From Linderina pennispora (taxonomy: Eukaryota > Kickxellomycota > Kickxellomycetes > Kickxellales > Kickxellaceae): a stretch of DNA of 64,000 nucleotides. The translations under genes and the position numbers were made by a program. The stretch lies in contig NW_024468256.1 of assembly GCF_002104995.1 (NCBI RefSeq), positions 578,001-642,000 on the forward strand, written 5' to 3'. Under the pieces are notes generated by a model. The model was not told where the DNA came from, did no database searches, and saw nothing but the letters and a program-made list of their open reading frames with translations. Shown here one piece after another: positions 1 through 64,000 of this stretch (within the stretch, counting starts at the first letter, position 1; every line of letters starts with the position of its first letter).

Positions 1-1341
1 GTCAACCGGCGGCTCAGCGAGCTGATTCTGTCGCCAGACGCCGAGCTGGTGAGTGCGGCGCTGGAGCTGTTGCTGAACACGGTGCGGCTCGAGGCCATGG
101 CGAACGCGCTGGATGACGAGCTGGATGCGTATGCAGAGCGGACCGGCAAGGGTAAGAAGAGGAGAAAGGTGCGCGGCATCGACATCTCTGAACCGCAGTC
201 GGGCACAGACTCGGGCACACAGACGCCGATTTTCGGGCTCCGGCCGTTGTCGCGGTCGATCAGTGTGATGCAGAGCGAGGAAAGCGAGCCGAGCATGCTA
301 CCAGACGGCCTGGCTGCGCTAGTCGCGCTAGTGAGCCAGCAGTGGCTGTCAGCGGCATGCCCACCGGTTTTGGACGATAGCAAGGCCGAGCCGACGAAAC
401 ATAGCAGTAACACGCAGCCCCAGACTGCTCCGGAGCCAGCGAATAAGCCACCAACGGAACCCGAGCTGCGCGAGGCCTGCACATGGGTGCTGCTGAACTA
501 CGAGCTATGTCTGGTGCCGCCGGGTCAGCAGCCGAGCGTGGTGCGTATGAGCGAGCTGTACCGCCGGTACATGATTGCCAAGCAAGGCCAGACAGTGCCG
601 CGTATTGGACGGGCGCTGAATCCGCCCGAGATTGTGCGGGTCGTCGCAGCTGTGTTCCCCAAGGCGCCATTGCAAAATGCGGGTCAGCGCGGACAGGACA
701 ATTGGATTGCAATGCACCTGAAGGCAAAGTCACAGAACATCGTGCCCATTCCTGCCGTGGTTGTCGATGCCGTCGAGCAGCCAAAGCCCGAGCCGGAGAA
801 AAAGCCGCCCAATACATGCCTGTGGTTCGAGTGCGACCAGGCGTTTGACAGCGAGCAGGCGGCGCTCGAGCACCTGCACTCGCATATGCCAGGCGCCGAC
901 GCGTGCCGGTGGAGCGGCTGCAACCGGCTCCCCGCAACTGGCGGCGTAGCGGCCTGGTTGCCCACCCATATCCTGACGCACGGCCCGTTCTTCAAAGACC
1001 AGAATGACAAGCCTGCCAAGAGCCTGCCAGACGTCCGCACGCTGGCAGCCAAGCTGCGCGACGAGAAATCGCATATGCTGGCCAGCATCGTGCCGCTGTT
1101 CAGAACCGACAACCAGCAGCAGGTGCTCGGCTTGGTGTTGCAGGGCGTGGCAGTGCTGGAGCAGCTGCAAAAGTGGGCCGACAGGCGGTCTGGGCGTCGT
1201 GGCGAAATCGACCGCAAGCGCGTGTGGAGGAACGGCGACTTGGTCGTCGAGCGCATCGCTGATCTGGCCGGCCTGAGCGTCCACATTTCTCCCTACGTGT
1301 CCAAGTTGCTGGCCTTGATCAAGCGATCAAATGTCGATTAG
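1..1341 (+). CDS. rsc9: RSC9/ARID2-like chromatin-remodelling subunit, 3' part
   Basis: Frame 1 is open from the first base, so the gene starts left of the window; 446 codons are visible. An RFX-type winged-helix DNA-binding region lies at about visible residues 160-230 (starts WVLLNYELC). After it come two C2H2-like knuckles: C273/C278 with following His, and C302/C307 with a His pair near 323-327. An RFX domain followed by C2H2 fingers is the arrangement of fungal Rsc9 and animal ARID2, subunits of RSC/PBAF nucleosome remodellers. The N-terminal ARID domain would be off the window and cannot be confirmed. The low-complexity linker near residues 60-150 is Gln/Pro/Thr-rich. Stop is TAG at 1339-1341. 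Assignment by domain order: fairly sure of family, less of subunit identity. Confidence 0.72.
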   Translation, partial: VNRRLSELILSPDAELVSAALELLLNTVRLEAMANALDDELDAYAERTGKGKKRRKVRGIDISEPQSGTDSGTQTPIFGLRPLSRSISVMQSEESEPSMLPDGLAALVALVSQQWLSAACPPVLDDSKAEPTKHSSNTQPQTAPEPANKPPTEPELREACTWVLLNYELCLVPPGQQPSVVRMSELYRRYMIAKQGQTVPRIGRALNPPEIVRVVAAVFPKAPLQNAGQRGQDNWIAMHLKAKSQNIVPIPAVVVDAVEQPKPEPEKKPPNTCLWFECDQAFDSEQAALEHLHSHMPGADACRWSGCNRLPATGGVAAWLPTHILTHGPFFKDQNDKPAKSLPDVRTLAAKLRDEKSHMLASIVPLFRTDNQQQVLGLVLQGVAVLEQLQKWADRRSGRRGEIDRKRVWRNGDLVVERIADLAGLSVHISPYVSKLLALIKRSNVD

Positions 1342-1503
1342 CCCGCTCCCGTAACCGAGCTCCTCCGGCCGATCGCATATATTCTATGTGTAGGGTGGCC
1401 TTGCTCTGCTGGTAGCGCCTAGTTCTTTCTTTTTCTTTGGTCGATCTTTTGTTCTGTTTGCACATATACCCTACTATTCAAACTCGTACGATATTTTCCT
1501 GAG

Positions 1504-4500
1504 ATGCCGAGGACAATGGCCATGGCTAAGAGGCGCGTTCCTGCAGCACCGGCTGTAAAAGAGACAAGGCCCGCCACCGCCGAACGCGCAGAGGACAGGT
1601 CGGAGATCGAAAAGCTCGCTGCCAAGCACTGGCTCGGATCAAAACCAAAATACACAAAGAAATGCGTCGACACCATCGCCAAGCACCTGGCTGGCAGCCA
1701 TTTCGCCAAGCGCGCTCTGCAAGAGCTCGAGCGTACGCAGTACCTGGAGCGCTTCCTCTGGCCGCACTTTTCCGACGCCTCGACCGACATCCACGTTCTG
1801 TCGGTGCTTCTGATGGTGAACGAGAAGCATCAGGAGAAGCTGCTGGCGACTCTGTGGCCTGTGGTCGAGGAGAGCTTCCAGATGCTGTTTGCCAGGGTGA
1901 TAAAGATTGCGCTCAAAGCCGTCGATTCCAGGGACGTCAAAATCGGCGTGTTTGGGCAGTCCGAGGTGCGCTCGGTGGTGACACAGTTTCTGGTTGCGTG
2001 TTTTGGGAGCCTCGAGACTGAATGTGTGCGCACGGCGTGCCTGCCGTTTGTCGGGATCTCGATCTGGCACAACGTCAGCGCCAAGGCCAGCATTGAGACC
2101 GAGTTTGAGCGCGTGCCGACCCTGAAAAGGCTGTGGAAGCACACGATGAAGAAGTTCAAGCCTGGGAAAACACAGCCAGACGAGCTGGCTGTGCTTACTG
2201 GGCAGCGCGATTTCCTGGCCCAGTGGATCAAGGCGTTCCTTGCAGCGCTGTACGAGGACCAGACAGTTGGGTTCTGTATCAAGTCTATCGAGCTGCTGGC
2301 CGACTTGCTGTCCCAGCTGGCAACTCGCCGGTATGTCAAGCTGCTGATCGTCGATTACCAGGTTTTGGAGCTATGTGCGAGATCGAGTATGTACAAGAAT
2401 GACAGGTTTAGGTCGCTGGTCGAGATGCTGGAGAAGATGGTGTACTTCCAGGTCGACGACATCACCGGCCAGGCGCTGTCTGAGTATGATGCCAAGGATC
2501 GCCAGTACCAGAGCCTGGTGAGATTGCAGTTGCTTGTGTTCAAGCGGTTCCCCAAGCAGCTTGAAGACCTAGTTGTGTCCGGCACCCGCGCACTTGGTGA
2601 CACCGAAGCTCTGGCCGGATATCTCCAGGTACTGGGCGATGATGACCTGCGCGAACTGGCAGAGATGCTGGGCGTGCGCACTGTACCAGTGATTGCGGCA
2701 GATGTCGACTTTATTGACGGTGAGACGTACACAAACACGTTTATCATATGCGCTATCGCCAACCGCTTCAAGACTCGCGAGACTGTGGCCGACCAGGTGC
2801 GTGGCATCTCGCCGTACCCAACCGAGTCATCGCTGTTTTCTGAGCTGATCACCGAAGCCGACAACTACGGCAGGTCAGCCGACCCCATCTCTTTGCAGTA
2901 TCCTGTGCTGCCCATCCCCAAGCTCAACCTGCAGTTCCTGACTCTGCACGACTATCTGTCGCGAAGCTTCGAGCTGTTCCAGCTCGAGAGTGCATACGAG
3001 ATCCGCGAGGACGTCAAGGACGCAATCAAGCGCCTGATGCCCAAGGTCGAGGATGACGTGTATTTTGCCGGCTGGGCACGAATGGCCATGCCGCTCAGCA
3101 GCTTCTCTATCGTCGATGTGCAGCGGCCGATGATCGGTCAGAGCGCCCCGTCCAAGGTGCGTGCCGACTTGTCCATCGACCTGAAGCCATACACAGAGAC
3201 TGTCCGTCTGGAGTGGGACACCGAGGTGCGTCCGCACGATGTCCTGGTTCTGGTCACTGTAGCCGGTCTTGCTAGCGGCAAGCACGTGATAAAGTACGTG
3301 CGTGGGTGTGAGGTCGAGTCGTCTGTGGATACGGGCAGTGCCGAGTCTCTGCGCACGCTCCGGGTTCTGCTGGACGCGAACCAGTACCATAGCGATTTGA
3401 AGCTAGACGACGATGTTTATGACTCGTTTAATGTGGTTTTGCGTCGGCGCCCGCAAGAGAACAACTTCAAGGCTGTTCTGGAGACTATCCGCGAGCTGAT
3501 GGTGGCTGACGAAGCGCTACCAGAGTGGCTGGCACCGGCATTCCTTGGATATGGCGATCCGGCCGCGGCTGTGAAGGTTGGGGCTACCAACACGGTTGCT
3601 TTTGGCGATACGTTTGTCGATGAGGCGCATCTGCACGAGTGCTTCGACGGATATGAGGTCCACGGAGAGTTCGGCAAGCCGTGTACTGTCACATTCGCCG
3701 GGCCAGACAGCAAGGCTCTCACAGTTTCTGGTGCACCGAAGCGTGCCACAGGCCCATTCCAAATGCTGCAGAAGAGGCAAAACTCTGTGCGATTCACTGC
3801 TGCGCAGGTTTCTGCCATCCAGTCTGCCAGCCACCCCGGTCTGACTATGATTGTCGGCCCGCCAGGCACGGGAAAAACCGACGTTGCAGTTCAGATTATT
3901 TCCAATCTCTATCATGCCCACCCTGAGCAAAAGATCCTGCTGGTGACCCACTCGAACCAGGCGCTGAACCAGTTGTTTGAGAAAATCATTGACCTGGATA
4001 TCGAACCACGCCATCTGCTGCGCCTGGGGCACGGTGAGGAGGAGCTGGAGTCTGAGGAGCGGTACTCGAAAGCTGGCCGCGTCGAGTCGTATTTGGAGAG
4101 GCGCCAGTATTTGCTTGCGGAGGTGCAGAGGCTGGCAAGGGCCATGGGCATTGTGGGCGATTTCGGGTATACATGTGAGACAGCGCGGATGTTCTTCATC
4201 ACCCACGTCAAGGTCAAGTGGGCTGCCTATCAGCGCAAGCTCAGCACCGAGGGGCTATCAAAGGACAATGTCACGGCGGCGTTCCCCTTCAGTGCGTTCT
4301 TTGAAGGGTCAGATGCCAGCGCTTTGTTCCCTGAGCAGGCAAGCCCTGAGGAACTGGCCGAGATCACCGGTGGTTGCTACACGTACATCGAGGACATGTT
4401 TGACGAGCTGCAGGATATCCAGCCGTTCGAGCTTCTGCGGTCGTCCCACGACCGATCCAACTACCTCTTGACCAACCAGGCGCGCATCGTCGCCATGACC

Positions 4501-5637
4501 TGCACTCACGCGGCCCTCAAGCGCTCCGACATGCTGCAGCTCGGATTCCACTACGACACAGTAGTCATGGAAGAAGCCGCGCAAGTGCTTGACATTGAGA
4601 CATTTGTTCCCTTGGCGATGCAGAAGACGAGTGCGCGGCTTAAACGCGTGGTGCTGATTGGCGACCACAACCAGCTACCGCCTGTTGTCAAGAGCCAGGG
4701 GCTGAAGGTGTTTGGCAATCTCGAGCAGAGCCTGTTTGCACGCATGGTGAGGCTGGGTGTGCCGTATGTGGAGCTGAACCGCCAGGCACGTGCACGGCCA
4801 GAGATCGCCGACCTGTATCGGTTCCGCTACGATGATTTGGGCGATTTGTCTTCAGTGACTACTGGGGCATTTGCTATGCCTAACCCTGGATTAGCAAGCA
4901 CCTTCCAGTTCATCAACACCGAGGACCTCGATGGGCAAGGGGAGAGCGAGCCGACCAAGCATTTCTACCAGAACCTTGCTGAAGCCGAATACGCTGTGGC
5001 CATATACCAGTACATGCGGCTGCTCGGGTACCCGGCCGACACGATCGCGATTCTGACAACGTACAATGGACAATGCGCGCTCCTCAACGATGTGCTGAAG
5101 AGGCGGTGCGAATGGCTGCCGTACTTTGGCCGGCCCAAGGCCGTGGCTACCGTGGACCAGTTCCAGGGCCAGCAAGCAGACTATGTCATTTGCTCGCTGG
5201 TGCGGACCAAGACGGTCGGCCACATCCGCGATCTGCGCCGGTTTACTGTAGCTGTGTCGCGTGCACGCCTGGGCCTATATGTTCTTGGTCGCCGCGATGT
5301 ATTTGAGTCGTGCTTCGAGCTGCAGCAGTCGATGCAGAAGCTGCTGGAGAATGGAGATAAGCTGGTAGTTTGCAAGGACGAACTGTATGGAAGCGAGCTT
5401 CGAAAGAAGCGCAAGGCCTCTGTGGTTGAGGGCATGGTGGAGATGGGCAAGATTGTCTATGACATGAGCCAAAAGCATGTCGAAGAGAATGACGTAGCGG
5501 AGGTCGACGTTGAAATGGCTGTTGATGAGACTGTGGCCCCGAATCAATTGACGGCTGACGATCAGATAGATGACCAAATGGACGAACAAATGGACGAACA
5601 AATGGAAGACCAGAAGGACGAAATGGACCAAAAGTGA
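1504..5637 (+). CDS. aqr: Intron-binding spliceosomal helicase Aquarius (Cwf11-like)
   Basis: Single uninterrupted ORF of 1,377 aa, close to the family length (about 1,300-1,480). The N-terminus matches the Aquarius helical region (KHWLGSKPKYTKK, then a LERTQYLERFLWPHF block). The SF1 helicase core follows: Walker A GPPGTGKT at residues 785-792, the DEAA-type Walker B variant EEAA at about 1023, the GDHNQLPP motif, and the C-terminal VDQFQGQQADY and VAVSRAR motifs. Aquarius binds introns upstream of the branch site in the spliceosome and couples splicing to other RNA processing (family knowledge). The extreme C-terminus is an acidic, Met/Gln-rich tail with repeated DEQM units (about 1350-1377) that is not part of the conserved core. 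The promoter must lie in the 162 bp after the upstream gene. Confidence 0.95.
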   Translation: MPRTMAMAKRRVPAAPAVKETRPATAERAEDRSEIEKLAAKHWLGSKPKYTKKCVDTIAKHLAGSHFAKRALQELERTQYLERFLWPHFSDASTDIHVLSVLLMVNEKHQEKLLATLWPVVEESFQMLFARVIKIALKAVDSRDVKIGVFGQSEVRSVVTQFLVACFGSLETECVRTACLPFVGISIWHNVSAKASIETEFERVPTLKRLWKHTMKKFKPGKTQPDELAVLTGQRDFLAQWIKAFLAALYEDQTVGFCIKSIELLADLLSQLATRRYVKLLIVDYQVLELCARSSMYKNDRFRSLVEMLEKMVYFQVDDITGQALSEYDAKDRQYQSLVRLQLLVFKRFPKQLEDLVVSGTRALGDTEALAGYLQVLGDDDLRELAEMLGVRTVPVIAADVDFIDGETYTNTFIICAIANRFKTRETVADQVRGISPYPTESSLFSELITEADNYGRSADPISLQYPVLPIPKLNLQFLTLHDYLSRSFELFQLESAYEIREDVKDAIKRLMPKVEDDVYFAGWARMAMPLSSFSIVDVQRPMIGQSAPSKVRADLSIDLKPYTETVRLEWDTEVRPHDVLVLVTVAGLASGKHVIKYVRGCEVESSVDTGSAESLRTLRVLLDANQYHSDLKLDDDVYDSFNVVLRRRPQENNFKAVLETIRELMVADEALPEWLAPAFLGYGDPAAAVKVGATNTVAFGDTFVDEAHLHECFDGYEVHGEFGKPCTVTFAGPDSKALTVSGAPKRATGPFQMLQKRQNSVRFTAAQVSAIQSASHPGLTMIVGPPGTGKTDVAVQIISNLYHAHPEQKILLVTHSNQALNQLFEKIIDLDIEPRHLLRLGHGEEELESEERYSKAGRVESYLERRQYLLAEVQRLARAMGIVGDFGYTCETARMFFITHVKVKWAAYQRKLSTEGLSKDNVTAAFPFSAFFEGSDASALFPEQASPEELAEITGGCYTYIEDMFDELQDIQPFELLRSSHDRSNYLLTNQARIVAMTCTHAALKRSDMLQLGFHYDTVVMEEAAQVLDIETFVPLAMQKTSARLKRVVLIGDHNQLPPVVKSQGLKVFGNLEQSLFARMVRLGVPYVELNRQARARPEIADLYRFRYDDLGDLSSVTTGAFAMPNPGLASTFQFINTEDLDGQGESEPTKHFYQNLAEAEYAVAIYQYMRLLGYPADTIAILTTYNGQCALLNDVLKRRCEWLPYFGRPKAVATVDQFQGQQADYVICSLVRTKTVGHIRDLRRFTVAVSRARLGLYVLGRRDVFESCFELQQSMQKLLENGDKLVVCKDELYGSELRKKRKASVVEGMVEMGKIVYDMSQKHVEENDVAEVDVEMAVDETVAPNQLTADDQIDDQMDEQMDEQMEDQKDEMDQK

Positions 5638-6583
5638 TAAACGGTTTGGAACAATTGTACTTTGTCTTTATCAAAAGTTTCAGTAATGCATGCACGTTTC
5701 TGTTGCTGACTACGTTTATGTAACTGAAGCCGATGACACATCCAGATAATGGTTTTATTGGTATTCTGCACAAGGCAGAAGCCGTTTCTCGATCAATACA
5801 CTTAAACCCAGTTAAATATGGTCATCTACTAGCGGCAGCACGACATAATCACTTGTCAGCGCATAGCGGAGCCCTCCAGTAAAGAACCCACTCCATGTTC
5901 TCTGCTGTATGGATAAGATTTGAACCCCCTATTCACACATCACCACGGCTGCATGATATACGCATGACCTGGCCCAACCTCAAACTTGATATCTGACGAA
6001 ATCAACGAGCTCATAGCAAGTGCTGTCTTATTGGAGAAGAGAGGAAAGCGTGGAGCTCCGTGCCTCCCGCAGTTGGACTATCTCACACATGCTGCAATTT
6101 ATGTATAGCATCATGGCTGGCCAGCTAGCCAAGCACGCTAAATGCGGGCACTAGTTTTACTCGGGGGAAGCAGCCACAGCACTCTCCGGAATAGCGACAG
6201 ACACGGGCCCTCTTCGTCCAAGCAATAAACTCTCCTGCCGTCGCTCTTGGATGTATCCATGACGAGCAAGTGCTGAACAAACGTTCTTTTAATTTAAGCA
6301 CGAAGCCAATCCTGAAGGCGCGGTGTGCACCTAGTGCCGATTGTTCGAGATGTGCTTTGTGCCCATCACTTCCGCTTTTTTTTGCTTTTTTGCACACCAT
6401 CCCAGGACCACATGGGCTCTGCCTCTTGAACAGAGACAGTTTTTTCAAGACAAAAAAGAGGGCGTCTAATGTCTGCCACCAGGGAGGAACCTCGCAGTGT
6501 GGCGAGGTAGAGTGCCACGGGTGGACATTTGCAAAATAGAAAATCAGAAAAATAACAGCCCGCCACCCATCGTCGGTGAGGCG
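5638..6583. other. Intergenic, no gene recognised
   Basis: About 950 bp between Aquarius and the TATA box of the 39-codon gene. Short ORFs here (for example a Cys-rich one around 6270-6539 on plus) show no recognisable domain and no Cx2Cx12H spacing. A GATTTGAACC stretch near 5918 resembles a tRNA T-loop, but flanking bases do not pair. Nothing supported. Confidence 0.5.
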
Positions 6584-6591
6584 TATAAAAG
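6584..6591 (+). promoter_or_regulatory. TATA box of the 39-codon gene
   Basis: Perfect TATAAAAG followed by a C/T-rich leader and an ATG about 100 bp downstream. This is the layout shared by the other micro-genes in 6-31 kb. Confidence 0.65.
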
Positions 6592-6690
6592 AACAACGCC
6601 TGGACCCTTGGCCGCACCTACCCCTCCTTCGCTCCTTCAGCATCCAGCTTTCTCCACAGCGTACTCTGTACACATCCGCTCTCCTCCATA

Positions 6691-6810
6691 ATGTCTTCTT
6701 CAAGCACTAGCTCTCTATTTACTCTCCAGAATATCCTCGACCATGATATCGTCACCTCTCACCCCCGAGACGGCATTTCGACTGAAGAAGCACGCATGTT
6801 CGGGTTCTGA
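6691..6810 (+). CDS. Micro-gene, 39 aa, no zinc finger, unknown
   Basis: ORF starting MSSSSTSSLF and ending in ARMFGF, with no cysteine. It is supported mainly by its setting: perfect TATA box 100 bp upstream, pyrimidine-rich leader, first ATG after the TATA, and AATAAA about 150 bp after the stop. It is acidic, Ser-rich at the N-terminus, and has no signal peptide or membrane segment. It could be a real micro-protein gene, the first exon of a spliced gene, or a non-coding transcript. No family recognised. Confidence 0.4.
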   Translation: MSSSSTSSLFTLQNILDHDIVTSHPRDGISTEEARMFGF

Positions 6811-6956
6811 AACAATCCGGGGTTGGAAGAGGACAGACTCCCCCTTTCTTTGCTCTGGAAACATAGTTTGTAAGCGGCCACGGCCGCCATTGTATTCAGT
6901 CACTGTAGTTGTACTCTCATATGTAATGTTCTGAGCACGTACAATTGGTTCAGTAG

Positions 6957-6962
6957 AATAAA
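6957..6962 (+). terminator. Poly(A) signal AATAAA
   Basis: Canonical hexamer 147 bp after the stop of the 39-codon ORF, on the same strand. Confidence 0.45.
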
Positions 6963-7462
6963 CGTTTTTGACCTTTCTGTATGCGGAAACCTGTAAAATG
7001 CCATACATGAAGACTTCAAGAATACGACTGTGCTGCAAACCAGCCAGTGGTGCGGACTGGGCAGCTAGATGTCTTGTTTTGGGCTCAGAGAAATGCGCAC
7101 AGAAAAGCTATGCAAAGCTGCGCATCTCGCTGCCCTTCCGCAGCGATGGGCAGTGGGAAATCAGAAGTCCTAGCTCGGCATTTGCAGCTCCTAACCACAT
7201 CCCCGCGTCCAAAGTTGGACAAATACGGCACATATTTTTAGCTTGTCCCGAACTCTCCCTAAACCGGGGACGCCTTGTCGCGCATACATTGACGTGTTCC
7301 GGATGTGCTTTCATGAGATGCATCTTCGGCACTTCTAAATATCACCATTTTTGCTGCCCCCTCCCCCGAATCCGCGAACACCATTTGGTGCGTTGCTCTC
7401 CCATGGATGCATCTCTTTGTGGACATTCGACCATGAACCTTGAGTCAGCAAAAACCTGGATA

Positions 7463-7470
7463 TATAAAAG
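7463..7470 (+). promoter_or_regulatory. TATA box of the 36-codon gene
   Basis: TATAAAAG within a longer TATATAAAAG, followed by a C/T-rich leader and an ATG 117 bp downstream. Confidence 0.65.
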
Positions 7471-7586
7471 CCACCATTACCGAGAGTTTCCTCTTCAACT
7501 TCATATTCCTTACACCTCTCCGACTTTACACAACTATCCTCAGCACTTTTATTGCTCCAGATACACCCTCGATTTTTGTTCCAGCC

Positions 7587-7697
7587 ATGTACAACTACTC
7601 CCACCTTCCGCTGGTCTCTCGCCGCGACATAAACATGACACAGCCGTGCAGCGGGTTGACTATCAGCCAAGCACGGTGGTTTACAGTAAAAGTCTAG
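7587..7697 (+). CDS. Micro-gene, 36 aa, no zinc finger, unknown
   Basis: ORF beginning MYNYSHLPLVSRRD with a single cysteine. Support is positional: strong TATA box, pyrimidine-rich leader, first ATG, and AATAAA at 7775-7780 about 80 bp after the stop. An overlapping frame (6968-7738) is open for 256 codons but spans the TATA box and shows no family, so I prefer the TATA-proximal ATG. Function unknown. Confidence 0.38.
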   Translation: MYNYSHLPLVSRRDINMTQPCSGLTISQARWFTVKV

Positions 7698-7774
7698 GTA
7701 GCATGTCTACCTCTGGCAGCATGCTTGAGACTCCTTAATGTAAATAGTAGACAAACTTTGCCACCATTTGGTAG

Positions 7775-7780
7775 AATAAA
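7775..7780 (+). terminator. Poly(A) signal AATAAA
   Basis: Canonical hexamer shortly after the stop of the 36-codon ORF. Confidence 0.45.
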
Positions 7781-10552
7781 CAACAGCCTTGTCCATATCC
7801 TCAAACATATTGTATTTTTTCAGATTCTTCTACTTGAAAGACAGATATTGAAGCCAACAGCAGCACAGTTCCGCCTGTGGTTTGGATCTTCTTTTGCACA
7901 CAACACACTTGCAATCACAAAGGATACCTGGAAGTGTCAGAAGGACCTTGCGCAACCGAATACGCCATGCTTCCCGCACGGAAGCCAGACCTGGAAGTTT
8001 GTGCATTATTTATTGCGCGTTGTCCATCATTTGCATGTGGTATGGCAGGAGGGAGGGCCGATCGGCAAAAACGGCAGAGCTCGGTATTTGTAGGACAATG
8101 GAAGGACGAGCGCAAGAGAACAATCACCACATACATACTTGGCACTACGCGAGAAGCTTTAATTCCCAATCATGATCTGCCTCCTGTGATCACGCCAAGA
8201 ACCAGAGCTATTGGCGTTGTTGTTTTGCGAGACACAGCTACAGATGTAGGCGCAGGATGTAGCAGCTGAAAATATCAACAGCGGAAGTGTATGAGCAAAC
8301 CGTAATTCTCTGCACCAAGATGAATAGTATCATGGAGGTATGTCTATACCTGGCTCATGTATATTGGCACGAGCTATCCAGCTCGTACTTTGCTGATACT
8401 CGCCAAAAATACTAATCGCAGACAACTTTTTGAATTATATTCAATATTACCAAAATGCGGTCCAAAGCCAAGCCGCTATCACGCAGACTGCCCAGTTGGA
8501 AAGGGTACTTTTGCAATCCCCTCACGGCGTGGACCTAGTATTGGAGGGGAATACCGCCCCAATCTCACTCTGTACACGTATCAGCAGCGGATGAGAAGGA
8601 TGTGCCGTACATTGATGAATCCTAAAAACAGAAAACCCCGCTACACCCTGCCTGCTGTAACTTGTTCTCACAGTCGAGGTTTCACAAAATAGGGTAGATG
8701 CATATATAGGCACTCCTTCATGAGGAATGCTGATAATGAGACGCGAGAAGCAGAGATGCACTGCCCAATAGGATTACAGTTCTCGTCAAACAAATCCGCA
8801 CATACCCATGGTTGACAAGACACAATTGTAATTCATGCCATTGGAGGCTTTTTAGATCTATCAAGGCTACAATAATGAAGGCAACATGCAAGCAAGATAT
8901 AGCGGCCGGAGTACACAATGGCATGTCAGTTTCCAGGAGGTCACAAGATGGTGCGGACATTCAGCAATGTCGTTCCTTGGCTGCATACTGGACTCGGCAC
9001 AATTTGGAAGGTGAGGCATACATGTATGGACGTTATCGATGGGGCTGCATTACTGTGAAAGCTAGGCTACTGCTGGACCAAGTGCACAAGAGTCTATGCC
9101 TGAAAAGGGAACAGTTGATGGCCAAAGTCTGTCATCCTCTGTAGCCCTCTTCGCTGGATCGACGCCGAAGAGATCTGTTGCTTTTGGAATCAAATGCGAA
9201 GGGGGCTGTCCGAGAAAAAAGTATTCATCCGATTGAGGATGGCTTAAAATAACTAGCTTTCCCTCATTTTTGCATGTCAGACTGGGCCGAATGCAAGAAG
9301 TGTCTGAAAGGATGATGGGGAGGAGCCATGTGTCAAATGGACTCGGTGCTACGCATGCAGTATTGTCTGCTGATACATGGCTGATGGGGAGAGATATCCC
9401 AATGTGGATAAAAATTGTGCACTACACCCCAGAAGGTGCATGTGTGGTCGAAATGTGGGAGGCGCGGGGACAACAAAGCGAATACTCGACCTCCCACTCC
9501 AATAAGCTTTGATTTTCCGCTGCAATAACATACATGGATTCGCAGCAACTGCGCACAGGCAGAATTAGCTTGTTGTGGCCTATATAGTCATCAGCCAACA
9601 GCGAATACGTTAAACGACAGCCGAAAAATTGCAAGGCAAAAAATCTGACAGAAAGTGGGCACCAGCAACGAGCACCTAGTAGCCAGTCGTGGATTCCCAA
9701 GTCTTCTTGCAGGGATAGCGAACATTTTAATTGCGAATGGACCGGGTCCTCCGCAAGATTTTTCTATTCTGTCAGTGCCAGAAGCAGACAGACTCCAGAG
9801 CACAAGTCGACTACCTGTCGATATCCTGCGCCGGCTGGACAGGAAAAAGACAGGTATGAGTAGGGGGCATTCGCGCAGTGATTCGCATTCATAGAGAGGC
9901 GGGCGATCGCGGGATTCTTTTTTGTTTACAGCTTCGACTTGCTGATTGCTCGTCTTTGCTCTGCCTAGTCGAGAGAGCCGCATAATGGTTATGACTGGGG
10001 GAAACCAAAAATAAATTCAGGTTGGATCGACATTCTCCTGCCAGTTTGCAAGACAGGCTAATTGCCAGCGGCACGCGCACAGTCCAAACATGCAGACACA
10101 GGTGATAGCTATACATACAGCATGGCATCGAATTCGCAAGTCTGGATGGCCTGGCAGCGAATCCCAAGCTGGCCATTTCCAGCCCAGGTGAGCTAAAGAA
10201 GCGCGACCCAGGAATTACGATAAGAGCAGGCATGTGCAGTCAGACAGAAAAAGAACTGTCCGTTACTACAGCCCAGACAAAGGATTGCCAACAAAAGCCT
10301 ATTAACTGAAACGCACTGCCTCTTGAAGATGTGGGAGTGGCTATTGTACTTTGACAGTCATGCTCTCCCTGAGACATCGAGTCAGGGCCATGATCCAGTG
10401 ACCGCACTCCCTCCTCGTCTGTTCGCCGCTCGAAAATCAAAGGGCTGATGGCAGGGAGGGGGAGGGCAGGGAGGGGGGTTGCTACAGGACAGCAACAACG
10501 AGCAAGAATGGCAGCCAGGCGAAATATTTTCTCTCTCCGCTCCTTCCTCAGA
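7781..10552. other. Gene-poor intergenic stretch
   Basis: About 2.8 kb with no ORF showing a recognisable domain on either strand. I looked for the Cx2Cx12H spacing used by the nearby micro-genes. Only a truncated knuckle was found: plus ORF 9274-9315, 13 codons, containing CKKC then a stop. A pure G/A tract (GGGAGG-type) lies around 10450-10480 just upstream of the next TATA box. Confidence 0.45.
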
Positions 10553-10560
10553 TATAAATG
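10553..10560 (+). promoter_or_regulatory. TATA box of zinc-finger micro-gene 1
   Basis: TATAAATG about 200 bp upstream of the micro-gene ATG, followed by a long pyrimidine-rich leader. A G-rich tract lies about 80 bp further upstream. Confidence 0.5.
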
Positions 10561-10757
10561 CTCATTCGCGGCCAGGGAGAAAAGCAGTTCTGCCCAACAC
10601 TTTTTTAGTCAATTCTATATCATCGAGCAGGCGGCTATTCCTCTTCTACTCTTCAAACAGCCTTCCCATTGCCTCCCACAGCCCTATTTCTGGTTCCAGT
10701 GGTCTATTGATTTCTTTTTCCAAATTCCGTTTCCGATATCCGTATTGCCTACCAGCC

Positions 10758-10925
10758 ATGTGCACCACCAACAGTAACGCGCAGCTTGTGCTCCACAACA
10801 CTGCAAGCCATATCCCGGCCGGGGCCGAGCCGGCCAGAGTTGGATGGGTCTGTGATAATTGCTGCAATATCTACTACAATTTCGAAGAAGTTGCCAACCA
10901 CCAGAACGTGTGCACTGCGCGCTAA
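10758..10925 (+). CDS. Single zinc-finger micro-protein 1 (55 aa, C2HC)
   Basis: The ORF starts at the ATG after the pyrimidine-rich leader. The C-terminal half is one classical-spaced finger: C32, C35, then 12 residues, H48, three residues, C52. Tyr39 and Val45 sit where the C2H2 fold has its Phe and Leu core positions. The N-terminal 28 residues are Ala/Pro-rich with no signal peptide. The last ligand is Cys, making it C2HC. AATAAA at 11144-11149 follows. It belongs to the array of thirteen such genes in this window; sequence outside ligands and core is not shared. Function unknown; DNA, RNA or protein binding are all possible. Confidence 0.62.
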   Translation: MCTTNSNAQLVLHNTASHIPAGAEPARVGWVCDNCCNIYYNFEEVANHQNVCTAR

Positions 10926-11143
10926 GCACTCCTTTTGTTTGATTCGCAGGCTACCACGAGTTGTGCATTTAGCCCCTTTATGTCGGGCTGTGCGCCACAG
11001 CTTTGTTCCTATTCTTCCTCTTGCCCAACCTTCTCTGATGCCATTGTCCAACCGACTGCTCACGCAGAGAGACTGAGACCAGCTGCAGTATGCGCTCGGT
11101 CTTTCGTTGGCCCTCTATATTTTTGTAAAGTCTTGCCATCACC

Positions 11144-11149
11144 AATAAA
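11144..11149 (+). terminator. Poly(A) signal AATAAA
   Basis: Hexamer about 220 bp after the stop of micro-gene 1, same strand, just before the convergent membrane-protein gene. Confidence 0.45.
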
Positions 11150-11275
11150 CACCTAAAGACCCTCTTTCGTGCACCTAATGCTTTTTTTGCAATGCCCTGC
11201 GAGACAAATACTGTGCAAGCGATTAGCGCTTATTGATCAAGCGGCGCCGAGTCAGCCTAGGCCGAGAAAGCCTGC

Positions 11276-12150
11276 TCATTTGTCCTTCTTGGTCTCCTTC
11301 TTGACCGAGTCCTCAAACTCCTTCCTGGCCTTAGCCTTGCGGTCGGTTTCCTCCTTCAGCACGCGCGGGATCAGCGAGCTCTCGACGTAGACACGGCCGA
11401 CGACATAGACAGCGCATGCAGTCAGAATGCAGAACATGAGGGCAACAATGGGCTGGATAATGAAGTCCTCCTCATGGCGCTTGTTCGACATCAGCAGAGT
11501 CATGGCAGAACCCTCGTACCACCGCAGGTTGATCTGCATGGTAGTCACACCGCTGACAGTCTCAGGCAGCGGGTGGTCGACGACTGGGTACATAGCGGCA
11601 GCAACCAGGGTGCCCTTCTCGCCGTGCAGGACGGCATTGAAGTTGCCTGAGATCCGCTTGAGCTTGGATCCGCCGCGCACACGCACACCGTCGATATGCA
11701 GAGGAACCTCCAGGTACTGTGTGAACGTGAGCTTGTTGCGCGGGATACGGCACTTGAGCGCCCGGTTGAACGACAGCGCGCGCAGCATCTGCTCGTGGAA
11801 CTTGTCTTCGGCCTTGACTGAGCACTGGGTTGGGCCGTCTCGGCCATAGTAGAACGACAGAGCACGCCGGGACTCCACACACGTCGGACTCAACCACCGG
11901 AAGCCGCCGTCGGGGTTCATCAGCTCGCGGCCCTGCTCGCCAATCTCGGCACACTCGACTTTGACCAGGTCGTCATGCTTGAAGTCTACAAATATGAGGC
12001 AGCTCCAAGATGAGTCATTACGTTGCAATTCGCTTTCTCCGTTTTGCTTTTAGCAATTCAAAACTTACCGTCGGCCGACGCTGCCTTCTTAGCGCCCAGA
12101 ACTGCAGTCGACAGAGCGAGCACCGAGGTTAACAAGCCTGAAAGCTTCAT
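11276..12150 (-). CDS. Signal-peptide single-pass membrane protein, unknown family
   Basis: Two exons: 12150-12069 and 11985-11276. The 83-bp intron (GTAAGT...TGTAG) is in phase, joining GCCGAC-G to AC-TTCAAG. Product 263 aa. Residues 1-20 form a cleavable-looking signal peptide (MKLSGLLTSVLALSTAVLGA). A lumenal or extracellular domain of about 180 residues follows with Cys residues that could pair. One hydrophobic segment lies near 205-228 (IVALMFCILTACAVYVVG), then a charged Lys/Glu tail ending KKETKKDK. The topology is type I, like several ER translocon-associated proteins, and the dilysine-like end hints at ER retention (inference). I do not recognise the family. A TATATAAG-like box lies about 100 bp upstream of the ATG. 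Confidence 0.8.
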
Positions 12151-12727
12151 CGTTATTAAAGAGCTATGAGGTGTAGGAATTAAAAATGAGTGGAGATAAC
12201 GAGAAATGGATGAGTGGAAGAGAGAAGGACGGGCGGCCGCTACCACGCATATAAGTGAGCAGCCCGTCTGGCCCTGGTTAATTTTTCTCATGTGCACACG
12301 CAATCGATGAAAGCGCTCGATAAAAGCCTCTTGCTATCCCGTTATTCTTGTGACGACCAGTCCTGGAGAGAGGGACATGGATTTGCCGGTCCATTTCCGT
12401 TCCCACGAAACAAAGAAAGTCGATCATGTGTTGGCACCGGTTCGACGTTTCCGCTTTCGCCGTGTAATTCTATCCAACAGGTAGATTTCCAGCCAGGAAG
12501 CAGCTGGGGCTACCAGCTAAACCCAACGCGCGGCTAGGTTAGAGGCAGACACTCACTCGTGACACTGTATACATAGCTGGCTCTGGATGTAGCAAGTCTA
12601 GCTCGGAGGAGTTTTTGAAGGCGGCTACAGCCGAAAACTAGAAAGGGAGGTTAGCGCGGGCTATTTCCAAATGTGAGAGGAAGGATCAATCGGTATGGGT
12701 ACTCTGCGTGTTAAGCCCGAAGGTAGC
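12151..12727. other. Intergenic upstream of inverted duplication copy A
   Basis: Holds the promoter of the minus-strand membrane-protein gene (ATATAAG near 12247-12254). A small plus ORF begins at 12695 (MGTLRVKPEGS) and runs into duplication copy A, ending TLMSVL. In copy B the same tail is fused to different upstream sequence, so this looks like a fragment of a longer repeated ORF. Confidence 0.4.
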
Positions 12728-13213
12728 ACTGTCCAGTTAACCGATGGAGGCACCAGCACTGCTCTCATTACGCTTCATGCCGCACAACATGCAAAACAGC
12801 TACACACCCTGATGTCTGTGCTGTAGCTTCCCCTGCAGCAACTGCTGCACACTGGCTATCTGCATGGGAAGTTGCAAGGGAATGGACTGGCGAAGGCTGA
12901 AGAGGCGTCACATTTGCCAACTGTCCCCGTCCCGGTCAGTGGACACGCCGCCAACGCAGGTCCCCACTTATTGGCAGCCGGCATTGTATGGCCCTGCGTA
13001 CCCTCCACTGTCTGCCCCCGGCCCGTGACGCCATGTGCTGCTCCGACCCTTCTATTCAGTGAGTGCCGATTCCGAGAGCGCCTTTCTCCACGCGATCATT
13101 GCCGACAGGGCGCTGGCTATGACTGCCGCTGTACTCTCCCAACTGGATTGATAACTAACCGGGCGCTTCTCGATCTCCAGGCTCGCACTATGAAGTTGCT
13201 CTGCAGTGTGGGT

Positions 13214-13220
13214 TATAAGA
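13214..13220 (+). promoter_or_regulatory. TATA-like box of zinc-finger micro-gene 2
   Basis: TATAAGA 67 bp upstream of the ATG, inside the duplicated segment; conserved in copy B. Confidence 0.5.
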
Positions 13221-13286
13221 AGACAACGCTCTGCCTAGGACCTGGCCCTGTACTCTCAGCAATTTGTTCCTTAGACCTTACACACC

Positions 13287-13481
13287 ATGAGCGAATACTG
13301 GACAGCCTTTCCGTGCGACTCCGCCGAGAGCGTCAATTTCATCTGCGGCAACTGCAATGCGGTGTTCAGCGAGATGCTGACGCTGAACACGCACTGCGAC
13401 CAGTGCTGTCCATGCGCGCCTGCTGCGATGCAGGAGACAAGCAGACAGACAGCACTGAAGCGCTTGCTGTGGTTTCCCTAG
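13287..13481 (+). CDS. Single zinc-finger micro-protein 2 (64 aa, C2HC)
   Basis: The finger uses C20, C23, twelve residues, H36, three residues, C40, with Phe27 and Leu33 at the core positions of a classical beta-beta-alpha finger. Extra cysteines follow (C37, C41, C43), so ligand choice on the C-terminal side is ambiguous. It is duplicated as micro-gene 10 in inverted copy B, where the encoded protein differs at a single residue (Gln to Arg near residue 54). The first 19 residues are acidic. No signal peptide. A longer overlapping plus frame (12872-13543, 223 codons, no domain) is probably a shadow. Confidence 0.62.
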   Translation: MSEYWTAFPCDSAESVNFICGNCNAVFSEMLTLNTHCDQCCPCAPAAMQETSRQTALKRLLWFP

Positions 13482-13936
13482 GCACCTGCCAATCAACACA
13501 AGCAAAGACAAGGCGCCCCATTCAACTCCACCCACCCGTCTGAGGCGCAATGTGCAGGGGCTGAGCTGATTGCCAGACCAGACCAGCATTGCCGCCTCTC
13601 GATCTGCGCCAGGTCCTTGCATGCAGGCGTGCTTAAAGCGTCTATCGCAACAAAGGAACACATCTCGGGATCTGTTTTGCAGATCAATTACCACATCACA
13701 GGTGTTTGTTTTCGCGCCTGTCCTGCTGGTCCCGTGAACCAAGATGCTGCATTGCATATGTTGCATGTATATATTTATTACCTACTAGAAATACTCTGCT
13801 CGCGATGCGAGCTCGGCTGCTAGTCAGCATGGGTTGACACGTCGATAAGAGCATCACAACGAACCGATCATTTGAACGTGTCGGATGGTTGTTGGTGTAA
13901 TGGCGATCATGGACATCTCCCACCTTGGTGGCCTGC

Positions 13937-15357
13937 TCAGCGCAGACGCTTCAGCGCTGGCTCGCTGCTACTGGCAGCAGAATCGCCTGCTGCTGCACGC
14001 CTCTTGCGCGACCTCTTTGTTGCAGGGGTGGTGCCAGAAGCATCGGCAGCAATGGCCGTAGGACGACGGAACCGTTCAGGAATACTGCCTGAATCACAGA
14101 GTGACTGGAAAATGAGCCTGAAGCTTAGAACTGCTGCGAGATCGCGGTTCAAGAGCCGAGACAAATAGGCTCGCCTGTATTGTGCCATGGCCCGCTTACA
14201 TGACTCGCTTGTACAGCGGAGAAGGCCATGGCACTTCACAGTTGGGTTCTTCGATCTCTGGTAGGGCTGCGGGTTGGGAACATGTCGGAATGTCTGCTGC
14301 AGTGGCCTCTGTTTCATCTGATGGCATCCTCGCTGCTTCGCGTGCAGCCTTCTTGGCCAACTTTTCGCCCCTTTCTGCTGCTTTCCTTGCCTCTGTTGCT
14401 GCCCTCTTTGCTGCGTTGATCTTGGTAACCTCCTCACATGTTTTCGAAACAAACACCTGCTTGATTATTTGCTTGTCCAAACGTACATGGCCTGGGATCC
14501 ATGATGTCCGCAGAGGCAAGCATTGGGGGGAGACTTGCCAAGCTGCTCATTCTCGATAAGCTGGCATAGGCGAATTTATGCACGCAGATGCTGAAGTGGA
14601 TTTACCTTGGCATCATAGTATCGGCTGTCTTTGGCAAATCTGTACTTGGCACCATAGGCATTGAGGACTGGTGCCAGCTTGTTGTAGATTGCAAGCATCG
14701 GTGGGGTGAGCACACTGAGATCAGGGTGCCTAGAGGCAACTGCCTGGCGGAGCTTCTGTGCAGGTGTATAAATATACACTTGACATGCGTTATTGAACTC
14801 AGCCTTGGACACATTGCCCATTGTACTGTGCAGTGTGTTTTTGCGGCTGCGAATATCAATCAATTTGGCCAGAATCCGCTGTAGGCAAGTGCCATAGTGC
14901 AACACAATGTTGTTCTTGTATGCTGTCATCAGCTCGGTATCCACGCATGTCGCTACTTGATTCATTTCGCATATGCCATGTAGCTCGATATCGCCATTAT
15001 GCAATAGATAATCATAAATATGGTATCTAATTACATCACCGAAATCTGCGCTCGACAGTTCTGACTTGTCCTTCCAGTTAACGAAATCCTTGGCAGATAT
15101 GGTCGTCTTTGCCTTCAGATTGTAATAAATAAATAAATAAATTGGACAAGTGAAACCCTTTTCACTAATACTGCAAGGTCAAAGGCATCATTGTCAGCTA
15201 GTTGATGGAGCAATATCCATCGTGCAAGCATGTGTGTATGCTCCTTGATGATATTGACTCTGTATACAAATTGCTCTAGGTGGGGCAATATAGAATCACG
15301 GAAGCCAATACCACCAAGTGATGTCTTTATGACAGTAGTGCTGCGGGTAATATTCAT
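13937..15357 (-). pseudogene. Decayed Fanzor / TnpB-like gene (eukaryotic RNA-guided nuclease family)
   Basis: Pieces of one protein can be read in shifted minus-strand frames. 15357-15115 starts MNITRSTTVIKTSL, the type of N-terminus I associate with zygomycete Fanzor proteins. The reading resumes after a shift in an ATTT repeat near 15120 and continues to about 14576 (ends LQHLRA). Further fragments follow at 14519-14196 and 14452-13937. The last contains CHGLLRC, a SESC pair, then LLNRDLAAVLSF and RFRRP, which resembles the zinc-ribbon plus RuvC-III NRD motif that closes TnpB/Fanzor. The RuvC-I and RuvC-II acidic motifs were not found, and stops interrupt the frames, so it is inactive as read. 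Family call is inference from motifs. Confidence 0.6.
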
Positions 15358-16425
15358 TTGAGAAATTCGGTAGGCAAGTAAGAAGAGAAATAATGCTGTT
15401 CAGTTTTGCTTTATTGCGTATGCATAGCATTAAGAACTTTTTATTAAGAATGATCTGGCTTGCATGGTTCTTGGGGCCCTTAGCACTGATACAGTCTCTT
15501 GAATCAGTCTATACAGACTGGGTCCATTGTGGCCCAAATACTACTGCTTACGCATGCTCATAAGACAAATTAATTTATAAAATAAACCTACAAATATTGC
15601 ATGACCGCTAGAAGAGCTATATGGCCTTATTCAATAAGTGCTCATAAACAAATATCCTAAGAGTGTTGCGCAGCCGGTGATGACCACCATGATGATGCCA
15701 TAGAAGTTATCAGGCTGACTGACAATGAGAGCAGCTCTTGCGCTGAACCAATGGAGATATCTAGTGGAGACCTGTGACCACTACAATAACAACTTATCAG
15801 AGGCTAGACTCTACCTCCATATTGTTGGCTGTAGCGGGGCTCTCGTTGGCGCCTGGCTTGCTGTCACCTGATTCGACTAACATGTCGACGTCAGGGATAG
15901 CCGCAGCGGGCGCGCAACAGTACCACACGGTGGAGTTCATTAGGACTGATGTGTTGATAAACTGCCGGGTGTTGTGCTCAGCAGTAAAGTCCAACATCAT
16001 CTTGCTGACATCCATGCCGATGATAGCCAAGCCCATGATCAAGTGCTTCTCGATGCCCAAAATCAATGATGTGATAGAGCATGCTGAGAGCGGCCGTATC
16101 CACCATCGTGCTGTCTTGACCAGCTAGTTCTTTTTTGGGCAGCCACAAGTCTAGTATATGATCGTTTACAAGCCAATAATGCCCGTCCGCCTGCTGGCAT
16201 GGTGATGTCCCCCTCAGCCGCGCTTCCCTCCACTGTGAACCTGGTTACGGAGTCCACTCAGCGGCAAGAATCATCCCGAGTAGGCGAATGCTTCCCAAGA
16301 CCCACATGGCATGTGTACCAGCGAGTAGTGAAGTGAGTTTTAAAGGAAGTGGATTTTAAAATACCACCAGGGTGAGTGTTATAAACGCTTGTTTCTGCCT
16401 GAATATGTGCAAAATGCTATTTTGT
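15358..16425. other. Transposon-like debris between Fanzor remnant and permease
   Basis: More AT-rich than neighbours. Minus ORFs at 16066-15797 (starts MILGIEKHLIMG, 89 codons) and 16257-16063 are open but I recognise no domain; they may be remains of another mobile-element ORF. Nothing else supported. Confidence 0.35.
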
Positions 16426-18081
16426 TTACTTTTCGCGAGAGTTGCGCCCAGCAATATACACGTCCGATTCAGGGTCAAAGATCGAGTCCCTGATCAGGTC
16501 GGCCTCCTCGGGCCGCACCCACTTTGTCTTCTTGAAGTACTTCCAGCCGCCATAGAGGATAACAATCACGGGAATGGACACATACGAGGATACAAACGAG
16601 CGCGCATCGAAGCCATCAGCGAAGGCAGTCCAGCCCTGGCCAAAAATGATAATGATGATGGTGACCAGGCAAAAGGCCGGGCCAAACGGATAAAGAATAG
16701 CCGTGTACGGCAGATCCTTGACATCGAACCCCTGGCGCACATAGGCCCGGCGGAAGCGCAGGTGGGCGAAGGAAATGCCTGCCCAGGCGGCGAAGCCAGT
16801 GACACCAGACAGACTCAGGATCCACATATACACAACCTGGTCGCCGATCAGCGACAGCAGGAAGATGATAGTGGCGACACCCAGCGACAGTGCCAGGCAC
16901 CAGATCGGGATGCCGCGTTTGGTGACCTTGCGGAACACGGCGGGGGCCTGGCCATGCATGGCCAGATTCCATAGTGTACGGGTGGCGATGTAGATGCACG
17001 AGTTTCCGGCGCTTAGCACGGTAGTCAGAATAATTGCGTTCATGACGTCGGCTGCGGGCTCCAGACCGGCTTTCTGGAAGACGATGGAGAAGGGTGACTG
17101 GCCAATGTCTTTGGTGCTTGCCTTGACCAATGAGTCGTTGGTATACGGGATAATTAGGCCGATGAGGAAGATGCATGAGACGTAGAACAGGAGGATGCGC
17201 CAGAACACCTGGTTCACCGCCTTGGGAACTGTCTTGACTGGGTCCTTGGCCTCGCCCGCAGTGATGCCGATGACCTCGGTTCCCTGGAAAGAGTATCCGG
17301 TGAGAATCAGCGTCGCCAGGACACCTGGCACGCCGTCATAGAACGGGGCGCCCTCGACATGCCAGTTCTCGAACCCGTAGGTGTGGCCGCCAAGCCCGCC
17401 CGCAGCGACCACAATAGCAATGATGATAAACACGATGACCGTGATGACCTTGATCATGGCAAAGTAGAACTCGGCTTCGGCATACCCGCGCACGCTGAAC
17501 AGGTTGAGCCCCAGCAGAATCAGGGCGGCTAGAATCGACCACAGCACGCCGCTGATGTTTGGCAGGTAATACCGGCACACAATGCCTGAAGCCACCAGCT
17601 CTGATGCCGTCACGCACACGTAGTTGAACCAGTAGTTCCAGCCGAGCGCAAACCCAATCGCCTGGTCGCCGTATCGCGACGCATACTCGTTGAACGATCC
17701 GGCGATCGGTGTGAATGTCGCGACTTCGCCCAGCGAGGACATCAGGAAGAACACGATGATGCCCATCAGCAGATACGACACAAGTGCTCCGCCCGGCCCG
17801 GCCGATGCCAGCGACGTGCCGGCGGAAATAAACAGCCCGGTGCCGATGGTCCCGCCCAGAGCAATCATCGTCATGTGGCGTTCCTTCAGCTGGCGCTTGA
17901 GCCCATGCACCTTGGTGCTGTGGGACTGGCCGTCGTTGTCACCCATTTGCGAAATCGACGGGCTGAGATCGGCCATCTCGATCGCGTCGGCATCCCCGTG
18001 CTCAGGCTTGGTGGCCGACTGTGCCGCTGTCTGCTTGTTGCGCCGCTTTGAGAATATCGCGCCAACTCCCTTGATGGCCAT
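16426..18081 (-). CDS. Amino-acid permease (YAT/AAP family)
   Basis: Intact 551-aa ORF, the usual length for fungal plasma-membrane amino-acid permeases. A cytosolic N-terminus of about 75 residues precedes the KRQLKERHMTMIALGGTIGTGLF block, the family signature at the start of TM1 (GGTIGTGLF). About 12 hydrophobic segments follow, including SLGEVATFTPIAG and the conserved FQGTEVIGITAGE stretch in the middle. Substrate would be amino acids taken up with protons; the sequence is nearest in feel to the basic-amino-acid branch (Lyp1/Can1-like), but I cannot fix specificity. It has no intron and is transcribed away from the SR-protein gene. Confidence 0.93.
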   Translation of the reverse strand: MAIKGVGAIFSKRRNKQTAAQSATKPEHGDADAIEMADLSPSISQMGDNDGQSHSTKVHGLKRQLKERHMTMIALGGTIGTGLFISAGTSLASAGPGGALVSYLLMGIIVFFLMSSLGEVATFTPIAGSFNEYASRYGDQAIGFALGWNYWFNYVCVTASELVASGIVCRYYLPNISGVLWSILAALILLGLNLFSVRGYAEAEFYFAMIKVITVIVFIIIAIVVAAGGLGGHTYGFENWHVEGAPFYDGVPGVLATLILTGYSFQGTEVIGITAGEAKDPVKTVPKAVNQVFWRILLFYVSCIFLIGLIIPYTNDSLVKASTKDIGQSPFSIVFQKAGLEPAADVMNAIILTTVLSAGNSCIYIATRTLWNLAMHGQAPAVFRKVTKRGIPIWCLALSLGVATIIFLLSLIGDQVVYMWILSLSGVTGFAAWAGISFAHLRFRRAYVRQGFDVKDLPYTAILYPFGPAFCLVTIIIIIFGQGWTAFADGFDARSFVSSYVSIPVIVILYGGWKYFKKTKWVRPEEADLIRDSIFDPESDVYIAGRNSREK

Positions 18082-18504
18082 GTTGACAGTAGGAACCCTG
18101 CAAAGATATTTGTGTTAAAAATGAAAAGAGCGGAAAAAAGCGAGGCTGGTGCGTGAGTTAGCTGCACAGACTGTGTTTGTCTGGAACCTCGGTTAGTCAT
18201 AGTCATTCCCCCCAAAGAATAAATTAAATGTGCCGCAGACAGCGAAGCGACAGGGCAAAAATTTTTGTCATGCGCTTTGAAGGTTCTCTAGAAATGGCGC
18301 ACTACCAATCGACAGCAGGACTACCGCATATGGAAGGTTTGGAAAACCACTGGGGAGCGCAGAGGGATTCTCGAAACGAGAAAAGGCTTTATTATACGTC
18401 TTGAAGACAAAACCAAGTGGTGGGCCCAGCGTTTTCCTTCCAAGCAGATGAGGATCGGCTGCTGCTGCTAGCCCACTGGCTGCACACAGGCGCGAGGCAC
18501 ATCT

Positions 18505-20132
18505 CTACTCCCAGCCGTCGCTTCCGTTCTGGTCCGCAGAGGGCTCGGCACCCGCCGGAGGCAGGTCAGCGCGGCTGTTGGCGTCAGGCGAACGGGGCGA
18601 CGCGTTGGCGTTGTCGCGCGGCGGCAGCGGCGACGGGGAGCGCGGAGCAGCAGCAGGCGGCGGCGGCAGATCGTTGGGCCCGTCCCGCATGACTGGGCTG
18701 CGCGACCGTGAGCGGGGCGATCCCGGCGAGTACCGGCGGGCCGGTGGCGGCGGCGAGCGCGACGACCGGTTGTTGTACGACGACCGGCGGTAGCGCGGAG
18801 AGCGGGAGCGCTCCCGCGAGTACGAACGCGAGCGCGACCGGCGCGACGACCGGCGCGGCGAGTACGAGCGCTCACGCGGGTAGCGGCCGCCTCCACCTCC
18901 GCCGTTGCCACCGCGAGGGCCAAAGTCCTAAAGAATCAAGAAATCAGGGGTTAGATTGGCGCGTGTCGGCGATAGTCGGGGTGTCTGCACCTGCTCGGTG
19001 CACTTACCTCACGCAGAACCACGCGGCGACCGCGGAGCTCCTCGCCGTCGAGCTTGCGCAGCGCCGTGCGCAGGCCCTCCTCGTCGACAAACTCGACGAT
19101 GCCCTCGCCAGGGCGGAGCTTGTGGGCGTCGGCAAACGACACCTCGCCCGCGCGCCGGGCAAAGTCCTTGAGATCCTATATAGCGAGCGAGCCAAGCCAG
19201 GCGGTTGCAGAACGTATCCCCCCATAGCGCGTTAGACCGTGTTCACCGCCACACCGATGAAATTTCCGTATGCCACGCCGTATCAGACGTCGCCATCCCC
19301 CACCACACAGCAATCCAGCCCGTGCAGAACCGCAACAATCGAGCAATATCGCCAGCTTTTATCCAGCGTGTGTAGACTAAAATCTCTGGCGCTCCAAAAC
19401 AAACTGTGCCCGCGCCTTCACCAAATCACAGCAGCAAGCGCGACGTGTTCCTCTCAGCCATCCTCCCCGCTGCGCCGTTGCTTTCGCTGCGTACGCGCCA
19501 ACAGAAAAAGGACTGCCCAAACAACCACTCTCACGCACGCTGTCTCAATGGAATACACAGGAAATAGAGGCAATCAGCACAAAAAAGAGCACTCCACCTG
19601 CCCCACCCTCGGCCACGCGCCAATAAGCCGCCATCAGCGCGCTAGCCAGGCGAGAGCAGAGGCGGAGTGGATGAAGCACGGGAGGAGCGAAGAGCACACC
19701 ACTGTCTAGTGCTCTTCAACAGTCTTATCATGCAACCAAATCCACAGAAAACCAACCGACGAAACTTACCTGCCAGCTCACCGACGACGAAAGGTTCTCG
19801 ACGAGCATGCGGAACGGCGTGCGCTGTGGCGCGCCCATGCTGCCCATGCGGCGTCCGCGGTCGTCTCCGCGGTCCTCACGCCGGAAGCCGCGGTCCATCC
19901 GCTCGCGGCGCCGGTCAACACGGGCCGGCTCGATCAGCAGGCGCTCACCCATGAAGTCGCGGTTGTTGAAGTCGTGCATCACGTCCTCGGCATCGCGCCG
20001 GTCGCGGAACTCGACAAACCCGAACCCGGACAGCAGGCAGATGTCACGGATCTCTCCGTATCCCTTGAACAGCTTCTCGACATCGCGCTCACGCACATCA
20101 CGCGGCAGACGACCGACATACAGGCGGGACAT
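18505..20132 (-). CDS. SR splicing factor with two RRMs (SRSF4/5/6-Srp2 type)
   Basis: Three exons: 20132-19770, 19175-19008, 18927-18505. All junctions are GTAAGT...AG and keep frame, giving 317 aa. RRM1 starts at residue 3 (RNP2 LYVGRL, RNP1 SGFGFVEF). RRM2 is a pseudo-RRM whose hallmark SWQDLKD heptad (residues 119-125) is split across the exon 1/2 junction. The rest is Gly-rich then an RS domain with many Arg-Ser dipeptides and Pro-rich spacers, ending DGWE. SR proteins bind exonic enhancers and recruit the spliceosome. Intron 1 is 594 bp, far longer than other introns here, which may matter for regulation. Confidence 0.92.
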
Positions 20133-20403
20133 GGTTAAATGGGGTGGTTGATACTTTTGGTGTTATTGGGTGCAATAGCCAAAGCAGAAAGACAAGAATA
20201 GAGGAAAAAATGTTTAGAGGCAGGTTTTGTTGTTGGAAAGCGAGAAAGCCATTCACACTCAGAATTTTTTTGTGGTGCCAGACTCTGACAGAACAACCCA
20301 ATGCCACTGTGATTGGCTGCAGCTGATTCCGATTTAGATCTTCCAGAATCAGATCTGCAGGTCACGCCCGCCATTCCCTTCGCATGGTCACGTGCTCGAG
20401 GCA

Positions 20404-20541
20404 TCACAGGTGCACCCTGGTCGCGCAGTACAGCCAGTGGCCTTCGAATGAAGTCAGATCGTCAAACAGTTCATGGCACATCGGACACAGCACGGCGTTG
20501 TAGCAGCAGCGACATATAGGGGGACCGCTGGTGATAGCCAT
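20404..20541 (-). CDS. Single zinc-finger micro-protein 3 (45 aa, C2HC)
   Basis: ATG at 20541. The finger takes C19, C22, twelve residues, H35, three residues, C39; Phe26 and Phe32 occupy the core positions. A CRCC cluster at residues 10-13 precedes it. A TTAAAGAG box lies about 175 bp upstream of the ATG on the minus strand, with a C/T-rich leader between. The reading frame extends upstream to another in-frame start (20700), but the finger-proximal ATG is the simplest choice. No signal peptide. Function unknown. Confidence 0.58.
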   Translation of the reverse strand: MAITSGPPICRCCYNAVLCPMCHELFDDLTSFEGHWLYCATRVHL

Positions 20542-20713
20542 ATGTCCGTTTGGTTGGTTGCAGAGTCCAATTATCAAGGCGGATTGTGGAGGGCGAGCGA
20601 GCAGCACGCTTTTTGGTAGCAAAATCGGGGATGGTATCAGCCGATGCCAGCTGGGAAGTAGATGGGGAGCGGAGGAGAGATTGATGTTCTTGCGCAGCAC
20701 ACCCGAACAAAGC

Positions 20714-20721
20714 CTCTTTAA
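20714..20721 (-). promoter_or_regulatory. TATA-like box of micro-gene 3
   Basis: TTAAAGAG on the minus strand, followed by a pyrimidine-rich leader towards the ATG at 20541. Confidence 0.35.
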
Positions 20722-20873
20722 GCTTCTCCAAATCTAATATGTCCCGCTCTCCTGGCCCGGCTTTCTTGCCCCTGCTCCAGAGCTACTGCTAAAGCCTCCT
20801 TGGTTCCCCACATTGCAGGTAGAGTTCAGTATATGTTAAATGTGTGTATCGTGCACCAAATCAGCAATCCCCT

Positions 20874-20908
20874 GGTAGTGGTGGTGGTGGTAGTGGTGGT
20901 AGTGGCGG
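20874..20908 (+). repeat. GGT/AGT trinucleotide microsatellite
   Basis: About 35 bp of (GGT)n interrupted by AGT, between micro-genes 3 and 4. It makes a run of valines in one frame, which is a low-complexity artefact. Confidence 0.85.
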
Positions 20909-21156
20909 ACACGTCACACATCCCCTCGTGCATTAATTGCCTGGAGTTTGATACTTGTTACAAAGTTGACAAAAGGTGTATCTACAAGAAATATCTGCAT
21001 TGTTCTCCCGCGCAACACCTCCCTGCGCCCTTGCCCACGCTCTGTCTAAGCTCAAGAGAGGCGGCTATCCTCCCAGCAGATACCCGCCTCCTCTTATCTC
21101 GGTTTTCCGGCAGCGTGAACCGCCGCAAGGACAGACAGCGTCGGGATATCGCTGCT

Positions 21157-21303
21157 CTAAGCGTGTCCCAATGGCATCAGCCGGTGGTCGCCGCAATCAG
21201 CGAAATGCAGCGCCAAGGCGCACTCTTCATGGAACGTTTCATCGCACAGCGGACAGAAGAACCCGCACACGAGCGCCGACTTGTAACCAGTGATGCATAC
21301 CAT
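21157..21303 (-). CDS. Single zinc-finger micro-protein 4 (48 aa, C2HC)
   Basis: ATG at 21303. Ligands C17, C20, H33, C37 with 12- and 3-residue spacers; Phe24 and Leu30 at the hydrophobic core. Short flanks: sixteen residues before (starting MVCITGYKS), eleven after. A GTATATTTTT stretch around 21451-21460 on the minus strand could be the TATA element, about 150 bp upstream. The frame extends further upstream without a recognisable domain. Part of the micro-finger array. Confidence 0.6.
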   Translation of the reverse strand: MVCITGYKSALVCGFFCPLCDETFHEECALALHFADCGDHRLMPLGHA

Positions 21304-21941
21304 TGTGTGTCTGTGAGCGAAATCAGTCGTTATCCGAATCTTTTTAGGGTTTTCTGTGGGGAGGGAGCTTTTGAATGGTTTTAATGATGGAATAGGAACA
21401 AAAATATTGGGCAGCTTGAATAAAGCGAGAGCAAAAGAGCGCGTTCCAAAAAAAATATACGGCTGCTGGGCTCTGCAGGCAATATTGCAGCGATTCAAGA
21501 TGAGGGGAGACTGAGGACGGATGCTGCTTCTCTGGCTGCTGCCGGGCTCGAGATTCCCTTGTACCTCCTGCCGCCAGACCCCTGCCTGCCTTTCGTTCCG
21601 TAGGTGTTTCTTTGTGTGGGATTTTTCCCTCTTTGACGCCCTTTTCGCCTCACTATCATTGTGCTTCACTGAGGCGGAAAGGGATTGTTTAAGGTAAATC
21701 TCAGAGAAATGTGAACATCCGTCCTGCACTAGCCTAATAAATGGCCAATACTTGGTGGCAGCGATCTACCAGCCCATTCTTTATCCCTGGTTCAGAGTTC
21801 CCCAGGCACACGCCAGCGCAAGCATACCGCTATCTGTCTGCTTTATTAAAGGGATACAGGTCCGTGGCAGACGCCGTTGTACTCTGGCCTTGCGTCCCTG
21901 GACGCCTGGGCTTTTTTCCTATGCTTTGCATGTCTCTTATT

Positions 21942-22088
21942 CTACAATACTACACTTTCAACATTGGTACTGGTATTTTTCGCATGCTCATCGGTTTGGG
22001 TGTGAGCATTAAGCTCTTCTAGCGTCGTGTATGCCTTTGTCTGGTCGCATGCGAAACAAAAGATTCTCTGCTCGCCCTTGCCACTCAT
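21942..22088 (-). CDS. Single zinc-finger micro-protein 5 (48 aa, variant C2H2)
   Basis: ATG at 22088. The finger is C11, C14, fourteen residues, H29, five residues, H35. The knuckle has a two-residue insertion relative to the other members, but the Tyr20-x5-Leu26-x2-His29 core spacing is exactly classical. Both distal ligands are His. The tail is Thr/Asn/Val-rich. Possible promoter element GTATGTATAC near 22240. This is the most divergent finger in the array, so somewhat less certain. Confidence 0.5.
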   Translation of the reverse strand: MSGKGEQRIFCFACDQTKAYTTLEELNAHTQTDEHAKNTSTNVESVVL

Positions 22089-22273
22089 ACTGATGGTAGG
22101 AAGGTGCTGGTACGTATATCAAGCGGAATAAAGCCAAAGGTATGTGTAGTAGAATGCAGTATGGAAAAGACTGCAGAGTATCGTTTGCCTGTTGGAGAGT
22201 CATTAAGATAAAGCGAAAAGGGGGATACAGCCGATTGGTGTATACATACATATGAGGGGGCTGGGCGCAGGCC

Positions 22274-22340
22274 AAGCGACACACACCAAGTGACACACAC
22301 CAAATGACTTGCACTCGCCAAGTGACTTGCACTCGCCAAG
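22274..22340 (+). repeat. Short imperfect tandem repeat (14-18 bp units)
   Basis: Four consecutive units: two of AAGYGACACACACC type, then two of AARTGACTTGCACTCGCC type. It lies in the 5' region of micro-gene 5 on the opposite strand. Confidence 0.75.
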
Positions 22341-23021
22341 CCAGGTGGGCACCAATTACACAAGAAAACATAATGCCTCGTGCCAGAAATAGACCTCAAC
22401 TCTTATTTCTCAAATAATGTGTGTTCTGTTAGACACGAAAAGAATGATGATGAGCGCATTGCATGAGCCACGCGCCCGTCTCCCAAGACTTTCATGTCGA
22501 TACGCTGATACTTCATTGGCGCCCTCCTCTCGGCAGGTAGCGTCTGTGGCTGTCGTCATCAAAGCACAGAGTGATCCTGGCACTCGTATGAGGCACGACA
22601 GTCACTGTGCTACTGACAGTGCTTGAAGAGTCTTTAGACATAGATTGGCCTGGGTAACATTGCATAAAAGTCAAATATTAGTTTGAATATTCAGCTTCTG
22701 ACGTTGTAGACCCGAGTATGTGTGAACACTGGCTGCATATAGCCAGACTCTGCCGGCATACAATACCCTTTTCCATGGCGTAGTCTTCGGCTTCATACTT
22801 TCATAAAGACAATGGATAAAACAATAGCGCTTTTAATAAAATAGGTAACTGGGAAAGGGGTATAGTGCTTCAAGCAAGCAGCACAGGTGGGCAGAGTAGG
22901 TGAAAAACAGTTTATGCAAAAAATGCAGGATGTTTTGAGGCAAGAGGATGGCTTCTGAGATGCCTTTCTTCTAGCCGATGGGTGAGATGGGCGCGGTGCG
23001 AGTTTCGGCTCACAAGCCAAG

Positions 23022-23171
23022 TCAGGAGTGACTCGATTCCACGTGCACGTTGTACGATTCAAACTCATGGTATATCGCTCCACAGTAGAAGCAGACAAAC
23101 GCCTGCTGGCGAGTAAGCGATTTACACAGCCTCAATTGGGACAGGTTCTTGAATGCTACGTTACAGGTCAT
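23022..23171 (-). CDS. Single zinc-finger micro-protein 6 (49 aa, C2H2)
   Basis: ATG at 23171. The finger is C27, C30, twelve residues, H43, four residues, H48, one residue from the stop. Tyr34 and Tyr40 replace the usual Phe and Leu. Upstream are a TATATACT element (23213-23220, 45 bp from the ATG) and a TATAAGCC element at 23397-23404 about 230 bp away; the latter with its C/T-rich leader looks more like the other members. The N-terminal 26 residues include C3 and C16. No signal peptide. Confidence 0.55.
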   Translation of the reverse strand: MTCNVAFKNLSQLRLCKSLTRQQAFVCFYCGAIYHEFESYNVHVESSHS

Positions 23172-24061
23172 CGCAAGAGGGCGTATGTGGTTGGTATATT
23201 AAGAAGGAATATAGTATATAAATGATCCAGTATAGCCAGCAAGGTCAAGGAAAGAGAAGCAAAAAATGGCGGCAGCGGGAGGGAGTGGTAATCGAACAGT
23301 AGAGAATGGTAACCGCAACGCAACCCGTACAGCGATGACCAGGTGGCAGAAAAAGAACGAGTGAGGCGGCGAGCGACGGCAAACAAGCGGCATGCTGGCT
23401 TATATTTTTTTCTTAAAGAATATTGCCTGTCGGGGCAGTAACAGAATAACCTCGACCGCTTGGCTTGGTGGGTGTATGTGGCTTGCCTTCGTGCTCAGGT
23501 CCCTTGTTTGCTCCAACGTGGGTAGTGCATGACGCCCAGTGAGATTGTGCATGATTTTTGTTGGCATCCTTCGCCTCATTTTCAATTGTCACCTTGATTG
23601 TTTCTGAAAGAGAGCGACATGGTAGAACCACGTCTCTATTCCGTTTCGATTCGGTATTGTTGGCTGAAGTGTCTACGAATATAAGGCAGAAAGGAAGACG
23701 TAACGGACAGCAAGCCCTGCCTATGCCTATTCTCGCACGAGTGCCTTCCTTTTTTGCCGTCCTGCTCTATGATCTGCCCAACAAGTACAGGAGTAGAAAT
23801 GAGGCCTGCGAGTTATTGTGCCGGTGGCACCAATTGAACAAAGCGCCTTCCGCAGTCTTCTGATCCTCCACTTTAGGTGGAAAGTCCATGTCTGTAGGGA
23901 ATGATGCAATTGACTGCCAAGCACACAAACAGGGAATATCAGGTAATGGTGTCGTCAGAAAAACGCACCTCAGCCTTGCACTTGCAGCATTGCGCAGGCC
24001 ACCTGACAAGGGGGCAGGAGGATCCGCTTCTCCCAGCAGCACAGATCGCGGTGCATACATA

Positions 24062-24235
24062 CTATACGGCGCAGCGAAATACATGTTGCACGAGCCTATC
24101 TTCATCGTGGAACTCCGCCCGACAATAATAGCAATTGTATACCCGGTGATCTGCACGCTTGACAGGGCAACGGCGACGCCAGCACCAGCACCAGCACCAG
24201 TGAACGTAGCTGAAAATCCTCTGTAGAAACCCCAT
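24062..24235 (-). CDS. Single zinc-finger micro-protein 7 (57 aa, C2HC)
   Basis: ATG at 24235, about 100 bp below a perfect TATAAAAG. The finger is C35, C38, twelve residues, H51, three residues, C55, two residues before the stop; Phe42 and Leu48 are the core. Upstream of the finger a hexanucleotide repeat (AGCACC on plus) encodes an unusual WCWCWCW stretch at residues 13-19, followed by a basic RRRCPVKR segment. The Trp/Cys repeat may be simple-sequence slippage or an additional metal-binding element. Confidence 0.6.
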   Translation of the reverse strand: MGFLQRIFSYVHWCWCWCWRRRCPVKRADHRVYNCYYCRAEFHDEDRLVQHVFRCAV

Positions 24236-24332
24236 TTGAAAACGGTGGTTTGTGATTGTGTGAGCTAATGGAAGGATGCAGCTTGTGAGTATCCCAGGAC
24301 GTCCAAAGAGAGATCCTATCCACGATTGTTCG

Positions 24333-24340
24333 CTTTTATA
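24333..24340 (-). promoter_or_regulatory. TATA box of micro-gene 7
   Basis: Perfect TATAAAAG on the minus strand, about 100 bp upstream of the ATG. Confidence 0.62.
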
Positions 24341-24572
24341 CCTTCACTCTGGTTGGCATGGGTTAAATCCTCCATATCTTGGCAGCACCACCCACAGCGT
24401 AGTGGTAGCTTTGCGATTCTTGATTCCGTAGCTCCCCATCACGAATCATATAGAAGACAACAGCTATCATTGATGAGTTGGTATTATGTGCGAAAGCATA
24501 ATAAGAATTTACATAAATGTCTTGCCACTTGGTGGGAGGAAGTTGTTGTAGTGCCATCCACCCGCTTTGGCC

Positions 24573-24677
24573 CTACTTGCAAAAATAAGCACGGTGCACC
24601 TCGAGGAAGTCGGAGTAGGCGAAGGTGTCGCCGCAGATCGTGCATTCGTACCCAGAGCTTTGCGCAGTCGACTTCAT
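24573..24677 (-). CDS. Single zinc-finger micro-protein 8 (34 aa, C2HC)
   Basis: The smallest member, essentially just the finger: C12, C15, twelve residues, H28, four residues, C33, then Lys34 and stop. Phe19 and Leu25 are the classical core residues, so this is the cleanest finger in the set. ATG at 24677, with TATAAAGG about 130 bp upstream. An 11-residue Ser-rich leader precedes the finger. A product this size could only fold with zinc. Confidence 0.6.
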   Translation of the reverse strand: MKSTAQSSGYECTICGDTFAYSDFLEVHRAYFCK

Positions 24678-24803
24678 TAGAACGATAGGCGCGAGAAAAT
24701 AATTTATGTACTCGGTGAGTGGCGAAAGGTAACAAGAAAAAACTGGCAAAAACCTGAAGGAAAAAGAGAAAAATCGGAAAGACACCAATCGATAGGGCGG
24801 CAT

Positions 24804-24811
24804 CCTTTATA
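24804..24811 (-). promoter_or_regulatory. TATA box of micro-gene 8
   Basis: TATAAAGG on the minus strand with a T/C-rich leader to the ATG at 24677. Confidence 0.6.
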
Positions 24812-25078
24812 ACCCCTGGACGGGCAAACGTTCCTGACACTCGCTGATACACAGTTGCCGGAAAAAGCGATACCACACTATAATTAGTCTGGCTTATTTT
24901 CTGCCCGCAACTCCTTTTTTTAGGGACCCAACTGGCGGCCAGCCGCCTGAAACTCTTCCGGCTTTTCTAGCTTGTGGTCGAGTCTATTTTTGGGCCGGCA
25001 GTGCAAGCACACAGAGGATCCACAGAATGGCACTGGCGAATTGACCGAATGGGAAGAGGCAGAAACAGCCCTAGTACT

Positions 25079-25228
25079 CTACCTATGCCCCTGCGTTGGC
25101 CTAAAGACGGGCTGGTGTTTGCACGAGGGTACGTGTCCGTTGAGCAAGTCAAGAGACACAAAACCAACATTGCATCCAAAGCACACAAACGGCTCGTAAA
25201 CAAAGTAAGGGGAACTAGTGGGGTGCAT
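25079..25228 (-). CDS. Single zinc-finger micro-protein 9 (49 aa, C2HC)
   Basis: ATG at 25228. Ligands C16, C19, H32, C36 with 12- and 3-residue spacers; core Phe23 and Leu29. A basic tail of 13 residues (KHQPVFRPTQGHR) follows. TATATACC lies about 100 bp upstream. Overlapping longer frames of 205 aa minus and 86 aa plus have no domain and are taken as shadows. Confidence 0.6.
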   Translation of the reverse strand: MHPTSSPYFVYEPFVCFGCNVGFVSLDLLNGHVPSCKHQPVFRPTQGHR

Positions 25229-25325
25229 GGTTGAGTATTATTGGTGCAAATAAGCGCAGTGAGGAGAGGAGATATACATTGAGATGGAGGAAGGGGAGGA
25301 AGAAAAAGAGGAAGAGGAGGAAACT

Positions 25326-25333
25326 GGTATATA
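25326..25333 (-). promoter_or_regulatory. TATA box of micro-gene 9
   Basis: TATATACC on the minus strand, about 100 bp upstream of the ATG, followed by a long C/T-rich leader. Confidence 0.5.
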
Positions 25334-25719
25334 ATCTTTCCAAAGTCCTCAAGGCATAGAGGTAACGAAAATGGGGGTGGAGATGGCTGAGGTGAAGCTT
25401 TTTTAATATGTCCTTTTTGGGCAACCCCGCATACATGCAACATATGCAATGCAGCATCTTGGTTCACGGGACCGGCAGGACAGGCGCGAAAACAAACACC
25501 TGTGATGTGGTAATTGATCTGCAAAACAGATCCCGAGATGTGTTCCTTTGTTGCGATAGACGCTTCAAGCACACCTGCATGCAAGGACCTGGTGCAGATC
25601 GAGAGGCGGCAATGCTGGTCTGGTCTGGCAATCAGCTCAGCCCCTGCACATTGCGCCTCAGACGGGTGGGTGGAGTTGAATGGGGCGCCTTGTCTTTGCT
25701 TGTGGTGATTGGCAGGTGC

Positions 25720-25914
25720 CTAGGGAAACCACAGCAAGCGCTTCAGTGCTGTCCGTCTGCTTGTCTCCTGCATCGCAGCAGGCGCGCATGGACAGCACTG
25801 GTCGCAGTGCGTGTTCAGCGTCAGCATCTCGCTGAACACCGCATTGCAGTTGCCGCAGATGAAATTGACGCTCTCGGCGGAGTCGCACGGAAAGGCTGTC
25901 CAGTATTCGCTCAT
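25720..25914 (-). CDS. Single zinc-finger micro-protein 10 (64 aa, C2HC; copy of 2)
   Basis: Near-identical duplicate of the gene at 13287-13481 in the inverted segment: same length, same ligands C20, C23, H36, C40, one residue changed (Arg for Gln near residue 54). Both copies remain open, although flanking positions differ at several bases. That is compatible with recent duplication and does not by itself prove selection. TATAAGA lies 67 bp upstream, as in the other copy. Confidence 0.62.
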   Translation of the reverse strand: MSEYWTAFPCDSAESVNFICGNCNAVFSEMLTLNTHCDQCCPCAPAAMQETSRRTALKRLLWFP

Positions 25915-25980
25915 GGTGTGTAAGGTCTAAGGAACAAATTGCTGAGGGTACAGGGCCAGGTCCTAGGCAGAGCGTTGTCT

Positions 25981-25987
25981 TCTTATA
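25981..25987 (-). promoter_or_regulatory. TATA-like box of micro-gene 10
   Basis: TATAAGA on the minus strand, 67 bp upstream of the ATG; duplicated with the gene. Confidence 0.5.
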
Positions 25988-26473
25988 GCCCACACTGCAG
26001 AGCAACTTCATGGTGCGAGTCTGGAGATCGAGAAGCGCCCGGTTAGTTATCAATCCAGTCGGGAGAGTACAGCGGCAGTCATAACCAGCGCCCTGTCGGC
26101 AATGATCGCGTGGAGAAAGGCGCTCTCGGAATCGGCACTCACTGAATAGAAGGGTCGGAGCAGCACATGGCGTCACGGGCCGGGGGCAGGCAGTGGAGGG
26201 TACGCAGGGCCACACAATGCCGGCTGCCAATAAATGCGGACCTGCGTTGGCGGCGTGTCCACTGACCGGGACGGGGACAGTTGGCAAGTGTGACGCCTCT
26301 CCAGCCTTCGCCAGTCCATTCCCTTGCAACCTCCCATGCAGATAGCCAGTGTGCGGCAGTTGCTGCAGGGAAAGCTACAGCACAGACATCAGGGTGTGTA
26401 GCTGTTTTGCTTGTTGTGCGGCATGAAGCGTAATGAGAGCAGTGCTGGTGCTTCCATCGGTTAACTGGACAGT

Positions 26474-26944
26474 ACAGTCATTAAGCGCAAGCCTTGTCTT
26501 AGCCCACGGATATCCCAAATAGCATTGAAAGCTAGTGCCAACTGTCATCTTAGGACAACGTTGGCAAATCAATAGTGTTTTATGTATACTCTGAACTCCA
26601 TGTAATGAACATACCACCTTGTAAAACCTTTCAATATTTACTGATGTCCCTTGTGCTGGAAGATAGTGTAATCCTATTTTCTAGATTAATGTCGTAGCTG
26701 CATTATCACTATCATAAAATTGATAATATAGAGACGCAATTGAAGGTTGTTGTGGTTGGGTTGAGAAATCTATATTATTCTTTGAATGTGTTGAGTAGAA
26801 TGGTAACCAATAGAATAAGGAACTGCAGGATGTATATTGTCTGCCAAGTCTCACATTATGCAGTGCTACTACAGTTACTCTCCAGATATAGAATGACAGT
26901 ATAGATCATAGAAAAGCTTCATAGTCTACTATCCAATTTTTATT
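26474..26944. other. AT-rich debris beside duplication copy B
   Basis: A minus ORF from 26617 (starts MVCSLHGVQ, contains CQRC) runs into copy B and ends TLMSVL at 26375. Its last 32 codons are shared with copy A but its N-terminal part is not. The remainder is AT-rich with no domain. Probably mobile-element or chimeric sequence. Confidence 0.35.
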
Positions 26945-27151
26945 TTATCCAGAAATCCTGAATTTGCAATGGAATTTAAGAGTGCATGTCTCCTTTGACT
27001 TATTTGCACCGTGATAGGCTGCATCGATGCATGCCGCATGTCTCTTCTTATCATGATGTGCAATAATATGCGCTATGCCATCAGTCACGGAATAGAATCT
27101 CCGCGAGCAGTAGCGGCAGCTGTATATGTTGACTTCGCTGCATTGAGTCAT
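26945..27151 (-). CDS. Single zinc-finger micro-protein 11 (68 aa, C2H2)
   Basis: ATG at 27151, about 100 bp below TATAAAGA. The finger sits at the N-terminus, unlike the others: C12, C15, twelve residues, H28, three residues, H32, with Phe19 in the core. This is a standard C2H2 finger. A 36-residue tail follows that is basic and Lys-rich with three more cysteines. No signal peptide. Surrounding DNA is more AT-rich than around the other members. Confidence 0.6.
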   Translation of the reverse strand: MTQCSEVNIYSCRYCSRRFYSVTDGIAHIIAHHDKKRHAACIDAAYHGANKSKETCTLKFHCKFRISG

Positions 27152-27247
27152 GTTTGTAGTGTAGAATGATATGTAGAATGTGTTTGAAAAGGACGGAGCA
27201 GATTGTGTTGCGTACAGTATTGGAAGAGTAAACTGGTCGGATCATCC

Positions 27248-27255
27248 TCTTTATA
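27248..27255 (-). promoter_or_regulatory. TATA box of micro-gene 11
   Basis: TATAAAGA on the minus strand, about 100 bp upstream of the ATG. Confidence 0.58.
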
Positions 27256-28612
27256 GAGAACCCACACAAATTACACTACCCCTAAAATGATTCCACGACA
27301 CCTGAACTGTGATCCTGTTCAGAGATATATGATCTAATGAGTGCATGGCATGTTATTCCTACCTCATGTTTTCCAAAGTAAAACTACTCATGGGTAGCGA
27401 GTATCTTTTTCCTGCAAGGAGATGCAGACAAGTCGTGAGTGGTAGTGGATAAGTTGTTGTCTGTTGCCTTAATTGATAGCTGCAGCATCAATTCAGCATT
27501 CACAAAAAGTGTTTGTACATAATGTGCCCATGTAGAGACATAATCGGAAATATTTAGCATCTGGAACGAAATTAACAGACCGAGTCAAGACCTACAACAT
27601 GACTGCTCATAATCAGAATTGACTAAGTTTCACAAATGGTTTCGTGATACTCAGTTATACTATCTTCGTTTCCTTATACAGGCCTATTCAGTGACATATC
27701 TTGAAAAAAAAAAGCATGCCCCCGTTGTTGTAGGTCTAGAGCACACGGTGGGTGATATAGGGCGAAAGGGGGAAACAGATAACGAGTAACGAAAAATACC
27801 TGATATGTGAATGTGTGTATTTTTTGTGTATCATGGGTTCTAAATATGCTGTCAAGCGATGGCATCTCAATCCAGAGATGTGCGAGCGGTGTGAGCATAT
27901 CAGCAACAGAAAATGACATAGTCAAGTAGTATATATTGATGGAGAGAGCTATAGAGAAAAGAAAGGGAGAGGCGAGCGCAAAAGTCTTATACCATCGCTC
28001 AGGTGGCAGAGCCAGAAATAAAAGAAAAAACAGCAGGATGAAAAACCATGTAGTTCACAATAATCGGATCTTGAGATTCTACCAAGACCAACACAAAGAG
28101 AAGTTGCATATATTGCAAGACTGCCGGGCAGGCTACGAGAGGAAGAACACAGTCACCTTTCAGAAAACCGCTGCCACCGAAAAGTGAGCACGTGTGATGG
28201 GTAGAGGTGCTACATGCATCCATAGGAGGAGGTTGCCAGCGACACACCAATCAAAGGCGAGGTCACTGGGAATTCACTCATGACCCTCTGGCCGAATTTG
28301 CAATGTGTGAGGGCTCATCCTGCTTTCTTCAAAGGCATCATTATCCTGCCAGTCCACGTATTCCTTGCAATAGCAAAAAAATTGGCTTATGCTGATGCAT
28401 AGCCGCATGTTCCTCAACAAAAATCCACACCAAGCAGGAAGGCAGACGGCAGAGATATACCACATACGCAGCTTTCGGCATTGGAACAGTTCTTTATTAT
28501 ACGGTATCGAGTATTGACAGGTGATTATGAGCCAGATCCAGGACCTGTATGGTGCTCTGCCCTTGGTTTCAGGTCCTTTTGTTACGGGTGCGCACCTACC
28601 CGGCACGGCTGA

Positions 28613-28675
28613 CTAGTGGCCACCAAATCGGCAATGGATGCAGTCGTCGACACCGTTACCGCTCGTAGGATCCAT
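28613..28675 (-). pseudogene. Possible truncated zinc-finger micro-gene
   Basis: 20-codon ORF starting MDPTSGNGVDD followed by CIHC and then a stop after RFGGH. A TATATAGC element lies about 140 bp upstream, as in intact members. It could be a decayed copy, a sequencing frameshift, or chance. Confidence 0.25.
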
Positions 28676-29743
28676 GATGTGTTGTTGCTCAGTCCTGTGT
28701 TTATTTCGTCTCCTTCAGAATGGTGCGGTCAGCAAAAAAAAGACACTCCTTGTAAATGCTGGTGCAAGAGAGAAAAGGAGAAATACGTGCCAGGCGTTTC
28801 CCCTTTCACAATTCCCAGCTATATAACTACTACATTAGCAAGTCTGAGAGCAGCGGTCGCAAGGGGTGCAATAAAAAGGGGCATGTCAAACGTCATTTCC
28901 GAAACTTTCTTGGCAGGGTGAGGAAGATCGACAATGACCTTTCCTTTTTTGTACAGCACATGGAGCGCTATGTACCCACCACTCATGTTTTAGCGAGTTG
29001 CTGATGATCCTTGTATCAAGATATTCTTGCACGCGTTTTGGGGAGAAGCGCAGGCGACATGTGGTTTGGTTCAATATACCTGATTTTCGCTGCGTCCACA
29101 TACGCAGAAGGCTGGGTGGCATCACTGTAAACAAACTAGAGCGTTTTTGGTTGACCAGAGCCAATCAGACCCGCACTTGATCGCTCGAGAACATAGCATG
29201 AGGCATGGTTCATGTGAAAAGTGGGGTTGTTAGAGAACCGGACCCACGTTTTTGTTAGTTATTTACATGTTTTCTCGTTTGTCTAGCAATGGATGACTAG
29301 AACCGTGCCCATCAGGCCTTAAAAAATAAATCCACACGATGATTCTGCCTACTCTTAAGCTCGAGATGCCAACATACCCCTTGTCTCTGCGGTACTCGCA
29401 GCACTGAGGAAAGTCCCCTTCGTGCATTTTGTCTGAAGTCGGCCAAAAGCCGGCTCAATCACGAATGCCCAGTGGAGTATGTAGGTGCTCATGCTTCGCA
29501 TATCCGCAACACCCACCACAGGTTGTCCCACCGCTGCAGATTATTTGTTGTATTCGGATGTGGGTGTACACTTGGGAGTGTACTGTCGGCCTTGGCTGAT
29601 TTCCGAATATGCCGGTCACATGGGTATCATGAACACAATCAGGTTTATGGCTTCAAAAAATGGCCCATGGGGGTTTTATTTTTATTCACAAAGCGGCATG
29701 CAGTATGGTGAAAAGTAGCATCAATGGGGTGATGCCCGAGGGA

Positions 29744-29881
29744 CTAGCGGATGTAGCTGGCAGCACTATCCTTGAGAAGGGTGCACCTGAATATATGGCT
29801 GCCGGGGTTCTCTGTCATGGACGAGATTTCTCCGCAGTTGAAGCAGCGCTCCTGGGTAGGCTGGGAGAAATCAGAGTACAT
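29744..29881 (-). CDS. Single zinc-finger micro-protein 12 (45 aa, C2HC)
   Basis: ATG at 29881. Ligands C13, C16, H29, C33 with the 12- and 3-residue spacers. The core positions are atypical (Ser20, Pro26), so the finger may be less stable or not a classical fold. A TTAAAAGT box lies about 130 bp upstream. The last 12 residues are polar. Confidence 0.5.
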   Translation of the reverse strand: MYSDFSQPTQERCFNCGEISSMTENPGSHIFRCTLLKDSAASYIR

Positions 29882-30010
29882 TGTATGATGGTGTTTGGTG
29901 GTGCGAATTGAGGCCAGTAGGGTAGAGTTTGCAAAAAAAAAAAAGAAAAACGGCTGGCATCTAGTCACATAGCGTCCAGACTTGACTTGCCAGCACAAGG
30001 AATAGGCGTG

Positions 30011-30018
30011 ACTTTTAA
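30011..30018 (-). promoter_or_regulatory. TATA-like box of micro-gene 12
   Basis: TTAAAAGT on the minus strand, about 130 bp upstream of the ATG. Confidence 0.4.
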
Positions 30019-31219
30019 GTCAGTTTTCCTGGCATCCCTACCTGTGTTCCCTCGCAAACTACGCAGAGCTCTGGCCAATACCGCAATGAGGGGAAATGCG
30101 AGTGATGGCGGCGTATCCTAGGTCTATTTATCCTCTTTTCAACCTGTCCCTCAGGTAACAATGTGATACACGGAAGTGAGGTATAAAACTTGTTTTGCAC
30201 AGATCTGTCTAAAATTATCCGCCACAAGGTGGACATCTTCCCACCACTCCAAAGAGACGCAAAACCTTCCACTTTGCATACCTGCTGCAGCACTGTGCTT
30301 CCGAGGCGCATATGCTAGGTGTGCAGATAAGATGTCACGTTGGCATTGACACCAAAGAATATACATGGTAGGGTGAGAGTAAGAAAGGGGAGTAGGCGGA
30401 TAGCATACGGTTGGGTAAACCCGTTTTTTGTTAGTGAGGCGTGACCAGCACCTCATCTTTCCCATCCTCAGGCAAATCCTTGTGTCCATGCTTACCTTAT
30501 GATTGGGCTTCACACTTGCTTATCTCTCCCTCACTAGGTGATTTGCCCGGGGCTCGGCTGTTGCGAATTCATATGGTGCAGCGAGGGGACAGGGCTGCTG
30601 ACGGGAATGAGGGGGGTGTTGACAGCTGAGAACCATGCTGTGGCCGCTGGGTCGTCGTTCTGCACTGGGGTACACCGCATGCACAGCCTTGCCCTTCTGG
30701 CGACGCCAGCACCACGCACACGGCCCACATGGCCGCTTTTGGACGAAGAAGGATCCACATGTGTTGTTTCCCAGCACTCAACCCAACTTTCTCAGTCCTC
30801 TTCTTTTCGCTTGACCCATCTGATGAGTGGAGATCATAGGGCTTACCACGTTGCATTGGACGACAATGCCCAGTACACGTTTGTTGTTTCCCGAGGGCAA
30901 GGCAAGGAAACGAAGCGAGTTCCGAGTTTGATATTCTGGCAATAGCGCAAAAAAGTGTCTCACTTGCTTGAAATTGAACCATTTTATTTAAACTATGAGC
31001 TGTAGAAACGAGGGAGGGAGAAGTTGACTATTTTGAGCACATCCGATGAATGAGGGGATGTGTGGAGATAAATATGGCCGTATAGCTAATAGTGGGGAAA
31101 TGCAGCTAGCATATACATAGCAGAGAAAGGTCGAGTAGTAGTTTGATTTATATACCGTGTCAAATCTGACAAACATGGGAGGGCAAGGCGACATAAGGCC
31201 CCGGCATGATGATCTCTGG
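30019..31219. other. Intergenic, no gene recognised
   Basis: A plus TATAAAAC (near 30182) and several short ORFs are present, but none has a finger with correct spacing or another domain. A minus frame at 30311-30015 ends with CVVC and a stop twelve residues later, where the His would be expected. Confidence 0.4.
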
Positions 31220-31363
31220 TCAGAACCGGCGGGGAGGGAAGCACCCCTTGAGGTGCTCATACAGCTGCATCACGGTGCTAAACTCGCTCTGGCAGTGGAC
31301 ACAGAAGATGCGCTCGTTGCTCTGGTGGAGGCAGCAGGGCGAGGTGGTCAGTGATTTGGCCAT
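31220..31363 (-). CDS. Single zinc-finger micro-protein 13 (47 aa, C2HC)
   Basis: ATG at 31363. Ligands C21, C24, H37, C41 with the 12- and 3-residue spacers; core Phe28 and Leu34. Residues 9-13 (PCCLH) add possible ligands. The C-terminus FPPRRF is basic. A perfect TATAAAAC lies about 130 bp upstream with a C/T-rich leader. A strong example of the array's layout. Confidence 0.62.
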   Translation of the reverse strand: MAKSLTTSPCCLHQSNERIFCVHCQSEFSTVMQLYEHLKGCFPPRRF

Positions 31364-31492
31364 GGTCCGTGATAATAATAGGTTCGGGAGGGGTGGGGAT
31401 GGAAATGTGGGTAGTACTTGACGAGAGACGGCGACAATTTTAGAACAGAATTATCAATGTTCCTTGCTGAGCGCGCAAAATAAACGCTGGAG

Positions 31493-31500
31493 GTTTTATA
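31493..31500 (-). promoter_or_regulatory. TATA box of micro-gene 13
   Basis: TATAAAAC on the minus strand, about 130 bp upstream of the ATG. Confidence 0.62.
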
Positions 31501-32567
31501 GACAAATGCTGGGGAGAGGCGAGGAGGGGGAGGCGAGGTTGTGTTTTAGTCGGCTCCCTCCCTCCTTGTCGATCGCCTTTTATACAGCCGTTTCTGGCGC
31601 AGATAGGCGCTGGCCAGAAAAAGAGCACGAAAATCGGGACCAGCTATGAGAGGGCTAACAGACACCAACTGCGCGCTGCTCGCTCACAGTGCCATCCAGA
31701 GTGTGGAAATGCTGCATTTGACAGCAACTGCCAGCGGGACACATGGAGACGAAAAAAGCCCCTCTCGTTTATGCTGGCCCCGCAGAGCGCCCAGAAAAAG
31801 CCGCTCAGGCTTAGGAGCAGCGAGAACCGAGGGTTGAAAATCACCAAAAAAAACCTGGCTTTGTGGCTCGTCACAGTTCTCCCAGGAACTTTCCAACCAT
31901 TACCAGCCTGGAATATGCCAGGTTCTCGTTTGAATGTAGAGATGGCAGTGGCATGCGGTAGTCCGTCTACAGCGGGCTTGGCGCGTTGATTATTTCCCCC
32001 TTTGGTGGATAGAGGCAATCTGTGGTATGTGAAATCAATGGCGCTGTGAATAGAAGCCGCGGCCGTTGAGGGCAGGCGCCATGGCTACTGTCCATTACTC
32101 CATGCCACAGCCCTCCATATATACAGCTTGGTGGCCATCTTCCAGCCCCAGAGTCCAACCCCTATATTCGAACATAGGCATGCTATTGCGCCAAAGGAAT
32201 AGCACAGTCAGCCGCAGGAGCAAGAGTAGCCGCTTGACAATAGGGCGGCATGGCTGCGGTGCCCCAATGATGCAGGATGCTGGCAGCTCCGTGTCGACAA
32301 ACGGGACCTGTACAATGCGGCTGCATCCTGCATCAGCCATGCCGTGCGCATATCCGTGATCTGAACTGCTGATCTGATCATAATTTGGCAAACAGGCTGG
32401 ACTTACGTATGCTGCTGCGTGACGTTTTCGCTGCCAGCTGTACTATTTTTCGCTGGTGGCACGCCGGCGTTTCCCTCCCCACCAGCGCTTTTGTGTGTCT
32501 TGACCTTGCTTACTCCCGTTCTATTATTTCATTTCGCAACAACCTCCTTCCTAAAAGTACCAACAGT
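31501..32567. other. Intergenic and RPT5 promoter region
   Basis: No domain-bearing ORF. TATATATAC near 32117 and a pyrimidine-rich tract just before 32568 suit an RPT5 promoter and leader. This marks the change from the micro-gene zone to dense housekeeping genes. Confidence 0.4.
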
Positions 32568-33857
32568 ATGGACTCTCTTGCACAGGCTGCGGCGGCGACT
32601 GCCGAGGATTTCAGCGATTTGGATGCCGAAATCAGGCGTTCAAGCACAGACGAGATTCGCAGCCGCACGCGACTCATTGACAACGAAATCCGTGTGCTGA
32701 AGAGCGACTACAGCCGGCTGACACACGAGCAGCACAACATGACCATCAAAATCAAGGACAACACGGAGAAAATCAACATCAACAAGCAGCTGCCGTACTT
32801 GGTGGCGAATGTGGTTGAGGTTCTGGACATCCACCCAGACGGCGACGAGGAGGAGGATGGGGCCAACGTGGACCTGGATGCGCAGCGCCGGGGCAAGTGT
32901 GCGGTGATCAAGGCCACGACGCGGCAGACGGTGTTTCTGCCGGTGATTGGGCTGGTGCCGTCTGAGGAGCTGACGGCTGGAGATCTGATCGGTGTGCACA
33001 AGGACAGCTTCCTGATTCTGGAAAAGCTGCCGGCAGAGTATGACTCGCGCGTCAAGGTGATGGAGGTGGACGAGAAGCCGACGGAGGACTACAGCGATAT
33101 CGGTGGGCTGGACAAGCAGGTGGAGGAGCTGGTAGAGGCAATTGTGCTGCCAATGACCCATGCGGACCGGTTCAAGAAGCTCGGTATCAAGCCGCCCAAG
33201 GGCGTGCTTATGTACGGGCCGCCAGGCACCGGCAAGACGCTTTTGGCACGTGCGTGCGCGGCGCAGACGCAGTCGACATACCTGAAGCTGGCAGGTCCGC
33301 AGCTGGTGCAGATGTTTATTGGTGATGGTGCGAAGATGGTGCGTGATGCATTTGCCCTGGCCAAGGAGAAGGCTCCGACCATCATTTTCATTGACGAGCT
33401 GGATGCAATCGGCACGAAGCGGTTTGACAGCGAGAAGAGCGGTGACCGCGAGGTCCAGCGCACGATGCTGGAGCTTCTGAACCAGCTCGACGGGTTCGGC
33501 AGCGACGACCGTATCAAGGTTATTGCAGCGACCAACCGCATTGATATCTTGGACCCGGCGCTGCTGCGTTCAGGCCGTCTCGACCGCAAGATCGAATTCC
33601 CGCTGCCCAACGAGGATGCGCGTGCACGCATCATCCAGATCCACTCGCGCAAGATGAACGTGTCGAGTGACGTCAACTTTGACGAGCTGGCGCGGTCGTG
33701 CGACGAGTTCAACGGTGCTCAGTGCAAGGCCATTTGCGTGGAGGCTGGCATGATCGCGCTGAGGCGCGGAGGCACCAAGCTGTCGCACGAGGACTTCATG
33801 GAGGGAATCCAGGAGGTCCAGGCCAAGAAGAAGACCTCGTTGCAGTACTTTGCTTAA
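32568..33857 (+). CDS. rpt5: 26S proteasome regulatory ATPase Rpt5 (PSMC3)
   Basis: 429 aa from the ATG at 32568, chosen because residue 1 then matches the family start (coiled coil from about residue 20) and length (about 430-440). Walker A GPPGTGKT lies at 217-224, Walker [12 protein letters not shown] near 275, the [24 protein letters not shown] at about 325-345, and an OB-fold in between. Rpt5 is one of six AAA subunits that unfold substrates and open the 20S gate. Its C-terminal HbYX tail docks into alpha pockets. Here the tail reads QYFA, so the penultimate residue is Phe, not Tyr. The frame is open 61 codons further upstream, but without homology. Confidence 0.96.
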
Positions 33858-34026
33858 AGACCACCTATTTCTCTTTCACCGTTCAGATATACATCTACCA
33901 ACCAATGGAACTTGGGCTTTTTCCTTGCAATACACATATGTCCAGATGCCAGATACATGCACCATGCTATATAGTTTAGTAAAATTGGCCAAAGAACAAC
34001 AAAAGTATAATTCTGGGTAATTTTTT

Positions 34027-34930
34027 TTAGAGAATGCGCTGGAGCCGGTCGGCAATGTTGAGCTGGGCGCGAGTCAGGTTGGTCAAGTAGGCAACCATGA
34101 GGATGTCCTGGAGGTGGGACTGGAACAGGACTGCGAACTGCTTGTCGATCGACCTTGGGCACAACGGCCAGCATGTCCATCAGGATACTTGCCAACAATG
34201 TTGTTCGGCTTCTCCTTACCGTCAACAACGTTGGTGACATACTTGGTAACACGGTCAAGCATAGCGTGCAGCTCCTCAATGGTCTTCTCCAGCTGCTCCA
34301 TATCGGAAACGAGGCCAGTGACGCCCAGCTCGCTGCTGTCGGCGGCGGTCTGCAGGGCGCTGAGCTCGGCATCCGGGTACTGCAGCTCGTAGGGCAAGGG
34401 CAGGAACACGCAGTTCTCGGGGTGGGCAGCGGCGCCGACAGCAGGCACCCTGCAGGCACTTGATAGCGAGCTCGCCGGCCGACAGATCGGTGTCCATGAC
34501 AAGGTGCACGGCCGAGAAGGGGGCGGCCTCGCGCGAGTAGAAGTCCTGGATCAGCGCAGCATACTTGCTCAGGGACGAGCCGGTCGCGTACCAGCCAACA
34601 ATCTGCTCGCGCGCGCTCGCCTTCTTGTGCAGGGTATACATAGTGCGGTGGTGCTCCATGTCGACCTCGACCTGGTCTTCGGTCTCAAAGTGCGGCACCG
34701 CAAAGCTGCTGCGGATCTCGACAATGCGGCCGTCGTCGCTGCGCACGCCCAGAAGTGTGCCGATTACGCGCTCCTGGTTGTCATTGCGCCGCAGGAAATG
34801 GTCGAGGATTGAGAACAGAACGACCGGGTGGATGTAGCACTGCTGCGCGGTCGTCGTCGCGGTGTTTGTCGCTCCAGACTTCACCAGAGAGCTGGCAAGG
34901 GTCGGCAGATTGAGGATTGAGCGTCGACAT
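34027..34930 (-). CDS. eif3f: Translation initiation factor eIF3 subunit f (frame-broken)
   Basis: MPN-domain protein of about 298 aa if repaired, normal for eIF3f. ATG at 34930, stop at 34027-34029. Recognisable blocks: YIHPVVLFSILDHFLRR and the RVIGTLLG motif near the N-terminus, a MYTLHKK/VGWYATG block, the C-terminal helical region with MLDRVTKYVTNVVDGK and LMDMLAVVPKV, and the final DILMVAYLTNLTRAQL. The JAMM zinc ligands are absent, as in eIF3f generally. The conserved text moves between frames about four times: a 7-bp tandem duplication at 34908-34921, then near 34450, 34180 and 34145. Because every segment is conserved I treat these as assembly errors. Convergent with RPT5, 170 bp apart. 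Confidence 0.88.
34908..34921 (+). repeat. 7-bp tandem duplication inside eIF3f start
   Basis: GATTGAG twice in a row on the plus strand. Removing one copy restores a continuous eIF3f N-terminus (MSTLNLPTLASS). Confidence 0.8.
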
Positions 34931-35209
34931 GATTGCACAAAAGGAAGAAAATGTGGAAAGGAAATTCTGGTCAATTGAAGAGGCAAGGTGGGCAGGGGGT
35001 AACCTCGAAAATCGGCACGACTCTCCCAAAGAAAGTTTTTTCCAGGCAGTGCGGCTCGTCAGCGAGCCGTGCACAAGCCGATGTTGGGATCAAATGACCT
35101 GCTGGGCTTGCAAGGGAGATTTTGATAAGCTTGGAGTTCTTTTCTCTAATTGACTGCTTTGAATTTGAATTTCAGCCTCAGCCCTCCCCTTTTTCAACCC
35201 TTTATCGTT

Positions 35210-35906
35210 ATGTTTGCGAATCGGACAGCTAGACGGGTACTGCAGCGTACAGAGGGTGTTGTTGCCCGGCAATTCTCCAACACGTCGAAGCGCCTTGTCA
35301 TTCAGCAGCAATCGCAGGCGAAGCCGCAGGACGCACCGGCGGCTAAGAGCAAGGTGCCCAAGTTTGCGGTCCCTCGGTCCGAGTTTATGGTGGCAGACCT
35401 ATTTGCGCAGAGCAAGCAGATGCTGAGCACGTCGGGCGAGGTACAGGTGCTGGGTGGGACCGCGGGCGTCGTTCCGGACTCTCTCGGAGCTCAGCCTTCT
35501 GCAGGGCCTGTCGGCGGCCGAGGCTCAGGTGCCGACGGCACCGCTGAAGCAGGTGTATGCAGCACCGGCGTCAGTGTTTATGCGGGTGACACCAGATGCG
35601 GCAATTCCCGAGGCAATGCGGCTGGGGCCGCTGGCAGAGCCGCTGCTGGGCATGGATCCGTTCCGTGACGGCCTGAGCTCGCTGAACCTGCGGGGCGAAG
35701 AGGCAGAAGAGTTTGTGGGTGAGTTTTTTGATACGATTGTGGCCGGCAACGAGGCGCGGGAGATCAGTGAGCCAATGGCCGAGCAGGCAGCCGAGGGCTA
35801 CCAGATGACAAGCGTGCTGCGGAAGCGCAAGAGCAAGATGAACAAGCACAAGCACCGCAAGCTTCGCAAGCGCACACGCGCGCTGCGGAAGCGCCTGGGC
35901 AAATAA
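35210..35906 (+). CDS. Mitochondrial small-subunit ribosomal protein mS38 (COX24/AURKAIP1-like)
   Basis: Starts MFANRTARRVLQR, an Arg-rich mitochondrial presequence. It ends with the mS38 signature: a TSVLRKRKSKMNKHKHRK block and a run of basic residues to GLGK-like end (RKRLGK). 697 bp is one base too many: the frame changes near 35455 in a G-rich stretch (GCTGGGTGGG), after which conserved sequence continues. Read through, it is about 231 aa. In mitoribosomes mS38 binds the decoding region, and yeast COX24 is needed for COX1 expression. The stop lies 54 bp from the convergent PWP1 stop. Confidence 0.82.
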
Positions 35907-35960
35907 GCAATAGATGCCTTTTCTGGACAAAAGAGTATATTTGAAGATAGATGTCTGTGT

Positions 35961-37511
35961 TTACTCGTCATCCGAGGCCATTTCCTCGTCATCCTCATCG
36001 TCATCATCGCTGTTGATGTCGGCATGCATTTCCCGCAGCACAGCCTCCTGGTTGTTGTCATCGTCATCGTCATCTCCCTCCTCGTCGTCGTTCTGCACGC
36101 CAACCAGGGGCTTCTCGACGACAGCAGATGCCTGCACCGAGGCATCGCCAAAGGTGGCCCGGACACCGGCATTCGTGGACATGTCCCAGATGCGGTACTC
36201 GCCCTGCGACCCACCAACGGCCAGCTGCATGGTCGAGTCAGGACAGAACTTGGCGGCAAACACGCTGCCAACATCCAGGTTGCGGCTAAGCACCATGCTG
36301 GGCTTGTTGTCCTTTGTGGACCACACCTTGATGGACTGGTCAACCGAGCCAGTGACCAGGACATTGGGCACTGACGGGATGCTGGTCCATGGCAGACACA
36401 GGCCTCGTCGTGAGCGGCCAGAATGAAGACGGCGCTGTCGGGCTGACGGATGTCGTAGTAGCGGACCTCGCCGGCATCAGTGGCCACGTAGAAGTGGCTG
36501 GGGCTGTGGATATCCCACATAAGGCTCTCGACATCGGAGCCGGTGCTCCACCACGTGATGGAATCGGGGGCGCGCGAGTCGAAGGCAGCGACCTTCTGGT
36601 CGTAGCCACCAGTGAGCATGACCGATGCCTCGGTGGGGTGCCACTTGACTGCCTGCACCTTGTCGGTGTGGTGGCTGTACGACTGGGCGCACTTGGCAGT
36701 GTTTAGGTCCCACAGCTTGACGGTGGTGTCGGCGGAGGAACTGGCGAGCAGATTGCGCACGCTTGTGGTTCCACGACAGATCCATGACGGCGTCGGTGTG
36801 GAATTCGGCATGCGGCTTGCCCTTGAGCTTGCGCAGCTGCCGCTTGTCGGTGGAGCCGAGGACCAGATCCGGATACATGCTGTCGAGGGTGTCCAGGTCC
36901 CAGATCTCAATTCGCGGCTCAAACGTACCCACGGCGACGTAGCTGCCGGGTGTCTGCTGGCCGGCGGTGCGGCCCACGCGGTAGTCAAGCCACTCGAGGC
37001 ACAGTGGGAACGCCGGCAGCATAAAGTCGTGGTGCACAAACAGATTGTCGCTCTCGTCCTCAAACACACACACCTCCAGGTTGCTCATGTCATCCTCGGT
37101 CTTGGCCACCAGCAGCAGATTGTCTGTGCCAAACACCTGCACCTCTTCCTGCTCGTCCTCATCCATGTCCTTCATCGTGATGTACGGGTCCTCCTCGCCC
37201 TCGTTGTGGTACGCCAGACCCTTGATGTTGCTGAACACGTTGGGCCCGCTCTCCTCCTCCTCCTCCTCAGCCTCAGCCTCAGCCTCAGATCCCGGCTCTG
37301 AGTCGTAGTGCTCCAGATCAAAGTCCTTGAGCGCCGGATCATTGAGAATCTCGTCGTCGAGCTGTGCCTTCTGCTTCAGCTCCTGCTTGGCGTCGGAGAT
37401 CTCCGTGGCTGCGATCTGCTGGATGCGCTTATACTCGTCCTCAGTCATCTCGTATGTCGTCGGCCGCTCGGCCGCGGCGCCCTTGCGGACCCAGGCAAGT
37501 GCAGAGATCAT
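35961..37511 (-). CDS. pwp1: Periodic tryptophan protein 1, WD40 (frame-broken)
   Basis: N-terminus MISALAWVRKGAAAE with a MTEDEY motif is typical of PWP1. An acidic Glu-rich segment at about 65-95 precedes the WD40 repeats, among them RIEIWDLD, TTVKLWDL, VRYYDIR and SIKVWSTK. The C-terminus is a very acidic DDDD/EE tail. PWP1 acts in ribosome biogenesis and rDNA chromatin. The span is 1,551 bp. Conserved repeats continue across two frame changes (near 36770 and 36385) that cancel out, pointing to indel errors. Divergent from Rictor with a 345-bp shared promoter region. Confidence 0.9.
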
Positions 37512-37856
37512 GGCTGTAGTTTCTGTAAAGTTGGTAAATTGGGAAAACACGAAGGCGAGGAAGTAAATGCCTCCGTCCGTCCCAGTACCAGAATAAAACG
37601 GCAAGAACTTTTTTTTGCTGAGAATCCCGTGATCTGATTTGTATCAGTGACCAGCAGCGATTTCCGAGTATGCTGGACAGCAGCAGCTATATGGCCCGCG
37701 TTTACCTGCTGGGTAGCAGCCTTCTTCCCAGCGCTTCTTTTTTGACAGGCAGGCCGTCAATCCTCTGGTTCAATTGCTCTACTTTGTTTGCTTGTATTTT
37801 TTAATTCTCCATTCAAACTCCTCTCTGTCCACTTTCTACACATTTGGCCTTTCTAC

Positions 37857-40800
37857 ATGGACGAGCAACAGGCCGAGGATTGGGCACGGCTAATGAATGC
37901 TAACGAGGGGGTGTTTGGCAGCGTCCCACAGACGCTCGACGGCCGGGCACGCTCTACCTCTGGCTCCAATGCCATGCGCAGTGGGGATATGTCGCCCTCG
38001 CCCGTCGCACCCAAGCTCGGTATTCACAGCAGCAGCAGCACGATAGGGCTCTCCACAGTTTCGCAGACAAACGACTGGCCAATGGCCGACAACTGGGCGA
38101 CGCGGCTAGCAAACTGCAACGAAACAACCGAGCCCGGCAAAGTCAACGAGAGCCTCAGCGACACACTTACATTCCTTGACAACATTGTTGGTAATCATGC
38201 CGGGAAAGACGTCGACGAGGCACTTGCCAAGAGCGCGCGGCTGCTGGCCCACTTTAGCTGGAACATCCGTGCACGCACCTACAAGCTACTGCGGCGGCTA
38301 TCCTCACCATGGCCACTGGTTCAGAATAAGGAGTTTTTTGAGCTGTGTCTAATGCGGTCGCTGACGCTGGACGATGCGTGCCATGAGGAGAGAGAGCAGG
38401 CAATAAAGTTTGCGCGGTGGACAATGCGGTCGGGCGAGGAGCTGTGGTTGGTGACGCCGGCGGTAACAAAGACAATCTTGGCCATTGCCGAACAGGCCGA
38501 TGACAAGATGCGCAACGCGTGTCTGCAGACACTGTGCGAGATGCTGGTTGTCAGCCCACGACATGTGTGGTACGCTAATGGAATCCGATCGCTGGCCCAG
38601 GCGGCGTTAGATGGGCCCTGGGCAATCTCAATATCAATTGCCAGCGCCATCTCGCACGCTCTGGACAAGGAGGAGACACGGCAGTACATACACCTGGGAG
38701 TCACTCTGGGCGGCATCACCAGCGCCTTGACAGAATCCATGGGCAAGCAGCAGATGCTGACTGAGCGCGCCAAACTGGCTGCCTTCATGATGACGCAGTT
38801 TCTAAAGTCGTGGAGCGGCCTGCAGTACTTTTTGGCTGATGGACGCAAGGTCATCAACGCGCTAGTAAACGCCCTGGCCATGGTCGATGCGAACCGCAAA
38901 ATCATACTGGGTATGCTGTTTGAGCTGTTCGGGCTGTCTGACGATTTCGATTCGGTGCAGTTCGAACAGCAGCCGAGATTCGACGTTGAGCTGCTGTCGC
39001 CGTTCCAGCTGCCGCCATTCGCCATCACCGAGTCGGGAGTGCGGACTCGCCTATTGCCTGTCGACTACCTGCGCACAATCCTGCTGATGCTGTTCATAGA
39101 CGAAGGGCTGGTGGAGTCACTGGTGACCGCGACATTGGAGTCAGAGCACGCTGAAGTAGTCGATGCTGGTGCAACGCTGCTTAAATGGCTTGCCCAACAT
39201 CCACACATGCCGTTACCCGAGTCGTATGCGGCAAAGTTCCAGACCTTGGGTGAGCTGGTTGACAGCGCTATCAACAAAAGCGACGACCGGTCAGCAACAG
39301 CAAACCAGATTATCTGCAAGATCGAAGGCGTGCCGAGCCTATCTATGGGTCAGCTTCCGAGCCAGCAGGTCGATGCGTGGGCTGCCAGCCTGTCGTCGAG
39401 CGTATTTTTCCGGGCACTGCTGCGCCGCAAGCGGCTGCGTCGCCAGCTGGAAGTCAAACGGACAAAAGACGACGATCAGCCGCGCAGCGCCAGTCTTGTG
39501 GCTGGCCCCAAGGGTCTGGCGGGCATGTCGGATGCGCAGTCCGCCCACAGCTTGCAGCCCAGCGCGTCGATGAGCAACATTTCAGCCAGCTTCCATGAAG
39601 GCGATGGGCATGAACATGATCAAGACGCTAGCGAGGTCAGCACCATGGGTCGGCGGTCGCTGGACCAGGGCCCGCAGCAGTACTTTGGCAATGTCTCGCA
39701 TGCCTCCGCCCTCAGCTCCCCATTCATTCCTTTTGAAGCGCTGCATGCCCAACAGCCAGACGACTTGACAATCACCACATCATACGCCAGCTCCAATGCC
39801 CAGGCACTGCCTGTGCCGGGCATGGCCAGTGGCACCGGCAGCGTGCCCCAAACCCCACAAACCCCTACGGCAGCTGTGCAGACGCCGATGACGCCGCTAC
39901 CGCCGATGTTGGCCCGCACGCGCACGAAGTCTCGCAGCCGCAGCACACGGCCCAGCCTTGGTGTCGCTGATGAATCGATGGTCATGGCGTGGGTCCAGGA
40001 ATCTCGCGTCACGGTTGAGGATAACCCGATGCGGTGGGACTGGGCCGCCGTGCGTCTGCTGATCAACGCCCCGCTGGCCGGCGCACGGCGCACGCAAGAG
40101 ACGCTGCGTGTTTCTGGCTTCCTCCCGCGGCTCGCGCGGTTCTTCCATCCAGCAGCGCTCGAGTTTTGCGAGCTGAGTCGGACCGCCGACAACGAAGAGT
40201 ATCTGGAGATCGGCAAGCAGCTTATTCGCATTCTGATCTCGTCGGCCGACGGCCTATTGCTGATTGACGAGAGCCGGCTCTTGTCTGGAATCGTCGACGA
40301 GATCCGTAAGCAAAACAGCAATGCACGCAAACTTGCTCGCGATGAGTCGTGCTTTTCGTTCGCCAAGCTGCAGATGACGATGGCGCCTGGGTACTTTCAC
40401 TTTTTGAGCGAGATCGACCACAGCGTCGGCGGTGACACGCTGCTGGAACGCAATCGCCTGTTTGACGCCTACTACCAGATCGTCGAGCTGCCAGACCAGG
40501 TCCTACTGATCCAGTATATCCTTAGCAGCATGGACTACACGAGCGCCGGCCATGCCCGCAACATTCTGTGCAAGGTTGCTGCGTCGCCACATGAATCGCT
40601 TCGCCAGCTTGTGCCCAGCTTTTTGCTGTTCCTGGCGTGCGATGCGCCATGCAAGGCTGGCTCAGTCACAGGCTGGGCGATTGAGGTGCTGGTCCAGCTT
40701 CTGTTTGACTCATCGCCGATGGTTCGTAGCGGTGCTGCCCAGTGTCTTGTCCTGACCATCGACCTGGCCCGCGAGAACCCGCACCTGGACGGCGGCGAGT

Positions 40801-41798
40801 GCGACCGCCGGATTGCCTACCTGCTCGACATGCACCCAATGTTCGATTTGGCCATAATCAACGACATCCGGCCATTGGTCATGCGTGTTCTGGCCACCGA
40901 ACCTGGGTTCGCGTACCTGCATTCCCTTGGTATCGTTGACGGCGAAATGGAGGCGTGGGGAGCCCTGGAAGGAATCCTGTACGTGCAAGCAATTGAGCTC
41001 GACATCTCACGTTCCCTGGCTTACGGCCCGCTGTTCTCAGGCACCCCTGACGGGATGATGCTGATGACCACCAGCTCGCAGACGCCGGCCACGCCCGCGC
41101 ACTTTTTTGGCGAGCTAGCGCGCACACAGGGCGGTCGTGACTTCTTAAACAACCACGGTCTGCCAGGGCTGCTGTTTGAGACGCTGAGCAATATCCCGAT
41201 AAACTCGGAGCTGGCTGACGACATTGTGGCACTAAAGGCCACACTGTGGGCAATTGGGTCTGTGGGCGCGTCGCAGGCCGGATATCTGATGCTGGAAAAA
41301 CACGATGTCATTGGGCGTCTGGCACAAATCGCCGCCCAGGCCACATCAATCGCTACTAAAGGCACAGTGCTCTACGCGCTGGCGCTCTTGTCGCGCAGCC
41401 GGTTTGCTGCCGAGGCCTTCCGCGAGCGCGGCTGGCTGCTGTGCAGTTCATGCTATGGCACGTATGAGTTTGCAGTGCCACGCCGGCTCGAGACTATTCT
41501 GAACGCACAGGGCTGGGCTACAGGAGGCATCATGCAGGGCACGTATGCGTTCACCACTGACGACATACCGCACGGGGGCGACGAGGAGCTGGACTCGGTG
41601 CAGCGCGAGATCATCACTGCCGTTATCCTGATGTCAAACCACGTCAAAGTCAACAACGGATCAAGAACTCTGATGCGCCTGCGTACATCTCATCCACACT
41701 ACTTTCGGCTCATCAACTTGTATCGCCGCGCGATGAAGCTGCTTGGCAAGTACCGGTACAGAATGACTGCGCGTCCGCTTTATCTACGACGTGTTTGA
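37857..41798 (+). CDS. TORC2 subunit Rictor (Ste20/Avo3-like)
   Basis: 1,313 aa in frame from ATG 37857 (MDEQQAEDW). The helical ARM-like body matches Rictor N-terminal and middle regions (LEFCELSRTADNEEYLEIGKQ, then ESCFSFAKLQMTMAPG). A C-terminal Rictor block contains LKATLWAIGSVGAS and KGTVLYALALLSRS followed by ERGWLLCSSC. Rictor scaffolds TORC2, which phosphorylates AGC kinases at the plasma membrane. Residues about 560-710 are a Ser/Pro/Thr-rich disordered insertion that interrupts the helical body. The frame ends at 41798, but a shifted frame (IYDVFDVNLALILDE) continues to about 42055, so the true C-terminus may be longer and hidden by one or two indels. Confidence 0.88.
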   Translation: MDEQQAEDWARLMNANEGVFGSVPQTLDGRARSTSGSNAMRSGDMSPSPVAPKLGIHSSSSTIGLSTVSQTNDWPMADNWATRLANCNETTEPGKVNESLSDTLTFLDNIVGNHAGKDVDEALAKSARLLAHFSWNIRARTYKLLRRLSSPWPLVQNKEFFELCLMRSLTLDDACHEEREQAIKFARWTMRSGEELWLVTPAVTKTILAIAEQADDKMRNACLQTLCEMLVVSPRHVWYANGIRSLAQAALDGPWAISISIASAISHALDKEETRQYIHLGVTLGGITSALTESMGKQQMLTERAKLAAFMMTQFLKSWSGLQYFLADGRKVINALVNALAMVDANRKIILGMLFELFGLSDDFDSVQFEQQPRFDVELLSPFQLPPFAITESGVRTRLLPVDYLRTILLMLFIDEGLVESLVTATLESEHAEVVDAGATLLKWLAQHPHMPLPESYAAKFQTLGELVDSAINKSDDRSATANQIICKIEGVPSLSMGQLPSQQVDAWAASLSSSVFFRALLRRKRLRRQLEVKRTKDDDQPRSASLVAGPKGLAGMSDAQSAHSLQPSASMSNISASFHEGDGHEHDQDASEVSTMGRRSLDQGPQQYFGNVSHASALSSPFIPFEALHAQQPDDLTITTSYASSNAQALPVPGMASGTGSVPQTPQTPTAAVQTPMTPLPPMLARTRTKSRSRSTRPSLGVADESMVMAWVQESRVTVEDNPMRWDWAAVRLLINAPLAGARRTQETLRVSGFLPRLARFFHPAALEFCELSRTADNEEYLEIGKQLIRILISSADGLLLIDESRLLSGIVDEIRKQNSNARKLARDESCFSFAKLQMTMAPGYFHFLSEIDHSVGGDTLLERNRLFDAYYQIVELPDQVLLIQYILSSMDYTSAGHARNILCKVAASPHESLRQLVPSFLLFLACDAPCKAGSVTGWAIEVLVQLLFDSSPMVRSGAAQCLVLTIDLARENPHLDGGECDRRIAYLLDMHPMFDLAIINDIRPLVMRVLATEPGFAYLHSLGIVDGEMEAWGALEGILYVQAIELDISRSLAYGPLFSGTPDGMMLMTTSSQTPATPAHFFGELARTQGGRDFLNNHGLPGLLFETLSNIPINSELADDIVALKATLWAIGSVGASQAGYLMLEKHDVIGRLAQIAAQATSIATKGTVLYALALLSRSRFAAEAFRERGWLLCSSCYGTYEFAVPRRLETILNAQGWATGGIMQGTYAFTTDDIPHGGDEELDSVQREIITAVILMSNHVKVNNGSRTLMRLRTSHPHYFRLINLYRRAMKLLGKYRYRMTARPLYLRRV

Positions 41799-43834
41799 TG
41801 TCAACCTAGCGCTGATTCTGGATGAGCCAGCGACTGCTGAGCAAAGCGTCCCGGATATGCATGGCGAGACGGACGATCCAATCTGCCGACTGTGCTCGCA
41901 AGCGTGCGTCAACGCTGCAGGAGCACTCGGCGCTGGCCGCTTCAGGTACTGTGTTTCCGCGGCGTCGGATGAGCGGTCTCATCGACGATGTGAGAGCGGC
42001 TCAGCGTGGCAGCGGTGCGCGCAAGGCATCGCTGCACCAGCCTAGATTCAATTGAATATACAACATTTGATATGTCGCCATGGCATCCTACTCACGCTGT
42101 ACTATCTGTCAGGACCAAGTCCCTGTTGAAAGTGCCACTTGAGACTGGTTATTTTCTGGAGATTTCGGAGACTGTTTATTCCAGACGCCCAGTCGCGCCT
42201 CCACAGAGTGGCCTTCTCAGTGTCTGCCCGCTTTTTGTCGGTCTGAATCGTTCTAGATGCACTCTGCCCAGGTGCTAGATCCGCATTTGGCAACACAGCG
42301 TGTTGGTTCCCAACGGAAATCTGCTTCGCCAAACGTGCCACGCAAAGCAGAGCTGCAGCAGAGTCACCGCGCTAAGCACAAATTAGTTACTGCTGCTGGC
42401 TGAATAGGACGCATTTCTCAACCAATTCCATTGTATTTGGCACCGCGGCGAGTGCATCCCGCGCCAATGGATCGGCTTAGCTCGTGGATCGCGGAGCACT
42501 CCCCACTGAAATTACAGCTAAAACAAACCGTTGCGAAAACGAGTCCGCTCCTCCGTAAGCACCCGAATATGCTGGTGCGCAAGATGATAACCCGCACATT
42601 GTACAGGTACGGCGGACCATTCCTCTTCCTTGTGCTCTATTCTGTGGCCACAAGCGAATCCCTCGCTCCTCCCAAGTGACATCGCCGACTCGAAAAATAG
42701 AATAACCAGGTACTGGCTGGTTGGCACGTCGGGCATCAATTCCAAGCAGCGACACGACCAGCGTGCAACAAAGAATTGCACGGATGGGATCCACGGACCT
42801 ATTCTGACATATGGGCATGTACATTGTAAGTCTGAGCTCATGTATATTGGCTTCCCTTACCACTCTAGCTCTTTTAGCTGTGTGCTGATGCCCGCAAGTA
42901 ATAATATTAATCTGAATCTATTTACTGTTTTCGAACGGAGACTACTCCAGGCTACTCCAACAAGCACCACAGAGAAAATCGTAATGCAGTTGGATAGACT
43001 GATGGGCTATTTGCTCTACTGAGGCAACCTGAGCCTGTTCAGATGGTCATGTACTCATTCAAAAAAATCAGACCACGCTCATCTACAACCTTGCCAGAAT
43101 GAATCACTACATTCAGTGGAGCAGCAGGCAGCCTAATCAGTTTAGAGTAGTGAATGCCTGACAACCATCCCGTACTGTGCTATTGCGCCATCAGAAACCG
43201 TACCTGGGGACTGCTGAAGCGAGCACACTAGTGTATCCCTGGACTTCCACAGGATCTAATTCGTTTATTCCAATGACTCTGGTCTATAATCTGAGCACAC
43301 GCCAAAAATGCTTTCCAACCTGCGCGCCGAGCAAAATAAAGGTACAGCCACATGTACTATTATCGCCACCGATATGATCCTACGAAGAACAGCATGATCA
43401 TCCTCCACCCAGCACCGAATGGCGACAGTCCAACGACTTTTCCTAATATCCAAGGACTATAGCTCCCACACATCCCGGATCAGCGTTTATTGGCTTGTGA
43501 AGCATGAGCAAGGTTCCAGTGTGGAGCAGATATATTGGACCGAGTAGTAATTGGCGGTGGTGGGAGGCAGTCAGCAGTGGTAGAAGTCAATCGCACCCAC
43601 CATATACACTGCCTACATTAGCTGTGAATATCTCGTCAAAAATGCCGATTTGACACAGCTACAGTGGTATTTAAGGAGTGCTAGACAGAAAAAGTAGTCC
43701 GTTAATATGTTAAAAACATGGACGGCATCATGCTGAGGCCAAAAAATTCTCCAATCGGCGCGCCTTGAAGGGTGTATCCCGAATCCAGCGCTACCCGGGA
43801 CTGGCTAGACGACGTTCTCCCGACGGAAGTACTA
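41799..43834. other. Possible Rictor tail, then gene-poor DNA
   Basis: 41799-42055 may encode the last Rictor residues in shifted frames. After it, nothing with a recognisable domain on either strand. A 20-codon plus ORF at 42080-42142 contains CTIC and then stops (half-finger). Plus ORF 42467-42679 (MDRLSSWIAEHS) has one hydrophobic segment but no support. Confidence 0.4.
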
Positions 43835-44768
43835 TCAACAGACTAGGCCAGTGCGCCGGGGCATTAAATTTCTCGATGCCACCTGCTCCTCTAGTTGTCC
43901 TGGAGTATTTGATCCAGAGCTGGCACCAGCTGTAGGTGGCTGTAGGCTGCGCGCATCAGGCGACAACAGACCTGTACCTGATGCCGCAGTTCCAGATGTT
44001 GGTTGTGGGTTGATACTTCTTGAGTTACTATTTCTTTCGGAATGGAATGATAGTATGCCCATTAGAAGGCCCCTGGGTCGTATCCTCCTCGTTACCAACA
44101 TCACCAGACTTGGTTTGGTTGCCAAGTGGCCACAATCTCCCAGCAAGCTTCCCTATCCAACCCACCAGGGGCTGTGGGGTTCCTGTCTCCGTTGCCCCAT
44201 CTGTACCATTGCACAACAGGTACTCATTCTCCAGCTCTTCGTAACCAATATCGCCCTCCCGACGGAACAGACACGCAACATAGACAACCCCTGCTGGATC
44301 CCCACTATCCGTGCTCAAACACAGCCATCCATTGAACGTCCGCACATCGTGCAGCTCGCGCACCGGCACTATCACACGGCCCACAAGAGAGTCCCAGGAT
44401 TTGCCCTTGTTGAACACTGAAATCTCGACTTGGGTATTGCTATATAGGTCGTCTTTAAAGTACCCTGAGGCACTGAATCCAGGGTCGGCAGTATCCGCTT
44501 GCAGCGCGTCGCCGGCTCTCCTCTTCGCCCCAACACGTATCACTGCATGCTGCTGGAACGACTTTGTGTCGCTGGGTTTTGGCAGCGCCTTGCCCTTGAT
44601 TACACGGACGTGCAGTATCCCTTTTGGTGTGCCTCCGTCGCCAGACCCTGCCAACAACTCTGCGTCCTTATCCCAGCTCTTTCCATATTGCCCAGCGGGT
44701 CGGTGCAGCGTGTACGACCAGTCCTCGACTGTGTCCATCAGAGTGTGGAGCAATCCTTTGTCCGCCAT
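43835..44768 (-). CDS. C2-domain protein, likely frameshifted near the C-terminus
   Basis: ATG at 44768 (MADKGLLHTLMDTV). A C2 domain spans about residues 50-170: it starts GILHVRVIKGKALPK, includes VGAKRRAGDALQ and ends with VGRVIVPVRELHD and GWLCLS. The calcium-binding aspartates typical of PKC C2 loops are not all evident, so binding may be calcium-independent. In the first frame a stop follows FRKK (44028). A shifted frame continues with a Ser/Gly/Pro-rich tail to 43835 (RNSNSRSINPQPTSG), so either the protein ends at 44028 or an indel hides the tail. Role unknown; probably membrane-associated signalling or trafficking. Confidence 0.72.
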
Positions 44769-46882
44769 GGTGAACGGCCTCAATAAATAATCGCGCTATG
44801 AATGTGAGGAGTGAGGGGACAGACAAGGTTCTTTCAAGCAGGATAGCTGGGTGGAGTTGTCAAAAAAGTGACGACTAGGTATTGTCCGAGCCTTCCCTGA
44901 TTTATGTACTCTTGGGAGAAGGGGATTGACATCCTTTTGTTGCTCAACCACGCCGAGACGCATGAGTTGAGGTTGGCAGATCACTGCTGGGTTTCAAGGC
45001 ATGTAGTTCATAAATGAGGCAGAAACAATCATTTGGTTGGTGATCTGTTCAGTGGTCCATGGAGGCAACTACACGTCTTCGGTTTGTAGTCGCAAGGGTG
45101 AGGATAAACAGCGTGCCAGCCTGCTTGGCCATTGGCTGTGCAATGAGGTCCAAGAACTGATCCGTGGCACAGCCGCTGAGGCGTTCATAATTTCATCTAG
45201 CTTCTTTATTGCACTCCTGATATCCAGTCAATGTGGCTCTAAAAGCCCATAGGACCTGCTTTCAGAGCCTTTCTTCGTCCTCTCCAACACTATCTATGTA
45301 GTGCTACCTTCTATAACCAGCCAAATATTGACTAACTGATCACTCCTCACATTAAGAGATAGCAAGCACCGACACTTTGTTTTCGGTTTTCTACTGTAGG
45401 TGCTTCCAAGAACATTATGAAGAGACAAGCATACCCAGTGGCAGGCAGCTTCCTTTGACCAGACAATGAGGTATCTGCTCTTGTTTGTAAGATGATGGAC
45501 CTTAGCTGCCTAGATGAGGGCTGTCCTCGACCCGGACTGTGCCGGGCACAGCTGGTAGGCCTAGCCACTAAATAGTGGGCGGTTTAGTAGCTGGATTAGA
45601 TATTGTAATGAAGAAACAGGATATGAAATACAATAGCTACAGGTGACGAGGCGCTTGGCGACGTTTTTATTCGGTAACCACTGGCCAGTCACGATATACT
45701 CTCAGGTCGGAGTCCTGTTGCTTGGTAGGGCGCTTGTCCATGCTGAATAGCTCTTGCAAACTGTGTGGAGATATGAATATGAGTCTCTGTCAGGGGCGAT
45801 TCAGAAATAAAAGTAGTAAACGAAGGAGTTTGTTTTTCTACAGATCGCAGCCAGGGTCTTTTAAGGTTGAGAGTTGGGCCCTTCCCAGAGTCGGTGTTGC
45901 GCCATACGTTCTCACTGCAGCATGCGAGCAGACGACGGCATACACCGACCAGGTGGCACCATGAAGGCCGTAATTGGCCGCAGTACGTGGTCGTTCCAAA
46001 CGTCCGAGAAAACACGCACTCGTTGAGAGCTCCAGCTATGTACTCTTGCACATCCTTACATAAATTACAGCACAGCAGATGCAGCCTCAGCGACAAAGGT
46101 GCAGGCGGCAAGGGGCTGGGTGGCAGGTGGACGCTTGGGTATGCCTGTTGCCTTTTCTGGGCACGGTAGCAGCCACAGGAATATCACTATAGCCCTTGCC
46201 GAAGAGGCCAAAGAGAAACGGGCAGGGTGCTGCCAGAAACAAAAGTATCTGCAGGAGCGCAGAACAACACCAACCCGCACGGTCACTATTATCTAATTGC
46301 ATCCCTTGTTCACCCTATCCCTGCTCTCCGCTAAATATTTCCCGCCCGGCCCCAAGACACTTTGGTTCCGAGGGGAGGCCAGTGTCATGCACCGGCTTGT
46401 CTACCTCCGGTCCAATAAGCCTCTCGCACCATTTGCCGGAAGTGATGTGTCAGACTGGCCCAATTGGCATATACATCTTTATGCGTATTGTTTTTTCTCC
46501 ACCGCCGTTCGGAGCATGAGGGTCTACCCCGGCCAGCTTTCTCTTGCGCTGAGGTAGAAAGGGAAAAGAGCAGGTCATGGATGCACCGACACTAGCACAA
46601 GCAGTTTCTATGCACCGAGCCTTTCTGTTTGCCAGATGTTTGGTCAAGGAATGGGAAGAATGAGGCAGCTGGGAAGTGGCAGCTGGGGAAGTGGAAAAAG
46701 GGGGTGGTGGGAGACAAAGGTGCGTATATTAGAAGAACAGATCAATAGGGCTTGAGACAAATTATGCCATGTGGGTTGTATGAATGAACTGAAAAGGGAG
46801 GGACAGGGTGTGCTGGCATTGGTGCAAGGGTGCATGTTGTCCATCAGATATTCTGTAGGATAGAAGCAATGGAAAGGCTGCT
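44769..46882. other. Intergenic, no gene recognised
   Basis: About 2.1 kb. The longest ORF is minus 46111-45689 (140 codons, contains CCNLC) with no correct finger spacing and no other domain. No TATA plus micro-ORF pattern like that at 20-31 kb was evident. Confidence 0.4.
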
Positions 46883-47985
46883 TTAGGATTGTTGTTCGTC
46901 GTCATCAGGCAGCTTTAGTCTACCCTTGTTGCGTATAGGAATTGCAACTCCTTGAGCGTTGAATAGGCGCGAAAGCTCAGTCGATTCTACATTGAGCATG
47001 AAGCAGCCGAGTTAGTGTCCAGAACGTGCACGCACAGGAATCAAAGAAGGCGAGGTTGGACCGACTAGTGCCGAGCCTAAATGGGCTGAGTGCCTCTGGT
47101 AGCGGGTCTCTGCCAGCAGAACCATTCCTGCCAACTCGCTGGAGGATACCATACCGTCAACACCTGGAAAGTCGCGCATCGAGTACACTGTGAACGGATC
47201 TGAAAAGACATGGGTCAGCACCTTTGCCGAATCAACATGGTCTGACTCTGTAGACGGGATAGAAATCAGCGAGAACTGCAATGTAAATGTGCCCGCATAT
47301 CGGACGCGAATATCTGGGAAACAAAAGTAGCAGCCGTATTTCCCGCCGATCTTGATGGTATGTGCAGAAGATACCAGCGACCCGATCATGGTCTGCTGGT
47401 ACTCGGCATCACTCATGACCGGCGTATCTTCTGACACGGAGCACTCGTGCGATTTTGTTGCGTCGAACAATGTGGCGTGCACAACGAACGTCTTTTGCCA
47501 CAGTAGCCTAGAATGCAAGAAAAATGCCAATTATGCAGCAGCGAGATTAGACTAGGCAAATACTAAAAAAGCAGGTCCGGTCTTGGCATGAATGGCGTGG
47601 CGCTGCCGCTGCCAAAGAGGGGTACTGCAAATAGAGGGATAGCCATGCCTATAAAGAGGGCAGTAGCAAGGCGGAAACGAAAAATAAGGGCGTTATCTTT
47701 TCTGCAGCGCACCCAATTCTCTGGATTCGCTCTCCTTCCCAACCCAACTTTCTGGGTGCCTTCTGGGATATATCAACAATCAAAGCAATTTTCCAAAACC
47801 ACTTACTCGACATTCTCAGCACCCTCGGGTGTAGATATCTCCAGCTGCACGATAGGGCATGGGTCAATTGGCCGGCGGTCTCGTTCGCCAACGCCCATTG
47901 CTCGTGCCCGCTTCGGCTGCTGAATCAGCGTGAGTGAGTACTGCTGGTGATCTTCGTCGCCGCCAGGCGAGTCGCTATGTGTCAT
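46883..47985 (-). CDS. Velvet-domain regulator (VelB/VosA type)
   Basis: Three exons: 47985-47807, 47507-47155, 46986-46883, all GT-AG and in phase, giving 211 aa. Nearly the whole protein is one velvet domain: [27 protein letters not shown] in exon 1, then [38 protein letters not shown] and [15 protein letters not shown] in exon 2, and [20 protein letters not shown] in exon 3. Velvet proteins are fungal NF-kappaB-like DNA-binding dimers that couple development and secondary metabolism. The short length without long linkers suits a VelB/VosA-like member. Introns are 299 and 168 bp. The second donor is GTATGG; an alternative GTGTTG site six codon positions earlier fits the consensus less well. 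Confidence 0.93.
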
Positions 47986-50873
47986 TGGTATGCGCTCTTA
48001 TGTATGCGTGTCGTAGGACGGAGCCGGTGGGAATAAGCCAGGGTGAAGAAGGGAATCTGCAAGGAGAAAATGGCAGCAGCTATGACCCTTTCCCGGTCGC
48101 TGTTTATACGTTTGCTTTCCCTATCGGTGCGCCGCTCTTCAGAGGCCGGTTTGCATGAGGTGCAGTGGTGGACTAGGAGCACGAGAAAGAGCTAGGGCGA
48201 GTAGAAAGTGGGGGAATAAGAGTTTGTTAAGTGGGGCCAGGGAAGAGAGAAAGAGGGCGGCCACTGGTATGGATTTGAGGATTAGAAATTTTTTGGCGGT
48301 GGAGGGAGAAAAAGGGATAAATAGGAATAAGCCGTAAATGGCCAAAGGGCGTTCAACGAAAAGAAAAGGACACAGGTTTGGGTCAAGGCGCTCGACCTAA
48401 ATAGTTCTCATCGTGCCCTCTGCATCTGTCGACGTGGGAGCGGGAGGACGAGGATCCGAAAGAAAGGTTCGGTACGCATGACACCAGCCTGTGATAAGCG
48501 GCAAAAACGCCTGTGCATGAATCCAGACGAAAGGGGGGTAGGGCAGCCTGGCTCGTAGCCCCTAGGGATTGTGCATGGCGGTAGCACCCAGCCGTACTTT
48601 TCGCTTTTTCTTCAGATGGTTCGGTGAGCTGGCGCATTGGCGATTGCCAGCACCCATACACCCGCTCCCCAGTGTACCAGCTTCTGTACATCTCGACACT
48701 GTGGGCTGGTAGAACCGTAACGAGAATGCTTTGGCTTCTATAGAATCGGGACCAAGATGCGATGGCCAGCCAAAATTGGGCTAGAAGGCACGGGGGTTTG
48801 GTGCGACCCAACGCATCAAATGCGAGCTCAACAATGGCACGGCGGGTCATGGGTCGACGCCCAGAGTGCTGGACAATGGCCGAGCAGCTCTGCTGGCACT
48901 TGATCAATGCTGAAGTGCCAGTTGATCGGTCTGACGAATGGGTTTCTGGATAGCGGATGAGCGCGAGGTGGAAACCAAACTGCGCCAGGACCAGGGTGTG
49001 GCAGGCCACATCGCGCTTGCCGCTCTGATAAGCATGCACAGCGGCGAGAAGCAAGCCTAAAAATGACGCCTACTAAAGGTGGTGCCGTGTATTGTTTTGC
49101 ATCTGCGCTCAAGTCGGAATAGACGGCTTCCTTGAAGTCCGAGTGGCGAGGCTATTCCAAAGGCGTGGGATAATCATCAAACAAACATGAACACAGAAAA
49201 CGGATTTCGCCGACCCACTCAGAAGGCGCCGGGTAAAAAGATGCAGCCATGTGGTACAAGCGTGGCATGGCATAATCACAGCGACCAGTCTCGGTTACTG
49301 TTTCTACTACTCACGGTAAATTAAAGTTGCACTTCGAACCACACTTCCCTGGGCCGATGCGGTCGCAGAATAGCTAGGCCGGGGTAGCGGCGGGTGTAGC
49401 CGCGCAGATAGGGGGCGGCCTGAGAGGCGCGATCGTGCGCTGTGTGGTAGTGCAGGAAAATCGGCACAAAATTCCAAAGCGGGATCAGCTGATGATTGCG
49501 ATTTAGACCAGCGGTCCGAGCTGCAGGCCTTGGTCATGCCTAGCAGTCTTGGACCAAAGGTGTCGTTGCAGGAGCAGGAGCAGGAGCAGGCAGCGCAGAC
49601 GGGCATGGGCGTGTTTAGCCAGCATTCGCGGCTTCTAATAATAATGCAAGCTCCGACTCTCGCCTCCTCTCCCCCAATTCTTGAACCTCGTTGAAAATCC
49701 ATCATTTCCCGAATGCACGCTAATTCCATTCCTCTGAAAGCAGCAACAGTCCCTTTGGGTCTCCGCCGGCCCCTTTGGATTTCCTCTCTTTCCTCTACTC
49801 CTCCTAATTCCCACCCCTTTTAAATAGTTTCTTTCTAATCGTCTCCCTATTTCCTTTCACGCCTCCCCTTCTCTCCTCCTGTCACCTGTGCGCAGTAGAC
49901 GCTACAAGCTTGAAATAAACACTCCCTGGTACGTATGCTACGTGCTCTGCCTCTTGTTTAGTTTTTTTGGGGAGGGGACATGGCAGTTCGCTTGCTGTTG
50001 TTTTTGGCAGCGGTCGTGGGTTTGCGCGTGGATGTGCCTTGTGGCGCCCACTGAGTGGGTCTGTGAGCAGGCAGACGTGCGGGTTTGCCGTAGAACAGAT
50101 GGGCGGAGGCATCGATTTAGCGACGGCAGTGGCTTGTTCCCGCCTTTTTGGCTGCTGTTGTTATTGCCAGGATGCAGTGGCGATTGAGCCAGCTGGCATA
50201 TATGTAACGCCCATCACGCATGCGCTGCACGCAGCTCATTGAGACAGCCTGCTATGTTTGCCTGCGCCGCTCTTTGTCTGTTCGATCTCCATCCAAGCCT
50301 CTCCCATATATATGCTTTCGCTGGGAGATGGATTCTCGCTCGACACCCATGGGCGAGGGCCAAGTAGTGGCTCTGCTTTCTTTCTCGCTGCGCATCAATG
50401 TTTATTGACGGCAATGAGGAGAGGGGATGACCACCTGTGCGTGGGTGTGTAACCTGGCCGCGGCTGTTCCTGGTTGGTGCTGGGCAATGCGAAAAAGCGC
50501 TGGGGCTACACAGGAGGAGGCCAAATAAAAAGCAGCTGAAATGGCAGCCACAGGAGCCAAACCGGCCCAGGATTCCGCATATTCTTTTTCTCCCGCGCAT
50601 TCGCACTTTTCTTTATATTGCACTTGCAATTATCGCCTTTGTATTTATTTTCCAGCCTGCCACAGCAACACAACGGCTCGATTATTTGGCGGACCAAGCC
50701 CTTCCCCCTTCTTGTGTTTACTTTTGCACACAATTTATTTTTCACCTCTACTCGCTCAGCTATTCTACTTTACCTTCTCGTGAGAGTTGTTTTAATTTTC
50801 TCGTTTCCACTTGCCCCTCTGCATAGACAGCGTACCTTTATTTTCTAAAAACAGCTCAGTATCAACAGAAGCC
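47986..50873. other. Intergenic with G-alpha promoter and leader
   Basis: Velvet promoter at the left. A minus ORF of 223 codons (49054-48383) is open but has no recognisable domain; I do not call it. From 49780 to 49880 is a C/T-rich block with TTTTAAATAG, then AAATAAAC and a GTACGT donor-like site near 49930. This could be the start of the G-alpha transcript with an intron in its 5' leader reaching to about 50827 (inference). Confidence 0.4.
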
Positions 50874-51935
50874 ATGGGTTGCGGAGCCAGCAAAGAAGAC
50901 CTCGACGAGAAGCGGGCCAACGACGAGATTGAGCACCAGCTGCGTCGCGACCGCATGAACATGCGCAACGAGGTGAAGATGCTGCTGCTCGGTGCCGGTG
51001 AGTCTGGCAAGAGCACAATCATCAAGCAGATGAAGCTGATTCACGACGGCGGGTACAGCCGCGAGGAGCGTGAGTCGTTCAAGGAGGTGATTTTCTCGAA
51101 TGCAATTCAGTCGATGCGCGTGCTGCTGGAGGCCATGGACACGCTGCACATCCCGCTGGAGCGGGCCGAGTACCAGCTGCACTCGAATGTGATTATGAGC
51201 ATGCCCAGCCAGATTGAGGCAGACGTGCTGCCGTCAGACGTGGCCGAGGCAGTGCGGGCGCTGTGGACGGACGGCGGCGTGCAGGCGTGCTTCCGGCGGT
51301 CGAACGAGTTCCAGCTGAACGACTCGGCATCGTACTACTTTGACTCGATTCACCGCATCAGCCAGCCCGACTACCTGCCAACGGACCAGGACGTGCTCCG
51401 GTCGCGTGTGAAGACAACGGGTATCAACGAGACGATCTTCCGGGTGGGCGAGCTGACATACCGCATGCTGGACGTGGGCGGGCAGCGGTCGGAGCGCAAA
51501 AAGTGGATCCACTGCTTCGAGAACGTGACTGCGATTCTGTTCCTGGTGGCCATCTCTGAATACGACCAGGTCCTCATTGAGGACGAGACAGTCAACCGCA
51601 TGCAGGAGGCGCTGACGCTCTTCGACTCTATCTGCAACTCGCGCTGGTTCGTAAAGACCTCCATCATCCTGTTCCTGAACAAGATGGACATCTTCCGGGA
51701 CAAGCTGCCCAACTCGCCGATGAAGAACTACTTCCCCGACTACCATGGTGGCAGCGACATTGACGCTGCGTCCGAGTACATCCTGAAGCGGTTTGTGTCG
51801 CTGAACCAGTCGGATGCCAAGCAGATCTACACGCACTTTACCTGTGCCACGGACACAAACCAGATCAAGTTTGTCATGGCTGCAGTCAACGACATCATCA
51901 TCCAGACCAACCTGCGCGACTGCGGGCTGCTCTAA
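50874..51935 (+). CDS. Heterotrimeric G-protein alpha subunit (group I fungal type)
   Basis: 353 aa, intact, starting MGCGASKE: Gly2 for myristoylation and Cys3 for palmitoylation. P-loop GAGESGKST at 40-48, switch I RVKTTGI, switch II DVGGQRSERKKW, NKMD base-recognition motif, TCATDT motif, and a C-terminus CGLL with Cys four from the end, as in Gi-like/Gpa1/FadA proteins. The start was chosen at MGCG; the frame is open 21 codons upstream. It transduces receptor signals at the plasma membrane, with the G-beta-gamma partner encoded elsewhere. Codon use is highly GC-biased, suggesting good expression. Confidence 0.97.
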   Translation: MGCGASKEDLDEKRANDEIEHQLRRDRMNMRNEVKMLLLGAGESGKSTIIKQMKLIHDGGYSREERESFKEVIFSNAIQSMRVLLEAMDTLHIPLERAEYQLHSNVIMSMPSQIEADVLPSDVAEAVRALWTDGGVQACFRRSNEFQLNDSASYYFDSIHRISQPDYLPTDQDVLRSRVKTTGINETIFRVGELTYRMLDVGGQRSERKKWIHCFENVTAILFLVAISEYDQVLIEDETVNRMQEALTLFDSICNSRWFVKTSIILFLNKMDIFRDKLPNSPMKNYFPDYHGGSDIDAASEYILKRFVSLNQSDAKQIYTHFTCATDTNQIKFVMAAVNDIIIQTNLRDCGLL

Positions 51936-52628
51936 GCTCATGTTTGCTCTATTTCCCCCTGCTAATTCTTTTCTATACTGTGCCCACCAAATACCCTCCC
52001 TTTCTCCAATCCCCTTTGCCCGTTTCAGCCATCCGACAGCAAGCCCGGGTGCCCGGTGACGACATTGGGCTTACAATAGCTCCTTTCTATTACTACTCCT
52101 CCACTACCACTCTCTTCCCTACTACTCTACTCAATATACCAGCTCATCTCTGTCCCTCGTCACCCTTTGCGGCTCTGCGCACAGCATCTGGAGGCGTGAG
52201 TCCCTTCAGCCGATCAGACGCGCTTTGGCGGACGGACGGACAGGCGGACGGACCGACGCTTTTGGGTCGCTAGTCAGGTATATAATAAGTTCCGGGTTTT
52301 GCATCGATGGCGGGGGCGTCTGGCTCTGGCCACCGCCGACCGCGTGTCTGGTACACCACAAAGAGGACCAGCTGCTGCTGGCACACGCACCACTACGGCG
52401 CCAACAATCGAGCCGCGTTCTATTTTCTGCCTTTTTTGGAGTGGGCGAGGAAAAACAGGCTACAGGAAAATGGCAGCCATTTGGCGCCTTGGTCTGGTGC
52501 CCGTCACCCCACTTCATTTTCCGGCTTTTATTCCCGTCTCCTTCTCGCTCTCTCTTTTCCTACTATTGCCGAGACTTGTTTTATATAGCTTTCAAAAAAA
52601 CGTCCAACCCCCAGTTTTCGTTTCCGCA
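51936..52628. other. Intergenic; GCLM promoter
   Basis: C/T-rich G-alpha 3' region, then GGTATATAATAAG near 52278 and TATATAG near 52582 as possible GCLM promoter elements. No further gene seen. Confidence 0.4.
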
Positions 52629-53930
52629 ATGTTTGCCCGAATGAACCGCAAGCGGCAGGAGATTACGGAGAAGACACCAAAGACGCCGCGCAAGGTTGTC
52701 GTATATACCGACAACTTGATGACCTCAAAGAGCGTACGGTTCTCGACGACTGCCGAGACAGCCCAGCATGTAAGCGTCGAAGCAGAGGCAGTGGAAGGCA
52801 GGCCATGGAGGGAAACGGGGAGGGTGATACACCTGTATTAAGACTACTGCTCTTGGGGCCATTCATTCCCATTTTTGCATGTGTAGTTGGCACGGTCGCT
52901 GGCAGATACGTTGAACACGGCGCTAATTATCAGCACGTCGTTTAGATTCGACCCTGAGCTGAACATGCTGGAGATCCTAGACCCATACAATCCGCGCAAC
53001 AACATATTCACCAACGGCATCACCGACTATGAAGTGTCAGGTAGGTTGGCGTAGCCAGAGTGAGGGGAGAAGGGAAGGCGAAGGAGCACGGCAGGTGTAT
53101 TGGGCCATATGACCTAAACAAGTGCCGAAAAGCGGGCGTGGTATGCATAAATTTGATTATCTGTAGTGAAGCTGTTTCTGCTGCCAGCGGCAACCGACAC
53201 ACACAACCGGCCATCCCCGCTGTACGTGCGGCAAGCGCTGGCGTGCATACAGAAGCAACTGGGAAGTGTGAAGATCGACGAGTTCTTCACATCGTTCATT
53301 GACATTTCGTCGCCGATCACGGCGGACACGATGGAGGAGGTCAGCGACAGTGACTCTGACCCGTCAAGCGGCGGCGGCGGCGGCGGCAGCTCGGGGAAGA
53401 AGAAAAAGCACGGTGCGGGCTCGTTGCCCGACGACATGGCGCGGTATGTGAAGATCTGGCGGGTGCTGGGCAAGTTCCGGGCGTCGGGGGAGATTGGCAA
53501 AATCGGGGTCAGCGATTTCACGCTGCCGCAGCTGCAGCAGCTGATGGAGCTGTCGCAGGTCAAGCCTGACATGCTGCAGGTGAAGCTGGGGAATGACTCG
53601 TTGGCGATGGGCGAGACGCTGGACTCGGATCTGATGGATTTTGCGCGGGCACAGGGCGTGTCGCTGCGCACGCACACGGACAGCTTGGAGATCCTGACGG
53701 ACCGCACGTTCCAGAACCTGGCGAACGACTACAAGATCAACGAGCGGTTCCCGACAACCGAGGTGCCGCCGCACGGATACAAGATTGACATCATGCGGCC
53801 ACGGTGGGTGGCCAACTACAGCGTGTCGCTCAAGAACCGTGGGCTGGTGGCCAACCGTGGGTTCATCGTCATGGCCAGCTCCGACTGCGTGCTGGACCCG
53901 AACGGCATCTCGTATCCGACATTCCTGTGA
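52629..53930 (+). CDS. Glutamate-cysteine ligase regulatory subunit (GCLM)
   Basis: Three exons: 52629-52769, 52887-53040, 53167-53930, GT-AG and in frame, giving 352 aa. The aldo-keto-reductase-like GCLM fold is visible in the DSLEILTD segment, FTLPQLQQLMELSQVKPDMLQVKLGN, and DFARAQGVSLRTHTD. GCLM binds the catalytic subunit GCLC and lowers feedback inhibition in glutathione synthesis. An insertion at about residues 155-180 is Asp/Ser-rich, then Gly-rich, then KKKK, and is not family-typical. The first exon is basic with TPKTPRK. The T15 run right after the stop is part of the short gap to the convergent eIF2-alpha gene. Confidence 0.9.
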
Positions 53931-54004
53931 CTTCTTTTTTTTTTTTTTTCGTGCTTCGCTTTCTAGTTTCTTTAATGAATAAAAGCGGCTATATAATCTT
54001 AGCA

Positions 54005-54911
54005 CTACTCTTCGCCGCCCGAGCTGTAGTCGTCACCCGAGACCTCGGCGTTCTCGCGCTCGGCCCGAGCCATAAAGTCCTCGAGCTCCTTCTCCTCGTG
54101 CTCGCTGACGGCCTTGGGCTTCATGCGCACCACCAGCTCGCCGCCCTCCTCCTTGATGACCCGGTCGGCCTCGGCGATGGCCTTCTCCATCAGCTCAATG
54201 TCCTTCGCCTTGTTGACAGAGTTGGTCGACATGACGTACATGGGCGGGGCAATCAGACGGATCTTGATCTGGGCATCGTCCTGCGACAGCGCCTCGGCAG
54301 CCTTGAGCGCCTTGCGGATGGCCTCGACGCCCTGGTAGCCAAAGCAGTTGACCTCAATATCAGCACGGATCTTCACCGGCTGCGGTGTCAGGCGGCGGAC
54401 GGATGTTGACCAGCAGCTCGTCCAGCACATTCTGCTCGATACCCAGGTCGCCGAGCACGGCCTCCGGGTTGGTGATCGCCAGCTTGAATGCGTCGTAGGC
54501 GTGGCCATACTTTTTGTACAGCGGCCAGCCAAACTTTTGGTACAGCTCCTCGATGTCCAGGTCGAGCTTGTTGGCCACGTGGTTGATGATTGAGTGCACG
54601 GCCTTGGACTTTTGGAACTTCTCTTCACACCGCGCTGCGTCCTCGGGTGTCGCCTGCCGCTTCGACAGGTCAATGTAGCCCTTCTCCTTGTCCACTCGCA
54701 GGACGACCACCGCCTCGCGCTTGCCCACGCGCACCAGCTTCTGCACCGAGCGAATGCGGCGGCGAGACAGCTCCGACAGCAGGATCATACCCTCAATATT
54801 GCCGTACTCCTCGAGCTGTACGTTGGCTCCCACCTCGCCAATGCCAATGACCTTGACCATCACGACATCCTCGGGCTCTGGGAACTCGGCCTCGTAAAAA
54901 CGGAACGGCAT
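54005..54911 (-). CDS. sui2: Translation initiation factor eIF2 alpha (one frameshift)
   Basis: ATG at 54911 (MPFRFYEAEFPE). S1/OB domain with the conserved ELSRRRIRSVQKLVRVGK loop carrying the regulatory Ser (LLSELSRRRI). The helical domain KLDLDIEELYQKFGWPLYKKYGHAYDAFK follows, then the C-terminal alpha-beta domain from VKIRADIEVNCFGYQG. The span is 907 bp: one base too many. The extra base lies near 54393, where NIRP replaces the family NIKRRLTPQPVKIRAD. Repaired, the protein is 301 aa, the family length. It delivers initiator tRNA in the ternary complex, and phosphorylation of the Ser in the S1 loop shuts translation down under stress. Confidence 0.95.
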
Positions 54912-55316
54912 TTTAATAAAATTGATTTGAGCGTGCTTTTTCGGGTTGTCTACTAGAGAAATCGAGTGGCAAATTAGATGACACACCAAAAGAAATCGAA
55001 ACGAAAAAAGTAGCGGGAGAACAGGAATTCGAAGCAGCGAAACCCCCCTGGCTCGCTCGCCTCTTCACATTGGAGGAATTCGCAGTGAATTTTTCAGTGC
55101 TGGGCTCCAAAGCTCCCTGGGTGCTGATGCAGGCAAGAGGGGCAATGAAGTTTTTTGAATTTGCAGATCAAGCCCCTGCGATCAGGCCACTGGTTACATG
55201 GGCACGTGACTGATCTCCGTCTGAGCCACTTGCGCTCGGACCGGGGGAAAACGTCAGCTGCAGGCGTTTCTGTCGCCTGTGCGATTCTCTCTCTCTCGCT
55301 ACTTTTACCTTTGCAC

Positions 55317-57117
55317 ATGCACGACTATCGCATATTCACATTCAGCACGCCCACGTACTGCGAGCGGTGCAGGGGGTTCCTGTGGGGAGTGGCCAAGCAG
55401 GGGGTGCGGTGCGTCAAGTGCCAAAAGGCGCTGCATAAGCGCTGCGCGGTGGCCGACAAAACACAGTGTACTGGTGACCGGGGTCTGGCGCTACTGGTAC
55501 CAACCGGAGCAGCCAGTGACTGCTGCATCGGCTACGTATATCAGAGAGCTGGACAGCGCATTCTGGGAGCAGGTGAAGGAGGAGCAGAAACTGAATGCGT
55601 TTGTGTCGACGCAGGCCGAGCAGCCGCTGTCGCTGTTCCAGACGCTGCCAGCAAACTTTATGCAGTTCACAGCCAAACTGGCGGCAATAGGGCTTGTGGA
55701 GCGCGGGCTGCGCGACATACTGTTCTGGAAGCGGCCGCGCGCATCTCTGGCAGCGATGTGCATGTACTCGATGGTGTGCTTGCGGCCGGGCCTGCTGTTC
55801 ATTATGCCCACGATGATGATGATCGGGTACATTGTGTTCAATTACTACAATTCGGGCTATGCTGAAAGCACAGTAGCCAGCTGCAGGAGCTCGCCGGTGC
55901 CGTCGAGCGAATCGTCGCAGACCAGCCTGGCGGGGAGTCCGTCGCAGGCGTCGTCCTCGGCGCTGTCGCTGAGTGAGGCCGGGGTGCGGAGTCGTGGGCG
56001 AGAGAAGCGCAGCAAGCGGCAGGCAACTGACCCCTACCCGGCAATCAGCCGGAGCCCAACAGCGCCTGAAGATGGCGGAGGTCTCGTGAGCGGCCAGGCG
56101 GGCAAGCGACTTGCCAGGGCACGGGGCGGCGCATCCGAGACGACGCTGAGTGGCAGCGGCAGCCGCTACGTAGATCTGGCAGCAGTGTTTGGGCAAGCCA
56201 GCTTTGGCAGCGCCAAATATACGGAGAATGTCCACACGACGCAGAATCTGACAGGCACATTTGTCGGTGTGTTTGACTGGGTGGCAGCACACAACTGCTT
56301 GGTAGACTGGTCGCAGCCAGAGTCGGCACGCCGGGTCCTGGGCGCTTGTGTAGCAGCACAGATGGTGGTCATGGTCACTGTGTACTGGGTGCCGTGGTAC
56401 CTGCTGTTTCTGGCGGGCGGCAATGCTGGGCTGCTGGCTATGTCGCCGCATGCCAGGGCGTTTGTCAAGATCTACGGCGTGGAGATGACGCTGCTAGCAC
56501 ATGAGCGCATGGCAGTGCACGCATGGCGGTGGAGGCGCGCTGCCGGGGGGTGGCCGCTTGTTGGGCGGCTGGTACAAAAGTGCGCGGCTGGCACAGCTAC
56601 GTCTGTGTTTACATCGCCACTGCTGCTGGCAGAGGAGGACGAGCCGGGCAGCTCAAAACAGAAGCCGCTGAATGACGGGTACACAACACCGCCCTTGTTG
56701 TCGCTTGCCAGCACGGCAGCCTCTGGATCCTCCGTGCTGTCTACGCGACGCACCAAGCTGGCCAGCGTGTTTGAGAACCAGCGCTGGTGGATGGGGTTCG
56801 GCTGGATCCCGCGCCTGGGCAGCAACGAACGGGCCAAGTGGAGCGACGAGTCGGGCAAGAAGCGGCTCACATCGCTCAGCGCCTTCCTGCCGGATCCTGG
56901 CTACGAATGGGCCAGCGGCGAGAAGGGCTGGGAGATTGACATGGGCTGGGCGCTGCCTGTCAAGACCGACGAGGAGGGGTGGGTCTACACGGACAACTTT
57001 TGGAAGCGGCCCTCTGCCAGCTCGTCGAAGGTGCAGTCGTACACACGGCGGAGGCGGTGGGTCAGGCCGATGCGGCCAGCGATAGTCGATCCAGATACTC
57101 CAGGAAATCCCCGGTAA
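55317..57117 (+). CDS. C1-domain protein with Pex23/Pex30-like membrane region and dysferlin domain
   Basis: ATG at 55317. A complete phorbol-ester/DAG-type C1 domain opens the protein: H2, C15, C18, C32, C35, H40, C43, C51 with exact consensus spacing. One frame change follows near 55470. Then comes a Pex30/Pex24-like region with hydrophobic hairpins (AAMCMYSMVCLRPGLLFIMP, residues about 150-180), a Ser-rich linker, another membrane segment (RVLGACVAAQMVVMVTVYW) and, at about 490-600, a dysferlin (DysF) domain with FENQRWWMGFGW, WSDESG, DEEGWVYTDN and TRRRRWVR. The DysF Trp/Arg motifs are those of Pex23-family peroxisome/ER-contact proteins. The C1 domain is unusual at the front of such a protein. 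Confidence 0.8.
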
Positions 57118-57825
57118 ACCTGCCTTCTGCCTCTGGCTGCAGGTCGGCAATTGGACATGCAAGTTATTTTTACGCCATCCCTCTCGCCATGGAGTAAAAA
57201 GGAGGTGGGCGTTTCTAATATTAGCATCCGCCATTAGCCTATGTCGTCATGTGCAGGATCCACACATCCCTCCTCTTGTACATGTCTGAGACCTACGGAT
57301 GCCGTAAGCTGCCTATCTCACGCTGCCTATCTCACGCTGCCACACCGGGCACCGCCAAGTTGCGCAAAGGCCTGAGATATGTCACGTGGCGGAGCTTCAT
57401 AGAAAAAATATCTCGGTCTAAAAATATGCTGTCGGCCATGAAAGCAGAGGCGAAAATTGCTTGCTTGGCTGGCGCCGAGGCCAATCAACGAGTAATGGCC
57501 CGCCGATTGCTAAAAATGGCTGGCTCTTCTGAGCTCTGTTAGCCCCCTTTCGCTTGTCCTCTCTCTCTTCTACCCCTTTTAATTTTCCCTAGCTCTTTCA
57601 ATTTCATACTCCTTCGCTATCCTGCCGGCTTTTTTCTGTGTGGAACGGGTGTTGAGCAGACAACGGCAAGCAAACTACAGCTTCCCTTTCCTTTCTTTTT
57701 TTGCTCTGAATTTTATAACAGCGTAGAAGCGGATGCTCAACAGAATTCTCGGCTCGACTCTGTAATACCTTCTCTGTTCTCCTTTCTCCTTTCTCTCTTT
57801 CCTTCTCTTTATTATTCTCTTACAT
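57118..57825. other. RhoGAP promoter region
   Basis: Strongly pyrimidine-rich from about 57540 to 57820, with TATAACA at 57714-57720. No other gene seen; a 97-codon plus ORF (57249-57542) has no domain. Confidence 0.4.
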
Positions 57826-60800
57826 ATGGACCACGCTGCGCTTAATTACCGCAGCACAAGAGAGCGAGACGCACAGTCCCGACAAACCACCAACGCTGGC
57901 CATCCGGTCCCGATACAAATAACAGACATGCGCTTTAATAGCGTTCAGGACAGCGGCGACCGGAGTGGTGAAACCAGCAGCTCACAATACTATTCGCCAG
58001 CCGTCAGTCCGCCTCCAATGCCTGCAGAGCTGCAGCACCACCAGCCAGATAGCGCATTGATGCATGTCAGCATACCCGAGCACCACCCATACACAGCGGC
58101 GGACTTCAATGAGTCGCCCAGCCCGAGCGTCAGATCGACTGCGGGCAAGCCGCGGTCAGCAAAGTTGAGTCGGAACCCACGCGGCGAGGTGGGTGTTGCC
58201 AGGCGCGTGGACCCCGACGCCGCTGATGCTGCTGCGAGTCAGGTGCAGCATGGCGAACCAACACTAGCATCACTGATAACCAACGATACGGGCCAGCCAC
58301 TATACATTGAGGTAGGCATGCGCTCCTACAGCGGCGGCCAGCGACTAAAGTCGGCATCGGCCAGCGGATTCTACTCCGAGCCCGCGTCCTCCGCCGTATC
58401 GCCAGTTATTTTTGCCCCGCAGCCCTTCAGCAGCGGCTGGAATGCCGGCGACCCGCGCTCAGCATCGGTCGACGTGACCAGCCAGCTGCAAATACAGCAT
58501 CAGCAGCACCATCAGCAGCGCAGTAGCCGCGGACTGGGCGCTGAGAATGAGCAGTTACTGATGTCGCCTCAGCGCATGGGGCCGATGCCTCAGCGGCAGT
58601 CAATGTACAGCGACGAGTTCCCCGACAACAGCAACCACAGCAACATCCGGCAGCCCAACAATCCGTCGCCTAATGCAACATCAATCTCGGCCCAGTCGAT
58701 GACAGGGGCCTCGACTGCGTTCTCGTTCCAAAACAGCCAGCGGTCACAGTCGCAGATGCAGTCGCAATCTCTGACCCTCGCCACCAACCGGTCCTCGACT
58801 TCAAACAGTAATCACAACACAGCCATCGGAGGCAGCCGCGACAGCATGTTCCTTCGTCTCAAAGAGAAGATGAAAGCGTTCAAACCAAAGTCCCGCCCGC
58901 AGAGCGACAATCTGTCTGACAACAAGGCTGTGTTTTTCGCCGGCAACGGGTCGTCGCTGGGGCCGCCCACGACCGCCATGAACAGCAAGCCCTACTTGGG
59001 TACCAGCAGTAAGTGCAGCTTTTTTTCTCTGGACCACCCTCATCGTTGCTTTCTACAAGGTGCGACGGAGAGAGGCCAGCGCTCGTGCAAGTCCCGCCCT
59101 CCCCACATCACGACGGGCATGCACAACCCGCATAGCCCGCACCGGCTGTTTTGTTTTTGTTTTTTGTTGGCTTTTTGGGGAGGCTGCTGGCGCTGGCCAC
59201 GAAGAGGCGCGGGGGGTTCATTTCTATTGTTGCTGAATTATGCGGCGAATGGCTCCCTTTCCGTGCAAAGGAGGGGCCCGTGTTTATTGCCAGGTCCTGT
59301 TTGTGCATTGTGCCTGCCTTTGTGCAAGCCTGGACAGGCGCCAGCCGTGTATCTGGATAAATGCAGTTTGCATTCCATGCGTGCTCTAGAATGGACGCCT
59401 AGCCCTGGAGGGGCCATGTGCGGACACCCCCCGTGCTTCGCACGCCCTGACAATGGTTGTCTGTCCGTCTCTCCTGCATGCCGGCTGCCAAGCACAAAAG
59501 TCTAAAAATATCAACCCCATTTATTTCCGTTTATAGATCAGGCATCGGCGAACACGCTGTTTGGCATGGCGCTGGCACGGGCCACCATGATTGCGGGCGT
59601 GCCCGTCGGATGCGTTTCGGAAACAGGCGAGCCTTGCATTGTGCCCACAGTAGTGGCCATCTGTGGCCAGCACCTGCGCGAGAACGGCCAGCAGACGCAG
59701 GGCATATTCAGAGTCAACGGGTCGATGAAGCGCGTGCAGAAGCTCCAGGACGAGTTCAACACGCCTCCAGAGTACGGCAGACGCGTGGGGTGGGATGGAT
59801 ACACACTACACGACGCAGCAACCCTGCTGCGACGCTACCTGAACTCGCTGCCTGAGCCCGTGATATCCACTGATTTCTACGATGACTTCAGAAACCTTCT
59901 CATTGAGAACATTCCACACAACGACAAGCTGCACATGTACGCATCGTTGATATCCCAGCTGCCGGCAGAGTCCCGCCATACGCTTCTGTATGTGCTGGAG
60001 CTTTTGGCGCTGTTTGCCAAGCCCGAGAACGCCAAGCTGACCCTGATGACATCCTCTAACCTGGCCGCCGTTCTGCAGCCGTGTCTGCTGGTGCACCCAG
60101 GCCATGTCGCCGACCCGCAAGAGTATGTTCGCTCGAAGGCGGTCATCGAATTCCTGATCGTGAATGCGGCCAAGATCCGCGGGCCCGAGAGCGAGCTTTC
60201 AGCAGCAGGTGGACAGCGAGTCAGGCACCTGCGGGTCTTATCATCTTCAACACCGACGACGCACAGGGCGCTGACGTAGAGAGGAGAGACCTATCTGCCA
60301 TGGCCTCAGCGACCGATTCCGTCACTTACCAGGGGGCGCCGCACAATTCGCTGTCATATACGAGCGAGAGCGGAATGGCGGCTGTGCAGTCGACACTGTC
60401 TGTGGTACAGCCTAAGCATGCAGATGGGCGAGTCGCAGACTACTGGTGGAATGACAGCGGTGGCAGGCAGCGCATTGTATTTGACAAACACCGAGCCCAT
60501 GCCTTCGCACCACAGCCAGCAGCATGCACAGTCGCGTGGGATATCGGAGCAGTCGTCAGCAACGACAATGAGCCAGCAGCACCGGCAGCATTCCTTTGTG
60601 GTTGAAAGCGTGGCGCAATGCGGCCCCGAATAACTCTAATCCTGGGTTGTTGCCGCAGCGCACCGATTCGCTAACCTGCTTCCACGTATGCAGTTGGAGG
60701 CATGTCGGCGCCAGTGCTCAGCACAGCGCCCTATCAAGAACAGCCGCTGAATCCGTCGATTGGTGCTGTCACGGCGCATCTGTATGACCCGGATACGGAT

Positions 60801-63063
60801 ACCAGCGACGGCCCGAGCTTCCTCGGCAACCGGCCAATTGGCTCGCCGTTCATGGGACCAACGTTCTCCAGCCCGCAGTCGCAAAAGTCGGTGATAGCGA
60901 CGACTACCATCCAGTACCACACCACTGGGCCATCACACTCGCAAGCAAAGCAGCTTGCCGTCCAGACCCGATAACAGCACGGCGCGGCCCCGGCGGTCGC
61001 AGTCTTTTGGCATGCTTACGTCGCAGGGCACCGCCCCAGGTGATGGCGACCGCGGAATGGTCAAGAGGTCGACAAACACCAGCGAGCGCAGTGCCGGCGA
61101 TGCTGGAGGCATTGGCGACACTGCCACTGGAACGTCGCCCAGTCAGCGCGGCGTGGCTGAGCGGCGGGCTGGCCAGATCAAGCTGCGGGGCACACCCGAC
61201 CTGGGCACTGCTGGCAGCCGCAAGTCACTGGGGACCGCCTCTTTCCCAGAACCCCGATAGCCGCACAGCAATGACAACAGAGTCGGGCGCATTCTCCATG
61301 TACCCGCGCACCATGGCTGCGAGGTCACCGCCCAAGCAGGACAATGATGGCTTTGGATACTCGCAGCGCTCGCTGGACAACCCATCAAGCAAGTACGGGT
61401 CACCGGGACAGCACATGTATGACACAAACGGGCATGCGTACGATGCCGTCGTATGAGGGAAGTCAGCAGGGCGGCGCCAAGTGGCTCGAGGACGAAGAGC
61501 CCATCCATGTCCCGCAGCAGGAGCAGGCATCGTATGGGTACTCCGACACCCAGAAGCAGAAGCTGCAGCCGATCGTGCAGGCAGACCCGATGGCGATGAT
61601 GGGCATGGGCAACGGACATCGCAACCGCTCGATGCCGCATGGTCAGGGTCTAATGCCGCCTAATATCCAGACATCGCGCCCAGAGTCGTCGGCTGCTTCG
61701 CGCGGGTGGATGCAGCGTGGCGGAGAATCGCCAGCCAGCGCCCCATTGTCCTCGGCAGACAGCAAAGACAAGGGCCACAGCAAGAGCCGGCTCAAGAACC
61801 TGTTCCACATTGGGCGCACCAGCGACAGCAGCGGGCAAAAGAAGAAAGCCGGCAGTGTAGCTGACCAGGTAGCCAGGCTTGAGGGCGAGGTACTGCACCG
61901 GCCAATGCAGCAGCGGGACGATTCCGCAGGGGTCGCTGGCCAACTCGTCTGACCAGTCGTCGCAGCGGTCGGCCAACACCAATGGTCGCAGCGTTGCCAC
62001 TGTACCCGACGACTCGTTTCGGGAGCAGCGGGTAGTGAGCGGAATGGAGGCTGCCAGTCGGATCCATGTTGCTGTCCCGCCTGGGCATCTGTCGATTGTA
62101 TACCCGGACTCGCCCATGTCCAGGGCTGACACACTTGCCAAGTCCAGCGTCGACTCCACTCGCGCCAGCGGCATCACCAGCGGGCATGCACAGCTGGTCG
62201 ACCCCGACCAGAACAGCTCGTCGTCCAAGCCAGCCTACCCAATGCAGCACCAGTACAGCGGCTTCTCAGCACACACTCCAGCAGCAGCAGCAGCATCAGC
62301 AGCAGCAGCAGCACCAGATGGCGGCAGGGGTCGCGGTGGGTGGGCGGGGACTCCCAGGGGCGGAGTGACCTGCATGCGGTGCCGTCAGCATCGACCACGC
62401 TGCACTCATCCAGTGGCAATGGCGGGCAGTTCCAGGGCCGCATGGACAGCAAGAGCAGCGGGCTGGGCCACCACCACCAGCCCGCACGGCCAGCCATACC
62501 GGGCAGCAAGGCGGCAGGCAGGTACTCGTCGTCCAACTCACCGCCGTTTGTACCAGCGCATATGCGCGAGAACGTTGGAGTCGATAGTAATGGCAGCAGT
62601 CCCCGCATGTACCAGATGCAGCGACTGGCGGAGAGCGACACTCGCATCAACGAGCGCATGTCTGGCAGCAGCGGCAGAGCGTACCAGTCGCGGCAGCGGT
62701 CGACGACGCGTGACACGGACGAACACAGCAGCGACCACGACATGCTGACCGCAGATCTATGGGCAGTCGCCGATCATGATGGAGTTTGGCTTCGACGGCA
62801 CTGTGTCATCGGCATCCCCGCCCCGTCGGCACTTGGCCCGGCAGCTGCCATCACAGCGGATGCCCAGTGTTGTGATGGAGGGCAGCGAAGATGCCAGCGA
62901 GAGCAGCGGTGGAGCGCGCCCACGCCGGTCGCGGTCGCTAAAGAACACAATCACGTCGCTGCGGCGCCGTCTGTCAAAGTCGAGCAAGAGCGGCGGCGGT
63001 GGCGGCGGCAACTCGGACGCGTCAAGCCCTGCGGTCGAGGTCAGAACGCCGAGCGTGTATTAG
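57826..63063 (+). CDS. RhoGAP protein, Sac7/Bag7-like, with long disordered tails (frame-broken)
   Basis: Exon 1 is 57826-59008; the intron is 59009-59536 (528 bp, GTAAGT...ATAG). The RhoGAP domain lies at about 59540-60180: PCIVPTVVAICGQHLRENG, then GIFRVNGS with the arginine finger, LHDAATLLRRYLNSLPEPVI, and LTLMTSSNLAAVL. These are Sac7/Bag7-type features; such proteins switch off Rho1. The N-terminal 390 residues and the region after 60200 are Ser/Gln/Pro-rich disordered sequence, ending with a basic KNTITSLRRRLSKSSKS segment and a poly-Gly run. The tail switches frame at least seven times while keeping the same composition, so it is probably a single gene with indel errors. No exact length can be given. 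Confidence 0.8.
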
Positions 63064-63550
63064 ACTATGTGTAGATACCCTTTAGCTCTCGAGTTTTATA
63101 AAAGCGTGTGCTAGTTCTCTATCAGCAGCCTGTGCGATGGGCGGCAATGCCGTGGCCAGCCGCAACAGCGCCGACGGTCCCATCAAGAGCGAGGTGTGGT
63201 GACGGACCCCGCTGCCCAATGGGAACGCGCGATGGGCTGAAAAAAAAAAAAAAGCCGTTCCCCTGTGGAAATTGCGGTCAACACGGCGAGCGTGGGGGCT
63301 CTTCGATATAAAAGCGACAGCGGTGGCCTGGATGGGAGCGTGAGGCAATTTTTTTGCTCTCTTTCAACCTCGACTCACTCCGACTTTTCGCCCATCCAGT
63401 TTCAAAACTAATCACCCACTTTCGAGCCCGTGATCACAGATTAAGGTAAGCGCGTGCATTTCGCAGAGCCTCCTTGCCTGAACACTGCGCAAGCTAACGT
63501 CGGACCATGGTTTGCCCTGCACGCTCTTTCGCATCCGCGGTGTAGATACA
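63064..63550. other. RhoGAP 3' end and MOT1 promoter with possible 5'-leader intron
   Basis: AT-rich end of the RhoGAP gene, an A13 run near 63241, then TATAAAAG at 63307-63314. A likely leader intron runs from GTAAGC at 63446 to GTAG at 63545, five bases before the MOT1 ATG. Confidence 0.45.
63307..63314 (+). promoter_or_regulatory. TATA box of MOT1
   Basis: Perfect TATAAAAG about 240 bp upstream of the MOT1 ATG (about 140 bp of mature leader if the inferred leader intron is real). Confidence 0.55.
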
Positions 63551-64000
63551 ATGAGTACGCGTCTGGACAGGCTGATCACGCTCCTCGACACAGGCGCAAC
63601 GCCATTGGTGCGGTCTACGGCGGCACGCCAAATCGGCGGGATCCAAAAGCAGCACCCCTCGGAGCTGTTCCGGCTTCTAGCACGCGTATACGAGTTCATC
63701 GGCAACAAGAGCTGGGACACGCGGATTGCAGCGGCACAGGCGTTTGACGCAATTGCCAAGGAGGTCAGCGACTGGGACCCCAGCGGCAACGGCGACGTCA
63801 AGCCACCGCTGCTCGACGACGACTTCTTGGCGTTCTCGCAGTTCAACGTCGATTCAGTGATCCGGCACGGGCGCCTGCTTCTGGCATCGGCTGGCAAGGA
63901 GTACGACGAGGACGAGGCTATGGAGGGGCTCGATGCGCAGGCGCGGATTGCAGTGCAGCGCGCGCAGATTAAGAAGCGGCTGGGACTGGGCGCACAGTTT
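63551..64000 (+). CDS. mot1: Mot1/BTAF1 TBP-removing ATPase, 5' part
   Basis: 150 codons to the window edge, starting MSTRLDRLITLLDTG. The N-terminal HEAT region matches Mot1/BTAF1: ATPLVRSTAARQIGGIQKQ, then LARVYEFIGNKSWDTRIAAA and AFDAIAKEV. The remainder (about 1,700 residues with the Snf2 ATPase) is beyond the window. Mot1 uses ATP to strip TBP from DNA. The ATG is chosen at the family start. Confidence 0.93.
   Translation, partial: MSTRLDRLITLLDTGATPLVRSTAARQIGGIQKQHPSELFRLLARVYEFIGNKSWDTRIAAAQAFDAIAKEVSDWDPSGNGDVKPPLLDDDFLAFSQFNVDSVIRHGRLLLASAGKEYDEDEAMEGLDAQARIAVQRAQIKKRLGLGAQF

Follow-up and report, generated by a model that had tools for sequence, protein, structure and literature searches.

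We find that the micro-ORFs arrayed in a 64,000-nucleotide stretch of DNA from the soil fungus Linderina pennispora (the window) are, as a group, under purifying selection, each consisting of an ATG, one zinc finger and a stop codon. On balance, we read the array as a series of independent single-exon genes for one-finger proteins, formed by local expansion of a wider set in this species and with a role in protein binding, an account that we think rather probable.

The window holds thirteen such ORFs of 34–68 codons, two on the plus strand and eleven on the minus strand at 20.4–31.4 kb, each lying where an earlier note on this DNA had placed it. All carry one finger of the form Cx2C-x12/14-H-x3-5-C/H, with tandem fingers absent in 13/13, and the fourth ligand is Cys in 10/13 (nine or more had been claimed) and His in 3/13. 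The plus strand encodes micro-gene 1 (10758–10925, 55 aa, C2-x12-HC finger at the C-terminus) and micro-gene 2 (13287–13481, 64 aa). On the minus strand are micro-genes 3 (20404–20541, 45 aa), 4 (21157–21303, 48 aa), 5 (21942–22088, 48 aa; ORF 21945), 6 (23022–23171, 49 aa, C2H2), 7 (24062–24235, 57 aa; ORF 24065), 8 (24573–24677, 34 aa), 9 (25079–25228, 49 aa), 10 (25720–25914, 64 aa; ORF 25723), 11 (26945–27151, 68 aa, C2H2; ORF 26948), 12 (29744–29881, 45 aa; ORF 29747) and 13 (31220–31363, 47 aa). Micro-gene 5 is the sole x14 variant, as the earlier note had it, and its description of an aromatic and Leu-like core in most members also holds: the full C2H2 core pattern is found in 8 of the 10 x12 members at 20–32 kb and in both plus-strand members, and is missing from 26948, from 29747, which has neither the aromatic nor the Leu residue, and from the x14 member. 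Most of these micro-genes are apparently unannotated. Scans of the window with Rfam at gathering thresholds and for tRNAs gave no matches. The array interval is of lower GC content (0.485), and a mobile-looking insertion lies near the array at 13.8–15.8 kb. The array is bordered by genes for an amino-acid permease and a proteasome ATPase.

Chance origin of the motif ORFs was judged unlikely. Counting ATG-initiated ORFs of fewer than 120 aa with C2C-x12-H-x3-5-[CH], we observed 10 at 20–32 kb, all on the minus strand, whereas 200 dinucleotide shuffles averaged 0.045 and never exceeded 1, so that the shuffle comparison proposed in the earlier note came out in favor of a genuine array. Elsewhere in the window, two such ORFs fall at 10–20 kb and none at 1–10 kb or 32–64 kb. 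Looser motif limits yielded 19 matches across the whole window, and the six that are not in the set of 13 have no aromatic residue at the core position when judged by eye.

The composition of the fingers bears on what they may bind. Mean net finger charge is −2.1 for 12 window fingers and −0.9 for 18 others, compared with +2.5 for 35 fingers of multi-finger proteins from the same genome, and 26948 (+2) is the one window finger with a net positive charge. Arg or Lys stands at one of the base-contact positions −1, 2, 3 and 6 in 3/29 micro-fingers versus 31/35 fingers of the multi-finger set, as counted by eye; the tandem fingers and basic contact residues of multi-finger DNA-binding C2H2 proteins are not features of the window ORFs. 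In a Pfam scan of 10 of the 12 distinct members (21945 and 24065 were left out), all ten scored under the cut-offs of the zf-C2H2 families PF00096, PF13894, PF13912 and PF12171, the best window score being 19.0 bits against 25.2 for PF00096. NCBIfam matches were likewise under threshold and chiefly to a zinc ribbon, while weak sub-threshold Pfam matches to DUF7128 and DUF7410, which we take to be haloarchaeal families, probably reflect the Cx2C half of the finger.

Because the fingers are acidic on average and mostly without basic contact residues, we favor protein-binding adaptors over DNA binders. The strongest alternative, in which the proteins are small nucleic-acid-binding regulators whose single fingers, aided by their flanks, contact DNA or RNA, seems to us unlikely. 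It draws on membership of the C2H2 fold family, on the DNA-binding fingers that are the best PDB matches of the finger profile, and on the net positive charge of some whole proteins, including 24065 (+5) and 26948 (+6). However, whole-protein charge averages about zero, each ORF has only one finger, and the PDB matches are mostly to generic fingers, their ranking probably mirroring which fingers have been solved. A role as secreted effectors or toxins, the former raised in the earlier note, is improbable: the proteins fit it in their small size, Cys content, multiple copies and divergence among paralogues, but their Cys residues follow finger spacing, they are strongly conserved within the species, and none of 30 proteins has a long hydrophobic N-terminal stretch (the maximum mean hydropathy over 15 residues was 1.81, in a crude test that differs from a signal-peptide predictor).

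Comparison of two genome copies, the window and the homologous contig C89, indicates that selection has kept most of the micro-proteins intact. Across the 12 ORFs covered by C89 (micro-gene 1 lies outside its coverage), we counted 20 synonymous and 10 nonsynonymous changes, a pN/pS of 0.13 (Fisher 4.5 × 10−8), whereas 49 control ORFs drawn from the same interval gave 0.81; the low value for the micro-ORFs arises in part because synonymous divergence within the ORFs (5.2%) exceeds the 3.2% background of the interval outside them. The changes fall 5/3/22 by codon position, and in the +1 and +2 frames the same ORFs give pN/pS values of 3.1 and 1.3. Across the 11 minus-strand ORFs we counted 28 differences, whereas segments placed at random have 55.2 (SD 10.4; P = 0.002). 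The 120-nt flanks of the compared ORFs diverge by 2.7–3.1%. Start and stop codons are kept in 12/12 ORFs. Taken singly, most ORFs have too few changes for significance: micro-gene 3 is identical in C89, micro-gene 4 has one synonymous change, micro-genes 6, 10 and 12 each have two synonymous and no replacement changes, micro-genes 5 and 8 each have two synonymous and one replacement, micro-gene 2 has one and two, and micro-gene 9 has none and one. Micro-gene 11 is 4 codons shorter at its end in C89, micro-gene 13 lacks one base at codon 40, and micro-gene 7, besides five synonymous changes, is 24 bases longer and meets a stop codon at the position of its first ligand Cys. With two of the 12 ORFs broken in C89, either individual members can be dispensed with or these two lesions are errors of the contig.

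Upstream of the genes, TATAAA was the top hexamer, present in 11/23 genes against a background of 5.9%. Within the window it lies at −105 of micro-gene 7 (24335–24340), −104 of micro-gene 11 (27250–27255) and −137 of micro-gene 13 (31495–31500), all minus-strand sites identified by sequence match only, and is absent within 400 nt upstream of 8/13 genes. A purine occupies position −3 of the start in 10/13 window ORFs, and AATAAA or ATTAAA occurs within 400 nt downstream of 7/13, a count made without a chance comparison. With the purifying selection, the TATAAA enrichment supports the earlier proposal that the fingers are conserved for function. That splicing instead joins the fingers, as exons, into one large zinc-finger gene or a few, as eleven fingers on one strand at fairly regular spacing might suggest, is very improbable given the conserved ATG and stop of each of the 12 ORFs compared, the background-like divergence directly outside them, the 22/30 changes at third positions of their own frames, the TATAAA enrichment upstream and the annotation of a sister-species founder (below) as a protein of its own.

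The thirteen ORFs claimed earlier are all present, but they reduce to 12 distinct genes because 13287(+) and 25723(−), whose proteins are 98% identical, are copies of one gene. They lie in an inverted segmental duplication of 1,043 bp, whose arms (12728–13770, plus strand, with micro-gene 2; 25431–26473, minus strand, with micro-gene 10) were positioned from cross-matches. A second case of local duplication beside this inverted pair is the 390138/391370 pair (54% identical). Within the array, identity to the first finger is 12–32%, and the family can be called rapidly diverging, as the earlier note did, with respect to paralogues but not to alleles, which are mostly conserved. When 3 of the 12 members were used as queries, two, including micro-gene 9, each turned up as one copy per haplotype, and for the third the inverted duplicate was the sole additional copy; none of the three had the genome-wide repeated copies of a transposable element. 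The earlier suggestion of selfish-element remains, or of a pseudogene field with only apparent conservation, is scarcely credible in view of these copy numbers, the pN/pS of 0.13 and the retention of the founder across genera, despite the two broken alleles, the nearby insertion and the lower GC content.

The claim of an expanded finger-only family was also supported beyond the window. We found 18 further single-finger micro-ORFs on the window's own contig, C201, and six other contigs. Outside the window, C201 yielded 15 motif rows shorter than 150 aa, from which 11 were retained and four (386761, 419337, 645489 and 649829) were set aside by eye as doubtful or chance-like; among short stretches read outside C201, 7/11 held an intact single-finger micro-ORF and 4/11 did not. 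As these regions were chosen for matches or nearness, they yield no density. Nor can a genome-wide count be derived from the 25-residue finger consensus made in this analysis, which matched only six places, or from PF13894, PF13912 and PF12171, which match many short frames in the genome, since PF13894 caught only 3/13 window genes. A protein-database search with the 12 distinct members in the query returned only micro-gene 10, each member being sampled at no more than 100 words per query.

One subfamily ends in H-F-F-P-x-L; its Linderina gene is C201:428975, with paralogues on the same contig. Its founder appears in 11 database entries from the sister genera Coemansia, Martensiomyces and Dipsacomyces as a "hypothetical protein" of 52–57 aa (complete in 9/11, partial in 2/11), and RLY...C.ICG..F.....A..HV...HFFP.L is invariant across 12 aligned founder sequences. 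Four H-F-F-P allele pairs differ by 0 nonsynonymous and 1 synonymous change in 543 sites, while the surrounding stretches diverge by 1.4–4.2%. The only phage match to the founder (30.6% identity, E = 0.6) was dismissed as chance. C201:428975 and the 11 database proteins share an RLY ahead of the finger and HFFP-x-L behind it, both of which are lacking in six aligned window members and, by eye, in the others; we class the window members only as single-finger microproteins from this genome. Because their match to the founder is confined to the generic finger core, any common descent of the two groups is tentative.

Under the preferred reading, each gene would give a 34–68 aa protein built around one zinc-stabilized C2HC or C2H2 finger, probably from its own promoter. 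The finger would fold around zinc and, judging from charge and residue pattern, act as a small protein-binding module, either as an adaptor or in competition with larger partners, and not in the manner of a classical DNA-binding finger; the choice of partner would depend on the variable N-termini and tails. Local duplication would supply new copies that go on to diverge, making the array a local expansion within a wider Linderina pennispora set, one subfamily of which has a founder common to other Kickxellaceae. More tentatively, and with somewhat less than even confidence, single-finger microproteins may form an extensive layer in Kickxellaceae, for the most part unannotated, with dozens in each genome and some of them in local arrays. 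An ancient founder whose H-F-F-P-x-L docking tail is invariant would have been duplicated and re-aimed into many lineage-specific protein-binding regulators, and the layer would be the eukaryotic equivalent, in kind, of the zinc-finger micro-proteome of haloarchaea.

These results suggest that a whole family of selected genes, each of 34–68 codons, can exist in a eukaryotic genome; protein databases apparently miss most of it. The micro-genes are compact, testable modules for asking how single zinc fingers gain functions outside DNA binding, the common founder offers a starting point in a little-studied fungal branch, and the allele-pair test, which looks for a low pN/pS relative to control ORFs from the same interval, offers an easy way of finding such genes in other heterozygous assemblies. 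Among titles and the openings of abstracts on Kickxellales or Coemansia zinc fingers and fungal zinc-finger microproteins, mostly outside subscription journals, we found no such family.

Among known systems, the window fingers resemble classical C2H2 fingers (PF00096, PF13894) in having Cx2C, an aromatic, a Leu-like residue and His at matching spacing, but they fall below cut-offs, occur one per protein and are acidic on average. The Kickxellaceae H-F-F-P proteins (for example, GQ54DRAFT_297290 of Martensiomyces, GGI04_003275 of Coemansia thaxteri and DL89DRAFT_268123 of Linderina) are similar in size, architecture and single finger near the C-terminus, whereas the window members end without H-F-F-P-x-L, and their fourth ligand is mostly Cys. 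Plant MINI ZINC FINGER microProteins are small and act by competing for larger partners; their finger is of another type (ZF-HD), and the likeness to the window proteins is in mechanism only. By analogy only, and without any claim of shared ancestry, the closest known kind is the zinc-finger micro-proteins of haloarchaea. These one-domain proteins are defined by two C(P)XCG motifs (PMC11241148), which by eye the window proteins lack, having Cx2C-x12-H-x3-5-C/H in their place; dozens of proteins of <70 aa, each a predicted small zinc finger, are described per genome (PMC6562870, PMC11241148, PMC10716476), and in Haloferax volcanii 12 of 16 deletion mutants of such proteins had a phenotype (PMC6562870).

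Thirteen single-finger ORFs of 34-68 codons, proposed in an earlier note as an array of micro-genes, were all found at the claimed places between 10.8 and 31.4 kb of the window, which sits in the 910,674-base contig C201 of a genome of 26.17 Mb in 222 contigs. Starting at an ATG, each ORF encodes a short, variable N-terminal part and then one finger, and stops 1 to 35 residues after it; all 13 follow the pattern Cx2C-x12(14)-H-x3-5-[C/H]. Cys serves as fourth ligand in 10 of them and His in the other 3, in agreement with the count of nine or more given for Cys. ORFs 13287 (plus strand) and 25723 (minus strand), named by position, encode proteins that are 98% identical and lie in opposite arms of an inverted segmental duplication of 1,043 bp (12728-13770 and 25431-26473), so the array holds 12 distinct genes. 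Within 20-32 kb, the motif occurred in 10 short ATG-ORFs, all on one strand, compared to a mean of 0.045 across 200 dinucleotide shuffles of the same interval. The array-bearing interval (20.2-31.5 kb) is also lower in GC than 32-42 kb (0.485 versus 0.58); C201:568-578 kb is GC-poor too, yet no micro-finger ORF was seen there.

A second copy of the region is provided by C89, a 21.7-kb contig that matches window positions 10,981-34,367 at ~97% apart from one 2-kb stretch, and in which the 1,043-bp duplication was likewise found twice. C89 is either a recent duplicate or the other haplotype, and we favor the latter because many genome-search matches come as pairs of a large and a small contig. 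Genome-wide, many short contigs copy parts of long ones, with ~96-99% identity where compared (C89, C12 and C63), a pattern like that of a heterozygous or two-nucleus isolate. The ~2 kb missing from C89 (13781-15790) looks like a mobile-element remnant; its ORF fragments recur, by eye, at C201:568-578 kb, and no Pfam family was found for three of its ORFs.

Comparison of the two copies, which takes in 12 of the 13 ORFs, revealed 20 synonymous and 10 nonsynonymous differences at 381 and 1,470 sites, respectively. The resulting pN/pS of 0.13 over whole ORFs (P = 4.5 × 10−8, Fisher's test) bears out the expectation of constraint, and changes at codon positions 1, 2 and 3 numbered 5, 3 and 22. By comparison, 49 other ATG-ORFs of 34-120 codons at 20.3-31.5 kb gave 0.81, and the micro-ORFs read out of frame gave 3.1 and 1.3. 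Part of the low ratio arises because the synonymous rate within the ORFs (5.2%) exceeds the background of 3.2% (305/9,538) outside ORFs in the interval; the 120-nt flanks diverge by 2.7% before and 3.1% after the ORFs. Even so, the 11 minus-strand ORFs also carry fewer differences overall, 28, than segments placed at random (55.2, SD 10.4; P = 0.002). All 12 compared ORFs keep their start and stop codons, and four of the 10 nonsynonymous bases create stops, one in 24065 and three in the tail of 26948. ORFs 24065 (24062-24235), which in C89 is 24 bases longer and has its first ligand Cys replaced by a stop, and 31223 (31220-31363), with a one-base deletion, look null in that contig and could reflect real polymorphism or contig errors. 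Most single micro-ORFs have too few changes for significance alone. The top 12 of 171 ORFs ranked with the selection test include four micro-ORFs, next to the genes for the amino-acid permease and the proteasome ATPase and to ORFs that overlap those genes or a micro-gene; no larger ORF of 20.2-31.5 kb stood out. The array is thus real and under selection.

The thirteen ORFs are best seen as a local array in a broader Linderina set of single-finger zinc microproteins, most of them apparently missing from the annotation. Reading 73 kb of C201 outside the window, in eight stretches, yielded 11 further convincing micro-ORFs at 331-429 kb (four more motif rows were set aside), 8 of which carry H-F-[FY]-P-x-L at or close to the end, and members spread over six other contigs were present in 7 of 11 short stretches. 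The exact pattern H-x4-HFFP matched 15 times in the genome, compared to 8 for the reversed control: seven on C201, four on C12 and C63, which copy C201, and four elsewhere with no finger ORF. Four genes of this H-F-F-P subfamily, compared with other contigs, showed a single synonymous difference and no nonsynonymous one over 543 sites, amid 3-kb surroundings diverging by 1.4-4.2%. TATAAA was the most enriched upstream hexamer, found ahead of 11 micro-genes in a set of 23 (12 from the window and 11 from elsewhere) versus 5.9% of background windows (raw P = 2 × 10−8 among up to 4,096 hexamers), and was absent within 400 nt upstream of 8 of the 13 window genes.

The H-F-F-P founder type, whose Linderina counterpart lies at C201:428975, returned 11 relatives in protein-database searches (nine Coemansia names, Martensiomyces pterosporus and Dipsacomyces acuminosporus; two flagged partial), all annotated as 'hypothetical' or 'uncharacterized'. 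One subfamily is shared across Kickxellaceae. The same kind of search with the 12 window sequences, which samples at most 100 words, returned only the 64-aa protein, and the other 11 are probably absent from the database. Alignment of the founder with window members (hhalign probability 89, 23 columns) covers the finger core only; shared descent of the two groups is no more than plausible.

Fingers of the set differ in charge from those of multi-finger proteins in the same genome, averaging −2.1 in the 12 window members and −0.9 in 18 others versus +2.5 in 35 multi-finger fingers, a comparison whose P value takes no account of relatedness; 26948, at +2, was the sole exception flagged in the window. 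Whole proteins average 0.0 and −0.6, respectively. Counted by eye and excluding the x14 finger, an Arg or Lys is found at one of the four positions that usually contact bases in 3/29 micro-fingers versus 31/35 multi-finger fingers, and no long hydrophobic N-terminus was seen in window or other micro-proteins. Members of positive net charge, 24065 and 26948, could bind nucleic acid. For the set as a whole, these features favor intracellular protein-binding modules, and an adaptor is the most likely role predicted from sequence, in which the founder's invariant RLY before the finger and HFFP-x-L after it may serve as docking elements.

No description of such a single-finger family in fungi turned up in the literature that we searched. 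The ten window members scanned and the Linderina founder each scored under every listed Pfam cut-off. A parallel in possible mode of action is offered by the one-domain zinc-finger micro-proteins of haloarchaea (PMC11241148, PMC10716476), where 12 of 16 deletions are reported to give a phenotype (PMC6562870). Since the haloarchaeal proteins have two C(P)XCG motifs, the Linderina proteins are not members of that group, and the likeness would be one of working rather than of family.
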